A stretch of 64,000 bases of DNA. Source: Marinicella meishanensis. GTDB lineage: Bacteria > Pseudomonadota > Gammaproteobacteria > Xanthomonadales > Marinicellaceae. Positions 1-64,000 of the stretch are shown here, in pieces. A program made the position numbers and the translations under genes. Position 1 is the first letter of the stretch; the number at the start of each line of letters is the position of its first letter. The notes beneath the pieces were generated by a model. It saw only the letters and a list, made by a program, of their open reading frames with translations. It was not told where the DNA came from and searched no databases. Location: the NCBI RefSeq assembly GCF_019931145.1, contig NZ_JAIOUV010000004.1, forward strand, positions 310,001 to 374,000, written 5' to 3'.

Positions 1-1208
1 TGCTGGTCGATTTGATCCAGCGTGCGGCAGAACAAGGGGCTTGGGTGTTTTTGGACGAGGCTTACGTCGAGTTTGCCAATGAAGCCGAACCCATTGATTA
101 CGCCGCCTTTGACAACCTGGTGACCCTGCGCACCTTTTCCAAAGCCTTCGGTCTGGCCGGCGCCCGCATTGGCTATTTGTTCGGTCAAGCAGCCATGATC
201 GAACGGTTTCGCGCATTGGCCATGCCGTTCAACGTGTCGCGGGCCAACCTGCAATTGGCCGCCGCCGCTTGGCAAGCCCGCGATGAGATCACAGGCTACT
301 GTCAAACCATAGCCGACAATCGGGCGCAGGTGGTGCGCCTGTTGCAAGACCACGGCATCCAACCCTGTCCCAGCCGGGGCAACTTTGTGCTGTTCGAAAC
401 CAATCCAGCGCAAAAAACCTTGTTTTCGCGGGTGATGCAAAAACGGGGCATCCAAATCAAAACCGAATTGGGCGGCTTGCCCAACGCGGTGCGTTTGACC
501 ATCCCTGAAAACATGGACCAGTTCGAGCAGGCCTTGCGCCTGATTCTCAAACCCGAACTGTTGGCCTTTGACATGGACGGGGTGTTGATTGACACCTCAC
601 AAAGTTATGACCAATGCATCATCCAGACCGTGGCCCAACTGAGCGGACAAACCGTGACCCAGGGAGACATTGAACGCACCCGCGCCCAAGGCGGTTTCAA
701 CAACGATTGGGTGTTGGCGGCTGAGTTGATTCAACAACAAGGCGTACAAGTCCCCTACCAACAGGTGGTGGACACATTCCAAGCCTTGTATCTGGGTGAT
801 GCACAACAAATCGGGTTGGTTGCCCAGGAGCGGGACTTGTTGCAAAATCCTTTGAAACAAACGGTATTCAGTCCCGCCAACACCACCGCCATCGTCACCG
901 GTCGGCCCCGGGCTGAAGCCGCACAAGGCGTCAAACAATTGGGCATTGAGCCAAACCACGTGATCAGTGCCGATGACGTGACGGCACAAAAGCCAGACCC
1001 TGAGGGTTTGCAACGGGTGATGCAACAAAGCGGTGCCAGCCGTGCCTGGTTTTGTGGCGACACCGTCGATGACATGCAAGCCGGCACCCAAGCCGGTTGT
1101 GTGTGCATTGGCATTGGTGCGCGCACCGCAGCCGAACAAGACAACTTATACCGAGCCGGGGCCGATGTGGTCCTGGAGCACATCAACCAATTGGAGTTTT
1201 TATTGTGA
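1..1208 (+). CDS. hisC: Histidinol-phosphate aminotransferase (C-terminal part) fused to a HAD-family phosphatase domain
   Basis: The reading frame is open from the window edge, so the N-terminus of HisC is missing. The first ~175 visible residues are the PLP-dependent aminotransferase large and small domains, with the TFSKAFGLAGARIGY segment carrying the Schiff-base lysine and the late VRLTIP segment. It continues without a stop into a HAD hydrolase: motif I FDMDGVLID, motif II IVTGRP, motif III QKPDPEG, motif IV WFCGDTVDDM. HisC converts imidazole-acetol phosphate to L-histidinol phosphate. HAD enzymes often dephosphorylate small phosphates, so the fused domain may perform the next step, histidinol-phosphate phosphatase. 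Consistent with this, the adjacent HisB lacks the N-terminal phosphatase domain usual in enteric bacteria. Its stop codon overlaps the hisB GTG start. The HisC identity is firm; the phosphatase substrate is inferred. Confidence 0.9.
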   Translation, partial: LVDLIQRAAEQGAWVFLDEAYVEFANEAEPIDYAAFDNLVTLRTFSKAFGLAGARIGYLFGQAAMIERFRALAMPFNVSRANLQLAAAAWQARDEITGYCQTIADNRAQVVRLLQDHGIQPCPSRGNFVLFETNPAQKTLFSRVMQKRGIQIKTELGGLPNAVRLTIPENMDQFEQALRLILKPELLAFDMDGVLIDTSQSYDQCIIQTVAQLSGQTVTQGDIERTRAQGGFNNDWVLAAELIQQQGVQVPYQQVVDTFQALYLGDAQQIGLVAQERDLLQNPLKQTVFSPANTTAIVTGRPRAEAAQGVKQLGIEPNHVISADDVTAQKPDPEGLQRVMQQSGASRAWFCGDTVDDMQAGTQAGCVCIGIGARTAAEQDNLYRAGADVVLEHINQLEFLL

Positions 1209-1777
1209 TTAAAGTAGCCAGAGCCACCAAAGAGACCCAAATCAAATTGTCGCTGGACATCAACGGCGATCCCAGTGCCAAAAACATCGACACCAGCTTG
1301 CCGTTTTTCGATCACATGTTGGACCAACTGGCCTCACATGCCGGCTGGTATTTGGACTTGCAAGTCACCGCCGACCTGGAAGTCGACGACCACCATGGCA
1401 TTGAGGATGTGGCGATTTGTTTGGGTGAGGCTTTGTACCAAGCCTGGCAAGCGGCCAAACCCAACCAGCGTTATGGCCAACGGCTGTTGCCAATGGATGA
1501 GGCTTTGACGATGTGCGCGGTGGATTTGTGCGGGCGGCCCTATGCGGTGATTGACCTGCCCTTTTCCCAACCCATGCTGGGCGGCATCAACACCGAGATG
1601 TGGGAACACTTTTTTTACACCCTGAGCATCAACAGCAAAATCTGTTTGCACTTGAAGAATCAATATTTTCGCAACAACCACCACCTGGTGGAAAGCGCCT
1701 TCAAAGCCCTGGCTTATGCCTTGAAAGAAGCCTTACAGCCGGTAGCAGGTGAGCGCTCGACCAAGGGGGTTTTATGA
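1205..1777 (+). CDS. hisB: Imidazoleglycerol-phosphate dehydratase, monofunctional
   Basis: This 190-residue protein has the full IGPD fold: FFDHMLDQLASH, the metal-binding DDHHGIEDVAICLG, and the second-half HHLVESAFKALAYALKEAL motif. It dehydrates imidazole-glycerol phosphate to imidazole-acetol phosphate. The start is taken as GTG overlapping the upstream stop in a GTGA junction; a longer frame upstream lies inside hisC and has no IGPD homology. The length matches monofunctional HisB and not the ~355-residue bifunctional enteric enzyme, so no phosphatase is encoded here. It overlaps hisH by four bases (ATGA), indicating translational coupling. Confidence 0.95.
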   Translation: MIKVARATKETQIKLSLDINGDPSAKNIDTSLPFFDHMLDQLASHAGWYLDLQVTADLEVDDHHGIEDVAICLGEALYQAWQAAKPNQRYGQRLLPMDEALTMCAVDLCGRPYAVIDLPFSQPMLGGINTEMWEHFFYTLSINSKICLHLKNQYFRNNHHLVESAFKALAYALKEALQPVAGERSTKGVL

Positions 1778-2379
1778 ATGCCGAGTTGAACAAACCGAAA
1801 ACCCAGGTCGGGGTGATCGACCTCAATTCGGGTAATTTATTGAGCATGCAAACCGCGATCACCGCCGCGGGTTGTGAATTACACACCCTGCAACAACCCC
1901 GAGCCAGTTTGCTGAAACAATTGGACGTGCTGGTGATGCCGGGTCAAGGTCGTTTTGCGTACGTCATGAATCAAATCGATCGGCATGGTTGGCGCGATTT
2001 TCTGCTCGAATGGGTGCGCAATGGCAAACGCCTGGTCGGTGTCTGTGTCGGCATGCAGGTGTTGTTTGAAGGCAGCGACGAAGATCCCGAAGCGGTCGGC
2101 TTGGGCTTGTTCCAAGGCCGCTGTCAGCGCTTGTCACATCCCAAAACCCCAATGGTCGGCTGGGCCCAACTGGACTCATATAAATTGACACTGAAAGACC
2201 AATTCGCTTATTTCGTCAATTCCTTCGCCATCAAAGCCTGTCCATTCGCCACCGCCAAAGTCACTTACGGTGATGCCTTTTGTGCATCGGTGCAACGCGG
2301 CAACTTATACGGTTTTCAATTTCACCCAGAGAAATCTGGCTTTTTTGGCAGGGGGTTGATGCAACATGTATGTCAATGA
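1774..2379 (+). CDS. hisH: Imidazole glycerol phosphate synthase, glutamine amidotransferase subunit
   Basis: This is a class I glutamine amidotransferase of 201 residues. The nucleophile elbow GVCVGMQVLFEGS carries the catalytic cysteine, and QFHPEKSG carries the catalytic His and Glu. The N-terminal VGVIDLNSGNLLSM and VMPGQGRF segments match HisH, although the usual PGVGAF is changed to PGQGRF. It releases ammonia from glutamine and channels it to HisF, forming IGP and AICAR. It overlaps hisB by 4 nt at its start and hisF by 14 nt at its end. Confidence 0.94.
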   Translation: MNAELNKPKTQVGVIDLNSGNLLSMQTAITAAGCELHTLQQPRASLLKQLDVLVMPGQGRFAYVMNQIDRHGWRDFLLEWVRNGKRLVGVCVGMQVLFEGSDEDPEAVGLGLFQGRCQRLSHPKTPMVGWAQLDSYKLTLKDQFAYFVNSFAIKACPFATAKVTYGDAFCASVQRGNLYGFQFHPEKSGFFGRGLMQHVCQ

Positions 2380-3154
2380 TGACTCGTCCAATTCGGACTT
2401 GACCGCCCGCGTCATCCCCTGCTTGGATGTGGCCCATGGGCGGGTGGTGAAAGGCACCAATTTCAAACAATTGTTGGATATGGGGGACCCGGTGGAACTG
2501 GCCCAATTGTACGAACAGCAAGGGGCGGATGAATTGATTTTTCTCGACATCAAAGCCTCGGTTGATGGCCAACAATCGGCCCTGGACATGGTTTATCAGG
2601 TGTCCACCCATTTGTCGATCCCGTTTGCGGTCGGCGGTGGCATCAAAAACTTGGACGACGTGCACCGCTTTTTCCATGCCGGGGCCGACAAAGTGACCCT
2701 CAACACCATGGCAGTGGAACAGCCCGAACTGATCAACCAGATCGCCACCCAGTACGGCTCGCAAAGCATCGTGGTGGCGGTCGACGTCAACCATGAAGCC
2801 GATGGCTCCTTGGCGATCTACACCCACGGCGGCTCGCGCCGGGTGGCGGTGAATTACCATGACTGGATTCAGCAAGTGGTGGATCGGGGCTGTGGCGAAA
2901 TCCTGCTCACGGCGATGCACAAAGACGGCACCGGCAGTGGTTTTGACACCGATCTGCTGGCCCAATTTGGGGCCGATTTTCCGGTGCAAGTGATTGCTTC
3001 GGGGGGCGCCAAAGGCCCGCAAGACTTTTTGAACGCAATCCATGCCGGGGCCGATGCGGTGCTGGCTGCCGGCCTGTTTCACCGCGGCGAGTACACCGTC
3101 GGTGAGATCAAAGAATTTTTAATCAACAACAACATAAAAATCAGAAAAACTTAA
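2366..3154 (+). CDS. hisF: Imidazole glycerol phosphate synthase, cyclase subunit
   Basis: This is a 262-residue (beta/alpha)8 barrel. The two catalytic aspartates are in RVIPCLDVAHGRVVKG near the N-terminus and in LLTAMHKDGTGSGFD in the second half. Phosphate-binding loops are AVGGGIKN and VIASGGAKGP. It uses ammonia from HisH to convert PRFAR to IGP plus AICAR. The start ATG lies inside the end of hisH. A non-coding gap of ~290 bp follows before hisA, which is unusual in this otherwise overlapping cluster. Confidence 0.95.
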   Translation: MYVNDDSSNSDLTARVIPCLDVAHGRVVKGTNFKQLLDMGDPVELAQLYEQQGADELIFLDIKASVDGQQSALDMVYQVSTHLSIPFAVGGGIKNLDDVHRFFHAGADKVTLNTMAVEQPELINQIATQYGSQSIVVAVDVNHEADGSLAIYTHGGSRRVAVNYHDWIQQVVDRGCGEILLTAMHKDGTGSGFDTDLLAQFGADFPVQVIASGGAKGPQDFLNAIHAGADAVLAAGLFHRGEYTVGEIKEFLINNNIKIRKT

Positions 3155-3447
3155 CCACATTGTTGATTTGTGAATTTAACAACCGACTGAACCAAGAATA
3201 AGTGGTTTCAGCTGTGGTTCATAACAAGGCATGGGTGCGCATATGAATTGACACAAGACCATTTGAATACGTCCACAAAGCAAAAAAAATAAAAACGAAT
3301 ATAAAACAACAAAAACTTGTGGATTGAGCTGAGGCTCAGGTCAAGGCGTTGGCGCACACAGCATGTGAGTGTATAAAGATACGTGACCATGCGAGTACGT
3401 CTACAACGCAGGATTGAGACTCAGATCGATTCACCCCTGGAGAAAAT
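3155..3447 (+). repeat. Intergenic spacer between hisF and hisA with diverged tandem repeat
   Basis: This 293-bp spacer has no convincing ORF. Two related copies can be aligned by eye. Copy 1 at about 3210-3282 runs from AGCTGTGG through CAAGGCATGGGTGCGCA to TACGTCCACAAAGCA. Copy 2 at about 3327-3410 runs from AGCTGAGG through CAAGGCGTTGGCGCACA to TACGTCTACAACGCA. A partial third echo (GGATTGAGACTCAG) starts at 3411. An A-rich tract at 3281-3320 separates the copies. A ribosome binding site (CTGGAGA) precedes hisA at 3437-3443. The spacer may hold a regulatory element or internal promoter; I see no clear -35/-10 pair. Confidence 0.55.
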
Positions 3448-4692
3448 ATGTTAATACCCAGTATCGATCTCATGGGCGGCAAAGCCGTGCAGTTACAACA
3501 AGGCGAAGGCGACAATAAAATCCACGAACGCGAAGACGTGTTTGAATTGCTCGAAGAATTTTCCTTGTATGGCGAGGTGGCCATCATTGATTTGGATGCG
3601 GCCATGGGCCAGGGCTCCAATCAAGCACTGATAGAACAACTGCTGCGCCGGCGACCTTGTCGGGTGGGCGGTGGCATCCGCGACCTGGAAACGGCCAAAA
3701 GCTATTTGGCCGCCGGTGCCAGCAAGATCATTTTGGGCACCTCGGCCAGTCAGGATTGGGTCAAAAAGTTACCACGCCAATCACTGATTTTTGCCATCGA
3801 TGCCAAAGACGATCACTTGACCACCCATGGCTGGAAAAAAACACAAGACATCAAGGTTCTGGACATCATCGACGATTGGGCCCAACACTGCGGTGAGTTC
3901 TTGTATACCCAAGTGAAAAAAGAAGGCATGATGCAAGGCATTGATCAAGCACGGATCAGTGCGGTGATCGAAGCTTCACCCATTCCGGTCACCGTGGCCG
4001 GCGGCATCACCAGCTACGAAGACTTGCAATGGATCAACCAACACGGTGCCAATTCGCAGATTGGCATGGCCATTTATTCCGGACACATGTCGTTGACCAC
4101 CGCCTTCATGTCTTTGGTTGATTTCAACAAGGCACCGCTGGTACCGACCGTGGTGCAGGATGTGAAAACCCATAAAGTGCTGATGCTGGCTTACTCATCA
4201 GCCGAGTCATTACAACACGCCCTGACGCACCGCACCGGCACCTATTTTTCAAGATCCAGAAATGAATTGTGGACCAAAGGGCTGACCAGCAACAACACCC
4301 AACAATTGCGGCAAGTGGATGTGGATTGTGACGGCGATTCCTTGTTGTTTCTGGTTGAACAAGTCAACAACGCCTGCCATTTTGATCGCTATTCCTGCTT
4401 TCCCAGCCAACGCAAAAGTTATACACTGGACTACCTGGATGAGGTGTTGGAACAACGCATGCAGGCCACAGATGGACCACCATCCTTCAGTCAAAAACTG
4501 CTCGCCAGTGAAGCCATGCAGATTGAGAAACTGAAAGAAGAATGCGATGAGTTGATCGAGGCCACCGAGCACAACCACGTGCGCTGGGAAGCCGCCGATT
4601 TGTTGTTCTTCACCCTGGTGATGGCCAAAGCCAAAGGCGTGGGCATCCAAGAAATAGTCAATGACTTGCGGAGTCGAAACCATGAGCGATGA
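3448..4692 (+). CDS. hisA: HisA-HisI-HisE trifunctional fusion (ProFAR isomerase / PR-AMP cyclohydrolase / PR-ATP pyrophosphatase)
   Basis: Residues ~1-230 are HisA: MLIPSIDLMGGKAVQL with the catalytic Asp, RVGGGIRD, and TVAGGITSYEDL in the second half. Residues ~230-330 are HisI, with VQDVKTHKVLMLAYSS, GTYFSRSRNELWTKG, VDCDGDSLLFLVEQ and the zinc region CHFDRYSCF. Residues ~340-414 are HisE, with KLKEECDELIEA and WEAADLLFF. One polypeptide would therefore catalyse steps 2, 3 and 4 of histidine synthesis. HisI-HisE fusions are common; I am not aware of HisA joined to them as a usual arrangement. The reading frame is continuous and all three domains look intact. It overlaps hisD by 11 nt. Confidence 0.93.
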   Translation: MLIPSIDLMGGKAVQLQQGEGDNKIHEREDVFELLEEFSLYGEVAIIDLDAAMGQGSNQALIEQLLRRRPCRVGGGIRDLETAKSYLAAGASKIILGTSASQDWVKKLPRQSLIFAIDAKDDHLTTHGWKKTQDIKVLDIIDDWAQHCGEFLYTQVKKEGMMQGIDQARISAVIEASPIPVTVAGGITSYEDLQWINQHGANSQIGMAIYSGHMSLTTAFMSLVDFNKAPLVPTVVQDVKTHKVLMLAYSSAESLQHALTHRTGTYFSRSRNELWTKGLTSNNTQQLRQVDVDCDGDSLLFLVEQVNNACHFDRYSCFPSQRKSYTLDYLDEVLEQRMQATDGPPSFSQKLLASEAMQIEKLKEECDELIEATEHNHVRWEAADLLFFTLVMAKAKGVGIQEIVNDLRSRNHER

Positions 4693-5893
4693 ATTTGTGC
4701 GGGTGTCTGAGTACCAGCGCCCCACCTTTAAAAACCAAGAAAAAATCGAAACCACGGTGGCCAAGATATTGGCCAAGATCAAACAGCATGGCGATCAGGC
4801 GGTGCAGGCCATCAGCCAAAAAATTGATGGACAACCGGTGCAATACATTGACCTGTTGCCGTTCGATGAATACCCCATTGAGCAATCGTTGAAAGATGCC
4901 ATTCAAAGCGCCCACCGCCGCATCAAAAAGTTTTGTCAATTTCAAATGAAGGACCTGAAGAACGACCAGTTCAGCGATGAAATGGGCGATTTTGGTTTTG
5001 TCTATCAACCCATTGAGCGCATCGGCGCCTACATCCCCGGTGGCCAGTTTCCACTGATTTCAACCGCCTTGATGACCTTGACGCCGGCCCAGGTGGCCGG
5101 CTGTCCGGTGCGGGTGGCCTGTTCGCCTTCGGCTGATCCGGCTTTGTTGGCCGCTGCCAGTTTGGCCGGGGCCACACAGTTTTTACACGTGGGTGGGGCC
5201 CAAGCCATTGGCGCCCTGTCATACGGCTTTGACCAAACCCCACCGGTCAACATGATCGTCGGACCAGGTAATGCGTTTGTCAATCAAGCCAAAGCCCAAA
5301 TACAACACCGCACCCAAATCGACACACTGGCCGGACCCAGCGAGCTGTTGATTTATGCCAATCACATCAAACAACCCGAATGGCTGATGTTCGATGCCCT
5401 GGCCCAAGCCGAACACGACGCCCATGCCGTCAGTCTGGTGGTCAGTGAACAGGAAGACTTGCTGTTGAACTTACATGGCTTGTTGGCCGAACACGAGCGT
5501 GGCCAAGAACTCCTGGAAAATGACAACATCGTGTTGTTGTTGGCCGATGATCAACAACAGGCCTTGGACTTCATCAATGATTATGCCCCCGAACACCTGA
5601 TGGTCTGTGATGAGTCCATGAAAACCGGCTTGTTCACCAACTACGGTTCCTTGTTCATTGGTGAAAATTCGGCGGTGGCTTTTGGTGATTATTGTGCCGG
5701 ACCCAACCACACCTTGCCCACCGCTGGGGCCGGTAAGTTTTCGGGCGGATTGAGTGTGCATCAATTTTTGAAAGTCCTGTCCACCCAAAAAATCAGTGCC
5801 ACAGGTCGCGGGGTGTTGGCCAACATCGCGGCCAAATTGGCCGCTGCCGAAGGCCTGGTTTATCACCAACAAAGCGCCGAAATCAGGAAGTAA
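4682..5893 (+). CDS. hisD: Histidinol dehydrogenase
   Basis: This zinc enzyme oxidises L-histidinol to L-histidine with two NAD+. Visible motifs are GAYIPGG, MIVGPGNAFVNQAKAQ, IDTLAGPSELLIYA, AEHDAHA, APEHLMVCD and GPNHTLPTAGAGKFSGGLSVHQFLK, covering metal and substrate ligands. The ATG at 4682, just inside the end of hisA-IE, is preferred to an upstream ATG at 4661 because the SDEFVRV beginning suits the family. The protein (403 aa) is a little shorter than the usual ~430. It is the last gene of the cluster; a hairpin follows immediately. Confidence 0.95.
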   Translation: MSDEFVRVSEYQRPTFKNQEKIETTVAKILAKIKQHGDQAVQAISQKIDGQPVQYIDLLPFDEYPIEQSLKDAIQSAHRRIKKFCQFQMKDLKNDQFSDEMGDFGFVYQPIERIGAYIPGGQFPLISTALMTLTPAQVAGCPVRVACSPSADPALLAAASLAGATQFLHVGGAQAIGALSYGFDQTPPVNMIVGPGNAFVNQAKAQIQHRTQIDTLAGPSELLIYANHIKQPEWLMFDALAQAEHDAHAVSLVVSEQEDLLLNLHGLLAEHERGQELLENDNIVLLLADDQQQALDFINDYAPEHLMVCDESMKTGLFTNYGSLFIGENSAVAFGDYCAGPNHTLPTAGAGKFSGGLSVHQFLKVLSTQKISATGRGVLANIAAKLAAAEGLVYHQQSAEIRK

Positions 5894-5897
5894 GAGC

Positions 5898-5932
5898 AGA
5901 TCAGGCTGATCCCGACTGTCGGGATCTGATCT
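5898..5932 (+). terminator. Hairpin directly after hisD
   Basis: Arms AGATCAG + GATCCCGA (5898-5915, with a 3-nt bulge) pair with TCGGGATCTGATCT (5919-5932) around a 3-nt loop. It starts five bases after the hisD stop. No T-run follows, so it is either a factor-dependent or processing hairpin or a weak terminator. Confidence 0.55.
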
Positions 5933-5969
5933 TCAGGAAGGAGAAGAGTCCTGATCCGGCGCCCATGTC

Positions 5970-6053
5970 AGTAGGCCTTTGACTGACTTCAAAGACAAAC
6001 AGAAGAGGAGAGCGTAAAGGTGTTTGTCTCTGAAAATCAGTCAGAGGTCTGCT
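5970..6053 (+). repeat. Long imperfect inverted repeat (~31-bp arms) in the hisD downstream region
   Basis: The left arm, 5970-6000, runs from AGTAGGCCTTTGACTGAC to AAAGACAAAC. The right arm, 6022-6053, runs from GTTTGTCTCTGAAAATCAG to TCAGAGGTCTGCT. They pair over almost their whole length around a ~21-nt purine-rich loop. Several differences are G-U compatible, which favours a transcribed RNA structure over a DNA-only palindrome. The rest of the 278-bp gap (5894-6171) holds a near-palindrome GGTTCCACACTGTGAACC at 6114-6131 and no ORF. The function is unknown: structured RNA, attenuator or mobile-repeat relic are all possible. Confidence 0.6.
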
Positions 6054-6171
6054 ATATCAACGGGCCAAACTCCATTTGGTTACACACCTTTGCATCAAGC
6101 CGGTCATCCACCGGGTTCCACACTGTGAACCAGTACCTGATCCTGACCCCTGATTAAGCTAGAATGAAGAC

Positions 6172-7095
6172 ATGAAATTGCACACAAAATCATTGATGAA
6201 ACGGCTGCCGATCTGGCTGGGCCTGGTCTTGGCGGCTGCAACCCAAGCCCAATCCCTGCCACCCCATGAGCCGCTGGATGTGCTGATCGTGTCTGATGAA
6301 GTCAACCCCCATGGCTTGGCCGATGCCGACTTGATGCAACCGGGTGACTTATCACAAACCTTGAGCCAAACCACGGCCCTGAACAGCCACATCATTTTGG
6401 AAATAGACACCAACGACATTGAGTTGGCCACCGCTGCCTTGAATTTACCGGTCGGGCATGTGGACCGCCCCGAGGTGTTGATTTATTTTGCCCACCGCAT
6501 TCCCAACAACGGCAACAACGCAGCCGGTCGCCAGGCGGCTTTCGTCAGTGCCGTGGACAACTTCTTACAAACCGGTGGTGGGGTGATCAGCTTTCATCAC
6601 GGCATTTACCTGACCGGCGGCAAACAAGGCATACAGGATTTATTGGGCTCACAAGCCACCGGCGCGGTGCCCTGGAACACCGTCAACGGGCAAGACGTGA
6701 TTTTTGTCGGTGGCAACCATTTCATCGGCACCCATGAGATCACTTATGCCGGCACCACCACCTATGGCAACCCCGGCCAGGGCATTCCCACGGCCAACTA
6801 CCCCTATTTCAACAACACCCCGGATGAGCGCTATCCCCAAATGGATTTCAACAGCGGCAACAGCGGTTGTGAGATCGAGCCTTTGTTCCAGAGCAACTAC
6901 AGCGACAACGGCAACCAACACCTGCTGGGTTACACCAAGTTGTGCCCCGGCTGGACCGCGCCGGTGATGGTCTATCAACCCGGCGAATACCAGCCCAATG
7001 CCACCAGCGGTAACAACCTGCAGATCCTGCTCAACGCCATCTACCACCTCAGTGATTTCCGTTGGGATGTGATCTTTCGCACCACGTTTGATTGA
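6172..7095 (+). CDS. Secreted ThuA-like protein with D-[VLI]-I-F-x3-F-[DE] C-terminal tail
   Basis: The N-terminus MKLHTKSLMKRLPIWLGLV, ending in ATQAQS, is a signal peptide. The body resembles the ThuA class I glutamine-amidotransferase-like fold: DVLIVSDEVNPHG near the start, VLIYFAHRIP, and GGGVISFHHGIYLTGG at ~residues 135-150. ThuA-like proteins are often linked to sugar or trehalose metabolism or are of unknown function. The C-terminus ends DVIFRTTFD, matching tails on four other secreted proteins in this window. It stands alone between the his cluster and a small membrane gene. The fold is moderately sure, the substrate unknown. Confidence 0.72.
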   Translation: MKLHTKSLMKRLPIWLGLVLAAATQAQSLPPHEPLDVLIVSDEVNPHGLADADLMQPGDLSQTLSQTTALNSHIILEIDTNDIELATAALNLPVGHVDRPEVLIYFAHRIPNNGNNAAGRQAAFVSAVDNFLQTGGGVISFHHGIYLTGGKQGIQDLLGSQATGAVPWNTVNGQDVIFVGGNHFIGTHEITYAGTTTYGNPGQGIPTANYPYFNNTPDERYPQMDFNSGNSGCEIEPLFQSNYSDNGNQHLLGYTKLCPGWTAPVMVYQPGEYQPNATSGNNLQILLNAIYHLSDFRWDVIFRTTFD

Positions 7096-7217
7096 GCTGA
7101 CTTACGTCATCTAATGCGCGATATTAAAGATGATGAAACACGCCTCATTCATTGATTGATCAATGGAACAAGTGTTCATGACAAATGGCACTATGACTGT
7201 GTTGGCAAACCAGCAAA

Positions 7218-7616
7218 ATGGCATCCATTTGGGAATTCAGACCAATGACAACACTTCACCCAATGACCCTTAAAATCATCATATTCCTGCTGGCTGGATT
7301 TCTGATAAGCTACCATTCAGTCAAAGTTTATTCGCTGTTCACTGCAGCAACAAGCTTGATTGGATTCATTGACATCCATGGTATCAGTTCGGTGATAAGA
7401 ACAGCCATCATTGCTGCCTTGATCATGGTGGTGTTCAACATCAAATATGGCTTGGTGCTGATGTGGATCAGCATCAGTGCTTTGATTACCTTGCAGTATT
7501 TTTCCATTGATCAAGTGAAGCATTGGTCGGAATTTCTGAGTCCACTTAAAGGGCTAATTATTCCAACCATCCTGACCATATTAAGCCACACAAAAATCCA
7601 CAAAAACCTCGCTTGA
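7218..7616 (+). CDS. Hypothetical small integral membrane protein
   Basis: This is a 132-residue frame with three or four hydrophobic segments: IIIFLLAGFLISYHSV, a segment around VIRTAIIAALIMVVF, YGLVLMWISISALITL, and LKGLIIPTILTIL. The start could instead be the ATG at 7245. Base composition is more AT-rich than in flanking genes, suggesting a different history. I do not recognise a family. It is followed by two stacked terminator hairpins. It is credible as a gene mainly because of its continuous hydrophobic pattern. Confidence 0.55.
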   Translation: MASIWEFRPMTTLHPMTLKIIIFLLAGFLISYHSVKVYSLFTAATSLIGFIDIHGISSVIRTAIIAALIMVVFNIKYGLVLMWISISALITLQYFSIDQVKHWSEFLSPLKGLIIPTILTILSHTKIHKNLA

Positions 7617-7683
7617 TCTGATCATGGCCGCTTATCGACTTGGTTCAATTTTCGGTTTGACTCGACCACCGTGAAGGATGTGA

Positions 7684-7738
7684 TTTTTTGCACTGCTCTT
7701 GCAGTGTCAAAAAAACCGGGCTCAGGGCCCGGTTTTTG
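7684..7738. terminator. Two tandem bidirectional terminator hairpins
   Basis: The first hairpin is CACTGC-TCTT-GCAGTG at 7691-7706, flanked by TTTTTTG and CAAAAAAA. The second is AAAAACCGGGC/GCCCGGTTTTT at about 7711-7736. Both have T-runs on either strand and lie between convergent genes ending at 7616 and 7761, so both directions can be terminated. Confidence 0.85.
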
Positions 7739-7760
7739 AGGCTTTGTTGATAGACCGCTA

Positions 7761-9161
7761 TTATTCAAAATCGTCGGCAAAAATCAGATCTTCCACCGTG
7801 TTCCAACCAATGTCTTGGAACAACTGCAAGGTCAGGTCGATTTCATCAAAAATGGTGGGGGTGATGCTCGGCTCCATCAACAGGTTCGGGTTGGCGTCGC
7901 GGGTGAAGTGTGACACCGAGGAACCTTGTTCAAATGGGTTCGGCGCATACAGCCGCACAAAGCCACCATTGGCACCAGCAAATTGGCCGGTGTCATAACC
8001 CAAGGTCACATTGACGCCCGGCAAGTTGCCCGTGATCAAAGCCCCATCGTCCAACGAAATACCGACCGAAGGAATGGTCACGGCAGGATCCGAACCACCC
8101 ATGGGCGGCAAACCTGGGGACACGTTGTTGGCCACCAACACCGCCACCGCACCGGCGTTTTGTGAATTAATCACTTTGAGGGTGAAGTTACAGCTGCCTC
8201 GATTGACAATGGCAATGGCACCGGTCAAGTCATTGATGATCGGTTCACAAGCATCGTTCACATCGCCACCGGTGCCGTCATCTGCCAGTACCACATCGGC
8301 GGTCAATCCCATTTCTGGAATGGCCGGACCAAAAGAAGCCGTTTGAACCGCATAGTCACCGGCAATACCGCCAGGAGAGTTAATGGTCAACACCGCGGGA
8401 TTGCCCAACACATTGGGAAATTCAGCGGTGACGTTGGGACCGGTCCAAACCAAGTTGGGGTCATTGATGGCCGAGGCCACACGTTCGGCATTGTCCATAT
8501 CGACCCACTGCTCACCGGTGCTCAAATCACGCATGAACAAGGTCCAAATGTCTGGTCGACCAGAAAAGAAGGCGCCGGTGGTGCCACTGGTGAAGGTTTG
8601 GAAGCCCAAACCATGACCCATTTCATGCAACAACACCGGTAAGAATGCGGTGAAGCCTTGTGGTGTGGCACCGTCCAAACCGTAGTACCAACCACTGTTC
8701 AAACAACCATTGTCCAACTCTGAGTTGAATTGGGAGTTGATTTCAGCTTGGGCACCATTGACATCAACACCGGCCAAAGAGCTGGCCAATGATGGGTTGT
8801 ACCACGTGTCGGCCACCGGTGCATTGGCGAAATCCGCATGCACACTGGCGGCACCGGCCGAACCCAAGACCGCGCCGTTTTGGCTACAAGTCAAGGGATT
8901 GAATGCGGCATTGACCACAATCTCAACATCGCTGTCCAAGAAGGTTTCCCAAATGTCAGCCGCTCTTTGGAAGGCGATCAAACGCTGTTCACCCAAAGTG
9001 GTACCGGTGTTGCCACCAATCGGCGCCACTGGGGTGGGGTCATTGAATCCTTCACCGGCACCATCGGTGTTGTTAATGGTGATGGTGGCTTGGCCAAAAG
9101 CCGAACCACAGGTCATCAGGGCCAACAAGGCCCATGGGGTGCGTAGTTTCAACTGACTCAT
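7761..9161 (-). CDS. Secreted zinc metalloprotease with inserted PA domain and DLIFADDFE tail
   Basis: The signal peptide is MSQLKLRTPWALLALMTCGSAFGQ, read as a Sec signal cleaved after FGQ. The HEMGHGLGF zinc-protease motif is at residues 179-187. A protease-associated (PA) domain follows at roughly 255-370 (AIAIVNRGSCNFTLKV, NAGAVAVLVAN, IPSVGIS). A metzincin-like region SHFTRDANPNLLMEPSI near 420 likely supplies the third ligand and active-site turn. The extreme C-terminus is EDLIFADDFE, the shared tail. It is probably an extracellular or surface protease. Its start overlaps the stop of the upstream 110-residue secreted protein by 4 nt (ATGA on the minus strand), so the two are co-translated. 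Confidence 0.85.
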   Translation of the reverse strand: MSQLKLRTPWALLALMTCGSAFGQATITINNTDGAGEGFNDPTPVAPIGGNTGTTLGEQRLIAFQRAADIWETFLDSDVEIVVNAAFNPLTCSQNGAVLGSAGAASVHADFANAPVADTWYNPSLASSLAGVDVNGAQAEINSQFNSELDNGCLNSGWYYGLDGATPQGFTAFLPVLLHEMGHGLGFQTFTSGTTGAFFSGRPDIWTLFMRDLSTGEQWVDMDNAERVASAINDPNLVWTGPNVTAEFPNVLGNPAVLTINSPGGIAGDYAVQTASFGPAIPEMGLTADVVLADDGTGGDVNDACEPIINDLTGAIAIVNRGSCNFTLKVINSQNAGAVAVLVANNVSPGLPPMGGSDPAVTIPSVGISLDDGALITGNLPGVNVTLGYDTGQFAGANGGFVRLYAPNPFEQGSSVSHFTRDANPNLLMEPSITPTIFDEIDLTLQLFQDIGWNTVEDLIFADDFE

Positions 9162-9490
9162 TTTTCACCCCGCTTGGTGGCCACTAGCGCGGGGCCATGT
9201 TGGTGATCAGGTCCCAGCTGGTCATGGTTCTGACAACTGTATACAATTTCTCCATTGACCACTTTGGCCACAGAGAACATTTGAAAACGACCTTTCAAAT
9301 CGACCGATTCACTGCCATCGGCATGGCGAACCACTTCCAGACCTTGTTGTGATTGGTTGATGGCATCCAGTTCGAGTTGGGTCTTGGGTTCTGTGGGTTT
9401 GTCTGTTTGGGTGGTTTGGGCACTGACTTGGGTGGTCAAGGCAGCGAGCCCCAAAGAGCCAGCCAACAGTATTTTATGTGTTATTTTCAT
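9158..9490 (-). CDS. Small secreted protein, partner of the PA-domain metalloprotease
   Basis: The 110-residue product has a signal peptide (KILLAGSLGLAALTTQVSAQ) and a short polar body with GRFQMFSVAKVVNGEIVYSC and a His-rich CQNHDQLGPDHQHGP stretch. No family is recognised. Translational coupling to the protease suggests a chaperone, propeptide-like inhibitor or metal-handling partner, which is inference only. The His/Asp cluster could bind a metal. Confidence 0.7.
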   Translation of the reverse strand: MKITHKILLAGSLGLAALTTQVSAQTTQTDKPTEPKTQLELDAINQSQQGLEVVRHADGSESVDLKGRFQMFSVAKVVNGEIVYSCQNHDQLGPDHQHGPALVATKRGEK

Positions 9491-9877
9491 GGTTATCTCT
9501 TTTTAAAGGTTATGTAAAGGGAGAGGATCTTCAAAAAATCCGTCAATGATTATAGAGTAAAGTACCGCCGGTTTCATTGCATTTGACCTTTTTCGGTCAT
9601 TGGCTAAACCTGGCCCACTGTGGGTGGCCTCTTTCACAACCCCCTCCAGCGGTGGCGTACTGACCGAGGTGAACACAATACCCCGAATTGAACGGTTGAT
9701 TTGGCCCACATCCCTCACAATCGGCCAAAATGAACGCCACTTGAACGGTGGTTTTCAACAAAATGTGATGCCATCCACGATCAAGCGCCAAACCACAAAA
9801 AAAGACGCTTTCGATGTCATGAATCTGCGCCATCCCACGTAGCATGAAATACATTCATCAAAACGAGGAGCAACATC
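9491..9877. promoter_or_regulatory. Divergent intergenic region, no gene seen
   Basis: This 387-bp region separates the leftward protease pair from the rightward cysteine-protease gene and must carry both promoters. No ORF here has protein-like composition. Small dyads are visible (GACCTTTTTCGGTC near 9586; CCCACTGTGGG near 9613). A strong Shine-Dalgarno (GAGGAGCA) sits before the ATG at 9878. I could not place convincing -35/-10 boxes. Confidence 0.45.
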
Positions 9878-11344
9878 ATGAAACATTTGATTACCGCCTG
9901 GCTGATCACCTTCAGCACCCTGATCCTGGCTCAAGAGCGTCACACTTCATTCGACCCCGCGATCCATGGTTTCAATTTTGAGAACACCTTCACCAATGAT
10001 TTCATCAAAGAAGTCGATTGGCGCACCAATGGCTTGTGCGGCGGCATGGTGTATACCGCCTTGGACCATTTTCTGGCCGGCAAACCGATTCCCAGACAAG
10101 ATTACCGTCCAGCGGTGCACAGCCCCTTGCATGACTACATCTACGACCGTCAAGTTCACTCGATTGCCGACAACATCGACAAATGGGCAGAATTGGGAGT
10201 GAATCCTTTGGGGGCGCGCAACAGTGAATTCTTCAAATGGGGTTTGGAGGGCAAGCCCGGGGGACGCATCGATGAGTTGCGTGCAGCCATTGATCGCGGG
10301 ATACCGGTGCCGTTGGGTTTGTTTCATGCCGATGACCATGAAGGTGGCGATCACCAGATTCTGGCCATTGGCTACAAGATGGGCCGGTACCGAGGCGATT
10401 TGGGTCCGTACCAAACCGACTTTGAAATTTATGTGTATGACCCCAACAAGAAAAACGCCAAGCGAACTTTGAAAGCCGATCCAGGCTCGGAACAATGGTA
10501 TTACGTGGATGACCACAACAAACGTTGGCAAACTTATTTTGTCGACCGCAAATACCGCAGCCACAACCCGCCCAACTTGGCCCAAGCTGCAGTCCACAAT
10601 GATGGCAAAGTCCATCAACTGCGCTTGGAAATCACCACCGGTAGTGACGACCTGCGAGGCGGTAATGACAATGTGGACATTGAAGTCGGGGTGTATGGCA
10701 TGAGCCCACAGCGGTTCAACAACATCAACAACTCCAGGCGCTGGATCGATAACTACACCCAAACCATCGAATTGAGTTTAAACCAACCGGTCGATCGCAG
10801 CGACATCAGCCACATCAAATTGCTCACCCGATTTTCCGGCGGCATGGGTGGCGACAATTGGAATGTCAATCGGGTGACCGTCAAAGCCATCGAAAATGGC
10901 CAAGCACATGACATGAAAACGGTGGAAGGCCAACCTTGGGTGCGCTTCACCGGGCAACGGCACGAAGCGCAGATCAACCTCAATTACCGAGCCGCCACCA
11001 CGGTCAACACCCAAGTCCCGGTCATCGTCCATGCCAGCCAAGACCGCTGCCATGCCAGCCTGCAAAATAAAATTGCTTGGGATTACCAAGGCAACAAACG
11101 CTGGGGCCAAAACAACCTGGACCGCTTGTGTGGTTCGGTGGGCACCGAGCAACCCGCACAGTGTTTCAAACAAGTGATGCACGGCGGGGTCAATTGGGGT
11201 GGTGGCACCCAATGGCAATGGGAAAATGCCTTGAAATTGTGTGCCAGCTCGCTGAATGCCAACCGCACCGTGGTCTGTTTCAAAAAGGCCATCAAGCAAG
11301 GTGACAACTGGTCCTCTGCGATCAATGCCTGCAAACGCGGCTGA
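9878..11344 (+). CDS. Secreted papain-like cysteine protease with C-terminal Cys/Trp repeat domain
   Basis: The signal peptide ends around LILAQ. The N-terminal ~230 residues hold a papain/C39-like triad: the cysteine in NGLCGGMVYTALDHF, the histidine in GGDHQILAIGY, and the acidic or Asn residue in the YVYDPNKK loop. A middle beta-rich segment (GGNDNVDIEVGVYG, HIKLLTRFSGGMGGDNWNV) looks like a carbohydrate or lipid-binding sandwich. The last ~110 residues contain repeated C-x-W-x-x-A/L-x-x-LC units (WGQNNLDRLC, WQWENALKLC, NWSSAINAC) joined by CF segments. It is probably an extracellular hydrolase. Peptidase activity is inferred from residue order only. Confidence 0.68.
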   Translation: MKHLITAWLITFSTLILAQERHTSFDPAIHGFNFENTFTNDFIKEVDWRTNGLCGGMVYTALDHFLAGKPIPRQDYRPAVHSPLHDYIYDRQVHSIADNIDKWAELGVNPLGARNSEFFKWGLEGKPGGRIDELRAAIDRGIPVPLGLFHADDHEGGDHQILAIGYKMGRYRGDLGPYQTDFEIYVYDPNKKNAKRTLKADPGSEQWYYVDDHNKRWQTYFVDRKYRSHNPPNLAQAAVHNDGKVHQLRLEITTGSDDLRGGNDNVDIEVGVYGMSPQRFNNINNSRRWIDNYTQTIELSLNQPVDRSDISHIKLLTRFSGGMGGDNWNVNRVTVKAIENGQAHDMKTVEGQPWVRFTGQRHEAQINLNYRAATTVNTQVPVIVHASQDRCHASLQNKIAWDYQGNKRWGQNNLDRLCGSVGTEQPAQCFKQVMHGGVNWGGGTQWQWENALKLCASSLNANRTVVCFKKAIKQGDNWSSAINACKRG

Positions 11345-11367
11345 TGGTTTCAGGCGGTTCAGAGCCA

Positions 11368-11392
11368 AAGGCTGGCACCTTGCCAGCCTTTG
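11368..11392 (+). terminator. Perfect hairpin after the cysteine-protease gene
   Basis: AAAGGCTGGCA and TGCCAGCCTTT form an 11-bp perfect stem with a 3-nt loop, 24 bases after the stop. Only a short T-run ends the hairpin, but the position fits an intrinsic terminator. Confidence 0.7.
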
Positions 11393-11483
11393 GGCTGCTG
11401 CCCCATCACCGCTGTGACCATTGGCAGATTCGCTGCTGGCAGTCAGAACTTACAATGAAGCCACTTCACAACCTGATTGACCC

Positions 11484-12011
11484 ATGAAACATGCCTTCCT
11501 TGGCTGGCTGATGATCACCAGCAGCAGTGCCTTCGGTGCCGACCACCAGCCATCTTTGGCTGCCTTGGCCACGCAATACATGCAGGCTTACAGCGCCTGG
11601 GACATCCCGGCCATGAGCCAACTGCAGCATGCCAACATCCACTTCAATGACCCCACGGCAACCGATGCCTTTGGTCGTTCATTCTCCCATCGGGGCAAAG
11701 CCGAAGTGGCCACTTTTCTCAGCGGCATTTTTGGCGAAAACAAACCCCAACACCTGACGTTCAAAGTCAAAGAACAGTTTGTTTCCGGCAACCATGTGGT
11801 GATTCATGCCACTTTTGAAAGTGTGTTACCAGATGCCTGGTATGGTGAGCGGGCCACCGGTCCGGTGTTGGTTTCCATTCCGATCACCACCGTGTTGGTG
11901 TTTGCCGACCAACAGATCATCAGTCACACCGATTATGCCGATTATGCCAGCTACCAACAACAGATCAACTGGCAACTGGCGCCGGCCAAGAACACGAACG
12001 AAAAACCCTGA
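11484..12011 (+). CDS. Exported SnoaL/NTF2-like protein
   Basis: It has a signal peptide (KHAFLGWLMITSSSAFGAD), then a ~130-residue cone fold of the NTF2/SnoaL type: LATQYMQAYSAWDIPAMSQL, HFNDPTATDAFG, the HRGKAEVATFLSGIF helix, and a beta-strand end TTVLVFADQQIISHTDYADY. Such domains bind small ligands or act as isomerases or hydratases; the substrate cannot be told. It is monocistronic and convergent with the amidohydrolase downstream. Confidence 0.75.
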   Translation: MKHAFLGWLMITSSSAFGADHQPSLAALATQYMQAYSAWDIPAMSQLQHANIHFNDPTATDAFGRSFSHRGKAEVATFLSGIFGENKPQHLTFKVKEQFVSGNHVVIHATFESVLPDAWYGERATGPVLVSIPITTVLVFADQQIISHTDYADYASYQQQINWQLAPAKNTNEKP

Positions 12012-12035
12012 AAATATGGGGCAATCGGTGGTGGT

Positions 12036-13367
12036 TCACTTCACCCGTTGACCGTGTTTGAACACCATATCGACCCGTTGCAGCAAGTTGATGTAACGCA
12101 ACACATCGCCCTTGACTGCAATGATGTCGGCATACTTGCCAGCGGTGATGGTGCCCACCTCATCATCGACTTTCATCATCACCGACGGCCAATAGGTGGC
12201 ACCGCGGATCGCATCCATCGGCGCTATGCCCATTTCCCGCACCCAAATGTCCAGCTCATTCCAGGTGGATTGGCTGTGAAATTTCAAAGGTATGCCGCTG
12301 TCGGTGCCCACCATCAACACCACCCCGGCATCCAACAACTGGTGAATTTTGCGTTTTAGGGTGGGTTTGCGCTTGCTGGTTATTTGAAAATAAGGCAACC
12401 GCTCTGGGTGGGTGATGGATTGTTTGATGTCGGCGATGATGTCCTCTGACAAGCCCAAGTGCCAGCTGTCGTTGTCCAATTTCTCGGTGTTGTTTTTTAC
12501 GTAATCATAATTGAACAGGCCTTCCACCGTGGGGGTCCAAAACAAGGGACCCAAGTTCATTTGTGCCGCCCGCTCGCGCAAACCAGCGATCACTTCAGGC
12601 GGGTATTCCGGCGCGGTGGACAAGCCGGTGTGTTCAAAGTTATCGACCCCGGCTTTGAGTCCCAACAAGATTTCTTTGGGCCGGTGGGCATGGGCCACCA
12701 CCGGCAATCCGTGTTGGTGTGCTTCGTCGACCACGGCCATCAATTCGGCTTCGCTCATTTGGTCCTGATCAATCAACTTGATCACATCCACCCCGGCGGT
12801 GGCCAGCTGTTTGACTTTGGCCCGGGCATCTCGGGGCCCGTCGATCCCCCAGCGATAAAGCTCAGTGCCCGGATACGGCTTTTTCTGGATGAATGGGCCG
12901 GACATGTACATGGTGGGACCGGGGATGTCACCGCGGTTGATGGCATCACGAACCCGGATGCTGGCTTCCAATGGCGCGCCCAAATCGCGGGCCGAGGTGA
13001 CCCCAGCCAACAACAATTGGTGCGCTGAGGCCGGCATGATTTCCTGTTCAAAGCGATCCGGATAGGTGCTGTGCCAATGACTGTAATCGGCATGGCCATT
13101 GATCATCAAGTGCACATGCATGTCCCACAAGCCAGGCATCACAGTCATGCCTTCGGTGGAAATCACTTCGGCCCCGGCGGGGATCTCAATGTCACCGACC
13201 TGCCCCACCGCAGTGATTTTATCGCCGGTGATGATGACCACCGAATTTTGTACCGGCTGGTCTTTGAAACCATCAATCAGCATGCCGCCAACCAAGGCTT
13301 TGATGTCTTCGGCTTGGGTGGTGAACGACCACAGCATGGCCCAAGACCACAGAATGATTTTTTTCAT
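12036..13367 (-). CDS. Exported metal-dependent amidohydrolase (imidazolonepropionase-like)
   Basis: After a signal peptide (KKIILWSWAMLWSFTTQAED) comes the composite-barrel amidohydrolase fold. Metal ligands visible are MPGLWDMHVHLM (HxH), VIKLIDQDQ (position of the bridging Lys), PVVAHAH, NFEHTGLS and GTDSGIP with the final catalytic Asp. The C-terminal beta-sandwich strand reads GTITAGKYADIIAVKGDVL. Family members hydrolyse cyclic amides, dipeptides or organophosphates in the periplasm. A strong Shine-Dalgarno (GAGAGGAGC) precedes the ATG. It lies 36 bp behind the acetyltransferase gene and may be co-transcribed with it. Confidence 0.88.
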   Translation of the reverse strand: MKKIILWSWAMLWSFTTQAEDIKALVGGMLIDGFKDQPVQNSVVIITGDKITAVGQVGDIEIPAGAEVISTEGMTVMPGLWDMHVHLMINGHADYSHWHSTYPDRFEQEIMPASAHQLLLAGVTSARDLGAPLEASIRVRDAINRGDIPGPTMYMSGPFIQKKPYPGTELYRWGIDGPRDARAKVKQLATAGVDVIKLIDQDQMSEAELMAVVDEAHQHGLPVVAHAHRPKEILLGLKAGVDNFEHTGLSTAPEYPPEVIAGLRERAAQMNLGPLFWTPTVEGLFNYDYVKNNTEKLDNDSWHLGLSEDIIADIKQSITHPERLPYFQITSKRKPTLKRKIHQLLDAGVVLMVGTDSGIPLKFHSQSTWNELDIWVREMGIAPMDAIRGATYWPSVMMKVDDEVGTITAGKYADIIAVKGDVLRYINLLQRVDMVFKHGQRVK

Positions 13368-13388
13368 GATGCTCCTCTCTTGTTTGGG

Positions 13389-13413
13389 GCCTTTAAGTGG
13401 GTGTTAACAGGCC
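13389..13413. repeat. Solitary copy of the MITE terminal repeat
   Basis: GCCTTTAAGTGGGTGTTAACAGGCC matches, with one difference in 25, the end of the inverted-repeat element at 63513-63782. No partner end was seen nearby. It overlaps the last two codons of the adjacent minus-strand acetyltransferase gene and provides its TAA stop. Confidence 0.75.
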
Positions 13414-13853
13414 AAATTTTTCAAAAAACACACCACGCGCTCAGTTTCTTCAAACCCCATTTGCTGGTGTAAGGCCATGCTTTTGTGGTTGTCAATTTCG
13501 GTGTCGCTGGCCAATTCAGTATAACCCAGTTCTGTGGCCCACCGTTCTGCCCGTTGCATCAAGGCCAAGCCCCAATGTCGACCGCGACAGGCTGGCGCCA
13601 CATACCACCCTTCCACATAGGGCACCGCTGGCTGGCGCGACCCCTCGGCAAAATTGCGGATGTTCAGCTCGATGAAACCACCCAGTTCGCCGCCCTCATC
13701 CTGCACCACAAAACACACCTCAATGTCGATTGATTCGCCATTGAAGTAAGCCTTCAATTCACACAGGTGCTGGTCTTGGCTGTCGGGCCACAGGTCGCTG
13801 CGCATGGCGGTCCAGGCCTGGATGTCGTGGGGCTCGGCTGGGCGGATGTTCAT
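13404..13853 (-). CDS. GNAT acetyltransferase, aminoglycoside 6'-N-acetyltransferase-like
   Basis: This 149-residue single-domain GNAT follows the AAC(6')-I pattern: MNIRPAEPHDIQAWTAMRSDLWP at the start, YVEGWYVAPACRGRHWGLAL as the acetyl-CoA binding loop, then ELASDTEIDNHKSMALHQQMGFEETERVV. The SDTEIDN and GFEETERVVCF segments are characteristic of chromosomal AAC(6') enzymes. The natural substrate may be something other than an aminoglycoside. It overlaps the GFA gene by 4 nt. The stop codon falls inside a solitary copy of a mobile-element end, so the native C-terminus may have been altered. Confidence 0.82.
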   Translation of the reverse strand: MNIRPAEPHDIQAWTAMRSDLWPDSQDQHLCELKAYFNGESIDIEVCFVVQDEGGELGGFIELNIRNFAEGSRQPAVPYVEGWYVAPACRGRHWGLALMQRAERWATELGYTELASDTEIDNHKSMALHQQMGFEETERVVCFLKNLAC

Positions 13854-14359
13854 GATTCGGCTTGGGCCGCTTGTCGCAGCTTCAACAAGGCATCAAAGCG
13901 GGCCAATTGATCGGCATCCCACAACTCATGGCGGTCGTAGTATTCTGCAAACACCGGGATTTGGCCCCCGGTATCAAACCAAGCTTGCTGGGTGCTGGTA
14001 TAGATGTGCACATCAGGTGGCAGTTGCTGCGGATCATCCAAGGTGCCCACCCGCACAAAACTGAGCCATTGGCCCAGGCCGCCATAATGGCTCCACAGCG
14101 CCACTTGGCATTGGGGGCAACGGGCCATGGTTTGTCCCCGACCACTGGCTGAGGGCACATCGATCATCGCCACATCACCACTTAATAAATCGATTTGTGC
14201 CGCTTCAATCATGGCATTCAGCGCAAAAGCCGAACCATTTTCTCGCTGACAACGGCTGCAGTGACAACAATGCACGAAAATGGGTGCTGCCTTGAGTTGA
14301 TAACGCACTTGGCCACAAGCACAGCCACCAACCCGTTCTGCGGTTCTTGTTTCGGTCAT
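13850..14359 (-). CDS. GFA/CENP-V family zinc protein
   Basis: Zinc ligands are visible as GGCACGQVRYQL (CxCG), HCCHCSRCQRENGSAF (CHCxxC) and ARCPQCQVALW (CxxC), the standard order for glutathione-dependent formaldehyde-activating-like proteins. The fold is certain; members rarely have a proven substrate. The ATG at 14359 is chosen because GGGGA lies upstream, in preference to a TTG at 14380. The 3' end overlaps the acetyltransferase start (ATGA). Confidence 0.88.
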   Translation of the reverse strand: MTETRTAERVGGCACGQVRYQLKAAPIFVHCCHCSRCQRENGSAFALNAMIEAAQIDLLSGDVAMIDVPSASGRGQTMARCPQCQVALWSHYGGLGQWLSFVRVGTLDDPQQLPPDVHIYTSTQQAWFDTGGQIPVFAEYYDRHELWDADQLARFDALLKLRQAAQAES

Positions 14360-14445
14360 ATTGCATCCCCAGATTGCCAATCTTTATCATAGCATTTTGC
14401 CGGTGTGGTGTTTATCATAAAAACCACGTTAACCCCAGATCAGCC

Positions 14446-15597
14446 TTGCAGTTACTGAAACTCACATTGCCCGTCTTTTTCATCATCGGTTTGTCGGTGA
14501 TCGGCTATTTTTATCACGCCCATTGGCCCCCGATGGCACAACAAATGTTCGGCTTTCTGCCGCACTTTCTGGCCTTGACCTTGCTCGCTTTGTCGATATA
14601 TTTCAACACCGCGCGGTTGTTTTACCAGGCGGCTTTGGTGTTGGTGGTGTGGGCCGCTGGCTGGCTGGGCTGGGCTGGGTTGCCGCATGAACTGATGTGG
14701 TTGCTGGCCGCTGCGGTGGTGTTGGTGGTGTGGCTGTTACCAGAACGGGGCTTGATCTCTTGGGCGGCCTGGCCCAGCCACACATTGCTGTTGATCCTGG
14801 TCGGCTTGGCCGTGGGTCTGGCCAGCAGAAAACCCGACTGGTTGGCTTGGTGGCAAACGCTGCTGACCTGGCCTGAGGGCCTGGTTGATGACGGGCTGTT
14901 GGCACCGACCACAGCCGGCTTGCTGTTGTTGTTGGCTACCGCCTTGATCATCAGTGGCTGGCGCCAACGCGACCACCATGCTTTGAACAGCTTGTTGTCG
15001 CTGCTGGCAGTTGGCTCACTGCTCAGCAGCGATCAAACGGTGTTGCGCTTGTTTGTGGCCAGTGCCTTTTTGTTGGTGTTGTTGTTCAATGCCTTACACC
15101 GCACCTGGCACCTGGCTTATGTTGATGAACTGACCGCCTTGCCTGGACGACGGGCCTTGGAAGAACGCTTGCAACGGGCCTTGGGCATTTATGCTTTGGC
15201 CATGGTGGATGTCGATCATTTCAAACAATTCAATGACACCTATGGCCATGATGTGGGCGATGATGTGTTGCGCATGATTGCCGCCAAGATTGGTCAAGTG
15301 TCCGGTGGCGGCTTGGCTTATCGCTATGGCGGTGAAGAGTTCACCATCGTGTTCCCCAACCACGGCGCCGATGAAATCAAATCCCACTTACAAGACTTGA
15401 TTCAAGCGGTGGCCAACACCCCCTTTGTGGTGAACCGGCGCCGCAGCCAAAAACCCCAAGAAGTGCTAGTCACCATTTCCATCGGAGTCACCGATTCCAT
15501 TGGTAAAGGCGATGCCGCCAGCACCATCAAAACCGCCGATCAAGCCTTGTACACCGCCAAGAAAAAAGGCCGCAACCGCTTGCAGATGAAACGATAG
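14446..15597 (+). CDS. Membrane-bound GGDEF diguanylate cyclase
   Basis: Six or seven hydrophobic helices fill the first ~210 residues, followed by a GGDEF domain with DELTALPGRRALEERL, DVDHFKQFNDTYGHDVGDDVL, and YRYGGEEFTIVF (GGEEF signature). It should make cyclic-di-GMP from two GTP. No RxxD inhibitory site stands out. The start is uncertain: no ATG or GTG is well placed, so a TTG at 14446 just before the first helix is proposed; a TTG at 14347 would run into the divergent GFA gene. The sensory input is presumably membrane-embedded. Confidence 0.88.
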   Translation: MQLLKLTLPVFFIIGLSVIGYFYHAHWPPMAQQMFGFLPHFLALTLLALSIYFNTARLFYQAALVLVVWAAGWLGWAGLPHELMWLLAAAVVLVVWLLPERGLISWAAWPSHTLLLILVGLAVGLASRKPDWLAWWQTLLTWPEGLVDDGLLAPTTAGLLLLLATALIISGWRQRDHHALNSLLSLLAVGSLLSSDQTVLRLFVASAFLLVLLFNALHRTWHLAYVDELTALPGRRALEERLQRALGIYALAMVDVDHFKQFNDTYGHDVGDDVLRMIAAKIGQVSGGGLAYRYGGEEFTIVFPNHGADEIKSHLQDLIQAVANTPFVVNRRRSQKPQEVLVTISIGVTDSIGKGDAASTIKTADQALYTAKKKGRNRLQMKR

Positions 15598-15746
15598 GCT
15601 GGGTGATCAGGCCGCTTGAGAAAATATCGAGCAAATGTTCATCTTTTCGCCCATTGTTGGACCGTTTTAACCAAATCCAAAGCCAAATCCAGTACAATAA
15701 CGAAAACTTTCCGCCCCCCAGGAAACCACCCATACCGGAGTCCATT

Positions 15747-16745
15747 GTGCGCTATTTATTGATCTTAATGTGCAGCCTGTCTGTCCACGCCCAAACCAAC
15801 GTCGAAACCACCATCCCTGTAACCACCCAACCGCTCGGTGAGGTGCTGATTGAACGCCGCCTGACTGCCAACGCCGAAGTGGTGGCAAAGAACAACAGCC
15901 AGTTGTCCACCGAAATCACCGCCGTGGTGCAAGCCGTTGAAGTGGAGCTGGGAGATGCGGTGACCCAAGGCGACTTGTTGGTGCGTTTGGATGCCACCGA
16001 TGTGAACTTGCAATGGGAACAAGCCAAGGCCAACATTCAGGCCGCCCAAGCCCGCCTGACACAGGCCGAGTTGCGCCTGGAACGGGCCAATGAGCTGAAA
16101 CAAAGCCAGTACATCTCGGCCGATGATTTGTTGGCCCGAGAGACCGATGTGGCGGTGTTGCGGGCCGACTTGTTGCGGCTCAAAGTGGCGGAAAAATCAG
16201 CCGCCCGACAGGTCGAAAAAACCCGCATCCATGCCCCTTTTAACGGCGTGGTGACCGCCCGCCAAGCCCAACTGGGACAATTGTTGGTCACCGGCTCACC
16301 GGTGCTGAATTTGGTGCAGCGCGATGCCGCGCAAGTGCATGCCAAGATTCCCAGTCACACCGCCGCGCAGTTGGCTGCGGCCAACCGCTTGGAGTTTGTC
16401 GCCTTGGACCAAACCGTGCCGGTTGAATTGTTGCAGTTGAGCGGCGTCATTGAAGCCCAATCGGCCTTACAAACCGCCCGTTTCAAACCCCTGGCAGCGG
16501 TGTTGGTCGGTCAAAGCGGACAATTGGTCTGGACCGTTGCCGGCCAAATGCTGCCCGCCGATTTGGTCATCAAACGCGATGGCCAACTGGGCTTTTTTAC
16601 CGCCAACGGCGATCGGGCCCAATTCAATCCACTGCCCGAGGCGCAAGAAGGCCGCCCAGCCGTGGTCAATTTCACCGTCAATCAACCGGTGATCATCGGC
16701 GGTCGTGAACGGCTGCAAGATGGCCAGGCCATCATGATCAAGTGA
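15747..16745 (+). CDS. RND efflux periplasmic adaptor (membrane fusion protein)
   Basis: The product of 332 residues has a signal peptide (RYLLILMCSLSVHAQ), a lipoyl-type hairpin (VEVELGDAVTQGDLLVRLD), a coiled-coil alpha hairpin (residues ~85-150, QAAQARLTQAELRLERANELKQ) and the barrel strand IHAPFNGVVTARQAQLGQLL. It bridges the inner-membrane pump to an outer-membrane channel. The GTG start is supported by a GGAG six bases upstream; longer frames upstream read as non-protein. It is 16 bp from the pump gene. No outer-membrane TolC gene or regulator is adjacent. Confidence 0.92.
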   Translation: MRYLLILMCSLSVHAQTNVETTIPVTTQPLGEVLIERRLTANAEVVAKNNSQLSTEITAVVQAVEVELGDAVTQGDLLVRLDATDVNLQWEQAKANIQAAQARLTQAELRLERANELKQSQYISADDLLARETDVAVLRADLLRLKVAEKSAARQVEKTRIHAPFNGVVTARQAQLGQLLVTGSPVLNLVQRDAAQVHAKIPSHTAAQLAAANRLEFVALDQTVPVELLQLSGVIEAQSALQTARFKPLAAVLVGQSGQLVWTVAGQMLPADLVIKRDGQLGFFTANGDRAQFNPLPEAQEGRPAVVNFTVNQPVIIGGRERLQDGQAIMIK

Positions 16746-16761
16746 GCGCAGGAGTCAAACC

Positions 16762-19700
16762 ATGAAATTTTGGTCCAACATCCTCACCAACCACCCACTG
16801 GTCAACATCCTGTTCACTGTGGTGGTGGTCATGGGTTTGATGTCCTACCTGATCATGCCGCGCGAACAAGACCCGGAGATCAACTTTTATTGGATCAACA
16901 TCAACACGGTGTTGCCTGGGGCCTCGGCCGAAGATGTCGAGAAACTGGTCACCTCACCGTTGGAAGATGCGATCAAAAACGTGCAAGACATCAGTTTCAC
17001 CAACTCCACCTCGCGCGAATCGGTGTCCAACATCCTGGTGCGCTTTCGCGACATCGGCGAACGCAACTTTGATAAACGGATCAACGACCTGCGGCGCGAG
17101 ATTCAAAACAAGGCCAGCGCCGAATTACCGGATGACGCCACCGACCCCTTGATCATTGAGCTGACCACATCCAACGGCTTTCCCACTGCCCTGGTGGTGG
17201 TCACAGGCCAGGCCGACGATGAGGTGCTGCGCTCACAAGCACGCAAAGTCAAAGAAGATTTGGAAGGTCTGCGGGGGGTCGATCAGGTCACCCCGTCGGG
17301 TTTGCACGATCCGGAAATTCACGTTGAATTCGATCCGGTGTTGTTGGCGGCCCATGGGTTGGATGCGGTGCAATTGGCCGAAACGGTGCGCGGGGCGTTT
17401 CGCGATGTGGCCGCCGGCAGTGCTGAAGTGGCTGGCAATGAATGGCTGGTGCGGGTGGCGGGCACCACCGATCAGCCGGGCCAAGTGGCCAACATCCAAC
17501 TGCCGGCGGTGGCCGGCAATGCCCTGACCTTGGATCAGGTGGCGACGGTCTCCAGAAGCCGCGAAGACCCGGCGCAACTGGCCGCGTATCAAGGCCAACC
17601 AGCGGTGTCTATGGCGGTGACCAAAGTGTCGATGGTCAACACCTTGCAGTTGGTGGATCGCATCAACGCCTACATCGAAGACAAAAACCAACAATTGGAA
17701 TCGCTGGGCATTGAATTGATTTTGGCCGATGACCAAACCATCCAAACCCGCTCGGCCTTGTCGATCATGCAAACCAATGCCGGCTTGGGTTTGATTTTGG
17801 TGTTGTTCGTCTGTTGGTTGTTCCTGGGCTTCAAAATTGCCTTTTTCGTGACCTTGGGCATTGTATTCTCCATCACCGGCACCTTGTGGGTGTTGAACAT
17901 GACCGGCAACACCTTGAACGTGTCGGTGCTGTTGGGCATTGTCATTGTCTTGGGGATGCTGGTGGACGACGCGGTGGTGGTGGTCGAAGCGATTTATTTT
18001 CGCATGCAGCGGGGGGCCGATGCCTTGACGGCGGCCTTGGACTCGCTGCGTGAAGTGGGCGCCCCGGTGACCGCCGGGGTGTTGACCACCATGGCGGCAT
18101 TTTTGCCACTGATGTTGCTGCCTGGCATTTTGGGCAAATTCATGTTCGTGATCCCATTTGTGGTGACCTTGGGCTTGGCCATCAGCTTGATCGAGGCGTT
18201 TTGGATCTTACCGGCCCATGTGATTGGCAGCGAAAAGAACAAAAACAAACCATCGCGAATCCGCCGAATGATGGCCCGATGGCGCCAACCGAAAAAACCG
18301 CCCCAGATGGCTGAGGCAGCACCAGATTTTCTTCCCAAAGGCGCCGCTGAGGATTGGCGCACCCGCTGGACCCGCAAATTGCGCACCAAATACACCCGCG
18401 TGTTGTGCTTCATGATGCGCCGACCTTATGTGATCATCGTGTTCGGCATCCTGTGTTTTGTCGGGGCGATCCAAATCATGCAACAGGAAAAAGTGAAAAC
18501 CGAATTTTTCACCTTTGACCCATTCCGCTTGTTTTATGTCAACGTCGACATGCCCTCCAACACCCCCTTGGAAAAAACCCTGGCGCAAACCATTGAGGTG
18601 GAAAAACGCCTGCGTACTTTTGTCGAGGACCACGAGATTCGCGCCATCACGTCCTTGGCGGGGATCAAGTTCACCGAGTTGGAAATCCTGTTTGGCGACC
18701 AGTACGGTCAGATTCAAGTTTCAATGATGCCCAAAACCGGTGACATGCGCTCGGTGCATGAACTGGTTGAGACGGTGCGTGAAACCCTGGTCAATACCCC
18801 GGGTGATGCGGTCATTTCCTTTTTGGAAATTTCCGGCGGACCGCCGGCCGGTAAACCAGTCAGTGTCAAAGTGCGCAGCGATGATTTTGTGGAACTGCGC
18901 GCCGCGGCCGATGAGGTGTTGGACATCGTCAACAACCGCGTCGAAGGGGCGCGAGAAGTGATCGACAACGACGTCCCGGGTCGTTCGGAATTGGTGCTGG
19001 AACTGAACCATGCCAACATCCGCCGTTTCGGCCTGGACCCCGGCACGGTGTCGCGCATGTTGCGTTTGCATCTGGACGGTGAAATCGTCGCCTTGATGCG
19101 CGATGAAGGCGAAAAAGTGGAGCTGAGGGTGCGTGCCCAACCGCGCAATTTACAGGCCATTGATGCCATCATGGACGATCCGGTGGCGCTGCCTGGTGGC
19201 GGCCAAACCACCTTTGCCAATCTATTCCATCAGAGCACGGCACAAGGTCGCAACACCATCCGCCATTACAACCTGCGCCGCGCCATCACGGTAGAAGCGG
19301 AGATCGATGTTGAGCTGACCAACACCGCCAAAATCAATGCCGACATCGTCAAAGCCTGGGAACAAGTCCGCAACCAATACCCGAACACCGACTTGGACTT
19401 TTCCGGTGAACTGGATGACGTCAATGAGAGCTTGGGGGCCATGGGTGCCTTGTTCATTTTGGGCTTGGGACTGATTTACTTGATCTTGGCCACCGAAATG
19501 CGCTCCTACTTCCAACCCTTTTTGATCATGGTCACCGTGCCGATGGCCTTCACCGGTGTGGTGTTTGGGCTGTACATCACTGACAACCCATTAAGCCTCT
19601 ATACGTTGTACGGCATCATTGCCCTGACCGGGATTGCCGTGAATGGCGCGATTGTGTTGATCTCGGCGGCCAATGAGCGCATTCAGTCGGGTAAACGGCC

Positions 19701-19923
19701 CTTGCATGCCACGGTCTACGCCGCCCGCCGCCGGGTGGTGCCGATCATCATGACCACCGTCACCACCATTGCCGGTTTGTTCTCCCTGGCCGCTGGCCTG
19801 GGCGGCCAATCCCTGCTGTGGGGACCGGTGGCCTCTTCGATCGTGTTCGGCCTGGCCTTTTCCTCCTTGTTGACCTTGTTCATGATTCCGGTGTTGTACC
19901 GACAGTTCATGAAACACCATTGA
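16762..19923 (+). CDS. RND-family efflux pump permease (AcrB/MexB superfamily)
   Basis: This 1053-residue inner-membrane proton antiporter has the hallmark TM1 (HPLVNILFTVVVVMGLMSYL), PGASAEDVEKLVTSPLEDAI in the porter domain, and TM4 VLLGIVIVLGMLVDDAVVVVEAI with the conserved aspartate pair. A second-half repeat with GIIALTGIAVNGAIVLISAANE follows. An insertion of ~50 basic/Pro-rich residues (NKNKPSRIRRM to RTRWTRKLRTKYTRV) separates the two halves in the cytoplasm. The substrate is unknown; the REQDPEINF start is typical of the HAE-1-like environmental branch. Confidence 0.94.
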   Translation: MKFWSNILTNHPLVNILFTVVVVMGLMSYLIMPREQDPEINFYWININTVLPGASAEDVEKLVTSPLEDAIKNVQDISFTNSTSRESVSNILVRFRDIGERNFDKRINDLRREIQNKASAELPDDATDPLIIELTTSNGFPTALVVVTGQADDEVLRSQARKVKEDLEGLRGVDQVTPSGLHDPEIHVEFDPVLLAAHGLDAVQLAETVRGAFRDVAAGSAEVAGNEWLVRVAGTTDQPGQVANIQLPAVAGNALTLDQVATVSRSREDPAQLAAYQGQPAVSMAVTKVSMVNTLQLVDRINAYIEDKNQQLESLGIELILADDQTIQTRSALSIMQTNAGLGLILVLFVCWLFLGFKIAFFVTLGIVFSITGTLWVLNMTGNTLNVSVLLGIVIVLGMLVDDAVVVVEAIYFRMQRGADALTAALDSLREVGAPVTAGVLTTMAAFLPLMLLPGILGKFMFVIPFVVTLGLAISLIEAFWILPAHVIGSEKNKNKPSRIRRMMARWRQPKKPPQMAEAAPDFLPKGAAEDWRTRWTRKLRTKYTRVLCFMMRRPYVIIVFGILCFVGAIQIMQQEKVKTEFFTFDPFRLFYVNVDMPSNTPLEKTLAQTIEVEKRLRTFVEDHEIRAITSLAGIKFTELEILFGDQYGQIQVSMMPKTGDMRSVHELVETVRETLVNTPGDAVISFLEISGGPPAGKPVSVKVRSDDFVELRAAADEVLDIVNNRVEGAREVIDNDVPGRSELVLELNHANIRRFGLDPGTVSRMLRLHLDGEIVALMRDEGEKVELRVRAQPRNLQAIDAIMDDPVALPGGGQTTFANLFHQSTAQGRNTIRHYNLRRAITVEAEIDVELTNTAKINADIVKAWEQVRNQYPNTDLDFSGELDDVNESLGAMGALFILGLGLIYLILATEMRSYFQPFLIMVTVPMAFTGVVFGLYITDNPLSLYTLYGIIALTGIAVNGAIVLISAANERIQSGKRPLHATVYAARRRVVPIIMTTVTTIAGLFSLAAGLGGQSLLWGPVASSIVFGLAFSSLLTLFMIPVLYRQFMKHH

Positions 19924-19944
19924 TGCGGCAGGTCTAATCAAACC

Positions 19945-20529
19945 ATGCAATTGATCTACACCCCCAAATCCCATTATGCCCGCAAGGACCGGATCCTGAT
20001 CGATGCCTTGGGCCTCGAGGTTGAACTGGTCGATGCCGGCAATGTCGCGGAACAAGACCCGGCCATCTTTGCCCACAATCCACTGATGAAAGTGCCGACC
20101 TTGATTGATGGCGAGCAGGTGGTTTACGAGTCGGACCACATCGCCGCTTACCTGGTGCGCCAGTTTGATCCCCAAGACCGCTTTGCGGTGTTGACCACCG
20201 ATCCGGACCAATTGAACCTGCGGGCGGTGATGAATGGGGTGATGGCGGCCGAAGTGGAGCTGGTGATGGCCGAACGCACGGGGATTGACACCCGCCAATA
20301 CGACCGCTTTGAAAAATTCCGCACTACTGTGCAGCAAGGCTTGCAATGGTTGGAACAACAGGTCGATGGCTTGTCATCACAACCCACTTACAACGGTTTT
20401 CATCTGGTCTGCCTGTGGGACCACCTGGTGTTGTACGACATGTTTGATTTACCCAGCGGCCAACTCAGCCAACGGGTGGCTGAGTTGTCGTCACTGCCCT
20501 ATGTGGCCAACAGCGTCCCGGTTGATTGA
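19945..20529 (+). CDS. Glutathione S-transferase family protein
   Basis: The thioredoxin-like N-domain has MQLIYTPKSHYARKDRILIDALG, NPLMKVPTLIDGEQVVYESDHIAAYLVRQF (cis-Pro and SNAIL/TRAP-type glutathione-binding ESD), and an alpha-helical C-domain follows. The Ser/Tyr near residue 10 may be catalytic. It lies 21 bp after the RND pump gene and may be co-transcribed, suggesting a detoxification unit. Confidence 0.88.
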   Translation: MQLIYTPKSHYARKDRILIDALGLEVELVDAGNVAEQDPAIFAHNPLMKVPTLIDGEQVVYESDHIAAYLVRQFDPQDRFAVLTTDPDQLNLRAVMNGVMAAEVELVMAERTGIDTRQYDRFEKFRTTVQQGLQWLEQQVDGLSSQPTYNGFHLVCLWDHLVLYDMFDLPSGQLSQRVAELSSLPYVANSVPVD

Positions 20530-20556
20530 TATTTAACCCGCGGTGGCTGATGCAAG

Positions 20557-20583
20557 ATTGGGTGTGGCTCCAGCAGCCCAATT
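20557..20583. terminator. Possible hairpin between convergent genes
   Basis: ATTGGGTG...and...GCAGCCCAAT can pair around a short loop in the 57-bp gap between the convergent GST and DUF285 genes. There is no clear T-run, so it is weak evidence. Confidence 0.35.
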
Positions 20584-20586
20584 CGA

Positions 20587-22197
20587 TCAGAGTTGACCTC
20601 GGCGCACGGATCGCCCAGCCACCAGCAACATGATCAACAACAAGCCCACGAGCATGACCGGGTCATCAACCGGCACCGGAACCGATTGGCTGCCCTGACC
20701 GGCGCAGTCCTGACCCAAATCTGAGATGCGCCATCCCTGTTGGTTGATCAGCACATTTCGGGCCACCGCTTGGCGACAAAAAAATGAATCACCGGCATCG
20801 AATTCGACATTGGCTTGGACCGATTGGCTGGCAAAGTTCAACAAAATGGCGTCATACAATTCCGTGGGCAGCGTCACCTCGCCAAGCATGTATGTCATGT
20901 TAATGACATTTGGGATGGTCCAGTTCGACATGTCCGGTGTGGCTGAATGCGCTTGCAAAAACATGCCCTCCATGTCCACGGCTGCTGACACATCCCACAG
21001 ACTGACATCAGGGTTGGCCATTTCAGCCCCATAAAACATCAAAAAGAAATGACTGACCGCAGACACGTCCCAACTGCCCACTTCTGGATCTGCCGAGGAA
21101 AACTGAAACATGCGGGACATGTCATTCACTGATGACACGTCCCACTGACTGACATCAGGATTGGAAGCGTTGTTGTATTGAAACATGTGAGACATATTCT
21201 CAACCGATGACACGTCCCAATCACTGACATCTGGATCGGCCAATCCGACACGGGCAAACATTCCGGGCATGTCAGTAACCGATGACACATCCCATGTACT
21301 GACGTCCGGATCTGCCACTGCGGCGTTGTAAAACATCCACGTCATGTTGGTCACCGAAGCCACGTTCCAATGACTGACATCCGGATTGGCTGATCCGGTA
21401 TCGGCGAACATCAATGACATGTCTGTCACCGATGACACGTCCCAAGCACTGACATCGGGATTGGCCAAGCTGTTGGTCTGCCAAGAGCCCAAGAACATGG
21501 CAGACATGTCAGTGACTGACGACACATCCCAGGAGCTGACATCTGGATTGGCTTGGTTGGCATAGGCAAACAGTTCTGACATGTCAGTCACTGCTGAGAC
21601 ATCCCAATTGCTGACATTGGGATTGGCCCCTGAAGCAGATCGGAACATACCAGACAAGTCAGTGACCGTCGACACATCCCAGGCACTGACGTTGGGATTG
21701 ACTGAGCGGGCAAACCAAAACATCTCGGATAAACTGGAGACACCAGTCAGGTTGGGCACATCGGTGGCCAACACCTCTAAGTGGGTGGCTGAGGCAAAGG
21801 CCCGCTCCATACTGCTCCAGAGACCCGTACCCCACTGGTCTACGGACAGTAACTTATCGGCATTGTCATAATGACCTGCTGGGTAAGACAAGAAACGCGG
21901 GAACCCAGTACCCATCCCACTGTTGTCTTTGATCCGAATGGTGTACACACCCGGCCCACCCAGGCCTGAATAATCACAGACATAATCGCCAGTCAAAGAA
22001 GAGGCTTCATCCACGCCATCGTCATTGCAGTCAACATTGAAATCATATCCAGCACCGGCTGTGGTGATCCTGAACACATCCGGTTCGGAAGTATCAGGTG
22101 CATCGGTTTGCACCGTAATCACAAAGTCATCGGCTGGAACCGCGGCGGCGGTTGCTGCGAGAAAAAATAAGATTGAATATAAAGTCCATTGTTTCAT
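20587..22197 (-). CDS. BspA-like DUF285-repeat surface protein with C-terminal membrane anchor
   Basis: The signal peptide KQWTLYSILFFLAATAAAVPA is followed by a domain starting DFVITVQTDAP, then about eleven repeats of ~25 residues with the core NPDVSxWDVSSVTDMSxMF. This is the DUF285/BspA leucine-rich-repeat-like unit that forms a solenoid and often mediates adhesion. The C-terminus has QSVPVPVDDPVMLVGLLLIM, a membrane helix and RSVRR, i.e. a tripartite anchor like IPTL/PEP-CTERM types, not the DGFE tail of its neighbours. The start ATG 22197 is used instead of a TTG two codons upstream. Confidence 0.88.
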   Translation of the reverse strand: MKQWTLYSILFFLAATAAAVPADDFVITVQTDAPDTSEPDVFRITTAGAGYDFNVDCNDDGVDEASSLTGDYVCDYSGLGGPGVYTIRIKDNSGMGTGFPRFLSYPAGHYDNADKLLSVDQWGTGLWSSMERAFASATHLEVLATDVPNLTGVSSLSEMFWFARSVNPNVSAWDVSTVTDLSGMFRSASGANPNVSNWDVSAVTDMSELFAYANQANPDVSSWDVSSVTDMSAMFLGSWQTNSLANPDVSAWDVSSVTDMSLMFADTGSANPDVSHWNVASVTNMTWMFYNAAVADPDVSTWDVSSVTDMPGMFARVGLADPDVSDWDVSSVENMSHMFQYNNASNPDVSQWDVSSVNDMSRMFQFSSADPEVGSWDVSAVSHFFLMFYGAEMANPDVSLWDVSAAVDMEGMFLQAHSATPDMSNWTIPNVINMTYMLGEVTLPTELYDAILLNFASQSVQANVEFDAGDSFFCRQAVARNVLINQQGWRISDLGQDCAGQGSQSVPVPVDDPVMLVGLLLIMLLVAGRSVRRGQL

Positions 22198-22385
22198 GAT
22201 CAACCCAATTTCATTTTTGAATGAACTGACATTTTAAGACTGCCCAAACCCAATTGCTGTTGACTGTTTGTATCAGTGTGTATCAATTTGAATTCAGGCC
22301 ACTGATTGATCCATTGGCATTCTATTGATGATTTAACAGAGATCAATCATGATAGAATCCATGGCTCCTCGAAAGACACTGATGC

Positions 22386-22883
22386 ATGAGTAACCACATT
22401 GACAGTTGGATGGAACGTTATGGCGCCTTTTTGGGTTGGGTCACTTTGATGATGGTGTTGCTCAGTTTTTTCACCGTGATCTCCCGCAACGTGTTCAATG
22501 CGGTGTGGATCCCGGTGCAAGAACTGGCGATCTACTGCCATGCCATGGCTTTGATGCTGGGTATGGTTTATGCCTGGCACCACGACCGTCACGTGCGGGT
22601 TGATGTGTTTTATCAGGGTTTTTCTGACCGCCAAAAACGCCTGGTTAATGGGTTGGGCACCTGGTTGCTGTTGGTGCCGATGATGGGTTTCATGGTGTGG
22701 TCTTGCTGGGACTACGTGATCGACTCTTGGCTGCGTCTGGAGGGTTCCGGTGAAACCGGTGGTCTGCCACTGATGTTTGTGTTCAAAAGCCTGCTGTTGT
22801 TGATGCCGGTCTCCCTGTTGGGCTATGTGTTGGCCGCCAGTTTCAAAAGTTTCAAAGCCCAATCCACTGAGGATTCCAACTGA
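22386..22883 (+). CDS. TRAP transporter small permease (DctQ-like)
   Basis: This 165-residue protein has four membrane segments and DctQ features: MMVLLSFFTVISRNVFN, VQELAIYCHAMALMLGMVYAW, HVRVDVFYQGFSDRQKR. It forms the membrane complex with the large subunit encoded immediately downstream; the two genes overlap by one base (TGATG). No DctP/TAXI substrate-binding gene adjoins, so the substrate is unknown. Confidence 0.9.
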   Translation: MSNHIDSWMERYGAFLGWVTLMMVLLSFFTVISRNVFNAVWIPVQELAIYCHAMALMLGMVYAWHHDRHVRVDVFYQGFSDRQKRLVNGLGTWLLLVPMMGFMVWSCWDYVIDSWLRLEGSGETGGLPLMFVFKSLLLLMPVSLLGYVLAASFKSFKAQSTEDSN

Positions 22884-24226
22884 TGGAAGCCTGGTGGGCT
22901 TTGTTGTTGTTTGTGGCCGTCACCGCGGTGTTGATGGCCGGCTTTCCGGTGGCTTTCACCCTCGGCGGGGTGTCCTTGTGGTTTGCCCTGATTGGCTTTA
23001 TGACCGGTTGGTTTGATGCCGATTTCATTGCTGCACTGCCCAATCGCCTCAATGGCATCTTGAGCAACGCCACCTTGATGGCGGTGCCGGTGTTTGTGTT
23101 CATGGGCGTGGTGTTAGAAAAAGCCAAATTGGCCGAATCCTTGCTGCAAAACATGGCCGCCCTGCTGGGCTCTCGCCCAGGCGGCTTGGGCTTTGCCTTG
23201 TTGATTGTGGGCATGTTGCTGGCCGCCAGCACCGGTATTGTCGGGGCCACGGTGGTGACCTTGGGCTTGTTGGCCATGCCGGTGATGCAAAAGAACGGGT
23301 ATGACCCGGCACTCTCAGCCGGCACCATATGTGCCTCAGGCACTTTGGGACAGATCATTCCCCCGTCGATTGTGTTGGTGTTGTTGGGCGATGTCTTGTC
23401 CAATGCCTACCAACAAGCCCAGTTGGAACTGCAGGTGTTCAATCCCAAAACCGTGTCGGTGCAAGACCTGTTCATGGGCGCGCTGATTCCAGGCTTGTTG
23501 TTGGTGTTGTTGTATGCTTTTTACTTGTTTTGGGTGCGTTGGCGCCGACCCGAGGCGATGCCGGCCATGGCTACCGCGGAACGGCCACCTTTGGGGCAAA
23601 TTCTGCGTTCATTGATGCCGCCGTTGTTTTTGATTTTGGCGGTGTTGGGCTCCATCATCAGTGGCTTCGCCACCCCCACCGAAGCGGCTTCGGTCGGCTC
23701 CATGGGTGCCTTGCTGCTGGCCGCCATCAATGGCAAATTATCGGTGTCCATGCTGCGCGAAGCATTGCAAGAAACCGTCAAAGTGACTTCCATGGTGTTC
23801 ATGATCTTGATCGGTGCCGCTTTGTTTTCATTGGTGTTCAAAGGCTTTCGGGGCGATGAAGCGGTTCAACATTTTTTGACCAACCTGCCTGGTGGTGAGT
23901 TAATGGCTTTGCTCTTGGTGATGCTGATCCTGTTCTTATTGGGGTTCATCCTGGATTTCATTGAGATCACTTTTGTGGTGATTCCGATCGTGGGACCCAT
24001 CCTGTTGATGATGGGTTATGATCCGGTGTGGCTGGGGATCATGATCGCCATCAATCTACAAACTTCATTCCTGACCCCACCATTCGGCTTCGCCTTGTTT
24101 TACTTGCGCGGAGTCAGTGACATCAGCACCAAAGCTTTGTACAAAGGCGTGATGCCATTCATTGTGCTGCAACTGTTGATGCTGGTGGTGTTGTATCACT
24201 ATCCGCAGCTGGTCGATTTGCTCTAA
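22883..24226 (+). CDS. TRAP transporter large permease (DctM-like)
   Basis: The 447-residue protein has ~12 hydrophobic segments with DctM signatures: AGFPVAFTLGGVSLWFALIG, LMAVPVFVFMGVVLEKAKLAE, STGIVGATVVTLGLLAMPVM, GTLGQIIPPSIVLVLLGD, ATPTEAASVGSMGALLLA. It carries out sodium-driven uptake of an organic acid or related solute together with DctQ and a periplasmic binding protein not present here. It is followed by a 345-bp gap. Confidence 0.92.
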   Translation: MEAWWALLLFVAVTAVLMAGFPVAFTLGGVSLWFALIGFMTGWFDADFIAALPNRLNGILSNATLMAVPVFVFMGVVLEKAKLAESLLQNMAALLGSRPGGLGFALLIVGMLLAASTGIVGATVVTLGLLAMPVMQKNGYDPALSAGTICASGTLGQIIPPSIVLVLLGDVLSNAYQQAQLELQVFNPKTVSVQDLFMGALIPGLLLVLLYAFYLFWVRWRRPEAMPAMATAERPPLGQILRSLMPPLFLILAVLGSIISGFATPTEAASVGSMGALLLAAINGKLSVSMLREALQETVKVTSMVFMILIGAALFSLVFKGFRGDEAVQHFLTNLPGGELMALLLVMLILFLLGFILDFIEITFVVIPIVGPILLMMGYDPVWLGIMIAINLQTSFLTPPFGFALFYLRGVSDISTKALYKGVMPFIVLQLLMLVVLYHYPQLVDLL

Positions 24227-24571
24227 AGATCAAGTATTTACTCAGTTTGGGTACCCGGTTTGACCTGGTTTTGTCCACTCAAATGGCTGAAGACTGGGGT
24301 CATTTGGTTACAATTGAAGGACCTCGTTGGGTACCCGCTTGGTCGTTTTATTGACTCATATACCCTTTTCCCGACCACAGATCTATCTGGTTGGGCTTTT
24401 ATCGGATCAAGCGGGATTCTTTTCAATGTCGCTGTGTTGACTTGGATTTGTTTTTTCTTATCAGTCACTTAGGTGTTTTTTTGTCCGAAGTCTGCCCACT
24501 ATTGGTCTCTGATTTTCACCAAAAATATTTGATTCAAAGGATCATGTGGTTTTTGCAATGAGGTAAAAACC
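24227..24571. other. Gap of 345 bp with two GGGTACCC palindromes, no gene seen
   Basis: No frame here looks protein-coding. The 15-nt string TTGGGTACCCGxTTG occurs at about 24247 and again at about 24327, 80 bp apart, each containing the 8-bp palindrome GGGTACCC. They could be binding sites for a regulator of the downstream secreted protein gene, or chance. A weak GAGG Shine-Dalgarno precedes the ATG at 24572. Confidence 0.4.
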
Positions 24572-26371
24572 ATGAAAACCTATATTCTGATCGTTGGTAC
24601 ATTGTTGAATTTGCCCGTTTGGGCAGGTCAACGTTTTGAATTGGAGCGCCAAAAATCCTTCAATAAAACAAGCTCTGGAAGCTTTGTAACCGTGGGTGCA
24701 GATGCTGCCTGTGACTTCCAAATAGGAACCCTATCGTTACAAGATGCAGTCGATGCGGACCCCACAGAAATCAGGTTGGCCTCCAACACCACCTACGCTC
24801 CGGTGAGCATTCGAGGAGCTACTTTTCTCAGTACAGTGATCGGAGGTTTTGCCAATTGTACAGATGCTGCCAATAACATCATCAGTGCTGATCGATCCAT
24901 CATCGCCGGCACCAACAACGATGCTGTCATGCTGATTGAGGACACCAGCATCAATCTGGCCAACATCCAATTCACCAATGGCCTGATTGGTCTTGAAGTC
25001 AACCTGATCAACACATCAGCAGAAATATTTGTCGACAACGTCATCACCAACTTCAATGAACAAGGGATACTCTTAGAAAACGCCAGTGGTGCGCCTGGCT
25101 TATATTTCTTTGCTGAAGACCTGAAGAGTCACAACAACATCAATACAACTCGATTTGGCAATGGGCTGCAATGCATAGGCACTGGCAATGGAGTAGGCAA
25201 CACCGAGGCCGTGGTTGTAGGCGACTCTGGCTTTTACAACAACACTTCTGCTCTAGGCGGAGGGGTGTCACTGGAAAACTGTCGGATGTTGTTGGTTGGT
25301 GGTGACCACACTGACAGCACAGTCGGCATCCGAAACAACACGGGTCAACAAGGTGGCGGTGGCATAGTAGTCCTTGGTTCAGATGCCACATTTGTTGGCA
25401 TCGGCAGTACACAAACAATCGGGGGAATCACGTATGGTAACAACCTGGGACCGTTGATCATCAGTGGCAATCAAGCCAATGTAACTGGGGCTCGATTTGG
25501 TGGTGGAATATTAATTGGAGCCTCAGCCAGTGTTCAAATGTCAGCCGTGGCTCTGTTTGCCAATCAAGCCCGCAGGGGTGGTGGAATTTATAGCTCAGTT
25601 AACACTCAGTTATCAATCTTCAAACCAACCAACTGTTGGTCTGCAATCAATTGCAACTTCATTGGACTCAATGAATCGACCGAAGCCGGTGGGGGCCTGT
25701 TTGCCATCAACGAAGCCAAAGTAGAAATAGGCCACACCCGATTCAGCCAAAACCGAGCTTTGCGAGGCGTGGCCGCCTTGATCAATGGCCAAAACACCGA
25801 ATTTTATCTTGAAACAGTTTTGATTGATCAGAACGGTGATGCCGGCCAAAACGGGTTCTCCGATGATACCATCCTTACCATTGAAAACAACGCTCAATTA
25901 GAAGCCAAATTCATCACCGTCATTGATAACAACAGCGTCAATGAAGTGATTCAGTCCAACAATGCATCATTGTTATCTCTTGAGGCATCATATTTATACA
26001 ACCCCAATGGGGGTCCATTTTTAACTATTTTGGGCAATGACACCAGCAGCCTGAGCTGTCTGATTCTGGATGACAGCAACAACCTCCCAACTGATGGTTT
26101 TTTGATGTCAGACACGCAGTACAGCAATGCATTCGTCAATCCAGCGGCAGGTGACTACCGCACCTTACCTGGAGCTTTGGGAATTGACTATTGTCAACCT
26201 CCAACCATGCCCTTGTTGACCGATGTCAATGATCACTTCCGCGGCTACGATGATCCCAATGTTGTTAACCAGAACAGCAGTCAATTCAATGTTTACGACA
26301 TCGGTTTTCATGAAAATTACTCGTCTGACATTATTTTTGAAGATGGCTTCGAGCCGATAAACACAGACTGA
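24572..26371 (+). CDS. Secreted right-handed beta-helix protein with DIIFEDGFE tail
   Basis: A short signal peptide (MKTYILIVGTLLNLPVWAGQ) is followed by a ~540-residue beta-helix of the polymorphic outer membrane type: SNTTYAPVSIRGATFLSTVIGG, then repeated GGG-rich turns (ALGGGVSLENC, QQGGGGIVVLG, RFGGGILIG, RRGGGIYSS, EAGGGLFAINEAKVEIG). The C-terminus is SSDIIFEDGFEPINTD: the shared tail, here with six extra residues. It is probably a surface-exposed adhesin or polysaccharide-interacting protein. Codon choice is more AT-rich than in the first 24 kb. Confidence 0.8.
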   Translation: MKTYILIVGTLLNLPVWAGQRFELERQKSFNKTSSGSFVTVGADAACDFQIGTLSLQDAVDADPTEIRLASNTTYAPVSIRGATFLSTVIGGFANCTDAANNIISADRSIIAGTNNDAVMLIEDTSINLANIQFTNGLIGLEVNLINTSAEIFVDNVITNFNEQGILLENASGAPGLYFFAEDLKSHNNINTTRFGNGLQCIGTGNGVGNTEAVVVGDSGFYNNTSALGGGVSLENCRMLLVGGDHTDSTVGIRNNTGQQGGGGIVVLGSDATFVGIGSTQTIGGITYGNNLGPLIISGNQANVTGARFGGGILIGASASVQMSAVALFANQARRGGGIYSSVNTQLSIFKPTNCWSAINCNFIGLNESTEAGGGLFAINEAKVEIGHTRFSQNRALRGVAALINGQNTEFYLETVLIDQNGDAGQNGFSDDTILTIENNAQLEAKFITVIDNNSVNEVIQSNNASLLSLEASYLYNPNGGPFLTILGNDTSSLSCLILDDSNNLPTDGFLMSDTQYSNAFVNPAAGDYRTLPGALGIDYCQPPTMPLLTDVNDHFRGYDDPNVVNQNSSQFNVYDIGFHENYSSDIIFEDGFEPINTD

Positions 26372-26408
26372 ACATTCAGCCCAGACCCAATCCCATCAGG
26401 AGTTCACC

Positions 26409-28037
26409 ATGTTGTTAAGCCGCATCCTATTGGCCAGCTTGATCATTTTGTTTAAAGCCATACCGATTCATGCCTATGAGCTGGAAGAATTGATGGCCTC
26501 ACCTCGATTTGCAGCCGATCAAATTTCAGCAGATGGCATCCAAACTGCTTTGAATGATTTCAGACCTCAGGCTTCGTTCCTGGCATCTTCCGGGCACCGC
26601 AAGCCGCATGTGATTCATGACTTACAACAGTTTGCTTCATTCTGGCAAGAAACCATGCGACCGCATTGTTCCCGACTGATCAACACCTATGGGGCGGCCA
26701 TGCGGGAAAGTGATTTCAATGATGAGGCATTTTTAAACCTCTACAACCAGTTCCGGGATGCCTTCAACGACCCTGCTTTAAAACGATGTGAAGAATTCAA
26801 AACATCGATCGAAATCTATCTGAAAGAAGTGGGTGGAAACCGCTCATTACCAGCCATGTTCAACCGCTACCAATCAGCACTGGATTCTTTGGTGGCTGGA
26901 TCAGTTCTCACCAATTCCAAGGCATTTTCTGAACAAAGCAGTGATCGTTACACAGAAAGGATGAACAACCAGGCAACCATTCAGACCCACCTGATGTGGC
27001 TCCAGGCGTATCAACCTGACCACCCAAAACTGCTCTTGTGGCAACAGCAATTCGAAGACCTCAACATGAACTATGAAACCATTGCCAATAGTCTGGCCGC
27101 AGAGATGTTACCCAAATCCAGTTTGCCATTGGATTACCATGCCGATGACTACCCGGATGAAGCCGCAGCCGGCCAGGCGTTGCGGCAACAGATCGCAGCC
27201 CAGTTTGAACAACAGTTTGGCCAAGAAGCCTCACAGGTCATTTTGCGTGATGGGGGCCTGAAGCCTGCGAGAAGATTCATCATTGTGGATAACCTGCCTC
27301 AACTACAGACTTATCAGGCAATCCCGGTTGTGGTTGTTGTGAGGGTTAATGAAAATCTAATGTCCACCCACCGTGGCTGGTTTGAGCTTTTCAACAGTGA
27401 TCATTCCAGAGTGGTCTTATCTGACCGACAAAATAATTTTCAAGCGCCAAATACCGATCAAATGGTTCGGTTTCATCCAGAAAATATATCTTCAGATTGG
27501 GTGCCACCAACACAAATCCGGTTGCCTCAATTGAGACAAAAAGAGCCAATGGATGCAGATTTAAAAGGAGCACCCAATGCAATGAAGGTTCGTTCGACGA
27601 CATACTATGTTGGTTTAGTTTTTACTGTCATGGTCAGCCTTTGTTTACTCTTTGCACTGTTGTTTTTTATTATTAAGCCCAAAGCCTCACAACCAACTAA
27701 CCCCTCTTTGTCATCAGTCAGTGACTGGTACAAACTTGTGGTACTGATCGCACCTCATGCCTGTTTGGTCTTGCTTTTATCTGGTTTGGTTCAATTGATA
27801 TCTGGCTTGATACATATGAGTTTGGCGAACATACTTTGGGCTTTGATGCTTTTTGTCACCGGAGTGCTGCTGGTGCCTGAGGTCAGACTACCTGAACCAC
27901 TGAATCGGCCGACTTTCAGGCGCATCAAAGAGCACTTACAAAACTGGTTGTTGCGGTTACCCAAGTTATCCACGATCAAATACTCGTTGAGTATGATGGC
28001 ACTGTTGTTCAGTGGTTATATGATCTGGGCACTGTAA
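26409..28037 (+). CDS. Unknown exported protein with C-terminal membrane helices
   Basis: A 542-residue frame with a signal peptide (ILLASLIILFKAIPIHAYE), a largely alpha-helical, Gln-rich extracytoplasmic portion (residues ~25-390; QALRQQIAAQFEQQFGQEASQ), then about four hydrophobic helices after residue ~395 (YYVGLVFTVMVSLCLLFALL, LVVLIAPHACLVLLLSG, LWALMLFVTGVLLV, MMALLFSGYMIWAL). I do not recognise a family. It lies 37 bp after the beta-helix gene and may be in an operon with it, so a role in surface display of that protein is conceivable. It belongs to the same AT-rich tract. Confidence 0.7.
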   Translation: MLLSRILLASLIILFKAIPIHAYELEELMASPRFAADQISADGIQTALNDFRPQASFLASSGHRKPHVIHDLQQFASFWQETMRPHCSRLINTYGAAMRESDFNDEAFLNLYNQFRDAFNDPALKRCEEFKTSIEIYLKEVGGNRSLPAMFNRYQSALDSLVAGSVLTNSKAFSEQSSDRYTERMNNQATIQTHLMWLQAYQPDHPKLLLWQQQFEDLNMNYETIANSLAAEMLPKSSLPLDYHADDYPDEAAAGQALRQQIAAQFEQQFGQEASQVILRDGGLKPARRFIIVDNLPQLQTYQAIPVVVVVRVNENLMSTHRGWFELFNSDHSRVVLSDRQNNFQAPNTDQMVRFHPENISSDWVPPTQIRLPQLRQKEPMDADLKGAPNAMKVRSTTYYVGLVFTVMVSLCLLFALLFFIIKPKASQPTNPSLSSVSDWYKLVVLIAPHACLVLLLSGLVQLISGLIHMSLANILWALMLFVTGVLLVPEVRLPEPLNRPTFRRIKEHLQNWLLRLPKLSTIKYSLSMMALLFSGYMIWAL

Positions 28038-28189
28038 AATAATTGATGAGTTGCATGAAATGGGCAACCAATTAAGCCGCTGCTTGACTCATGGAATGCT
28101 CCACCATGACTAACCTTCAGAAGTCGCTACCAGTATTCAGATCATCCTCAGACCTTGATGTCACTGCCATGGTCACCTAAGATGATGTC

Positions 28190-30421
28190 ATGAAATTTCT
28201 GCTGTTTTTACTTCTGGTCAGCTTAAATTCCCTGGCCCATAACAAACAAGACTGCATGGATGCCAGCCGTCAATCCAAGAACAATGCCATGGCAGTGTGT
28301 GAGCTCGCCCTGCAAGAAAAAGATTTGAGTACCAATGATCAGTCAATCATTTTAATTACCCAAGCAGAATACCTGATCAGAAACAGTCGATTCGAAGAAG
28401 CAGATGGTTTGTTGGATCAAGCGTTCAATGCCAATCCAGAAATGTTGAAAAATGGCATATACAGATTGAATTGGTTAAGAATTAAAGGCAGTCTTCACGT
28501 CACAAAGGAAGCGTATTTAGATGCCCTGCCTTTTTATGAACAGGCATTGCAAGTTGCCAACCAAATGGCTGATCAGGCTCTGATTGCCAATGGCTACAAT
28601 GATTTGGGAGCCATCAACATTGAATTAGGTCGTTATCAAACAGCTTTAGAATGGCTGCAAAAAAGTTTGTCCATTCACCAACAAAAACAGGATCATTTCA
28701 GAACGGCCTTAACATTGGCCAACTTGGCGGAAGTATTTGTGTTGATAGATGAGCATCAATTGGCATTGACTTACTTCCAGGATGCCTATGATGCCCATGC
28801 CATCAACCTTCGGCAAAACCCAAGTCAAGAAGCATTTTATGATCCTTATATAGCACATGTTGAACAAGACATGGGACAACTCTTGATTGATTCAAAGGAT
28901 TACAAAAAAGCTGCCAACCGGCTTAAATCTGCTTTGCAGAAATATCAATCACATCAGATGGTCGCTCAACAAGTCAGGGTGTTAACGACCCTGGCTAAAT
29001 TGGATCTTGCTCAGCAACAATATCAATCAGCCATGACAACTTTAAATCAGGCCGTTGCTTTGGAAAAAACTTTACCCAGAGCCGAACACATCGAATTGCA
29101 ACTGACCTTGGTTCAAACATTGATTGAAACAGATCAACTTGTAGCAGCCAAAGAAATTGCCCAAAGTGGTTTAGCCATGGCCAGAGAAAAAACCAACTTA
29201 AAAGCACAAGCTGATTTTCTAAAATCTCTGGCGGTCATTCATGAATTTGACAACCAAATTGAAGCATCACTGGATTACCAAAAACAGTTTCAAACCATTC
29301 ACAACCAAGAGTTGAAACAGAAGTACAACCAATCACTATTACGCCTGCAGAATGAAATCGATGCTTCACAAAAGCAACGAGAAATTGCGGCATTGGCATC
29401 AGAAAAAGCCCAACAAGAAGTGACGCTTTTACAACAGCGGTGGGGACTCGCTGGGGCCAGCGTATTGCTGATTTTATTGTTTATTTATTTATACATTCAG
29501 ATTAAAAAGAAAAATTTGTATCGCCAACAGGCCCTGAGAGATCAAGCAAATCACAGCAAACAACTAAATGCGCTGTCCAATAAATCGGTTGATTTAGCCC
29601 TTGTATTAGAAGGGCTCAAAAGTCCCCTGATTTGTTTTGATTTTGCTGGCAAGATCCATCATCAAAGCCATGGTTTAAGCACAATCCAGGATCAAGACTC
29701 TCATGTTAAAAATGAACACCCTGACATCTGGATTGAAGTGATGAACAACCTCAATGAGGATGACCAACTGAACCAGGATTTGCTGCTGAAATCTGTTAAC
29801 CCAGAACGAATAGCTGCCTTGGCCAATCATCACGTGTGGATACATCAATTGAAGTTTTTCGAGGATTTGTTGGTGGCTGTTTTCATCAATCCGGTCGAAC
29901 CTGAACAGGTTGCGATCAGCGAAGCTGAAAAAATCAAACAGCACGGTGAATACCTCAATACCCTGTCCCGGCTGTGGCACACAGGCCAGAAACTCTCAGT
30001 TGATCAGATTGATCGCTTCGCTCCATTACTGGCTGCCATGAAAGTGCATCAACCAACCATCAAACATTCAGTTCTCAGCAATCATGACTTAAGGGTCATG
30101 GCCGTTGAAATCATGAATACCTGTGTTGATTACTGGGAAAAAAACACCGGTCAAGACCCCTTAGATCTCGCTGAAAAAAGTGGTTTGTGGCTTGTCAGCA
30201 TGCATGATGGGCGACTCAGGATAAGGACTTTAAATCGTTACCTTGATATCAAGAAACTGCCGGCCAATCCTCGCTGGAAACAGGTCGTCAAAACAGCACA
30301 TTTCATCTTATCGGCTTGCGAATTGAACATCAACCAAAGGTCCCACCTAAACCAGTTAACTGAGCAGTTTAAACGAACACTGCGCAACCAAACAAAATCC
30401 ATTAATCAACCTCAAGTTTAA
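28190..30421 (+). CDS. TPR-containing membrane-bound sensor-like protein without a visible output kinase
   Basis: The signal peptide MKFLLFLLLVSLNSLAHN is followed by tetratricopeptide repeats over residues ~40-390 (YLDALPFYEQALQVANQMAD, GRYQTALEWLQKSLSIH). A coiled-coil (SQKQREIAALASEKAQQEVTLLQ) leads to one membrane helix at ~420-440 (SVLLILLFIYLYIQIKKK). The cytoplasmic part has a PAS-like stretch (VLEGLKSPLICFDFAGKIHH) and a C-terminal module IMNTCVDYWEKNTGQ...SGLWLVSMHDGRLRIRTLNRYL. No HisKA, HATPase, GGDEF or EAL motif is visible. It resembles TPR-type two-component sensors that have a different output. The ATG has no strong Shine-Dalgarno. Confidence 0.7.
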   Translation: MKFLLFLLLVSLNSLAHNKQDCMDASRQSKNNAMAVCELALQEKDLSTNDQSIILITQAEYLIRNSRFEEADGLLDQAFNANPEMLKNGIYRLNWLRIKGSLHVTKEAYLDALPFYEQALQVANQMADQALIANGYNDLGAINIELGRYQTALEWLQKSLSIHQQKQDHFRTALTLANLAEVFVLIDEHQLALTYFQDAYDAHAINLRQNPSQEAFYDPYIAHVEQDMGQLLIDSKDYKKAANRLKSALQKYQSHQMVAQQVRVLTTLAKLDLAQQQYQSAMTTLNQAVALEKTLPRAEHIELQLTLVQTLIETDQLVAAKEIAQSGLAMAREKTNLKAQADFLKSLAVIHEFDNQIEASLDYQKQFQTIHNQELKQKYNQSLLRLQNEIDASQKQREIAALASEKAQQEVTLLQQRWGLAGASVLLILLFIYLYIQIKKKNLYRQQALRDQANHSKQLNALSNKSVDLALVLEGLKSPLICFDFAGKIHHQSHGLSTIQDQDSHVKNEHPDIWIEVMNNLNEDDQLNQDLLLKSVNPERIAALANHHVWIHQLKFFEDLLVAVFINPVEPEQVAISEAEKIKQHGEYLNTLSRLWHTGQKLSVDQIDRFAPLLAAMKVHQPTIKHSVLSNHDLRVMAVEIMNTCVDYWEKNTGQDPLDLAEKSGLWLVSMHDGRLRIRTLNRYLDIKKLPANPRWKQVVKTAHFILSACELNINQRSHLNQLTEQFKRTLRNQTKSINQPQV

Positions 30422-30662
30422 TGACATCAATCTTCAGTCATTCAATGGGCCGCTGCTGTCTTTTCATTCGCTTACAGTACCTCTCTTTATTGAAATGACT
30501 TGAATTGAAGTTCGTGGTGAACTGAGCTTTAAGTCAACAATGGTTTTCCCACAAGAATCCAATAAAATGCGTGATCTGACGTCAAGTAATCTTCATGAGA
30601 AGCACATCTGGCTGTCACATGAATGACTTAAACTGCCAACAATTCGCTGCTTAGAGGTTGTT

Positions 30663-31178
30663 ATGAAGCCCTTAGATTTGATTCAATCCATTGATACCTC
30701 TCTGGTTAACAAGTTGTTCTCAGCCCGCATGCATGGTAAATTGTTACCAACCTGTAAATTCATCTCTGCCATGGGGGATGGCTGGATGTACTTACTGGTT
30801 GGGCTGGCTGCCTTGATCCTCAATGGGATCGATCATGGATATTTTTGGGTGTTGAGTATGGCTTTTGCCATTGAGAGGCCCTGTTACTACCTGTTGAAAA
30901 ACTCGCTCAAGCGAAACCGTCCTTTTCGAATCTTGAACATTCAAAACCAGGTCAATCCCAGTGACCAATTCAGCTTCCCATCGGGCCACACCTCAGCCGC
31001 TTTCCTGTTCTTCACCGTCACCGCCGCTTGGCTGCCGCTGTTATGGATCCCCTTGTTGTTCTGGGCCACCACCGTCGGCTTGTCGCGGGTGGTGCTCGGT
31101 GTGCATTACCCCACCGACATTGTGGTCGGCGCTTTGATGGGGGTGGGATTGGCCCAACTGACCTTGCTGATGATTTGA
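30663..31178 (+). CDS. PAP2-family membrane phosphatase
   Basis: This 171-residue protein has the three PAP2 catalytic motifs in order: KNSLKRNRPF (KxxxxxxRP), PSGHTSA (PSGH) and SRVVLGVHYPTD (SRxxxxxHxxxD), with ~5 hydrophobic helices. It probably dephosphorylates undecaprenyl pyrophosphate or phosphatidic acid/PGP in the membrane. It ends 17 bp before the next gene, a glycosyltransferase, suggesting joint envelope work. The first half of the gene has AT-rich codons and the second half GC-rich codons. Confidence 0.9.
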   Translation: MKPLDLIQSIDTSLVNKLFSARMHGKLLPTCKFISAMGDGWMYLLVGLAALILNGIDHGYFWVLSMAFAIERPCYYLLKNSLKRNRPFRILNIQNQVNPSDQFSFPSGHTSAAFLFFTVTAAWLPLLWIPLLFWATTVGLSRVVLGVHYPTDIVVGALMGVGLAQLTLLMI

Positions 31179-31195
31179 TCACCCAGTCGGCGGGC

Positions 31196-32233
31196 ATGAA
31201 AATTTTGTATGGGGTGCAAGGCACGGGCAATGGTCACATCACCCGGGCTCGGGCCATGGCCCAAGCCTTGGATCGGCACCAATTCGAGGTGGATTACTTG
31301 TTTTCGGGCCGCCCCGAAAGCGACTATTTTGACTTGGCCTGTTTCAAACATCGCCGTTACAAGCGGGGACTGACATTCGTCATCTGCGATGGTCAAATCA
31401 AGTATTTGAAATCCGCCATGCACAACAACCTGTGGCAATTTCATCGGGACGTCAAAAACCTGGATTTAAGCCCTTATGACGCGGTGCTGTGTGATTTTGA
31501 ACCGATCACTGCCAGGGCTTGTCGCCGACAAAACAAACCCGCCATCGGCATTGGCCACCAGTATGTGTTCAATCACCATGTGCCGCAACAAAAACCCAAT
31601 TGGATCACCCGCCAGGTGTACCGCCGTTTCGCCCCGGTAACCGACGGCATCGGCATGCATTGGCATCACTTCCATGCACCCATTTTGCCACCCATGGTGG
31701 AACCGGTCACCACCACTGGGGCGAGGGCTGCAGACTTTGTGCTGGTCTATTTGCCGTTTGAAAACCAAAGCCACATACTGCGATTGCTGGCCCGCATAGA
31801 CCACCAGGAATTTGTGCTTTACACCCCGCAAGCAGTCATTTCACCGGCGCCTCATGTGCGGGTCAAACCGCTGTCCAGGGCTGGTTTTCAAGCGGATTTG
31901 TTGCGTTGCTCTGGGGTCATCGCCAATGCCGGGTTCGAGTTGACTTCCGAAGCTTTGAACTTGGGCAAAAGAATCTTGGTCAGGCCCTTGGATCGACAAT
32001 CCGAACAAATCTCCAACGCCATGGCCTTGGAACAATTGCATTATGGCCATGTCACCCAACACATGAATCAAGCCAGCATCGAGGCCTTTTTAATCAGCCC
32101 ATTGCGGGTCCAAGTGACTTTTCCCGATGTGGCAGATCACATCACCCGGTGGCTCAAAGCGGGAATGCCCAGCCGTCACAATGACTGGTACCAAGCCTTG
32201 TGGCACCAAGTGCGGGTCGATCGTCTGGGCTGA
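31196..32233 (+). CDS. MJ1255/VC2487-type glycosyltransferase
   Basis: Start ATG 31196 gives MKILYGVQGTGNGHITRARAMAQAL, the glycine-rich GT-B entry loop of this family. GIGHQYVF and VIANAGFELTSEALNLGKRILVRPL (donor-binding region near residue 240-265) confirm it. The longer frame upstream overlaps the PAP2 gene and is a shadow. The family transfers an unknown sugar; the pairing with PAP2 implies a lipid-linked or surface glycan. Confidence 0.87.
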   Translation: MKILYGVQGTGNGHITRARAMAQALDRHQFEVDYLFSGRPESDYFDLACFKHRRYKRGLTFVICDGQIKYLKSAMHNNLWQFHRDVKNLDLSPYDAVLCDFEPITARACRRQNKPAIGIGHQYVFNHHVPQQKPNWITRQVYRRFAPVTDGIGMHWHHFHAPILPPMVEPVTTTGARAADFVLVYLPFENQSHILRLLARIDHQEFVLYTPQAVISPAPHVRVKPLSRAGFQADLLRCSGVIANAGFELTSEALNLGKRILVRPLDRQSEQISNAMALEQLHYGHVTQHMNQASIEAFLISPLRVQVTFPDVADHITRWLKAGMPSRHNDWYQALWHQVRVDRLG

Positions 32234-32270
32234 AAATGGCTGCAAGTCAACCCAGAATAGCAGCCAAACA

Positions 32271-33992
32271 TCAAGCCGATTGATCCATCATCGGTGCCGC
32301 GTGGTGCTCAATGTATTTGGCCCGTTTGTTGGCTTTCATCTGCGCCAATTCCAACCAAATCAAGCCATCCACACAACCGCTGAAGTCAGGATCCACGGCA
32401 AAATTGATGAAGCCGACCCCACCCGGTTCACACAAATCGGTGTATTGTTTGAACAACACCGGCAGTTTCACGCCAGCAGCCTTCATGGCCACCATCAACT
32501 GTTTGGTGGCTGGTTTGAGTTCGAGGTTCGGGGCTGACACGGCCATATCGAAGGGGTGATGGGGCTGGGCACTGGGTGCCGATGCCGGCTTGGGAAAGTG
32601 GTGTGAATAATGGGCGGCCATTTGCGCCAAAATCGGTGTTGGGTAATTGCCAGGGATCGAGACCGCACCAAACAGGTATTTGATTTCAGGATGCTGATTG
32701 AGCACCGCACCGATGCCATACCACAGGTATTCCAATCCCCGCAATCCCCAGTATTTGGGCTGCACAAAACTGCGGCCCAACTCCAGACATTGGTCGGCTA
32801 TTTCGACCAAGGAATGATCAAAATCATACAGCGTCGAACTGTATATGCCGGCCATGCCTCGTTGGCTGATGATTTCGCCACAAAAGCCCAAGCGATAGGC
32901 CCCAACCAACTCCATTTCTTGGTCATTCCACAACAACAGATGCCGGTAATGCACGTCATAAGCATCCAAGTCGCGGCGTTGGCCGGTGCCTTCTTTGACC
33001 ATGCGGAAGGACAATTCCCGCAAGCGACCAATTTCTTGCATCAGCAAAGAGTCGGGTTGGTAGGGCATTAAGAAGATGCGCATGCCGTCTTGGGTTGAAC
33101 CCAAGGGTTGCAGTTGCTTGACTTCATGCCACAAGCGCCGGGTTCTGATCGGGTGGGCAATGGTTGGGGTGGTGTTGAATTGGCTCTTTTGTTTGCGCAA
33201 GCCAAACAGGTGTTTGCGGAATTTGCGGGCCAAAGCTTTGGGTTTCAAACCCAGGCCCTGCCAATCATTGGGTGCCACCGGATCACCGATGTGGAATTCG
33301 ATGGTGTTGCTTTTTTGTTTGAACATTTCATTGATCAACAACAAGCTGCTCAACGGTTTGTAGACCATCGAAGCGGCGTAGAATATGGCCGAGTTTCGGC
33401 TGTCAATGAACACCGGCATAATCGGCGCCTGATTCTTGTTGGCCAAGCGCACAAAGCCCGATTTCCACGGTCCGTCCTTGACCCCTTTGGGCGTGATTCT
33501 GGACACTTCCCCAGCGGGAAAGATGATCACCGCCTGTTCTTGTTGCAACGCCTGATTGATGTTGGCGATGTTTTGTTTGTGCTGGGCTTTTTGACTGATG
33601 TTGTCGATCGGTAAAAACAATTCTTTGATCGGCTCAATGCTCGACAACAGTGGTGTGGCGACGATTTTGACATCGGGGCGGATGTCATAAATCATGCGCA
33701 TCAAGGCCAAACCATCCAATGAACCAATGGGGTGATTGGCCACGATCACCACCCGCCCTTCGGCCGGTATTTTGATCAGGTTTTTGTTCGATACTTTGTA
33801 GCCAAAATCAAATTCTTTGAGGATCGCATCCAAGAAAGCGAAGCCGGTCAAATGGCGGTTGTTTTGGATGAACTGATTGATTTCATCGGTGTGCAGCACC
33901 CGCTCCAAAAGCTTGAACACTTTCTCAAACTTCATCACTTTGGGGGCCAGTTCCGGGTAATGCTGCAGCAGGCTTTGTTGGATGTCAATCAT
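32271..33992 (-). CDS. Bifunctional acyltransferase (PlsC-type plus GNAT), OlsF-like ornithine lipid synthase candidate
   Basis: Residues ~60-280 form a PlsC-type O-acyltransferase (VIVANHPIGSLDGLALM with NHxxxxD, IIFPAGEVSRITPKG). Residues ~290-560 form a GNAT/OlsB-like hemolysin domain (MRELSFRMVKEGTG-type: LRELSFRMVKEGTGQRRDLDAYD, ELVGAYRLG, LGRSFVQPKYWGLRGLEYLWYGIG). The two-domain order matches OlsF, which N- and then O-acylates ornithine. Starts at 33992, 34019 and 34070 are possible; 33992 (MIDIQQSLLQHYPEL) fits relatives best. It is divergent from the phosphate transport genes, and ornithine lipids replace phospholipids under phosphate limitation in several bacteria. Confidence 0.8.
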   Translation of the reverse strand: MIDIQQSLLQHYPELAPKVMKFEKVFKLLERVLHTDEINQFIQNNRHLTGFAFLDAILKEFDFGYKVSNKNLIKIPAEGRVVIVANHPIGSLDGLALMRMIYDIRPDVKIVATPLLSSIEPIKELFLPIDNISQKAQHKQNIANINQALQQEQAVIIFPAGEVSRITPKGVKDGPWKSGFVRLANKNQAPIMPVFIDSRNSAIFYAASMVYKPLSSLLLINEMFKQKSNTIEFHIGDPVAPNDWQGLGLKPKALARKFRKHLFGLRKQKSQFNTTPTIAHPIRTRRLWHEVKQLQPLGSTQDGMRIFLMPYQPDSLLMQEIGRLRELSFRMVKEGTGQRRDLDAYDVHYRHLLLWNDQEMELVGAYRLGFCGEIISQRGMAGIYSSTLYDFDHSLVEIADQCLELGRSFVQPKYWGLRGLEYLWYGIGAVLNQHPEIKYLFGAVSIPGNYPTPILAQMAAHYSHHFPKPASAPSAQPHHPFDMAVSAPNLELKPATKQLMVAMKAAGVKLPVLFKQYTDLCEPGGVGFINFAVDPDFSGCVDGLIWLELAQMKANKRAKYIEHHAAPMMDQSA

Positions 33993-34142
33993 TGGAATCA
34001 CGCGGAAAAATTCAAGCATAATCAGGGCAACTTGCCGCAATATGACAATTTCATGAAGGTTTGATGACATTTGCCCACATTGACCATGGCATCCCCCACT
34101 GTGCTGGGTATAATGGGGACCTTTCTAAGTTGTGGGACAATC

Positions 34143-34817
34143 ATGGGAAGCTTCATATCTGACATGCTGGGCCGTTCACCGGTCGAGCCTCTTCAAGCAC
34201 ACATCAAAACGGCCTACGACGCCGCAGCGTTGTTACCAGACCTGTTTCAGGCCGCCAACCTCAATGACTGGGTCAAGGTGGATGAGATCACCGAACAAAT
34301 CAAGCACCTGGAAAACGAAGCCGATGATCAAAAAAATGACATCCGTTCGAATTTACCCAAAAGCCTGTTCATGCCGGTGCCGCGACAGGATCTGTTGGAG
34401 CTGGTCCTGGTGCAAGACAAGGTGGCCAACATCAGCAAGCAAATTGCCGGCATGGTGCGCTTGCGCAAACTGCAAATTCCACCCGCCTTGGCCGATGTTT
34501 TCATGGGCTTCGTCGAACGCTGTGTTGATGCTGCCAAGAAAGCCAAACAAAGCGTCAATGAGTTGGACGAATTGTATGAAACGGGTTTTCGTGGGGCCGA
34601 AGTCAAGGTGGTAGAGAAATTGATTGCCAAGCTGGACAAGATTGAAACCGAAACCGATAACATGCAAACCGACCTGCAAGAAAGCGTGTTCATGATGGAA
34701 GCCGAATTACCACCAGTGGAAGCGATGTTTTTGTATAAGGTCATCGACATGGTGGGTGATGTGGCAGACCAGGCCGAACGCATTGGGCGTCGCTTGGAAC
34801 TGTTGTGGGCTAAATAA
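34143..34817 (+). CDS. DUF47/PhoU-like phosphate transport accessory protein (TIGR00153 family)
   Basis: This 224-residue all-alpha protein starts MGSFISDMLGRSPVEPLQ, typical of the family, with KVDEITEQIKHLENEADDQKNDIRSNLPKSLFMPVPRQDLLELV and ETETDNMQTDLQESVF. It acts with the PiT transporter encoded 12 bp downstream, probably in gating or regulation. Upstream GTG/ATG codons lengthen the frame but have no family match. Confidence 0.93.
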   Translation: MGSFISDMLGRSPVEPLQAHIKTAYDAAALLPDLFQAANLNDWVKVDEITEQIKHLENEADDQKNDIRSNLPKSLFMPVPRQDLLELVLVQDKVANISKQIAGMVRLRKLQIPPALADVFMGFVERCVDAAKKAKQSVNELDELYETGFRGAEVKVVEKLIAKLDKIETETDNMQTDLQESVFMMEAELPPVEAMFLYKVIDMVGDVADQAERIGRRLELLWAK

Positions 34818-34829
34818 ACAGGGGGACTT

Positions 34830-36092
34830 ATGGAATTCGAATTATCGTACGGTTTAACTTACCTCATTTTGGCCGCCATTTTTGGTGGTTTCATGGCTTG
34901 GGGCATCGGCGCCAATGACGTGGCCAATGCCATGGCCACCTCGGTCGGCTCCAAAGCCATCACCATCAAACAGGCCATCATCATCGCCGCCATTTTTGAA
35001 TTTGCCGGGGCGGTGCTCGCCGGTGGCGAGGTGACCTCCACCATCCGCAAAGGCATCATCGATGCGTCCTCTGTGGAAGACACTCCAGAGTTGTTGGTCT
35101 TTGGCATGTTGGCATCCTTGTTGGCCGCCGGCTGTTGGCTGTTGTTGGCTTCCCGTCGGGGTTGGCCAGTATCCACCACCCACTCGATCGTTGGCGCGGT
35201 GGTCGGTTTTGCCGCGGTGGGTATTGGCACCGAAGCAATCAAATGGAGCAAAGTGGGTGACATCGTGATGAGTTGGATCATCACCCCAGTGATCGCTGGC
35301 TTCATCGCCTTTTTGATTTTCCAAACCGTGCATCATTTGATCCTAAAACAAAAAGACCCGTTGGCCAAAGCCAAACGCTATGTGCCGGTGTACATGTTCC
35401 TGACCGCTTTTGTGTTGACTTTGGTGACCATCAAAAAAGGTTTGAAGCACGTGGGTTTGAACCTGAGCGACGTCCAAGCCTATTCTTATGCGGCTCTGAG
35501 CGGCGTGATTGTGGCCTTGATCGGCGCTTACTTCATTTCGCGCATCAAAGTAGACAAGAAAAAAGAAAAAGACTTTCACTTTTACACCGTGGAAAAAGTG
35601 TTTGCCGTGCTGATGGTGATCACCGCTTCGGGCTTGGCTTTTGCCCACGGTTCGAATGACGTGGCCAATGCCGTGGGACCGGTGGCCGCCATTGTTTCGA
35701 CGGCCCAAACCGGGGTGGTGGCCGCCAAATCTGGCATCCAAACCTGGGTCTTGTTGTTGGGTGGCATCGGCATTGTGATCGGCCTGGCCACGTTCGGTGT
35801 GCGCGTGATCCGCACCGTCGGTCAAAAAATCACCCACCTCACGCCATCTCGCGGTTTCGCCGCCGAATTGGCTGCCTCGACCACCATTGTGGTGGCCTCT
35901 GGTACCGGCATGCCCATTTCCACCACGCAAACCTTGGTCGGAGCGGTGCTGGGTGTCGGCATGGCCCGTGGCATCAGTGCCATCGACCTGAAAGTGGTGC
36001 GCAACATCTTTGCTTCCTGGGTGGTGACCATTCCCGCCGGGGCCAGTTTGTCGATTGTGTTCTTCTTCATCCTCAAAGCCATTTTTGGTTGA
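34830..36092 (+). CDS. pit: Inorganic phosphate transporter, PiT family
   Basis: This is a 420-residue polytopic membrane protein with the duplicated PiT signature: GANDVANAMATSVGSKAI in the first half and GSNDVANAVGPVAAIV in the second, plus STTHSIVGAVVGF and STTQTLVGAVLGVG. It takes up phosphate with cation coupling. It is an operon with the DUF47 gene. A terminator hairpin follows. Confidence 0.96.
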   Translation: MEFELSYGLTYLILAAIFGGFMAWGIGANDVANAMATSVGSKAITIKQAIIIAAIFEFAGAVLAGGEVTSTIRKGIIDASSVEDTPELLVFGMLASLLAAGCWLLLASRRGWPVSTTHSIVGAVVGFAAVGIGTEAIKWSKVGDIVMSWIITPVIAGFIAFLIFQTVHHLILKQKDPLAKAKRYVPVYMFLTAFVLTLVTIKKGLKHVGLNLSDVQAYSYAALSGVIVALIGAYFISRIKVDKKKEKDFHFYTVEKVFAVLMVITASGLAFAHGSNDVANAVGPVAAIVSTAQTGVVAAKSGIQTWVLLLGGIGIVIGLATFGVRVIRTVGQKITHLTPSRGFAAELAASTTIVVASGTGMPISTTQTLVGAVLGVGMARGISAIDLKVVRNIFASWVVTIPAGASLSIVFFFILKAIFG

Positions 36093-36117
36093 TCAACACA
36101 AGCCGTCACGAAAACCC

Positions 36118-36145
36118 AAGACCGGCTCAACAGCCGGTCTTTTTT
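36118..36145 (+). terminator. Intrinsic terminator after the phosphate transporter
   Basis: GACCGGCT-CAAC-AGCCGGTC stem followed by six T residues, 28 bases after the stop. It overlaps the leader of the next gene. Confidence 0.88.
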
Positions 36146-36161
36146 GTGGGACAATGGGGCC

Positions 36162-36506
36162 ATGAAAACCGATCCTGTCAGCATCACCCGGCTTTATTTT
36201 GAATGTGCCAACCTAGCGGATTTCACCGCCATTGAACGCATGTTGCATGCCGAAGCCACCTACTCATCGGCCCACACCGGTTTGTATTTTGGGGTCAAGG
36301 ACATCATGCGCATGATGCGGGGATTCTTCGCCAACCACCAATCCCTGGTGTGGCACATCGACGATTGTCAATTGACTTCACCCCACATCACCGAAGTGAC
36401 CTTCACGTGCCTCGCGGTTGATCAACAAGGCCAGCAAGTGGTCCGCAACGGCACCGAACGGTTGGTGGTGGTTGATGGCTTGATTCGCCACATTGAAGTG
36501 CGCTGA
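36162..36506 (+). CDS. SnoaL/NTF2-like protein
   Basis: A 114-residue cytoplasmic cone-fold domain: ITRLYFECANLADFTAIERMLHAEATYSS, YFGVKDIMRMMRGFFANH, and WHIDDCQLTSPHITEVTFTC strands. It resembles small SnoaL-like nuclear transport factor 2 proteins that bind or modify small molecules. The ATG 36162 is preferred over GTG 36144, which sits in the upstream terminator. It stops exactly where a decayed gene on the other strand ends. Confidence 0.8.
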   Translation: MKTDPVSITRLYFECANLADFTAIERMLHAEATYSSAHTGLYFGVKDIMRMMRGFFANHQSLVWHIDDCQLTSPHITEVTFTCLAVDQQGQQVVRNGTERLVVVDGLIRHIEVR

Positions 36507-36650
36507 CTATTGGGGGTCTTGAGCATTGACCGAAACGGCACCCCCGGCATCGTCGTCGAGCATGAATCGCCCGGCCAAACCGATCACCATGATGCCGCCA
36601 TCGCCGTCATCGATGCGCAGGTCTCCTGACACACGAATGCTCACCAGACA
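36507..36650 (-). pseudogene. Decayed C-terminal fragment of a DDGSGS-repeat protein
   Basis: Read on the minus strand, the frame gives RVSGDLRIDDGDGGIMVIG, then LAGRFMLDDDAGGAVSV, ending NAQDPQ and a stop. This is two or so units of the 18-residue repeat seen intact in the gene at 36896-37660, with upstream coding lost to an in-frame TGA. It is a relic of a tandem duplicate. From 36651 to 36836 I see no gene. Confidence 0.62.
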
Positions 36651-36836
36651 CCCCGATGACCATCAGGGAGCCCTGGCCAGCAATGATGTGCGCTTGCGAC
36701 AGATGGGCAGCCTGTAGACTCAGGGTTTATTCATATTTCAATGGCTCTCTGGAAGCCACTGAGACCCACAACAAGCACATCGTTTTCATCATCATAACCG
36801 TGGCCTTGGAAAAAAGTCCCAGCATATATCCGTGCC

Positions 36837-36863
36837 ACCAAAAAGGGCGTGAAAATCACGCCC
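36837..36863 (-). terminator. Intrinsic terminator of the DDGSGS-repeat gene
   Basis: On the minus strand, AGGGCGTGA-TTT-TCACGCCCT is followed by TTTTTGG, 33 bases past the stop of the neighbouring gene. Confidence 0.82.
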
Positions 36864-36895
36864 TCAGGTTGTTGGTCTATGGCCTGGCTCGGGGC

Positions 36896-37660
36896 TTATC
36901 TTTTGCCCCATTTTTCGCCGTTGACCCGGATTGAGCCGGAACCGTCATCGATCAAGCGGAAGTCGCCAACCAATTCCTTGACCACCACGTCGCCAGAGCC
37001 GTCATCAACGGTGAAATCGCCGCCGATCACTTTGGCCGTGATGCCGCCGGAACCGTCTTCGACTTTCACCGAACCGGTGATGTTTTTCATCTCCACCGAG
37101 CCTGAACCATCATCGATGTCGACATCGCCTTGGACGTTGTTGATCGATATCGAACCCGAGCCGTCATCAATCCACAAATCATTGCCGATATCACTGACCT
37201 TGATGCTGCCAGAGCCGTCATCGATTTTCACGGTGCCATCGATGCGTTCAATGCTGATCGAGCCTGAACTGTCATCCACCACCACATCAAAGCCGCGCGG
37301 CACGGTCACAGTTAAGTTGATGGCGATGTTCTTGGACTTGCCCCAATTCATGCTTTTGTTGGACTTGGCATACAACATGGCATATTCGCTTTCACGCTCC
37401 AGGCGAAAATCCATTTTGCTGTCAAACGCCGCCATCAAGTCATCCAAGCTGTTGAAGTCTTTGGAGACGATGGTGGCCTCGACGTTGATTTCATTGTCAT
37501 CGGTGCCAATGATGTCCAGGGAGCCGGCTCCGACGTCAAATTCGACGGCGCTCAGGCGATCGGCTGACAGGTTCAAGGAACGGTCAAATTCTAATTTTTC
37601 ACCGGCCAATGCTGCCACGGTGACCAGGCTGATGGCGCCGGCCAATGCAATTTTTTTCAT
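36896..37660 (-). CDS. Exported beta-helix protein with 18-residue DDGSGS repeats (DUF4097-like)
   Basis: The signal peptide ends near ALAGE. Residues ~25-120 are a globular lead-in (FDRSLNLSADRLSAVEFDVGAGSLDIIGTDDNE, then IVSKDF). From ~125 to the end are seven consecutive 18-residue units with the consensus [IV]DDGSGS[IV]x[IV]xx[IV]xGD[VF]x, e.g. IDDGSGSISINNVQGDVD. The strict period and alternating hydrophobics point to a regular right- or left-handed beta-helix. It is related to polypeptides annotated DUF4097/adhesin-like. A decayed second copy lies downstream. Confidence 0.83.
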   Translation of the reverse strand: MKKIALAGAISLVTVAALAGEKLEFDRSLNLSADRLSAVEFDVGAGSLDIIGTDDNEINVEATIVSKDFNSLDDLMAAFDSKMDFRLERESEYAMLYAKSNKSMNWGKSKNIAINLTVTVPRGFDVVVDDSSGSISIERIDGTVKIDDGSGSIKVSDIGNDLWIDDGSGSISINNVQGDVDIDDGSGSVEMKNITGSVKVEDGSGGITAKVIGGDFTVDDGSGDVVVKELVGDFRLIDDGSGSIRVNGEKWGKR

Positions 37661-37752
37661 GTGTCTTTCCTCTGTTTGTTGCTGGTATCAGTATCGTTAA
37701 CGGACCAGATCCCACAAAGTTACAGCGAATCTGTCAGACCCAGTCTGTCGGC

Positions 37753-38670
37753 TTAAAAATGGTCGGTCATGTATTCTTGCAAGCGCTCACCTTTGGTGAA
37801 CTCTCGATAGGTCATGCCCTGTTGTTTCAAAGCCATCAATAAATTGATTTCGACGTCTTCGGTGGCATCCGGATCATAGTAAATGACCATCAAACAACTG
37901 CCCGGTTTGCCGGTTTTGACCGACTTGATCCAATCAATTTGACCGATGGCGGCGACTTGTTCTGCGGTGGGATGATCGGCCAGTTTCACCGTCAGGGCTT
38001 CCTGTTTGACCACGATTTGATCCAAGGCATGGTGCGCATGCAACTGGCCTTGGTGCAAGATGATCACCTCCTGACACAAATCCTCGATCACCGACAAGTT
38101 GTGCGAACTGATGATGATGGTGGCTTGGTTTTGCAGGTTTTTGATCACCGCTTTGATTGAATCGGTGGTGCTGGGATCCAAACCCGCCGTGGGTTCATCC
38201 AGCATGATCAATTCCGGTTCACCGATCAACGCTTGGGCAATGGCACACCGTTTCAACATGCCATGACTGAGGTGTTCTGGTAATTTATTTTGGGCCGGTC
38301 GCAAATCCACCAAATCCAGCACCCGCAGTGACTCCTGATGGGCTTCGGCTGGGGCAAAGCCTTGCAGCTCAGCCAACATGGCCAATTGTTTTTTGATCGA
38401 CAATGATTTCAAAAACCGCGCGTCTTGCGGCAGGATGGAAACCCGACCTTTCAACGCCACGTCATTGGCCGGGTGGCCCAACACCCTGACTTGGCCGGTG
38501 GTGGGGTGAATGAAGTCACAAATCAATGACATCAAAGTGGTTTTGCCGGCGCCATTGGGACCGATCAAACCAGTGGTGATGTTGGCTTTGACCTCCAAGG
38601 TCACGTCTTTTAAAGCGTACTGTTGGCCGTATTGTTTGCTCAGGTTGTTGACCGAAATCGCGCTGCTCAT
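37753..38670 (-). CDS. ABC-2 type exporter ATP-binding protein
   Basis: This is a 305-residue ABC ATPase: Walker A GLIGPNGAGKTTLM, Q-loop ILPQDARFLKSL, a signature region HLSHGMLKRCAIAQAL, Walker B LIMLDEPTAGLDPS, and H-loop ISSHNLSVIED. The signature lacks the usual SGGQ core (SHGML). The start ATG 38670 overlaps the permease stop by one base, so the pair is translationally coupled; the longer upstream frame is inside the permease. The substrate is unknown. Confidence 0.9.
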   Translation of the reverse strand: MSSAISVNNLSKQYGQQYALKDVTLEVKANITTGLIGPNGAGKTTLMSLICDFIHPTTGQVRVLGHPANDVALKGRVSILPQDARFLKSLSIKKQLAMLAELQGFAPAEAHQESLRVLDLVDLRPAQNKLPEHLSHGMLKRCAIAQALIGEPELIMLDEPTAGLDPSTTDSIKAVIKNLQNQATIIISSHNLSVIEDLCQEVIILHQGQLHAHHALDQIVVKQEALTVKLADHPTAEQVAAIGQIDWIKSVKTGKPGSCLMVIYYDPDATEDVEINLLMALKQQGMTYREFTKGERLQEYMTDHF

Positions 38671-39485
38671 CAAATGTCCCTCCGAGAAAACATCAGCCAG
38701 CCCAGCCAGCCATAAATCACCACATAGACAGCTGCCACCAGCAGCGATTTCAGCCACTGGCCCAGATCCATCAACAAGATCCAGGGTTTGATGGTGTTGG
38801 GCAGAATCCAACCGACCAATTCAGCCGCACCGTCATAGCGAATACCGACGATGCCAATGATGATCACCACCAACAGATAAGCCCCCATGCCCAACAAGGC
38901 CGACAAGCCTGCGGAGCCGACCAGGGCCGAACACAACGACATGAAAGCGATGAATGGCAACACGTAAACCATCATTGAAATGACCACCCAAAACCATTCA
39001 ACCATGATCTCAGCCAAGTTGGCGCCGTTGAACAACACCACCCACAAGGCCGCCACCAGACTGACGGTGATGTACGCCGCCCACACCAACAACACACAAC
39101 CCAGGAAACGACCCAGATAGATTTCGGTGCGTTGACAGCGGGGCAACAAGAAGCGCAGATACTTACTGCCGATGTCATTGGCCGTTTGGTCACTGGCAGC
39201 CAACAGCACAAACATCGGTGCGGTGTTGATGGCCACCAAGAAAAACAAAGAGAATGCCGGGTGTCGATCGATGAACAAGGCTTGGGCGGTTTTCGGATCA
39301 AACAGCCACGACAAGAGCACGGTGCTCTCTGGGTTGCGCAACCACTGGGTGTCAATCTGGCCAAACTTGGAAAACACCCAAAACCAGAACACCGAAAAAA
39401 ACACCAAAAAAAGCACCCCGCGAGCACTGCGCAAAGCGTAGTGCAAATCCTGTGCCACCAATCGTTTGATCATGTGTGTACGCAT
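38670..39485 (-). CDS. ABC-2 type membrane permease
   Basis: This 271-residue protein has six hydrophobic helices (VLFLVFFSVFWFWVFSKFG, FSLFFLVAINTAPMFVLLAA, WAAYITVSLVAALWVV, VVISMMVYVLPFIAFM, YLLVVIIIGIVGI, SLLVAAVYVVIYGWLGW) and the AASDQTANDIGSKYLRFLLPRC loop common in ABC-2 exporter subunits. It partners the ATPase encoded immediately downstream. Confidence 0.86.
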   Translation of the reverse strand: MRTHMIKRLVAQDLHYALRSARGVLFLVFFSVFWFWVFSKFGQIDTQWLRNPESTVLLSWLFDPKTAQALFIDRHPAFSLFFLVAINTAPMFVLLAASDQTANDIGSKYLRFLLPRCQRTEIYLGRFLGCVLLVWAAYITVSLVAALWVVLFNGANLAEIMVEWFWVVISMMVYVLPFIAFMSLCSALVGSAGLSALLGMGAYLLVVIIIGIVGIRYDGAAELVGWILPNTIKPWILLMDLGQWLKSLLVAAVYVVIYGWLGWLMFSRRDI

Positions 39486-39502
39486 TCAAGACACCCAAAA
39501 AG

Positions 39503-39530
39503 AGAAGCAACCGATTCGGTTGCTTCTGGT
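39503..39530 (-). terminator. Terminator of the small membrane-protein gene
   Basis: AGAAGCAACCGA pairs with TCGGTTGCTTCT with a minimal loop, and on the minus strand a CTTTTTGGG run follows. It sits 20 bases past the stop at 39550 and before the ABC permease start. Confidence 0.8.
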
Positions 39531-39549
39531 TAGTTGATAATGGTTTGGC

Positions 39550-39996
39550 TTATTCGACCGGAGCCGCGTCGGGCTGACCCATGGATTTGGCACAGATGAT
39601 GGCCAAAATACCACCCACCAAACCAATCAGGTTGGTGATGCCGAAGGTCGTAATGAGTATCCCTATGACTTCGGCCACGATGGCCATGCCACCTGCCACC
39701 ATGATGAATTGGGCCTTTTTGTTGGTGAACAGGAACACCGCACCCGCAATCAAAATACCCACACTCACCAACAGGAACACACCAAATGCCATGAAGCCCA
39801 TACCAGCGCCGCCCACTTCGTCTTGAACACGCTCCATTTCGGCTTTCTCGGCTTCAGTCATTTGTTCTTGCATCACCGCTGAGTCCATCGCCGAACTCAA
39901 TCCAGATGTGGCTGCGCCACCACCCAGATAAGCCAAACCGGCAAACAGATTGAACACGGCTGCAATGATTAAAATCACGCCTGCTGCTACTTTCAT
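39550..39996 (-). CDS. Small integral membrane protein, unknown function
   Basis: A 148-residue protein with four hydrophobic helices (AAGVILIIAAVFNLFAGLAYLGG, GFMAFGVFLLVSVGILIAG, FIMVAGGMAIVAEVIGILITT, LIGLVGGILAIICA) and an acidic loop (MTEAEKAEMERVQDEVGG). The ATG 39996 has an excellent GGAGAA Shine-Dalgarno; the TTG at 40011 is part of it. No family is assigned. It is monocistronic with its own terminator. Confidence 0.8.
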   Translation of the reverse strand: MKVAAGVILIIAAVFNLFAGLAYLGGGAATSGLSSAMDSAVMQEQMTEAEKAEMERVQDEVGGAGMGFMAFGVFLLVSVGILIAGAVFLFTNKKAQFIMVAGGMAIVAEVIGILITTFGITNLIGLVGGILAIICAKSMGQPDAAPVE

Positions 39997-40184
39997 TTTT
40001 TCTTCTCCCAAATTAATTATTATTGATCAAACCCAATCGCGTCAAACACATAGATCCTGAACACACACCGGGCCTGTGACCATAGATTCTATCACAGCTA
40101 TCGAGTGGCTGCGGCAAACAAATTTAACCTAAATTTAATGACTCTTTGGTTAAAACCGCTGACTGATGTGGCATCAATGTGGGT

Positions 40185-42368
40185 TTAATCAAACGCATGG
40201 GCAAAAATCAAATCGGTGTAATTGTCCGCCCAGTGCCGCAACAAATCGCGAAACGCTTCGGCTTTGATGATGGATGGTAAATTTCCGGCCTGGTCCACTT
40301 GATTGACCCCGTGACAACCGCCACAGGCCCGAATTTCACCGGGTTGAAAGGTGATCCAATAGCGTTCCCGCACCACCGGCTCACCGGTAGGTGACAAAGA
40401 CTGCCAGCTCATGGCCCGACCGGCCGGCACAAAAGCCGCCACCGAACCATCCGGGTAAATCTCGGTGCTGCCTGGGGGGGCACCGACCAGTGGCAGGTTC
40501 TGGGTGGTGGCGTTGGCACTGTGCAGGTATTGGGCAATCACCCGTTGGCCAGGATCGGGGTTGGTGACCCCGCCATAACCACGCACTTGATCGCCTTGAA
40601 AAAATTGCATGTGCGACATTTCATACAAGGTGCCAGGACTGCCAATGGTTTGGTGCGGGCTGCCGGCCACTTTGAGGTTGTAAGGTTGTTGTAAATCCAA
40701 TTCATCGCGGGTGGTCACGTCCCGCATCACCACCACCGCCAATTGGTAATTGCGCAAAAAGGCTTTGAACGCATTGACGTCGACACTTTCTTCGGCAAAC
40801 ACCTGGGCTTCCGGATCCAACAACACTTCTTGGGTCATGGGTGGTACCGTGCGCGACACCACTTCCACCGGCGACATCTCCCACAAAGGGCCGGTGTAAC
40901 TGACCAACACATCGGGATCATAGTATGAAATGGTCACATTGCCCAAGCTGGTCAGGCGGTCGCTGGGCACCCAGTCATTGTTGCCATTGGGGGTCACTGA
41001 CTTGATGGTGAAATCATAGCGGGGTTGGGGGTTTGCTCGGGTGCCGTCATTCCCCGCCCGGCGGGTTTCGGCGGTGTGCACCGCCAACAGCTGACCGTCG
41101 TTGAGGGTCACCGGATCGCGGAAGAAACCCACATGTTCAGGCGGTGGGGTGTCGCCATCATCGACCACGTTGCGGGTGCTTTCATGGCTCAGGTAATCCA
41201 CTTGCACCAAGGAAGGGTCAGCCCCCAAGGGCAAATCAAAGGCAATCAATTGCCCCGCAGAGTGGGTGGCAAACTCCGGCGCATCGACTCCCACAAAGCG
41301 CCCGGTGTTGTTGGGGTCTTCGTCCATTTGAAACACGTTCAAGATGCTGTTTTGGTTGGGTCGTGGACTGACCCCGGCAATGAACTCAATCAAGTTGGGG
41401 TCGTCGTTCAATGAACGATTGAAATAGCTGTGAAACTCATGCCGACCCACGTGATTCAGGGTTTCTTCTTCGGTGCCGTCCTGATTCAATTGCCAAGGGA
41501 AAAAATGATTGATCCGATGCCCTTCCAAATTGGTGCCTTGCAACAGATCCAATTCAGCTGGCCGGGGTTCTGGAAACACCTCAGCCACGGTATCAATGCG
41601 CACCGCGGAAGCCCCTTCCCGGCTGTAATTGAATGCGCCATTGACATTGGTGGGTGAGGCTTGTTGATCCCGTTGCAGGTGATCCCAACGGGTGAACACC
41701 AGGCGACCGACTTGGTCAATGAAGGGGCTGAATGAGCCCGATGGTGAGTGCTGCATCAAACTGACTTGGCCGTCCTTCAGTTTCCACAAGCCGGTGTTGG
41801 TGGGGGTGGACTCGTACTCATCATATTGGGGATAATTGAAGCGGTCTTGGCTGCGAGGCATGTCTGAAGTGAAGATGATCGCATCATCCGACCCATAGAT
41901 TGGTGTGATGTTGTTGTAATCATTGGGCTGGCCGGGCACCAGACTGATTTGCACCGTTTGGCCTTGGCCCAAGCCGCTGACTTCATAGATTTGCCAATAA
42001 TAGTCATTGTATTGGAACTGCTCCGGCGCCCCAATGACCATGCTGAACAAAGCTTTTTGACCACCCCAGTGCACGTGTGGATCACGCACAGCAATGGCAT
42101 TTTCATCCTGCAAACCCACCACCCCATAGCCGGCTTCTTGGGTCAGGTTGCGCAGACTGCCATCGGGATAGCGGATGTACAGATCACCGCCGCGACCGGC
42201 GCTTTGCATGCTGCCTGAATGGTTGGCAAAAGTCGAGCCAATGGTGGCAAAATCTGCCGCAATGGGAAATTGTGTGACAAACATCACGGGGTTGCTGATC
42301 GACACCGAGCCAGCCAAACTGACGCCCGAGCAAACACACAACAACAGTCCAAATAATGAATTTTTCAT
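40185..42368 (-). CDS. Secreted HZS-alpha-like beta-propeller protein with a c-type heme motif and DLIFAHAFD tail
   Basis: The signal peptide is KNSLFGLLLCVCSGVSLAG. The body has TolB/PD40-like propeller repeats (RGGDLYIRYPDGSLRNLTQ, DDAIIFTSDMPRSQDRFN, RLVFTRWDHLQRDQ) and ends with ERYWITFQPGEIRACGGCHG, a CxxCH heme-attachment site at ~residue 680. This layout resembles the hydrazine synthase alpha subunit family, whose members outside anammox bacteria have unknown roles. The C-terminus is DNYTDLIFAHAFD, the shared tail. It would require export and heme ligation if the CxxCH is used. Confidence 0.75.
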   Translation of the reverse strand: MKNSLFGLLLCVCSGVSLAGSVSISNPVMFVTQFPIAADFATIGSTFANHSGSMQSAGRGGDLYIRYPDGSLRNLTQEAGYGVVGLQDENAIAVRDPHVHWGGQKALFSMVIGAPEQFQYNDYYWQIYEVSGLGQGQTVQISLVPGQPNDYNNITPIYGSDDAIIFTSDMPRSQDRFNYPQYDEYESTPTNTGLWKLKDGQVSLMQHSPSGSFSPFIDQVGRLVFTRWDHLQRDQQASPTNVNGAFNYSREGASAVRIDTVAEVFPEPRPAELDLLQGTNLEGHRINHFFPWQLNQDGTEEETLNHVGRHEFHSYFNRSLNDDPNLIEFIAGVSPRPNQNSILNVFQMDEDPNNTGRFVGVDAPEFATHSAGQLIAFDLPLGADPSLVQVDYLSHESTRNVVDDGDTPPPEHVGFFRDPVTLNDGQLLAVHTAETRRAGNDGTRANPQPRYDFTIKSVTPNGNNDWVPSDRLTSLGNVTISYYDPDVLVSYTGPLWEMSPVEVVSRTVPPMTQEVLLDPEAQVFAEESVDVNAFKAFLRNYQLAVVVMRDVTTRDELDLQQPYNLKVAGSPHQTIGSPGTLYEMSHMQFFQGDQVRGYGGVTNPDPGQRVIAQYLHSANATTQNLPLVGAPPGSTEIYPDGSVAAFVPAGRAMSWQSLSPTGEPVVRERYWITFQPGEIRACGGCHGVNQVDQAGNLPSIIKAEAFRDLLRHWADNYTDLIFAHAFD

Positions 42369-42529
42369 GGCACCCACACCTGATCCAAAGAACAACCATT
42401 GTAGGGCAAGACAGCGAAGCAAGGCGTGATCCATTGCTCAATCTACAAAATACCCAGTCATTTGGGTGTTTTGACGGTTTTTTATCACCGCTGGTGTATG
42501 CTGACGGTATTTATTGTGGAGCCTTGATC

Positions 42530-42718
42530 ATGCAACCCGGTTTGGCCACCGCCCAGGTGCAATGCCCCCATTGTTGGGAATCATTCACCACCACCATCGA
42601 CTGCAGTGTCGATGAACAGACCTATGTGGAAGACTGTTACGTGTGTTGCCACCCCATCGTGTTTCAGGTCAACGCCGCTGAGGGTAAACTGCTGTCAGTG
42701 ATCACCACAGCCGAGTGA
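42530..42718 (+). CDS. CPXCG-motif cysteine-rich small protein
   Basis: A 62-residue protein with CPHCWESFTTTIDCSVDEQTYVEDCYVCCHPIVF, the family signature except that the Gly of CPxCG is replaced by Trp. Two CxxC pairs should bind zinc. The function is unknown. The ATG 42530 is the family start; upstream frame is non-coding. A terminator follows. Confidence 0.87.
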   Translation: MQPGLATAQVQCPHCWESFTTTIDCSVDEQTYVEDCYVCCHPIVFQVNAAEGKLLSVITTAE

Positions 42719-42738
42719 TCGAAATTTACAGCGGACAC

Positions 42739-42772
42739 AAAAAAGCCTTGGCATCCAGACCAAGGCTTTTTT
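42739..42772. terminator. Bidirectional terminator between convergent genes
   Basis: AAAAAAGCCTTGG and CCAAGGCTTTTTT pair around an 8-nt loop, between the CPXCG gene and the convergent secreted protein ending at 42810. Confidence 0.9.
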
Positions 42773-42809
42773 GTTTTCAGCGCAACCAGGCAACCTGGTT
42801 GCGATTGGC

Positions 42810-45761
42810 TCACTCGAAGCCGTCTTTGAAGATCACGTCGTTGATACAACCTTGTACCGAGACGTCATCAATGTACCAACCTTCATCGCCCACCGCACTG
42901 TCGGTGCCGAGGCGGAATCGGAATTGAGCGGTTTGCCCAGCATAAGCATCCAGGTCAACCACCGCCACCACTTCCTGGTCGCCAGAAGCAGGCACGGCAT
43001 CGTCGGCACACCAAGCTTCCATGCCGGTGATGGCATTGGCGGGATTGGAGGTCACCAAGCCATTGTAAGGATCGGTCAACATCTTGGTGTTGTCAATCGG
43101 CACGTAGTTGTTGCCACCATCGGTGGAAATCTCCAACAGGCCAGCATCCCAACAGGCATCGCTGCCGGTGCCATTGAAGGCCTCCATGTTTTGGAAGTTC
43201 CAGAAGGACAAGGTGATGGGCGATTGATCAATGGTCGGGATGTTGATGCTCGGCGAGGTCAAGTACTGGTCCGAAGAGCTGGCCACATCGGTGGCTTTGA
43301 ATGAAGTCACACCCGAATTGAAACGCACCCCAGATTGGGTCCAAGTGCTGCCGGTACCGGACACAGTCCAGTCACTGACGTCACCTTCCATGTCATCGGC
43401 AAACGCGGTGTTGGTGGCAAAGGAATCGGCACAGACACCCGGTTCACCGGTGGTGAAACTGAAGGTGGCAGATGGCACGCTGTTGTCGCAGTTGTTTTGT
43501 GAGATCACCCGCCAATAATATTGGGTGTTGGATGCCAAAGAGGCCACCATGGCGTATGAGGTGGTGCCCGCTGTGCCGGTTTCAATGATGTTGGTGAACC
43601 CGGCATCGGTGGCCACTTCGATGCGATAGGACAAGGCATCACTGACCGCATTCCATTCAAACACCGGTCTGACACTGGTGCCCACTGCTGCATCGGCTGG
43701 CAAGCTCAAAGTGGCTGCCACCGGCGTGTCGATCGACACCTGCAAGTTCAAATCCAAAGAGCGGGACAAGTTGGGTGCCACCGAATCACCCAAAATGGAC
43801 ACCGCAAGCTCACTCACTCCGGCCTGATCCAAATCATTGAACGTGGCTGTGGTGGTGCTGGGGAAGCTGTTGACCGCGATGTTGGAAAATGACACCGAAG
43901 AGCCACCTGGCATGGTTGATGAAGACATGTTCACGGTGCCAGTAAAACCGCCCAGGGCATACAAATCCACATCCAAAGTCACCGCACCATCGGCCAAACA
44001 CACCGCCAGGTCGGTGGAATCTTCAGTTTCCACATAAAACTCAGGATTGCCACATTCGGGGAAGGTGAAAGAACAAATGCGGTTTTCCCAATCAACCGCC
44101 CCGGTGTTGGCAACGTATTCCACCGTCATCCAGAAGGTACATTGGTCCACCGGATCCACACTCATTGAGGAGTAATCACCCCAACGGCCGGCACGACCGG
44201 AACTGTCAACAAAGGTCTGCACCCCAGTGCCCACCACGCACGAGGCTTCAGAACGCATTTGGCCCGTGGGGTCATCACCGGTGCGGCCGGTGTAGCGCAC
44301 CGAGGGGAAGGTGGTTAAGCTGGACACCGAATAGGCCAAGCCCAGGTTGCGGTTTTGGTCGATCGAGATGGCGCCCATCCAACGGTAATCGTCATCGGGT
44401 GAAAACAAGCCTTCGTCGCGGATTTTGACTGAGAAATTATCCGCTGGCGAGCCGCCCAAGCCATCATAGCGCATGCTGAAGTTGACCCATTTAACCCCGG
44501 CGATGCCGTCACCGGCATCGGCCACGTGATTGATCGCCATGTCAATGGGCAAACCCGAAGCCGACGGATAGGCCCGGGCACTGGCGCGGTACATGGTGCG
44601 GCCACTGAAGTTGTCCAGGTTGGCACCGCTGGGGGCCGGGGCCGGTTGTGGTACGGTGTTCACCCCAGCACTGTAAATGTCACCGGCAGACAGGATGGTC
44701 GCTGCACTGATGGTGGAATTGGCTGGCGTGGTCCAATCCACACACAGGTTCCAAAACAAGTAAGCATCCAAGTCAGCCCGCGTGTGCACAAACGGGGCAC
44801 AGGTGTCACCGGCTGGCAACACGTCACCCTCCAGATGGGCGGGCAGAGCCCCATAAGCATGGGAGCCACCGCCTTGGACATTCTCAAAGCGCACGAACTC
44901 GGCTGGGTTTCCGGCGATCATTTCATCCCGCTCGACCACCGAGAAAGAAGCACCCAAAAAGGTGCTGGGCAGTTGGAAGTCATGGGTCACGAAGTAGTAA
45001 CCACTGCGGCTGCCATTTTCATCGGTCCAAATGCCGATGTGGGGGTAGTCATTGAAGACCCCGGGGAACTCAAATTGATAGCGGTTGAAGGTGACCGCTG
45101 GATCGGTGATGTCGGCCCGATCAGACACCGCAAAACATTGCGAACCGTTGGGATTGGAGCCAGATATGAATTGGCTGAAAACCCACACCTGGGCGGTTTT
45201 GTCGAACAACACAATGGGGTCACCGGCATTGTTGGTCTCACACGGACCGCCAAATCCAGCCCAGAAGGTGTTGCCTTCTTGCACCGTACCCACCAGATTT
45301 CCGGTGGCTTTTTCATAGATGGCCCAATCGGTGTTGATGTATTGCACATAATGGGTGGTGCCCACATCGCCATTGGTGTCGGGTGGTAAACCACCGCCCG
45401 GGGCATCACTTTGGCCGATGCCATCGAACGAAATGCCCACCGCGGGTACGTTGTTGATGCCGCGAAAATCCTGCACGCCCTCTGATCCTTTGAGCATGTC
45501 TGCCTGTTGGATTTTGGTGGGGTGCTCAGTGAAATTGGGGTACACATAATCGGCTGGCTTGAGGTTTTGGTTGACCAGCTCGGTGTTTTCTTGGGTCAGG
45601 CGGATCAGTTCCGGCAAAGGGGCAGATTTGTCATGCCGCACCGCGCGGCCGTGCTGCAGCACCGGGGCCGAGACCGATTGTTCATTTTTGGCGGAGACTT
45701 CCTGGGTTGGCGCCGCCAACAAGGCAGCCACGATGCCTGTCATCAAAGTTTTTTTCTTCAT
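42810..45761 (-). CDS. Large secreted protein with fibronectin III-like domain and DVIFKDGFE tail
   Basis: This 983-residue protein has a signal peptide (MTGIVAALLAAPTQEVSA). A ~550-residue catalytic- or propeller-like domain follows (GGGLPPDTNGDVGTTHYVQYIN, FNDYPHIGIWTDENGSRSGYY, GDDPTGQMRSEASC). Around residues ~700-790 is a fibronectin III-like domain (LSLPADAAVGTSVRPVFEWNA, NTQYYWRVISQNNC). A jelly-roll-like C-domain (DDMEGDVSDWTVSGTGSTW, GDEGWYIDDVSVQG) leads directly to the final NDVIFKDGFE. The domain before the tail resembles C-terminal ligand-binding sandwich domains of secreted peptidases. The catalytic function is not proven. Confidence 0.82.
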   Translation of the reverse strand: MKKKTLMTGIVAALLAAPTQEVSAKNEQSVSAPVLQHGRAVRHDKSAPLPELIRLTQENTELVNQNLKPADYVYPNFTEHPTKIQQADMLKGSEGVQDFRGINNVPAVGISFDGIGQSDAPGGGLPPDTNGDVGTTHYVQYINTDWAIYEKATGNLVGTVQEGNTFWAGFGGPCETNNAGDPIVLFDKTAQVWVFSQFISGSNPNGSQCFAVSDRADITDPAVTFNRYQFEFPGVFNDYPHIGIWTDENGSRSGYYFVTHDFQLPSTFLGASFSVVERDEMIAGNPAEFVRFENVQGGGSHAYGALPAHLEGDVLPAGDTCAPFVHTRADLDAYLFWNLCVDWTTPANSTISAATILSAGDIYSAGVNTVPQPAPAPSGANLDNFSGRTMYRASARAYPSASGLPIDMAINHVADAGDGIAGVKWVNFSMRYDGLGGSPADNFSVKIRDEGLFSPDDDYRWMGAISIDQNRNLGLAYSVSSLTTFPSVRYTGRTGDDPTGQMRSEASCVVGTGVQTFVDSSGRAGRWGDYSSMSVDPVDQCTFWMTVEYVANTGAVDWENRICSFTFPECGNPEFYVETEDSTDLAVCLADGAVTLDVDLYALGGFTGTVNMSSSTMPGGSSVSFSNIAVNSFPSTTTATFNDLDQAGVSELAVSILGDSVAPNLSRSLDLNLQVSIDTPVAATLSLPADAAVGTSVRPVFEWNAVSDALSYRIEVATDAGFTNIIETGTAGTTSYAMVASLASNTQYYWRVISQNNCDNSVPSATFSFTTGEPGVCADSFATNTAFADDMEGDVSDWTVSGTGSTWTQSGVRFNSGVTSFKATDVASSSDQYLTSPSINIPTIDQSPITLSFWNFQNMEAFNGTGSDACWDAGLLEISTDGGNNYVPIDNTKMLTDPYNGLVTSNPANAITGMEAWCADDAVPASGDQEVVAVVDLDAYAGQTAQFRFRLGTDSAVGDEGWYIDDVSVQGCINDVIFKDGFE

Positions 45762-45785
45762 AATTTTCCCATCTTTTTTGGTGAT

Positions 45786-46796
45786 TTATTGTGTCTTTTG
45801 TTTGGACCGCTGTTCTTGGTACAAACGCTTCAGGTAGTTGTTCAGCACTTGCCGATTGTGGGCCCCCAAAAGGCCCTGGGTCAAGCCCGCTTCAACGGCG
45901 TCGATGGCTTGGTCCAAATCTTGTTCGCGCAGGGCGCCGATGGCCGCCTCGGCCAGACCGGTGTGGGTGCCAGTGACCCATCGCGCGAGATTCACTGGAA
46001 ACGCCTCGGTGGCACAATGCTTGAGGTGATCCAGCAACTGGCTCAAGTAGCTGGCGTCTTGCCCCTGTTGATCGACTTGCGTGCTGGCCAGATTCAGGGT
46101 GTCACTGGCCATCCGACAAAACCAATCGCTGCGCAATTGTTGCTCATTCAAACCGCCAAAGGCCAGGATGAATTGTTTGCTGGACCATTGGGTGTTCGGA
46201 TCGGTGATCAAAGCTTTGAGTTGTTGTTGCACCGCTGCTTGTTCGAAGTGGGCGCGGCGGGTGACCAGCTCCACCACAAAAAAATGTTTGGCCTGAGGGT
46301 CATCGCTGGACAAGCCAGCCTGGATGAGCTCGAGCACTTCAGGTCCGCTGGCCAAAGACTGCGCCTCTGGCATGGCCAGCAGCGCTTCCAGCTGGGGATT
46401 GCTGGCCCACAATGCCGGTTCAGCACCGGGTAAATTCATCAACACCGGCCCACCGGGTCTGGGTCTGACCTCTTTGCTGAAACGGTCGGTTTGCCAGGCC
46501 ATGTAGCCGACCACATAATTTTGCTGGCTTTGCAGGGCTTGGGCCAACTCAGGCGACGCCATGATTTTGACTGCTGCCGCTGCTTCATTGTGCAGGTCTT
46601 GGATGCGTTTGAAATGCAGTTGACCTTGGTCATCGACTGTGACCAATTGCAGCACGGCGATGTTGGAAATGGTGGATTTCAGTTTGATGCTGGGTGGTCC
46701 CACCGTGGGTCGGGACCAGGCCACACCCAACCACAAGCTCAAGGTCAAGCAGACCAGCAGCAGATGGCATCGACTGTTCGATTGGGTGTTGTTCAA
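45786..46796 (-). CDS. Exported protein of unknown function
   Basis: A 336-residue Gln- and Leu-rich protein with signal-like HLLLVCLTLSLWLGVAW and then alpha-helical segments (PELAQALQSQQNYVVG, LLAMPEAQSLASGPEVLELIQAGL, LREQDLDQAIDAVEAGL) suggestive of HEAT-like repeats. No ATG is available: a TTG at 46796 gives a good signal peptide, while a TTG at 46853 is another option; a TATAAA lies between them. It lies 24 bp upstream of the large DGFE-tail secreted protein on the same strand, so the two may be a surface-protein operon. Confidence 0.72.
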   Translation of the reverse strand: MNNTQSNSRCHLLLVCLTLSLWLGVAWSRPTVGPPSIKLKSTISNIAVLQLVTVDDQGQLHFKRIQDLHNEAAAAVKIMASPELAQALQSQQNYVVGYMAWQTDRFSKEVRPRPGGPVLMNLPGAEPALWASNPQLEALLAMPEAQSLASGPEVLELIQAGLSSDDPQAKHFFVVELVTRRAHFEQAAVQQQLKALITDPNTQWSSKQFILAFGGLNEQQLRSDWFCRMASDTLNLASTQVDQQGQDASYLSQLLDHLKHCATEAFPVNLARWVTGTHTGLAEAAIGALREQDLDQAIDAVEAGLTQGLLGAHNRQVLNNYLKRLYQEQRSKQKTQ

Positions 46797-46863
46797 CGCT
46801 TCAGAGGATAAGGGATGCCCTTTTATACTTGAGAAGGGCGGGAGACTCAACAAAAATTTCTAA

Positions 46864-46920
46864 AAACCCGGCTGATTGGGCTTCAGTCCTTGTTTGCGGG
46901 TGCTTTGGCCGGGTTTTTTT
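46864..46920 (-). terminator. Terminator whose 5' arm lies in the ribbon-helix-helix gene
   Basis: On the minus strand, AACCCGGC within the last codons of the small gene pairs with GCCGGGTT followed by TTTTAG after the stop. The loop includes the stop codon. Confidence 0.55.
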
Positions 46921-47065
46921 TGAGGCGGCCTGAGCGCCACAGGGCTTCGCGTAAGAGGAACTCCATTTGGGCATTGACACTGCGCAAATCATCGGCAGCC
47001 CATTGCTGGACTGCCGATAAAATGTCTTCATTGACGCGCAATGGGAAAGACTTCTTTTTGGCCAT
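46883..47065 (-). CDS. Arc-like ribbon-helix-helix DNA-binding protein
   Basis: This 60-residue protein ([45 protein letters not shown]) has the RHH pattern: a beta-strand FPLRV followed by two helices with the [14 protein letters not shown] motif of Arc-like proteins. It starts 3 bp after the SPFH gene stop and is co-transcribed with it. It is a plausible autorepressor acting at the palindromic sites upstream of the operon. Confidence 0.85.
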
Positions 47066-47068
47066 GGC

Positions 47069-47935
47069 TCAATACAAGCTGCCTGAGTTCACCACTGGCT
47101 GCGCATTCTCTTCTCCACACAGCACCACCAATAGGTTGCTGACCATAGCGGCTTTGCGCTCATCGTCCAGTTCAATGATGGACTTGGCACTCAATTGCTC
47201 CAAGGCAATCTCAACCATGCCCACAGCCCCCTCAACAATCTGGGTCCTGGCCGCCACAATCGCTTGGGCTTGTTGGCGTTTCAACATCGCCGCGGCAATT
47301 TCCTGGGCGTAAGCCAAATGCGAAATCCTGGCTTCGATCACCTGCACCCCGGCTTTGTTCAAGCGATCCTGCACTTCCTTTTGCAGCAAGTTGGCAATTT
47401 CCTGGGGATCTGAACGCAGGGTGATCTTCTCATCGTTGTGCGACTCATAAGGGTGTGCAGTGGCCAGGTTCCGCAGCGCCGCTTCGGTTTGGATGTGCAC
47501 AAAAGACTCGTAGTCATCCACTTCAAAAATGGCTTCAGCCGTGTCCACCACTTTCCACACCACCACCGTGGCGATCTCAATGGGATTACCGGCGCTGTCG
47601 TTGACTTTCAGTTTGCCACTTTCAAAGTTGCGCACCCGCAGCGAGACCGCCTTCTTGCCGTAAAAAGGATTGGCCCAGCGCAAACCCGGGGCATTGACCG
47701 TGCCCACATATTCGCCAAACAGCTGCAACACTTTGGACTCATTGGGGTTGACCATGAACAAGCCCACCAACAACACAATGATCACCGGGATGGCAATGAT
47801 CCCCACCACCAACATCCAGGTGATTTGGTTTTGTCCGGCATGCACCAGCATAAACACATTGGCCACCAACAGGGCCAAAAACAGCAACAACATGGGGATG
47901 CCATTCATTGCTTTGATTTTTTTCTCATTGATCAT
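47069..47935 (-). CDS. SPFH/stomatin-like membrane protein
   Basis: Two N-terminal hydrophobic segments ([20 protein letters not shown] and [21 protein letters not shown]) precede the SPFH domain: [102 protein letters not shown] and a coiled-coil end. SPFH proteins organise membrane microdomains or regulate proteases. Coupling to the RHH gene is a recurring gene pair. The SD is GGAG. Confidence 0.92.
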
Positions 47936-47948
47936 ACATTTTCTCCGT

Positions 47949-47979
47949 TTGATATCACAATGATATCATTATGTATCAA
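47949..47979 (-). promoter_or_regulatory. Palindromic operator-like sites upstream of the SPFH operon
   Basis: Two copies of the 8-bp palindrome TGATATCA at 47950-47957 and 47961-47968, plus a related TGTATCA at 47973, lie 15-45 bases before the SPFH start. The short spacing and symmetry suit a ribbon-helix-helix dimer array. The palindromes overlap the probable -10 area, so repression is likely. Beyond this, 47980-48076 shows no gene. Confidence 0.6.
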
Positions 47980-48076
47980 TTTTGTCAGGTCCAACAGTGC
48001 TGGAAGTCACAGCTGACACAATGATGGGATGGTGCAGTGGGGAATTTGGCCGCTGCCGGCCACTCAGGTGGGACGC

Positions 48077-48838
48077 TCAGTCGCTGTCGACGCGGTCGGC
48101 AAATAGCTTGGATTGCTTGATGCGCCATTTGGTCATCAGGTATTTGCCCAAGGTTTTGAGAATTTTCAAGCCGTAGATGCTGCTGTCTTTGAAACTGATG
48201 CTGGACGCTTCAGCAAAATAGCGCACCGGCATGGGGGCATCACCCAGCTTGAAGCCGTGGTACACCGCTTGGGTGATCAACTCGGCATCAAAGGAAAAAT
48301 CATCAGAATTGTTTTCAAACGGGATTTTTTCCAACACCCGGCGGTGATAAACCCGGAACCCAGAGTGGCCCTCGGCCAGGTTTTGGCCCAAGATCACATT
48401 CATCATCAAGGTCAGCATGCGGTTGCTGAAATATTTATAAAAAGGCATGCCGCCGCGCAGCGCCTCTTGCCGCGTGCGGATTCGAGCACCCAACATGAAG
48501 TCGCAGACCCCGTGATCAATGAAACCGGTGAAAAATGGAATCAAGCTGGCATCGTATTGGTTGTCCGGATGCAACATCACAATGATGTCGGCACCCGCCC
48601 GCAATGCTTCCTGATAGCAGAGCTTTTGGTTGCCACCATAGCCCTTGTTGCTTTCGTGTTCAAACACACTGATGCCCAACGATTTGGCCAGCGCCACCGT
48701 GCCATCCTGAGAACAATCATCGACCAGAATCAACTCATCATAACAACCAGCAGGGATCGACGCCAAGGTCTCTTCCAGGGTCTTTTCGGCGTTGTAAGCC
48801 GGCATGATGATGACTACTTTTTGTGTCTGATTGTCCAT
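48077..48838 (-). CDS. Family 2 glycosyltransferase (polyprenyl-phosphate type)
   Basis: The 253-residue GT2 has MPAYNAEKTLEETLASIP, ELILVDDCSQDGT (first DxD-like Asp), IIVMLHPDNQYD (the DxN variant of the metal site), EGHSGFRVYHRRVLEKIPFENNSDDFSFDAELI. It resembles dolichyl/undecaprenyl-phosphate sugar synthases. It overlaps the YfhO-like gene by 25 nt, so they are one unit. Confidence 0.9.
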   Translation of the reverse strand: MDNQTQKVVIIMPAYNAEKTLEETLASIPAGCYDELILVDDCSQDGTVALAKSLGISVFEHESNKGYGGNQKLCYQEALRAGADIIVMLHPDNQYDASLIPFFTGFIDHGVCDFMLGARIRTRQEALRGGMPFYKYFSNRMLTLMMNVILGQNLAEGHSGFRVYHRRVLEKIPFENNSDDFSFDAELITQAVYHGFKLGDAPMPVRYFAEASSISFKDSSIYGLKILKTLGKYLMTKWRIKQSKLFADRVDSD

Positions 48839-51141
48839 ACGGTTGCCAATAATGTGAGCAAACTGAGCAACCAGCCCAGGGTGAAACTCAAGGGATGGTA
48901 ACTGAATTCAATGCGGTGGTCTCCAGGCGGTATTTTAATGGCTTGCAACAAAGAATTGGCAGCAAATATCTCAGTTTCTTCACCATTGATGGTCGCGACC
49001 CATCCCGGGTAATGGCTTTGTGACAACACCAGCCAGCCAGCTTGGCTGGTTTGGACTTGCATGGCCAGGCGGTTGGCGGTGGTGGTCAAGTGCTCGATTG
49101 CGGCCGGCTCGGCGGCCTCAACCAAGGCAGGCAAGCCATGCTCTTGGGCCTCTGCTTCAATCACCACCACCTCGCGCAAAGCCGCCGCCAATTCGATCAC
49201 CCGATCCAAGGCAGCGGCCGCCGAGCCCACGTATTCAGCCTGCTGGAACAGGCGCGCGTGACCCATGGCCTGCTGGTTCTCATAAATCAGGATTTCGCCT
49301 TCATAGACCAGCTCCAGGCCATCAACCAATGGGCTCAAGGGTCTTTTGGCCAGCAAATAGCGGGCGTTCATGAGGTTCAAATATGGCAAGATCTCGGCGT
49401 CATAGTGTGGCAAGTTGTAGACCCAAAAGGCATCTTGGCCCCGCAGTGCTCGGTTGAAGAAATGGTGGTAACGATCGATCACTGGCACGTCATAACCGCG
49501 CACATCGCGAAGTTGTGCCAACATGTTGGTGCTGGGCCGCAAGATGCCGTGATACCCGACTGTGCGGAACGGCTCGGTTTGCTGTTGCAAGAAGGCCAAC
49601 GAACCAGGGGTTGCCACCGGCATCGCAAGGGCCGGCTCGATGGCCGGGTTCCAATCGCTGCCCAGTCGCCAAACATCGGCATACAGCACCGCCACCAATA
49701 CCCCGGCCAACAACCATCGCGGCAGCCATGGGGTCAACCACAACCACAAGCACACCAACAACCACACCAAAGCCACCCACGGCAAATAAGTCTTGGCCGC
49801 GGCCAACATGGCACTGGTGTCCTGGGCGTAGCGGGCCAAATCTCCGGGCGTCCACAACCACCACACAGCCAACCAGATCAGCGCCAACAGCACAGCGATC
49901 CACATCAACAGTCGCCGGTGTTTGGGGTCTTGCTGAGTCAACACGTGATGCAGACCCACCGCCGCCAACACACAGGTGGCAAACACCGCCAAAATATTGA
50001 AATAAAACAGCGGCAAATGGTTGAACAAAGGCAGGCTTTTGATCAGGCCATTGAAGGGTTGTACGGTGAAGGCAATGGCCAAGGACAAACCGCCAAGCAA
50101 CAGCCAGGGCCAAGTGGTTTTGATACTGTGCAGCACCGCAAAAAGCAACAAAGGCACAGCCACCAAACCAACATAAGCGCTGAAGGCATGGAAGCCGATG
50201 CCACCGGGATCCCAACCGGCCGCGCGAAAAAAGTCGCCGTGGATGAGGTTGAACAAGCCTGCGGTCGGGATGCTGAATTGCACCGCATCGCCGCGCTCGG
50301 TCCAGATCGCTGTGTGAAACAAAAATTCTATGAACGGCACGATCAAAATCGCCGCCAACAACAGGGCCCACAAATGCACTGCCAGAAAACGCCACAAAGC
50401 CAGCCAACTGATTTGACCCAACTGCCACAAGCGCAACACATAATACAAACCACAGCCCAGGGCAGTCAGAAAGGCGATTTCAACGTGACCGGCCAACAAA
50501 GTCAGTGCCACCAACAGCGCATACCAAGCCATGCGCTGGCGATCCGGTTGCGACAACAAGCGCTCCACCAGGTAAAAACTCAAGGGGATCAATGGGGTGA
50601 CATTGGTGTGGGGGTGGTTGAGCCAGAACACCGTGAAGGTACAAAATCCAAAAGCCACGCCCCCCAACAAACAGGCCCCGTGCGACAGTCCCAACCGCCG
50701 CAAAAACAGGTGCATGAACATGCCACCCATGAACAGCTTCAACCAACTGCTGATGGTGAAGCCCCAAGGCCCATCAAACAGGTAATGGAAGCCGTTCAGT
50801 GGATACAACAAAGCCGATTGGGTGTTGGCCCACAGTGGGTTGCCGGCAAAAATATAGGGGTTCCACAAGGGAAAAGTCCCTGCCGCAAATTGCCTTTTGG
50901 CCTCCATGAAAAACGGCCAAAATTCCGTGCTTTGGTCCTGTAAAAAAGGGTTGCCCGGGGCCGCCAAGTGCGCCGGTTTCACCGCATCCCAAGGACTGAC
51001 AAAATGCAGGAAGTCGGTCTGGGTGATGATTTTGCCTTGCAACAGCGGATAACAAAACAAGGTCACCAACACGGCATACAGCAACATCACCAACAGCCAT
51101 TGTTGGGTTGCGGTCAGTCGGTGTTTGGCAGGTTCTGTCAT
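48814..51141 (-). CDS. YfhO-like polytopic membrane protein
   Basis: This 775-residue protein has ~12 membrane helices and a ~150-residue C-terminal soluble region. Family features are WPFFMEAKRQFAAGTFPLWNPYIFAGNPLWANTQSALLYPLN and AGWLVLSQSHYPGWVATINGEE near the end. YfhO proteins are GT-C-like membrane glycosyl transferases active in glycolipid or lipoteichoic-type modification. The ATG 51141 is chosen; upstream codons overlap the next gene. A very long opposite-strand frame across this gene is a coding shadow. Confidence 0.87.
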   Translation of the reverse strand: MTEPAKHRLTATQQWLLVMLLYAVLVTLFCYPLLQGKIITQTDFLHFVSPWDAVKPAHLAAPGNPFLQDQSTEFWPFFMEAKRQFAAGTFPLWNPYIFAGNPLWANTQSALLYPLNGFHYLFDGPWGFTISSWLKLFMGGMFMHLFLRRLGLSHGACLLGGVAFGFCTFTVFWLNHPHTNVTPLIPLSFYLVERLLSQPDRQRMAWYALLVALTLLAGHVEIAFLTALGCGLYYVLRLWQLGQISWLALWRFLAVHLWALLLAAILIVPFIEFLFHTAIWTERGDAVQFSIPTAGLFNLIHGDFFRAAGWDPGGIGFHAFSAYVGLVAVPLLLFAVLHSIKTTWPWLLLGGLSLAIAFTVQPFNGLIKSLPLFNHLPLFYFNILAVFATCVLAAVGLHHVLTQQDPKHRRLLMWIAVLLALIWLAVWWLWTPGDLARYAQDTSAMLAAAKTYLPWVALVWLLVCLWLWLTPWLPRWLLAGVLVAVLYADVWRLGSDWNPAIEPALAMPVATPGSLAFLQQQTEPFRTVGYHGILRPSTNMLAQLRDVRGYDVPVIDRYHHFFNRALRGQDAFWVYNLPHYDAEILPYLNLMNARYLLAKRPLSPLVDGLELVYEGEILIYENQQAMGHARLFQQAEYVGSAAAALDRVIELAAALREVVVIEAEAQEHGLPALVEAAEPAAIEHLTTTANRLAMQVQTSQAGWLVLSQSHYPGWVATINGEETEIFAANSLLQAIKIPPGDHRIEFSYHPLSFTLGWLLSLLTLLATVWTIRHKK

Positions 51142-51145
51142 GGCA

Positions 51146-53011
51146 TCATTGCGGCAAGGTGTTGAAATCAATGGCGGTGGGGTCATTGGCGCGGTAATCC
51201 ACCTGCCAACTCACGGGCCCCGCGCCACAGTCGGCACAATGATACACCCGATTGACGGCGTTTTGCACCACCGGTTTTTGCACCTGGCCATTGGCTTTTA
51301 CGGCATCAACCGCAAAGCGCATCTGGGTTGGCATCAAATGTGAAATCACCAAATAAGGGGCATTGGTGGTGGCAATCGTTTGGGTCTCGGCGGTCACTTC
51401 ACCGGCCGCCATGTTGGTCCTTGGCGGGTGCACATAGTCATCGAATGGCACCAGTGTCACCGCCGTTTGTGGTGCATGGTTTTGATGACCCGTGGTCAGC
51501 CCCCATGAAGGGGTCACCCATTGCTCCGGCCCGCGCGACAAGCGGTCCCAGAAAGACTTGTGCATGATGAACACGGCTTGGTCATGATCCTTTTTCACCC
51601 CGCCCAATTGCAATTGCTGTTGGGGGCAGAAAAAATGCACCAAGGCGCCACCGGTCATTTCCAACACCGCGGCATAGGGTCCATTGACCACCGAATTTTG
51701 TCCACAAAACAGGGTCGACAAATCATGGGAATCTTGCAGGGTGATGGCATCCAAGGTGTTGTGACTTTGCCACCAATCGGGTGCCGGTTGCTCAATGACA
51801 TTCATCACCGAGCCGAGGTTGATCTGCTGGTTTGTGCTGGCTTGATGAAACGCCACCATCGGCCCGATACCGAGCAGCAACAAAGCCACGGTGAACACCC
51901 CCAACAACGGTCGATAGGCCGCCACCAGCGCGTGCAAGCTCAAGGCCATCAGGCCAGCCAACAATGGCGTCAGGGTCAACAACATATAAAACGGGGTGAA
52001 CGAGCGCAAGCTGGTCACCAGCACCACACCCAGCAGCAAACCGACCAACAAGCCACCGAACCAGCGGCGGTGGGTGGGCTTGAAATACAAGCGCCACAAG
52101 CCCATCAATAGGCCCAGGACCACCAACCCATACAAGCCAGTCATCCATTGGCCCAGCCCCGGTTTGTGCACCACCACAAACTGCACAATTCGCTGTGGAC
52201 CGGTGACCAGCAGTGAATACACGGTCAACCACAGCCGCTGCCACCAGGCTGGTTGTTCAATGGCCCCGCCGGTGGCCTTGAGCTGATCGGCGGTCGCTTC
52301 ACGTTGGCTCAGTCGTTGCCAGTCAGGAAATTGATGCAGCAGCTGATCCACCAAGTAAGGCAACAACGGCAACAGAAACAATAAACCGGCGACCCAGTAG
52401 GCCCGCCAGGTCAAAGCCGCGTGTCGATACCAAATCACTGGCCCACCAAACACCATCAACACCAAAAAACTGGGGTGGGCATGGAAGCCAAGGCCCGCCA
52501 CCAAGGCGGCGCAATACCAATGTGACAAACGTCCGGATTGCACAAAGCGTAACAGCAACAGCAACCACAACAAGGTCAATGTTTCCAACAGGTTGAAATG
52601 ACTGATGAACACCTGATTGATCACTTGCCAGCCAGGCAACAACAGCAGCATGGCCCACAACAAACCCAAACGACGATCAATCAATTCGCTGCCCAAGCGA
52701 TAAGCCAGATAATATTTCAAACCGGCGGCCAAACCCACCCACCAGGCCACCACCAGCAAAGAACCGGTCAGGCTGGGCAAAGCCAAGAAATAAAACCAAA
52801 TGGGGCCGGTGTGAAAAAATCCGCCAATGTCAGGTCCCAGGCTGGGAAAGGCTTGCCAACGGGCGATGTCGGTGGCTTTGTACAGGTCCCTGGCGGTGTC
52901 CATCAACACCACCGACTGGCTGTAGCTGAAGGCAAACACCAAGGTCACCAGCACCACCATGGCCAGCGGCAACCAGTCAGCCCATGGTCGTCGTGACTGG
53001 TCTGCGGTCAT
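51146..53011 (-). CDS. GT39-like polytopic membrane glycosyltransferase
   Basis: A 621-residue protein with ~11 membrane helices, an N-terminal DTARDLYKATDIARWQAFPSLGPD loop (GT-C acidic first loop), and LPGWQVINQVFISHFNLLETLTLLWL. The C-terminal ~200 residues form a soluble domain with no named fold. It would use a polyprenyl-phosphate sugar donor such as one made by the GT2 in this cluster. It overlaps the VOC gene by 4 nt upstream. Confidence 0.82.
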   Translation of the reverse strand: MTADQSRRPWADWLPLAMVVLVTLVFAFSYSQSVVLMDTARDLYKATDIARWQAFPSLGPDIGGFFHTGPIWFYFLALPSLTGSLLVVAWWVGLAAGLKYYLAYRLGSELIDRRLGLLWAMLLLLPGWQVINQVFISHFNLLETLTLLWLLLLLRFVQSGRLSHWYCAALVAGLGFHAHPSFLVLMVFGGPVIWYRHAALTWRAYWVAGLLFLLPLLPYLVDQLLHQFPDWQRLSQREATADQLKATGGAIEQPAWWQRLWLTVYSLLVTGPQRIVQFVVVHKPGLGQWMTGLYGLVVLGLLMGLWRLYFKPTHRRWFGGLLVGLLLGVVLVTSLRSFTPFYMLLTLTPLLAGLMALSLHALVAAYRPLLGVFTVALLLLGIGPMVAFHQASTNQQINLGSVMNVIEQPAPDWWQSHNTLDAITLQDSHDLSTLFCGQNSVVNGPYAAVLEMTGGALVHFFCPQQQLQLGGVKKDHDQAVFIMHKSFWDRLSRGPEQWVTPSWGLTTGHQNHAPQTAVTLVPFDDYVHPPRTNMAAGEVTAETQTIATTNAPYLVISHLMPTQMRFAVDAVKANGQVQKPVVQNAVNRVYHCADCGAGPVSWQVDYRANDPTAIDFNTLPQ

Positions 53012-53370
53012 CCCTGTTGGTAGATGGTGACCCGCGCGCCGTTGGGGTCACGCAAATGCAAATAGGTCGAGCCCCAGTCGCGTTTGATGGGCCGGCCGGT
53101 CAGGTACTCTGCCGGTAATTGCAGCATGTAATCGGCCAAGGATGGCACCGCAAACTGGATGCTGAAGGCCGAATAGTCATGAATTTCTTTGCACTGAAAC
53201 ACCTCCAAAAACACCCGCTGCTGCAAAGTCCGAAAACCCAAAATGGTGCCATGCACCTCACCATTCTGCCAAGTGTCCACCACTTCGGCCTGCAACACCT
53301 TCTGAAAATACAGCACGGTCTTGTCATACAACGGGGTTTTGATTTGTAATTTCAGGGATTGTAGGTTCAT
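53008..53370 (-). CDS. VOC/glyoxalase-fold protein
   Basis: The 120-residue protein matches the vicinal-oxygen-chelate half-barrel: LKLQIKTPLYDKTVLYFQKVLQAEVVDTW, RVFLEVFQC and the terminal GSTYLHLRDPNGARVTIYQ. Metal ligands are not complete enough to assign catalysis. It is coupled (ATGA) to the GT39-like gene downstream, an unexpected partner. Confidence 0.8.
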   Translation of the reverse strand: MNLQSLKLQIKTPLYDKTVLYFQKVLQAEVVDTWQNGEVHGTILGFRTLQQRVFLEVFQCKEIHDYSAFSIQFAVPSLADYMLQLPAEYLTGRPIKRDWGSTYLHLRDPNGARVTIYQQG

Positions 53371-53449
53371 GGTTTGTCGTCAGCTCCATGGTGAGTCATT
53401 TGTCCAAAAAGCCAAGTCAGTATGACAAACATCATCAGCTCAAGTCAAA

Positions 53450-56080
53450 TTATTCGCCGCAATCTAAGCCCTTTGCGAGTTGCTCTTCGGTTTTGGCCAA
53501 GTTCGTTTTTGCTTGTTGATACGCAGTGTTGTCTTCTTCAACGGTATCAAAATAGGGCAATGATTGATTCAAATAAGTTTTTGCCTCACACCATTGGTTT
53601 TGCAACATTTTCGACAAGCCCATGTTGGCCAATGCTCGGGCCATGGTGTAATTAGTTTTAGATTCTTTGTTTTTGATCTTTTCTTCAAAATAAGTGATGG
53701 TTTCACTCAATGCCGATTCTGCCTTGTCAAATTGTCCATCCATAACCAGCGCTCGGGTGTAATTCATGCGCATAAAATGAAATTGACGGCTGTCCGCTCC
53801 ACGGGTTTTTTTGATGTGAGGGATCACCCTGTCGTAATACACCAAGGCCTTGGTTGCATCTTGCAAATTATCCAAATATGAGTTAGCCAAGTTGTATTCC
53901 AATATAGCGATTTTTTTGGGGTTGTTGGTGTAGTGATTTTTTTCCAGTTCGATGCCCATGATATAGTGTTCAACTGCTGTTTCATGCTGCTGTAATCCTG
54001 TGTAGGCAGCTGCCAGCAAGTTTTCCAATTGCACCCGCTTTGGAAAATACTCTCCATATACTTGTCGATATATCCCTTCTGCTAGCAAAGCAAATTTAAG
54101 GGCATTTTCTGCATCGTACATATGGAAGGCAGAAAGATATGCCATTTGGTATTTGGTGTGCCCAACAGTAAGGTGGTTGTGTCCGAGTATCTGTTCTTGT
54201 ATTTCAACGGCTTCGTTGAGCATCGCCATCTTCTTTTCTGAATGATCAAAATGATAAAACAATGTGGAAATTTTTTGTAGCCAGCTGGCATATTCTACTG
54301 TCCCTTCTCCATGTTGTAACTCTGCCATGACTAACAAATCGTTGATGATGGTATCGACTTCTTCAAACAGTTCTAAAGATTTTAAGACATGAGCCAAGCG
54401 GTATTTGATCTCAAGCAATTCGATTTCAGAATAATGATCGTTATTTGTGAGCGCCTCTTGCATCATATCAGCCACAGTTTGGCGTGCATCCCGACCTCGG
54501 TCATCAATCAAAATGTCGGCTTCCAAAAGCATTTTTTTGAACTCCGTTTCAGGCCCCAGCAGCTCATCAATACCTTGTAAAATCGCCTTGGCTTTGGTCA
54601 CTTCACCCAAATTGAAATAGACTTGAGCAATCACCGTTTTCAATTTATTGATGACCTCATCACCCAACAGGCTCTCTTGCAATTGATATTCCGCCATTTT
54701 GAGGATTTCACCTGCCGATAATGCCTTGCCTTTGGCTTGCTCTGGATCGGCTGATTCAAAAGTCTGTACCAAAAAGTCAGTCACCGCTTCGGCGGTTTGT
54801 TTTTCAACCAAAGCTTTGTCACGCTCTTGCGCGATCAAAACCGATTGCTGTCGGAACATCAGCGCCGAGGCCACCAACACCAGCACCAAGGTGGTCATGG
54901 CGGTGATTGGGAACCAATGACGGCGCAGGTGTTTTTTGAATCGGTAGAGCACCTGATCTTTCTTGATTTGCAATGGCTGATGGCGCAACAAGCGGTGCAC
55001 GTCCTCGGCCATCTCGGCCACCGATTGGTAGCGTTCGCTGGGGGCTTTTTTCAGGGCATGAAAAATGATCGCATCCAGGTCACTGCTGACTTGGCTGGGC
55101 TTGATCGCAGCTGGCCGCTCAGCCAATTGTTGCAACCGGCGACTGGGGTTGATCGGCAGGCGCTGATTGATGATCGATTCAATCTCACCCCAGGTTTTGT
55201 CGGCCAAGTCAAACGCGTCTTCGCCGGTGACCAGTTTGTACAACAACAGACCCAACAAATAGACATCGCAGGCCACGGTGATCGGTTCGCCATTGATTTG
55301 CTCTGGGGCTGAATACTGCGGGGTCAAGGCGGTCAAGCCCTCGATGGTTTGCCACACATCCTGGGTGCCTGGTAATACTTTCAACGGTTTGGCGATGCCA
55401 AAATCAAGCAACTTGGCATCGCCATCGTCATTGACCATGATGTTCGACGGTTTCAAATCGCGGTGCACCACCAGGTTTTTGTGCGCATGGCCCACCGCCT
55501 CACAAACTTGTAAAAACAAATTCAGCCGTTGTTGTAGGTCCAAATTGTGTTCCGCACAATGCACATCCAAGGCCACGCCATCGATGTATTCCATGGCATA
55601 AAACGGCACCCCACCCTCGATACCGGCGTCGATCAAACGGGCGATGTTGGGGTGTTCCAAGCCCGCCAGGATTTGGCGTTCGGTTTCAAATCGGTTCAAG
55701 GTTTGCGGGTTCATGCTTTGTCGCGACAAGACCTTCAGTGCCACCATTTGGGTCACTTGGTCTTGGCGTTCTGCCAAATACACCTCACCCATACCACCAC
55801 TGCCCAACAAGCGCTGGATTTTGAATTTGGAAAACATGTCCCCGGCTTGTAGTTGGTCACGTTCAGCCACCACCGCCATGGCCGATTGTTCAGGGGTCAG
55901 GGTCAGCCCTGAGATGGACTGGTTGGCTGCCATCAACTCGCGCAAGGCCTGTTGCAGAATGGGGTCTTGGGTCAACGTCTCGATGCGGTGATCGATCTGC
56001 GCCGGTGCCACTTCCAGCAGTTCAATGACCCAGGCTTTGATTTGTTGCCATTGGTCTTGGCTGATTGCATGCTGATCCAT
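53450..56080 (-). CDS. Serine/threonine protein kinase with membrane helix and TPR domain
   Basis: Residues ~85-360 are a Hanks kinase: GSGGMGEVYLAE (glycine loop), ALKVLS (Lys), VVHRDLKPSNIMV (catalytic loop), LLDFGIAK (DFG), YSAPEQINGE (APE). A membrane helix follows at ~395 (WFPITAMTTLVLVLVASALM). The external ~450 residues are TPR-like (LGEVTKAKAILQGIDELLG, LQQHETAVEHYIMGIELEK). No ECF sigma factor gene is adjacent. The kinase part is GC-rich while the TPR part has more AT-rich codons, so the sensor part may have been exchanged. Confidence 0.92.
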   Translation of the reverse strand: MDQHAISQDQWQQIKAWVIELLEVAPAQIDHRIETLTQDPILQQALRELMAANQSISGLTLTPEQSAMAVVAERDQLQAGDMFSKFKIQRLLGSGGMGEVYLAERQDQVTQMVALKVLSRQSMNPQTLNRFETERQILAGLEHPNIARLIDAGIEGGVPFYAMEYIDGVALDVHCAEHNLDLQQRLNLFLQVCEAVGHAHKNLVVHRDLKPSNIMVNDDGDAKLLDFGIAKPLKVLPGTQDVWQTIEGLTALTPQYSAPEQINGEPITVACDVYLLGLLLYKLVTGEDAFDLADKTWGEIESIINQRLPINPSRRLQQLAERPAAIKPSQVSSDLDAIIFHALKKAPSERYQSVAEMAEDVHRLLRHQPLQIKKDQVLYRFKKHLRRHWFPITAMTTLVLVLVASALMFRQQSVLIAQERDKALVEKQTAEAVTDFLVQTFESADPEQAKGKALSAGEILKMAEYQLQESLLGDEVINKLKTVIAQVYFNLGEVTKAKAILQGIDELLGPETEFKKMLLEADILIDDRGRDARQTVADMMQEALTNNDHYSEIELLEIKYRLAHVLKSLELFEEVDTIINDLLVMAELQHGEGTVEYASWLQKISTLFYHFDHSEKKMAMLNEAVEIQEQILGHNHLTVGHTKYQMAYLSAFHMYDAENALKFALLAEGIYRQVYGEYFPKRVQLENLLAAAYTGLQQHETAVEHYIMGIELEKNHYTNNPKKIAILEYNLANSYLDNLQDATKALVYYDRVIPHIKKTRGADSRQFHFMRMNYTRALVMDGQFDKAESALSETITYFEEKIKNKESKTNYTMARALANMGLSKMLQNQWCEAKTYLNQSLPYFDTVEEDNTAYQQAKTNLAKTEEQLAKGLDCGE

Positions 56081-56121
56081 GATTGACTTCTTTTGGCGTG
56101 TTGTTCAGGTGATGGTTGGCT

Positions 56122-57954
56122 TCACTCCACGGTAACGGATTTGGCCAGGTTTCTGGGTTGGTCGACGTCGGTCCCACGCAGCACCGCCACGTGGTAGGAC
56201 AACAGCTGCAGGGGCACATTGAAGACGATGGGCGAGGTGAAGCTGCCGCTGGCTTCCAGTTCGATCAGATGGTTGACCCGGTCTTTTAAGCCATGCTGAC
56301 TTTTGTGATCAACAAAGGCAAACAGTTCGCCACCTCGGGCCCGCACCTCTTCGATGTTGGACTCCAGTTTTTCCAGCAGTTCGTCATTGGGACACACCGC
56401 GATCACCGGCATTTTTTCATCAACCAAGGCCAAGGGGCCGTGTTTCAACTCGCCCGCTGGATACCCTTCGGCATGGATGTAGGAAATTTCCTTCAATTTC
56501 AAGGCCCCTTCCAAAGCAATCGGGTAGTGCACCCCACGACCCAAGAACAAGGCGTTGTCGCGTTGCACGATTTTTTCGGCCATGACTTTGATTTGGTCGT
56601 CCAACAGCAGCGATTGGTTGATGATGCCCGGCAAGGTGATCAACTGTTCGGCCAGGTTTTTGCGCACCGCCTCATCGACCTGTTTGATTTCTGCCAATTT
56701 CAAGGTCAACAAGGCCAACACCGTCAACTGGGTGGTCAGGGCTTTGGTCGAGGCCACACCAATCTCGGGGCCGGCGTGGGTCAAGATGCAATGTTCGGTT
56801 TCCCGGTCCAAACTCGAATTGGCGACGTTGCACACGGCAAAAGTGGACAGGTAATTGGCGGTCTTGGCAAAGCGCAAGGCGGCCAGCGAATCGGCCGTTT
56901 CACCGGATTGTGAGATGGTCAGGAACAAGGTGTTCTGCGGCACCACCGGTTTGCGGTAACGGTATTCACTGGCAATCTCCACCTGGGTCGGGATTTGGGT
57001 GATGGCTTCCAGCCAATAACGCGCCACCAATCCGGCATGGTAGGAGGTGCCGCAAGCGATGATGTGGATGTTGTCCACCTGCTGCAGAATGGCGGTGGCC
57101 GCTTCGTTGATGAAATACGGTGAAATCCGGCCGTTGTACAAGCGCTCGGCAATGGTGTTGGCCACGGCCGTGGGTTGTTCGTGAATCTCTTTCAGCATGT
57201 AGTGGGCATAGCCGTCTTTGGTCAATGCTTCTGATGACAAAGTGACGGTTTTCAATTCCCGTTCGACCGGCTGCCCTGCGGCATCGAATATGTGACAGGA
57301 ATCCTGGGTGATCTCCACCACATCACCGTCTTCCAGGTAATGAAATTGGTTGGTTTCATTGATCAAGGCCTGGACATCGGAAGCGACGAAGTTTTCCCCG
57401 TCGCCCAAACCCACCACCAAGGGGCTGCCTTTGCGGGCGGCGATGATGCGGTTGGGATCGGACATGCAGGTGATGGCCACCGCATAAGCCCCTTCCAATT
57501 GGCCAATGGCCTGATGACTGGCGGCCGAAAAACCCATGCCTTGGGCTTGGTAATGGTGGATCAAGTGGACCAAAGTTTCGGTGTCGGTGGCCGACTTGAA
57601 GGCATAGCCGGCAGCGATCAGTTGTTCCCGCAAGGGCCGGTAATTTTCAATGATGCCATTGTGCACCACGGCAATCGCGTTGTTCGAATCATGCGGGTGG
57701 GCGTTGGCCGATGTCGGTTCACCGTGGGTCGCCCAGCGGGTGTGACCGATACCCACATGTCCGGCCACCGGATGGGCGGCCAGCTCTTGTTTCAGTTGGC
57801 TCAGTTTGCCGGCTTGTTTGCGGATGGCGATGTGATCGCCCTCAATGATGGCAATACCGGCCGAATCATAGCCCCGATACTCTAGGGTCTGCAGGCCATT
57901 GACGATGACCTCAACCACATTCCTGTTGGCACTGACTGCAACGATTCCACACAT
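56122..57954 (-). CDS. glmS: Glutamine-fructose-6-phosphate aminotransferase (isomerizing)
   Basis: A 610-residue enzyme: N-terminal nucleophile MCGIVAV, glutaminase loops GIGHTRWATHGEP and HNGIIENY, and the SIS isomerase domain (SQSGETADSLAALR, TKALTTQLT, EGALKLKEISYIHAEGYPAGELKHGPLALV), ending DVDQPRNLAKSVTVE. It makes glucosamine-6-phosphate, the first step to UDP-GlcNAc for peptidoglycan and LPS. It starts one base after the glmU stop, forming a glmU-glmS operon. It ends 42 bp before the kinase gene. Confidence 0.97.
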   Translation of the reverse strand: MCGIVAVSANRNVVEVIVNGLQTLEYRGYDSAGIAIIEGDHIAIRKQAGKLSQLKQELAAHPVAGHVGIGHTRWATHGEPTSANAHPHDSNNAIAVVHNGIIENYRPLREQLIAAGYAFKSATDTETLVHLIHHYQAQGMGFSAASHQAIGQLEGAYAVAITCMSDPNRIIAARKGSPLVVGLGDGENFVASDVQALINETNQFHYLEDGDVVEITQDSCHIFDAAGQPVERELKTVTLSSEALTKDGYAHYMLKEIHEQPTAVANTIAERLYNGRISPYFINEAATAILQQVDNIHIIACGTSYHAGLVARYWLEAITQIPTQVEIASEYRYRKPVVPQNTLFLTISQSGETADSLAALRFAKTANYLSTFAVCNVANSSLDRETEHCILTHAGPEIGVASTKALTTQLTVLALLTLKLAEIKQVDEAVRKNLAEQLITLPGIINQSLLLDDQIKVMAEKIVQRDNALFLGRGVHYPIALEGALKLKEISYIHAEGYPAGELKHGPLALVDEKMPVIAVCPNDELLEKLESNIEEVRARGGELFAFVDHKSQHGLKDRVNHLIELEASGSFTSPIVFNVPLQLLSYHVAVLRGTDVDQPRNLAKSVTVE

Positions 57955-57955
57955 G

Positions 57956-59305
57956 TTATTTCTGTTCCGGTTTGGTCCAGCCCTCGACCGATTTCTGGCG
58001 GCTTCTGGACAAAGTCAATTGGTCATCGGGGGTGTCTTTGGTGATGGTTGATCCGGCCCCGATGGTGGCATTTTTGCCCACCGTCACCGGCGCCACCAAC
58101 TGGGTGTCTGAGCCAATGAACGCCCCGTCTTTGATGGTGGTGGTGAATTTATTCACCCCATCGTAATTACACGTGATGGTGCCGGCCCCGATGTTCACCG
58201 CCGCACCAATCTCGGCATCACCCAAGTATGTCAGGTGACTGGCTTTGCTGTTTCGACCCATGTGGGTCTTTTTGGTTTCCACAAAATTGCCCACTTTACA
58301 ACCTGCGGACAACTCCGTCCCAGGGCGCAAACGTGCATACGGTCCAATGTGACACGGTCCGGTGGTCACCACCCCGTCCAGCATGGAATGGGGTGCCACC
58401 ACCGTGCCGGCGGCCAAACGCGAATCTTTGATCACACAATGCGCACCGATGTGCACGTCTTCACCAAACTCACAGTCGCCCTCAAGCAACACCCCTTTGT
58501 CGATCATCACATCGGCCCCACAATATACGGTGCCCCGCACATCCACGGATTCAGGACGCAGCAAGCGCACGCCTTGATGCATCAGTTGTTGACGAATTCG
58601 CTGTTGTAACAGGTCTTCCAGTTCGGCCAGTTGGGCCATGTCATTGGCCCCCTTCACGACTTCGGCATCAACCACCACCGCGGCTTGAAACGGCTGGCCT
58701 TCGGCCGCGGCCAAACCGATCACATCGGTCAGGTAATATTCATGTTGCTGGTTGTCGTTGGACAACTGGCCCAGCCAGTGTTTGAGTGCTTTGGCTGGCG
58801 CCTGGATGATGCCTGAATTGACTTCCTGAATGGCCAGCACCGATTCATTGGCATCCTTGTGTTCGACGATGGCGGCGATGTGCTCGCCTTCACGGATGAT
58901 GCGGCCGTAACCCGTGGCATCGGCCAACACCGCAGTCAAGACAAACTGCTGGTCCCGCCAAGGCAACAAATCAGCCACTTGCACCAGGGGGGCATCGCCA
59001 TACAACACCAACACGTCCTCATCGTCTTGAAAAAAAGTCGCGGCTTGTTGGACCGCATGGCCGGTACCCAGTTGTTCTTTTTGTTCGGCCCAATTCACCG
59101 GCCAATCCTGGCCGTGTTGAATCAATTGTTCGGCCTGGTGCCCGAAGACCACGGTGATTTGGGCCGGCTCCAATGCCTGGGCCAAATCCAGCACATGATC
59201 AATCATGGCCCGCCCTGCCACTTCATGCAACACTTTGAGCTTTTGTGAATGCATCCGCGTGCCGGCCCCCGCCGCCAGGATCACCACATGCAAAGGGCGA
59301 CTCAT
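57956..59305 (-). CDS. glmU: Bifunctional GlmU: glucosamine-1-phosphate acetyltransferase / GlcNAc-1-phosphate uridylyltransferase
   Basis: The N-domain has LAAGAGTRMHSQKLKVLHEV and VLYGDAPLV; the C-domain is a left-handed beta-helix of hexapeptides ending in GAGTITCNYDGVNKFTTTIKDGAFIGSDTQLVAPVTVG, the acetyltransferase end. The length of 449 residues is normal. It completes UDP-GlcNAc synthesis from the glucosamine-phosphate produced after GlmS (GlmM is elsewhere). It is separated from the upstream small gene by a terminator, so it likely has its own promoter around 59310-59400. Confidence 0.97.
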   Translation of the reverse strand: MSRPLHVVILAAGAGTRMHSQKLKVLHEVAGRAMIDHVLDLAQALEPAQITVVFGHQAEQLIQHGQDWPVNWAEQKEQLGTGHAVQQAATFFQDDEDVLVLYGDAPLVQVADLLPWRDQQFVLTAVLADATGYGRIIREGEHIAAIVEHKDANESVLAIQEVNSGIIQAPAKALKHWLGQLSNDNQQHEYYLTDVIGLAAAEGQPFQAAVVVDAEVVKGANDMAQLAELEDLLQQRIRQQLMHQGVRLLRPESVDVRGTVYCGADVMIDKGVLLEGDCEFGEDVHIGAHCVIKDSRLAAGTVVAPHSMLDGVVTTGPCHIGPYARLRPGTELSAGCKVGNFVETKKTHMGRNSKASHLTYLGDAEIGAAVNIGAGTITCNYDGVNKFTTTIKDGAFIGSDTQLVAPVTVGKNATIGAGSTITKDTPDDQLTLSRSRQKSVEGWTKPEQK

Positions 59306-59416
59306 GCGGGGCTCCGTTGGGTCTTGGTTTGGGTATGGCTTGGGTGTCTGTTGATGATCAAGGCCAGCGCCTCATGCTGCAAAAGCAGTCATTATAATTC
59401 ATCTGACCCTGAAGCC

Positions 59417-59446
59417 AAAACCCCGATGCCAGGCACCGGGGTTTTT
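59417..59446 (-). terminator. Terminator between the small secreted gene and glmU
   Basis: AAAACCCCG...CGGGGTTTTT, with an internal TGCC-A-GGCA extension, gives a strong hairpin with T-runs on both strands, 34 bases past the stop of the upstream minus-strand gene. Confidence 0.85.
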
Positions 59447-59479
59447 CTGGGTTGATGCCCGCTGCTTAGCGGCTGGATT

Positions 59480-59761
59480 TTACCGCGGTCGCTGGCGGTA
59501 TTCTTGCAGCACCACTTCGGTCAGATCCAATTGTTGATCGGCCTGATGTTGGTTCAACACGCGTTTTTTGGCTTGGGTGTTCAACCGCTCATAGTAGCGG
59601 TAGGTGCTGGGTTTGTGGTCCTTGATGTAGGCCGTTAACTGTTCCAAAGAATCAAAGTTCAGGGTCTGATTCATGGCAAACAAATTGCTTTCGGGGTAAT
59701 CCTGAGCTGCGGCTGGTAGCAACACCGCCAACATCAACAACATCATTAGGGTCTGTTTCAT
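59480..59761 (-). CDS. Small exported protein of unknown function
   Basis: A 93-residue protein with signal peptide KQTLMMLLMLAVLLPAAAQ and a helical, basic body (SLEQLTAYIKDHKPSTYRYYERLNTQAKKRVL). The ATG at 59761 has an excellent AGAGGAG Shine-Dalgarno; upstream codons of the longer frame have no signal. No family is recognised. It is monocistronic between two regulatory elements. Confidence 0.78.
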   Translation of the reverse strand: MKQTLMMLLMLAVLLPAAAQDYPESNLFAMNQTLNFDSLEQLTAYIKDHKPSTYRYYERLNTQAKKRVLNQHQADQQLDLTEVVLQEYRQRPR

Positions 59762-59921
59762 GTTCACTCCTCTTGGGTTAATCAATCTGCACAGCGGTCC
59801 CCGAGTTTCGCTGCACACATTCATGGTGTCGCATTCAATTAGAGTAATTAATCTAAAGGCTCCGTTTTTATGGTAATCGGTTGATTTTGTTCATGGATTG
59901 GCAGAAAACACTTGACGGCTG

Positions 59922-59961
59922 TGTTGTTGCGTGTATACTGTGCATATTTATTATATACAGT
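59922..59961 (+). promoter_or_regulatory. Promoter and direct-repeat operator of the YtrA-type operon
   Basis: TTGACG (59922-59927) and TATTTA (59945-59950) form a plausible promoter with a 17-nt spacer. Two near-identical 8-mers, TATACTGT (59934-59941) and TATACAGT (59954-59961), flank the -10 and sit close to the ATG 59971. GntR proteins of the YtrA subfamily bind such sites in their own promoters, so autoregulation is likely. Confidence 0.55.
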
Positions 59962-59970
59962 AGGCACACA

Positions 59971-60366
59971 ATGGATCCACACCTGATCCTCTCACAAACC
60001 GATGGTCGCCCCATGTATTTACAGATCATGGAGCAAATCAAACAATTGATTGCCGTTGGCGATTGGCAACCGGGGGCCAAAGTCCCTTCCATTCGAGAGT
60101 TGGCTGTGGCCACCCAAGTCAGTGTCATCACCGTCAAGCGGGCTTACCAGGAGTTGGAACGCGAAGGGGTGTTGATGACACAGGCCGGAGTCGGTTCCTT
60201 TGTGGCCCAAAACGAAGCACTGGGAGACCAAATCATGCGTTCAGAAATTGACAAACATTTGGCCGCCGCCTTGGCCCACGCCAAAGCGTTTGGCATCAGC
60301 ACCGAGGACCTGTTACAGCGACTGCAACAGTTGGCCCAAACCCATTCAGGAGGCGATCATGAGTGA
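59971..60366 (+). CDS. GntR-family regulator, YtrA subfamily
   Basis: A 131-residue protein consisting of a winged-helix domain (GRPMYLQIMEQIKQLIAVGDWQPGAKVPSIRELA, TQVSVITVKRAYQELEREGVLMTQAGVGSFV) plus a short ~55-residue helical tail, the hallmark of YtrA-type regulators with no large ligand domain. It starts at ATG 59971, just after an operator-like repeat pair. It overlaps the ABC ATPase gene by 8 nt. Confidence 0.92.
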   Translation: MDPHLILSQTDGRPMYLQIMEQIKQLIAVGDWQPGAKVPSIRELAVATQVSVITVKRAYQELEREGVLMTQAGVGSFVAQNEALGDQIMRSEIDKHLAAALAHAKAFGISTEDLLQRLQQLAQTHSGGDHE

Positions 60367-61270
60367 GTACGCCATTCAACTGCGCGGTGTGAGCCGCCAA
60401 TACCCGCATTTTCAGCTGCAGGACATCAACTTGGCCTTGCCGACCGGTGGCATCATGGGCCTGATTGGCCCCAACGGTGCCGGCAAATCCACCTTGATCC
60501 GCATCATGATGGGCTTGGTGGGCGCCGATGCCGGTGACGTGCTGGTGCTGGGTCACCGCATACCCAATGCCCAGGTGTTGGCCAAAAATGACATTGGTTT
60601 TGCCTCCGAAGACATGCGTTTGTATAAAAACGCCACCTTACAATGGCACATGCATTGGGTGGCCAAGGTGTTCCCGGAACAATGGGATGGGGCCTATGCC
60701 CAACAACTGTTGCAGTCGTTCGACTTGATTGCCGCACAAAAAATCAAAGGCATGTCACACGGTCAACGGGTCAAGTCTGGCCTGTTGTTGATGCTGGCCC
60801 GCCACCCCCGTCTGCTGATTCTGGATGAACCCACCACCGGCTTGGATCCAGTGGCCAGAAAAGAGGTGCTGAATGAAATGATGCAGGTGCTGGCCGATGA
60901 AAGCCGCAGTGTGTTGTTCTCCTCCCACAACACCCAGGATGTGGAGCACCTGTCAGACCAGATCACCTTCATTGATCGCGGCCAATTGGTCAGCAGCAAA
61001 GACAAAGAGTCGTATCTGGAAAGTTGGCGGCGGGTGCAGGTCAAACTGCCCAGCAAAGAGGCACTGGCACCCCACCCGCAAATCACCGAAGTGATCCAAC
61101 ACGGTCACAGCGCCAACCTGGTGATCAAGGATTATGCACCGGACATGCTGGATCACCTGACCGCCCAAGGCGCCACCATCGGCACCGTCTCTCGCATGAC
61201 CTTGGAAGAGATTTTTGTCGCCGAAGTGGAATACAAAAGAAACCAAACAGCCGCTGGAGTAAACCCATGA
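60359..61270 (+). CDS. ABC-2 exporter ATP-binding protein
   Basis: A 303-residue ATPase: Walker A GLIGPNGAGKSTLI, signature region KGMSHGQRVKSGLLLMLA (SHGQ instead of SGGQ), Walker B LLILDEPTTGLDP, H-loop LFSSHNTQD. The C-terminal ~80 residues are an accessory domain. It lies between the YtrA-type regulator and its permease with overlapping ends. The start is ATG 60359. The exported substrate is unknown; YtrA operons are often induced by cell-wall antibiotics. Confidence 0.92.
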   Translation: MSEYAIQLRGVSRQYPHFQLQDINLALPTGGIMGLIGPNGAGKSTLIRIMMGLVGADAGDVLVLGHRIPNAQVLAKNDIGFASEDMRLYKNATLQWHMHWVAKVFPEQWDGAYAQQLLQSFDLIAAQKIKGMSHGQRVKSGLLLMLARHPRLLILDEPTTGLDPVARKEVLNEMMQVLADESRSVLFSSHNTQDVEHLSDQITFIDRGQLVSSKDKESYLESWRRVQVKLPSKEALAPHPQITEVIQHGHSANLVIKDYAPDMLDHLTAQGATIGTVSRMTLEEIFVAEVEYKRNQTAAGVNP

Positions 61271-61968
61271 ACACCGCCACCAACCCCATGACCACCAAAC
61301 CGGGTCTGATCAAAGCCTTGGTTCGCAAAGACCTGGAGCTGAATGCCGCCCCACTGGCCTTGTATCTGGTGGTGGGTTTGATCAGCTTGTGGTTGTTGAC
61401 ATTTGACAGCAAAGGCCCGTTCTATGCCGGCAGTGTGCTGTTGTTGTCGATGGTCATCGTGGCCAGTGCCCACCTGGTGATCAACACCGTGACCACCGAA
61501 CGCGATGACCAAACCTTGACCTTCATCATGAGTTTGCCGATCACCTTCATCCAATACACGCATGCCAAAATTTGTGCCAATTTATTGGGCTTCATGACTT
61601 TTTGGCTGATCATGTGGGCCGGCGTGATGGGGGTGATCTTCAGCCAAGCCGAAATCCCCAACGGCCTGGCCGTGTATGCCACCATTTTGTTGTTGGAGAT
61701 GTTGGCGGTGTTTGTGTTGTTGTTGGGTGTTGGGCTGATCAGTGAATCGCAAACCTGGACCATTGTGGTGATGTCCTTGACCAACATTGGCTTGTCCCTG
61801 TTCATGTACTGGTTGTCCAGCGTGGCCGCGATCAAATCCCACATGGACGCCGCAGATCCGGTGTGGAATGCCACCGCCTGGACCATCATCGCCGCCGAAT
61901 TGGCCTTCATTTTACTGGCTTTGGGCCTGACCTATTACGGCCAAAGCCGCAAACGAGATTTCTTATGA
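61267..61968 (+). CDS. ABC-2 exporter permease
   Basis: A 233-residue polytopic protein of about six helices (LALYLVVGLISLWLLTF, YAGSVLLLSMVIVASAHLV, LGFMTFWLIMWAGVMGVIFS, LLLEMLAVFVLLLGVGL, VVMSLTNIGLSLFMYWL, WTIIAAELAFILLALGLTYYG). The ATG overlaps the ATPase stop (ATGA), and the last codon overlaps the next gene start (ATGA). It partners the preceding ATPase. Confidence 0.88.
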   Translation: MNTATNPMTTKPGLIKALVRKDLELNAAPLALYLVVGLISLWLLTFDSKGPFYAGSVLLLSMVIVASAHLVINTVTTERDDQTLTFIMSLPITFIQYTHAKICANLLGFMTFWLIMWAGVMGVIFSQAEIPNGLAVYATILLLEMLAVFVLLLGVGLISESQTWTIVVMSLTNIGLSLFMYWLSSVAAIKSHMDAADPVWNATAWTIIAAELAFILLALGLTYYGQSRKRDFL

Positions 61969-63086
61969 AGCCAAGCACCGATGCCGTGGCCGACCCGGCC
62001 ATCCGTTACCATTACATGGACAACCTGCGGGCCCTGGCGATGCTCACCGGCGTGGTCTTTCATGCCAGCTTGGCCCACAGCCCGATGTTGCATTTTTTTT
62101 GGCTGACCGCCGACCAATCGGCCCCAGTGATCGACGTGTTTGCTTGGTTTTCGCACCTGTTTCGCATGCCGGTGTTCTTTTTGATCGCGGGGTTTTTTGC
62201 CACTTTTTTGCTGGAAAAAAGGGGGCTCAATCGGTTCCTCCTCAACCGCACATTGCGGGTGTTGCTGCCTTTTGTGATTTTTTTGCCCTTGGTGCTGTGG
62301 TCAATTGTCACTGGCATTGAATGGGCTGCAGACCATGTGAGCAAACCATCACCGGCTTTGTACTTCATCACCCAGCAAATGGCGGCCGACACCGAGCAAC
62401 CGATCAACACCTCACACCTGTGGTTTTTGTATTACCTGTGTCTGTTTTATGTGGCTTGGTTGTTGTTGCGCGGTTTGCGCCTGGCGATGGGCGCATGGGT
62501 GCAGCACTTGATGCGGCCCTGGGTGGTGGTGTTCATCATGCCACTGCTGTTGATTCCAGCCTTTTACAGCGTCAATGCCCCCCACCCGGCACCCGAAACC
62601 CTGCAGCCCCTGCTGTGGCCTTTTGGTTTGTATGGGGTGTTTTTCCTGTTCGGAACCTGGTTGTACCACCACCAAAACTTGATTCAAGCCTTGTACCGTT
62701 ATTGGCTGTGGATGCTGTTGGCTGGTTTGGGCAGTTATGTTTATTTTGCTTATCGGGTACCGGCGGCAGAAGGCACTTGGCTGATGGCCATTGCTGAGTC
62801 CTTCACCGCTTGGTACATGACCCTGGTCTGCGTGGTGGCCGGACACCGCTGGCTCAACCAACACAACCGGGTGGTGCGGTATTTTGCCGATGCGTCCTAT
62901 TGGATATATCTGATCCACATCCCGGTGCTGTTTGTGGTGCAATTTGCGCTGCTGGATCTGGCCTGGAACCTGTGGTTGGAATTTTTCCTGTCCACCGTGA
63001 TCACCCTGGGCATTGGTCTGTTGACTTATGCCTTGTTGGTCAGGTGGTCACCCATTGGCTGGTTGCTCAATGGCAAACGCCAGTGA
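61965..63086 (+). CDS. Acyltransferase-3 family membrane protein (OpgC/MdoC-like)
   Basis: A 373-residue protein with about ten helices: YHYMDNLRALAMLTGVVFHASLAHSP (acyltransferase-3 entry with the catalytic His), FRMPVFFLIAGFFATFLLEKRGLNRFLLNRTLRVLLPF, SHLWFLYYLCLFYVAW, DASYWIYLIHIPVLF. It transfers acyl groups, perhaps to glucans or other surface sugars. It is translationally coupled to the ABC permease, so it may modify the exported compound. Confidence 0.88.
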   Translation: MKPSTDAVADPAIRYHYMDNLRALAMLTGVVFHASLAHSPMLHFFWLTADQSAPVIDVFAWFSHLFRMPVFFLIAGFFATFLLEKRGLNRFLLNRTLRVLLPFVIFLPLVLWSIVTGIEWAADHVSKPSPALYFITQQMAADTEQPINTSHLWFLYYLCLFYVAWLLLRGLRLAMGAWVQHLMRPWVVVFIMPLLLIPAFYSVNAPHPAPETLQPLLWPFGLYGVFFLFGTWLYHHQNLIQALYRYWLWMLLAGLGSYVYFAYRVPAAEGTWLMAIAESFTAWYMTLVCVVAGHRWLNQHNRVVRYFADASYWIYLIHIPVLFVVQFALLDLAWNLWLEFFLSTVITLGIGLLTYALLVRWSPIGWLLNGKRQ

Positions 63087-63087
63087 A

Positions 63088-63453
63088 TCAACCGCCGATT
63101 GACAGCCACAACAAGATCAAACCCACCGCCGCCGGCAAAGCTTGCACGAAGAGGATTTTGCGGTTGGCGGTGACGGCGCCATAAATCCCTGCGATCAACA
63201 CGCAGGTCAAGAAGAACAATTTGATGTGAAAGCCAGCGGCTCCCAACCACAAACCCCAAATCAGACCGGCGGCCAAAAAGCCATTGTACAAACCTTGATT
63301 GGCGGCCAAGGTTTGACTTTGATCGGCCTGCTCCTGGGTCAAACCAAAGGCCTTCAAACCCAAAGGCTTGGTCCAAAAAAACATCTCCAGCACCATAAAG
63401 TAGAGGTGCAACAATGCCACCAACCCAATCACCCCATTCGCTGCCATCGTCAT
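63088..63453 (-). CDS. DUF1304 membrane protein
   Basis: A 121-residue protein with four hydrophobic helices (GVIGLVALLHLYFMVLEMFFW, FLAAGLIWGLWLGAAGFHIKLFF, VLIAGIYGAVTANRK, ALPAAVGLILLWLS) and the family motif LANQGLYNGFLAAGLIWG (here AANQGLYNGFLAAGLIWG). The function is unknown. The ATG at 63453 has a GGAG upstream; the TTG at 63468 lies before it. It is convergent with the acyltransferase-3 gene by one base. Confidence 0.88.
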   Translation of the reverse strand: MTMAANGVIGLVALLHLYFMVLEMFFWTKPLGLKAFGLTQEQADQSQTLAANQGLYNGFLAAGLIWGLWLGAAGFHIKLFFLTCVLIAGIYGAVTANRKILFVQALPAAVGLILLWLSIGG

Positions 63454-63512
63454 GTCATTCTCCGTCAATCAATCCATACATTTAAAGACATGCCTCGGCC
63501 CCTGTCAAATCT

Positions 63513-63782
63513 TAGGGCCTGTTAACACCCACTGAAAGGCGACTGCTGGATCGTATTGTTCAGCCATCAAGGCATCAGTCGTGAGGTGTGGTCACTCCAC
63601 ATGAACGACTGAATAACGCTGAGGGATGAAAAATACGACCCAGCCCCATGGGTTCAGACTGCAAAGGCCACACCCTGCGTTGCTCACCGCTCGATTGGAG
63701 TGGCCAAACCACGCGATTCGCGCCTTGATTGTGACCTTTGCAGCCTGCACAGTGGTCTTGCAGTGGGTGTTAACAGGCCCTA
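63513..63782. mobile_element. MITE-like element with 22-bp perfect terminal inverted repeats
   Basis: TAGGGCCTGTTAACACCCACTG at 63513-63534 is the exact reverse complement of 63761-63782. The two outermost bases are TA at both ends, compatible with TA target duplication as in IS630/Tc1-mariner elements. The 226-bp interior has no transposase; it carries a hairpin TCAGTCGT...ACGACTGA around 63580-63613. An ORF beginning at 63626 is spurious. The ends match the solitary copy at 13389-13413. Confidence 0.85.
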
Positions 63783-63798
63783 GCCAGACACACCAACA

Positions 63799-64000
63799 TC
63801 ACCCCAGCGCAGCGGCCAAGGCAACGGCCCACTGCGACCACCATACTGATTGGGCCAACGGTGCGGTGCCAAACATCACCGCGGTGATGAGCACGGTGCC
63901 CCACAACGAAACCGCATGAAAGCGACCCAATTGCAACCGGTCCCACCAAACCCAAAAAGCCATCAATACCAGGTGGGTGATGGCCGCATACAGGCCAGCC
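63799..64000 (-). CDS. C-terminal part of an integral membrane protein (runs off the window)
   Basis: The minus-strand frame from the edge to a TGA at 63799 encodes 66 residues: AGLYAAITHLVLMAFWVWWD at the edge, then FHAVSLWGTVLITAVMFGTA and SVWWSQWAVALAAALG before the stop. It is rich in Trp and has two or three hydrophobic helices. The MITE is inserted 17 bp past its stop. No family can be given from this fragment. A competing frame that ends in the MITE is less protein-like. Confidence 0.6.
   Translation of the reverse strand, partial: AGLYAAITHLVLMAFWVWWDRLQLGRFHAVSLWGTVLITAVMFGTAPLAQSVWWSQWAVALAAALG

Follow-up and report, generated by a model that had tools for sequence, protein, structure and literature searches.

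A short, mostly C-terminal motif shared by unrelated, apparently exported proteins of Marinicella meishanensis and its co-occurrence with a canonical T2SS

The window, a stretch of 64,000 nucleotides of Marinicella meishanensis DNA, encodes five exported proteins that end in nearly the same nine residues (Table 1). All five tails listed by the first-pass annotation were found in place, each with its stop codon. Among the six-frame stop-to-stop ORFs of at least 60 aa in the window, the pattern [DN].IF...F matched these tails only, one residue from the stop in four of them and six residues in one. In none of the five proteins did an NCBIfam or Pfam match extend over the tail, the weak NCBIfam matches falling in other domains, and no description of such a tail was found in the literature, among the matches listed.

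Table 1. Tailed genes of the window (window positions; tail positions include the stop codon) and type A T2SS genes of the same genome (G000)
Feature	Description	Length (aa)	Position	Strand	Tail	Tail position
P0001	exported protein	307	6172..7095	+	DVIFRTTFD	7066-7095
P0002	exported metalloprotease-like protein with PA domain	466	7761..9161	-	DLIFADDFE	7761-7790
P0003	exported protein	599	24572..26371	+	DIIFEDGFE+PINTD	26327-26371
P0004	exported protein	749	40185..42434	-	DLIFAHAFD	40185-40214
P0005	exported protein	983	42810..45761	-	DVIFKDGFE	42810-42839
gspCDEF	type A T2SS		G000:C9, about 118.6-124.1 kb
gspG	type A T2SS		G000:C2:77523-77924

A different fold had been proposed for each of the five bodies, and the PA-metalloprotease assignment of P0002 held: this protein carries a PA domain (PF02225, 3.4e-17) and a partial metalloprotease match (NF038122) under the cut-off. 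The fibronectin-III label of P0005 was borne out only by a weak Fn3 match under the cut-off (E 0.002), which stands beside an InhA-like MAM match just under the Pfam cut-off. The other three labels were not confirmed. P0001, called ThuA-like, has no Pfam match and no PDB sequence match; P0004, called a heme propeller, has a hydrazine-synthase-alpha middle domain (PF18582, 1.7e-10); and the predicted model of P0003, called a beta-helix, is beta-rich and of low confidence (mean pLDDT 58.6). The prediction for P0005 is likewise of low confidence. A signal peptide was called by heuristic in P0001, P0002, P0003 and P0005; a stricter heuristic called none in P0002, and another sorting placed P0003 in the 'membrane' class. 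In P0004 the signal peptide is seen from an internal start only, none from the first start. Four aligned relatives of P0003 are also tail-ended, but they were picked through the tail pattern, so that their tails, like those of loci L135 and L163, are not independent evidence. Two Dokdonella homologues of P0005 end without the tail.

A search of the whole assembly (3.99 Mb, 15 contigs) for D-x-I-F-x3-F-[DE], written as the DNA pattern GAYNTNATHTTYN9TTYGAN, gave 73 matches, against 0 for the reversed-pattern control in the same assembly. The stop codon follows directly after the motif in 46 of the 73, and 1-11 residues intervene in a further 25; the extreme C-terminal placement proposed earlier thus describes 71 copies, all within 11 residues of the stop. 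The remaining two, retained in the total of 73, lie elsewhere, one as the second of a tandem pair right behind a signal peptide and one in a linker. With a proteome assumed to comprise about 3400 proteins, 0.008 matches would be expected by chance at their final 12 start positions, and a chance origin of the tails was rejected on the reversed-pattern control together with the match positions. The consensus of the nonapeptide is D-[LVI]-I-F-x-x-x-F-[ED], usually at the C-terminus.

The 70 tailed proteins that were analysed fall into 44 unrelated groups, the largest with 10 members, and they appear exported more often than other genes. The loosest criterion called an export signal in 61 of 69 tailed proteins and in 361 of the 704 other genes, the strictest in 40 and 191 of them, respectively, with home-made signal-peptide heuristics that have a high background rate; each of the six criteria tried gave p 1e-6 or lower. 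The enrichment among signal-peptide proteins, which had been proposed as a check, was observed, and the motif is not equally common in cytoplasmic proteins. The 704 background genes came from the window, a 400 kb sample and the stretches around tails; the sample, chosen away from the stretches already covered, proved tail-free and served for background genes and codon use only, not for tail density, and 21 of 79 named tails, truncated at the 5' end, were left out of the signal-peptide count. Eight tailed proteins failed the loosest criterion; by eye, four have a plausible signal peptide and four (4/69) have none. A first, stricter sorting of the 70 gave 53 as sec or lipo, 6 as membrane, 10 as cytoplasmic and 1 unclassed. 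One tailed protein carries a Tat-type signal.

The genome has a second, canonical type II secretion system (T2SS), here type A, with a PDZ-bearing GspC and its own GspD and GspG. Its gspC, gspD and gspF were assigned by Pfam and gspE by sequence appearance only; its GspG is canonical, and GspL/M and most pseudopilins of type A were not located in this genome. The tails track this system. In 151 genomes, at least 5 tail matches were found in 63 of 87 GspC+ vs 5 of 64 GspC- genomes (Fisher 1.6e-16), GspC+ being defined by E<=1e-9, a threshold set after seeing the list; beyond the M. meishanensis genome, most tail matches were counted irrespective of their position (7 of 12 are C-terminal in G043). 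The curated GspC cut-off of the family is passed by only 21 of the 151 genomes, the GspC of M. meishanensis (88 bits) lying below it, and among borderline calls G129 (3.7e-8) counted as GspC- and G086 (5e-12) and G109 (5e-10) as GspC+. When labels were shuffled within families, the observed value was reached in 3 of 20000 shuffles, and in 1 of 20000 when the window's family was left out. Family f12 (22 genomes) has 42, 25 and 12 matches in its three GspC+ genomes and 0-4 in its 19 GspC- genomes; in family f2 the GspC+ genomes G111 and G086 have 15 and 0, and 20 GspC- genomes 0-3; in family f8 the link is weak, with 14, 2 and 0 matches in GspC+ and 0-8 in GspC- genomes.

Side analyses were made on subsets hand-picked from the 151 (51, 44, 16 and 18 genomes). 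All 10 chosen tail-rich genomes have two GspGs, one of them canonical (E<=1e-52), and all 5 chosen tail-poor genomes have the weaker GspG kind only; GspC, GspD and GspG belong to one system, so these are not independent tests of the association. G018, of the same family as M. meishanensis and with one tail match, has no GspD, no GspG and no GspC at the threshold used. The 26 GspDs that were typed split into types A and B. Type B, which is Xps-like, was rejected as the partner: its eight GspDs occur alike in tail-rich genomes (G000, G126, G111), tail-poor genomes (G143, G130, G142) and exceptions (G075, G116). The tail also follows the system within one protein family: among 30 loci of DUF1501 homologues, the 17 in GspC+ genomes comprise 10 with a tail, 3 with a degenerate one and 4 with none, and the 13 in GspC- genomes comprise 1, 1 and 11, respectively. 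As to taxonomic spread, 58 of 78 named stretches with one tail form bear Lysobacterales names (Marinicella, Dokdonella, Wenzhouxiangella), including one Wenzhouxiangella bin.

The co-occurrence has exceptions in both directions. G088 and G116 lack a close type A GspD and have one weaker GspG only, yet genuine C-terminal tails make up 4 or more of the 8 matches in the first and 5 or more of the 7 in the second. No type A was found in G075 (14 matches, counted irrespective of position), whose sister G087 has it. G015 (81% complete) shows no type A GspD, and G014 has an 86% fragment of one. Conversely, 24 of the 87 GspC+ genomes have fewer than 5 tail matches, 13 of them in one genus.

A sorting, secretion or surface-retention signal, as had been proposed, fits motif copies that are nearly all terminal, bodies that are unrelated and export signals that are enriched. 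From the co-occurrence, we consider it somewhat probable that the nonapeptide is a short linear recruitment signal for the type A T2SS. The tailed proteins would reach the periplasm by Sec (one shows a Tat-type signal); on the folded exported proteins the exposed motif, a portable linear element mostly at the C-terminus and sometimes behind the signal peptide or in a linker, would then bring them to the PDZ-GspC type A machine, which would carry them over the outer membrane. The Tat-type protein fits a machine for folded cargo, and the features expected of T2SS substrates, a Sec or Tat signal peptide and a host-encoded T2SS, were both found. The receptor would be GspC/GspD, with PDZ binding as one option. 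Canonical PDZ binding through a free carboxyl end is improbable because in 25 of the 73 copies 1-11 residues follow the motif and some copies are not C-terminal. In V. cholerae only VesB is reported to require the GspC PDZ fully (PMC12369372), which disfavours the PDZ as a general reader. It is possible, if a little doubtful, that nine residues at almost any accessible end suffice for a folded protein in the periplasm to be passed to the PDZ-GspC T2SS of Lysobacterales, and that lineages losing that T2SS lost their tags or let them decay.

That the tails are instead what is left of a single terminal domain, passed from gene to gene by shared descent or by a spreading DNA cassette, was judged very improbable. 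Some tailed proteins are indeed paralogues, but the 44 unrelated groups, the unrelated flanking DNA (27-28% identical), the 73 distinct 27-mers among 73 and the mixed synonymous codons reject this explanation, in agreement with the earlier statement that shared ancestry cannot explain the tails; nor does the motif occur only by descent within one family. A folding or stability element with no sorting role is hardly credible: a hydrophobic core with a terminal acid could cap a beta-sheet, but the bodies are unrelated, copies stand at either terminus and non-tailed homologues exist. More weight, though still a rather low probability, is given to another machine whose distribution resembles that of type A, the T2SS link then being a phylogenetic coincidence. 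The tails without detected type A in G088, G116 and G075, the 24 genomes with GspC and few tails, the weak link in f8 and the small number of families profiled would suit it; the rarity of the observed value in within-family shuffles speaks against it, as does an association that is clear in f12, shown by one genome in f2 and repeated for GspG.

A surface-retention tag is less probable than a recruitment signal but more so than the other alternatives; in this reading the proteins would be exported by the type A T2SS via structural signals and the tail would then dock to an outer-membrane receptor. The co-occurrence, with which it is also consistent, would arise since such a tag is useful only where the T2SS exists. 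Wenzhouxiangella AB-CW3 excretes no proteolytic activity, although 37 of its 45 proteases and peptidases with signal peptides are expressed, and anchoring at the outer membrane was assumed by its authors (PMC7691419); the tag itself was seen in the Wenzhouxiangella bin. In V. cholerae, GlyGly-CTERM is reported to give membrane association, T2SS export depending on another signal (PMC13393428). Against retention, no candidate receptor was found, and the tail has neither the Gly-Gly nor the membrane helix of that tag (no hydrophobic 19-mer in the last 45 residues of any of the 70 proteins).

GlyGly-CTERM with its rhombosortase (V. cholerae VesB) is likewise a short C-terminal tag, portable between unrelated exported proteins, in T2SS-bearing Gammaproteobacteria, and its many-to-one pairing was seen by co-distribution, as here (PMC13393428). 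It differs in its Gly-Gly, its membrane helix, its basic end and its need for a rhomboid protease; the 70 tailed proteins lack this signature, K or R standing behind the motif in 2 of the 24 that have an extension. Of the genes examined for co-occurrence across species, a search proposed at the outset, those of the canonical T2SS track the tails; rhombosortase does not and was rejected as partner: the best score in the M. meishanensis genome was 44 bits against a cut-off of 84, with no cognate enzyme found, and 10 of the 12 genomes above the cut-off, among 151, have fewer than 5 tail matches. Six tail-rich genomes of genus g3 score 73-83 bits, just below it.

PEP-CTERM/exosortase and MYXO-CTERM/myxosortase also involve C-terminal sorting tags that occur across a genome on dozens of exported proteins of unrelated kinds. 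The architecture of MYXO-CTERM is tripartite and includes an invariant Cys, whereas the present tag is soluble. PEP-CTERM has a membrane helix. The signature of both (motif, helix and basic end) was not found, there being no C-terminal helix. The T9SS C-terminal domain is a C-terminal signal for outer-membrane secretion too, but it is folded, about 70-80 residues long and found in Bacteroidota; with nine residues and Lysobacterales here, identity with T9SS cargo is implausible by motif length and taxon. The extreme C-terminal motif of T1SS substrates, an acid plus hydrophobics, is superficially similar; these substrates are not known to have Sec signal peptides, which most tailed proteins possess. 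Composite T2SS signals (the Pel3/PelI loops and the VesB Ig-fold with the GspC PDZ) concern the same class of machine, partly via the GspC PDZ, but those determinants are structural and protein-specific and the present tag is a linear nonapeptide.

The choice of cargo by the T2SS is a long-standing question, and according to two papers of 2025 no conserved or linear universal signal is known (PMC11981180, PMC12369372). If the tail is a secretion signal, recognition could be probed in harmless bacteria by fusing the nine residues to other proteins or by point mutation, some of the exoproteome of many Lysobacterales would be readable from sequence, and a simple tag for secretion may result. If it is a retention tag, it would represent a class of surface-sorting signals that lack a membrane helix, of which no description was found in the literature searched. 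On either reading, around seventy proteins of one genome would gain a common destination.

Physical linkage of tailed genes to type A loci was rejected, as they are not in excess nearby (3 in 262 kb). No more than suggestive cases were seen, in two genomes: a tailed gene lies between gspF and ftsE in G021, and one adjoins gspC in G126.

The nonapeptide D-[LVI]-I-F-x-x-x-F-[ED] was confirmed at the C-terminal ends where the first-pass annotation had placed it in five window proteins (P0001-P0005), and these five tails were the only matches to [DN].IF...F in the window when stop-to-stop ORFs with a minimum length of 60 aa were read in all six frames. In the genome's own assembly (G000, 3.99 Mb, 15 contigs), D-x-I-F-x3-F-[DE] gave 73 matches against 0 for the reversed pattern, and a looser, stop-requiring pattern gave 59 against 4. 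Each of the 73 matches was positioned relative to its stop: the extreme C-terminal location originally claimed held for 46 that end at the stop and 25 that end 1-11 residues before it, and failed for two situated elsewhere (table below). Position 2 is L in 49, V in 15, I in 8 and F in 1; the residue after I-F is A in 36 of the 73, followed mostly by D, T, N or S and then mostly by G or D; the last residue is E in 49 and D in 24, while the invariance of D, I, F and F was imposed by the search pattern.

That the carriers are unrelated was borne out, since 70 tail-stripped proteins fell into 44 groups (single linkage, E<1e-3), the largest with 10 members. The 27-mers encoding the tails are all distinct (73/73), the 30 bases on either side have a mean identity of 27-28%, and synonymous codons within the tails are mixed, which indicates that selection acts on the peptide; by chance, 0.008 such protein ends are expected in a proteome assumed to contain ~3400 proteins. 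The suggested enrichment of signal peptides was found under the loosest of our home-made criteria (61/69 tailed versus 361/704 other genes, p=6e-10) and under the strictest export criterion (40/69 versus 191/704, p=4e-7). The tailed cargo includes a subtilase, a reprolysin-like metalloprotease, an endonuclease/exonuclease/phosphatase-family protein, an amidase, FG-GAP proteins and a DUF1501 protein with a Tat-type signal. The low-G+C stretch of the window contains tailed P0003 and two further genes with signal-like N-termini, and was perhaps acquired.

Positions of tail-bearing and T2SS features
Feature	Sequence	Position	Content
N-terminal tag version	contig C15 (locus L106), - strand	171183	two motif copies in tandem immediately after the signal peptide; match is the second copy
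Motif within linker	contig C8	411182	protein has a signal peptide
Own type A gspC-D-E-F	contig C9	about 118.6-124.1 kb	adjoins ftsE/ftsX-like genes; C, D, F assigned by Pfam, E from its sequence
Own type B	contig C8		M, D, G by model matches; remaining genes by order alone
Type A region of a relative	locus L230 (genome G021)	5776-18327	gspC and gspD flank an alpha/beta hydrolase gene; gspF and an ftsE-like gene flank a tailed M14 carboxypeptidase gene
P0005 homologue of D. fugitiva	locus L176	3363-6299	DRIFADGLDG-like insert inside Fn3 region; no C-terminal tail
Low-G+C stretch	window	24001-32000	G+C 0.46 vs 0.50-0.57 elsewhere in the window

The tag behaves like a many-to-one sorting tag, as a soluble nine-residue variant. 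The defining features of GlyGly-CTERM, PEP-CTERM, MYXO-CTERM, T1SS signals and canonical PDZ ligands are all absent from it, and none of the 70 tailed proteins has a hydrophobic 19-mer in its last 45 residues. Searches of the five window proteins against NCBIfam (E up to 10, HMMER filters on) and Pfam returned no match over the tail. Among the papers listed by searches of the open-licence literature, neither a description of the tail nor a precedent for such a candidate linear T2SS signal was found. Two Dokdonella homologues of P0005 have no C-terminal tail; the tail-like insert within the Fn3 region of the D. fugitiva homologue and the copies that directly follow signal peptides point to a short linear motif for which, judging from these sequences, a free carboxyl end would be dispensable.

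The own genome encodes two T2SSs. The type A GspC has T2SSC and PDZ domains, whereas no PDZ match was found in the type B GspC/N-like protein, in line with XpsC, which is reported to lack a PDZ (PMC11981180). GspD (TIGR02517) was detected in 50 of 51 chosen genomes. Tail-rich genomes contain two kinds of it (26 typed): a short one, A, with 40-54% identity to the type A GspD of G000, and B, which is longer and ~24% identical to A. One secretin of genome G143 (L228), 36% identical to A, fits neither kind well and is perhaps Xcs-like.

The first-pass annotation had proposed looking for a co-occurring secretion gene, and GspC proved to be one. The model TIGR01713 was searched in 151 genomes, and a pattern that does not require a stop was used to count the tails in each of them; it gives only 48 in G000, so that the counts are underestimates. 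With GspC+ defined as E<=1e-9, a threshold fixed after viewing the list, at least 5 tail hits were found in 63/87 GspC+ and 5/64 GspC- genomes (Fisher 1.6e-16); the curated cut-off was passed by 21/151 genomes only, the own GspC falling below it. Summed tail versus control matches were 1914 versus 70 in GspC+ and 176 versus 22 in GspC- genomes. Within-family label shuffles reached the observed association in 3/20000 cases, and in 1/20000 when the window's family was excluded. In family f12, tail hits number 42, 25 and 12 in the three GspC+ genomes and 0-4 in the 19 GspC- ones. In f2, the GspC+ genomes G111 and G086 have 15 and 0, and the 20 GspC- genomes 0-3. Family f8 shows a weak link (GspC+ 14, 2 and 0; GspC- 0-8). 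GspG followed the same trend, ten of ten chosen tail-rich genomes having a canonical GspG (E<=1e-52) plus a second one, and five chosen tail-poor genomes only the weaker kind. G018, placed in the window genome's family and the one chosen genome without GspD, has 1 tail hit, and profile searches found in it neither GspG nor GspC at E<=1e-9.

Exceptions occur in both directions: type A is a common feature of tail-rich genomes, but a genome that has it need not have tails. Among the five GspC- genomes with at least 5 tail hits, G014 has a GspD-A fragment (86% identical), GspD-A was not found in G015 (81% complete), and type A was not found in G075 but is present in its sister G087. No close GspD-A was found in G088 and G116, which have one GspG each, of the weaker kind; true C-terminal tails account for at least 4/8 and at least 5/7 of their hits, respectively. 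Tails can thus persist without type A, as relics or via another route. G116 also encodes rhombosortase. This protease scores above the cut-off in 12/151 relatives (8 in f8), and a different C-terminal sorting route may therefore exist in the same order. Conversely, the tail count stays below 5 in 24 GspC+ genomes, of which 13 belong to genus g12 (family f9), and G140 has 0 although it shares a genus with tail-rich G132. Among 30 DUF1501 loci, 17 come from GspC+ genomes (10 with a recognisable tail, some with altered residues, 3 degenerate, 4 without) and 13 from GspC- genomes (1 with a tail, in G088; 1 degenerate, in G116; 11 without), of which 10 are just 27-30% identical and may be paralogues.

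Most likely, folded exported proteins expose the motif and the type A T2SS binds it in the periplasm, with GspC and GspD as the obvious candidate binders. VesB is reported to require the EpsC PDZ domain for its export, and PelI to bind the OutC PDZ through a disordered Fn3 loop (PMC12369372); several flexible loops are used by Pel3 (PMC7949064). VesB was the sole fully PDZ-dependent substrate in the former study (PMC12369372), so components other than the PDZ domain may be the reader. A PDZ region was present in 30/30 best-scoring GspC proteins of relatives, from both tail-rich and tail-poor genomes, and is therefore by itself no predictor of tails. The main rival to periplasmic recognition by type A is a surface-retention tag acting after T2SS export. 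This rival is favoured by Wenzhouxiangella AB-CW3, for which PMC7691419 states that no proteolytic activity is excreted and that the proteases are probably anchored.

A DNA pattern for D-L-[hydrophobic]-F-A-[ND]-G-F-E-stop, run over a collection with one genome per species, matched 78 stretches. Lysobacterales labels were carried by 58 (Marinicella, Dokdonella, Pseudofulvimonas, Wenzhouxiangella, Pseudolysobacter, one Xanthomonas, and bins labelled Lysobacteraceae, Rhodanobacteraceae or Lysobacterales); other labels were Gammaproteobacteria (11), Proteobacteria or Pseudomonadota (6) and Alcanivoracaceae (3). The stretches hold 79 tails; for 58 the 5' end is complete, and the signal-peptide heuristic accepts 51 of those. 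The host is probably related to Marinicella (family Marinicellaceae), since among these tail-selected stretches the closest relatives of the PA-domain metalloprotease-like P0002 (73%) and of P0005 (67%) are from Marinicella.
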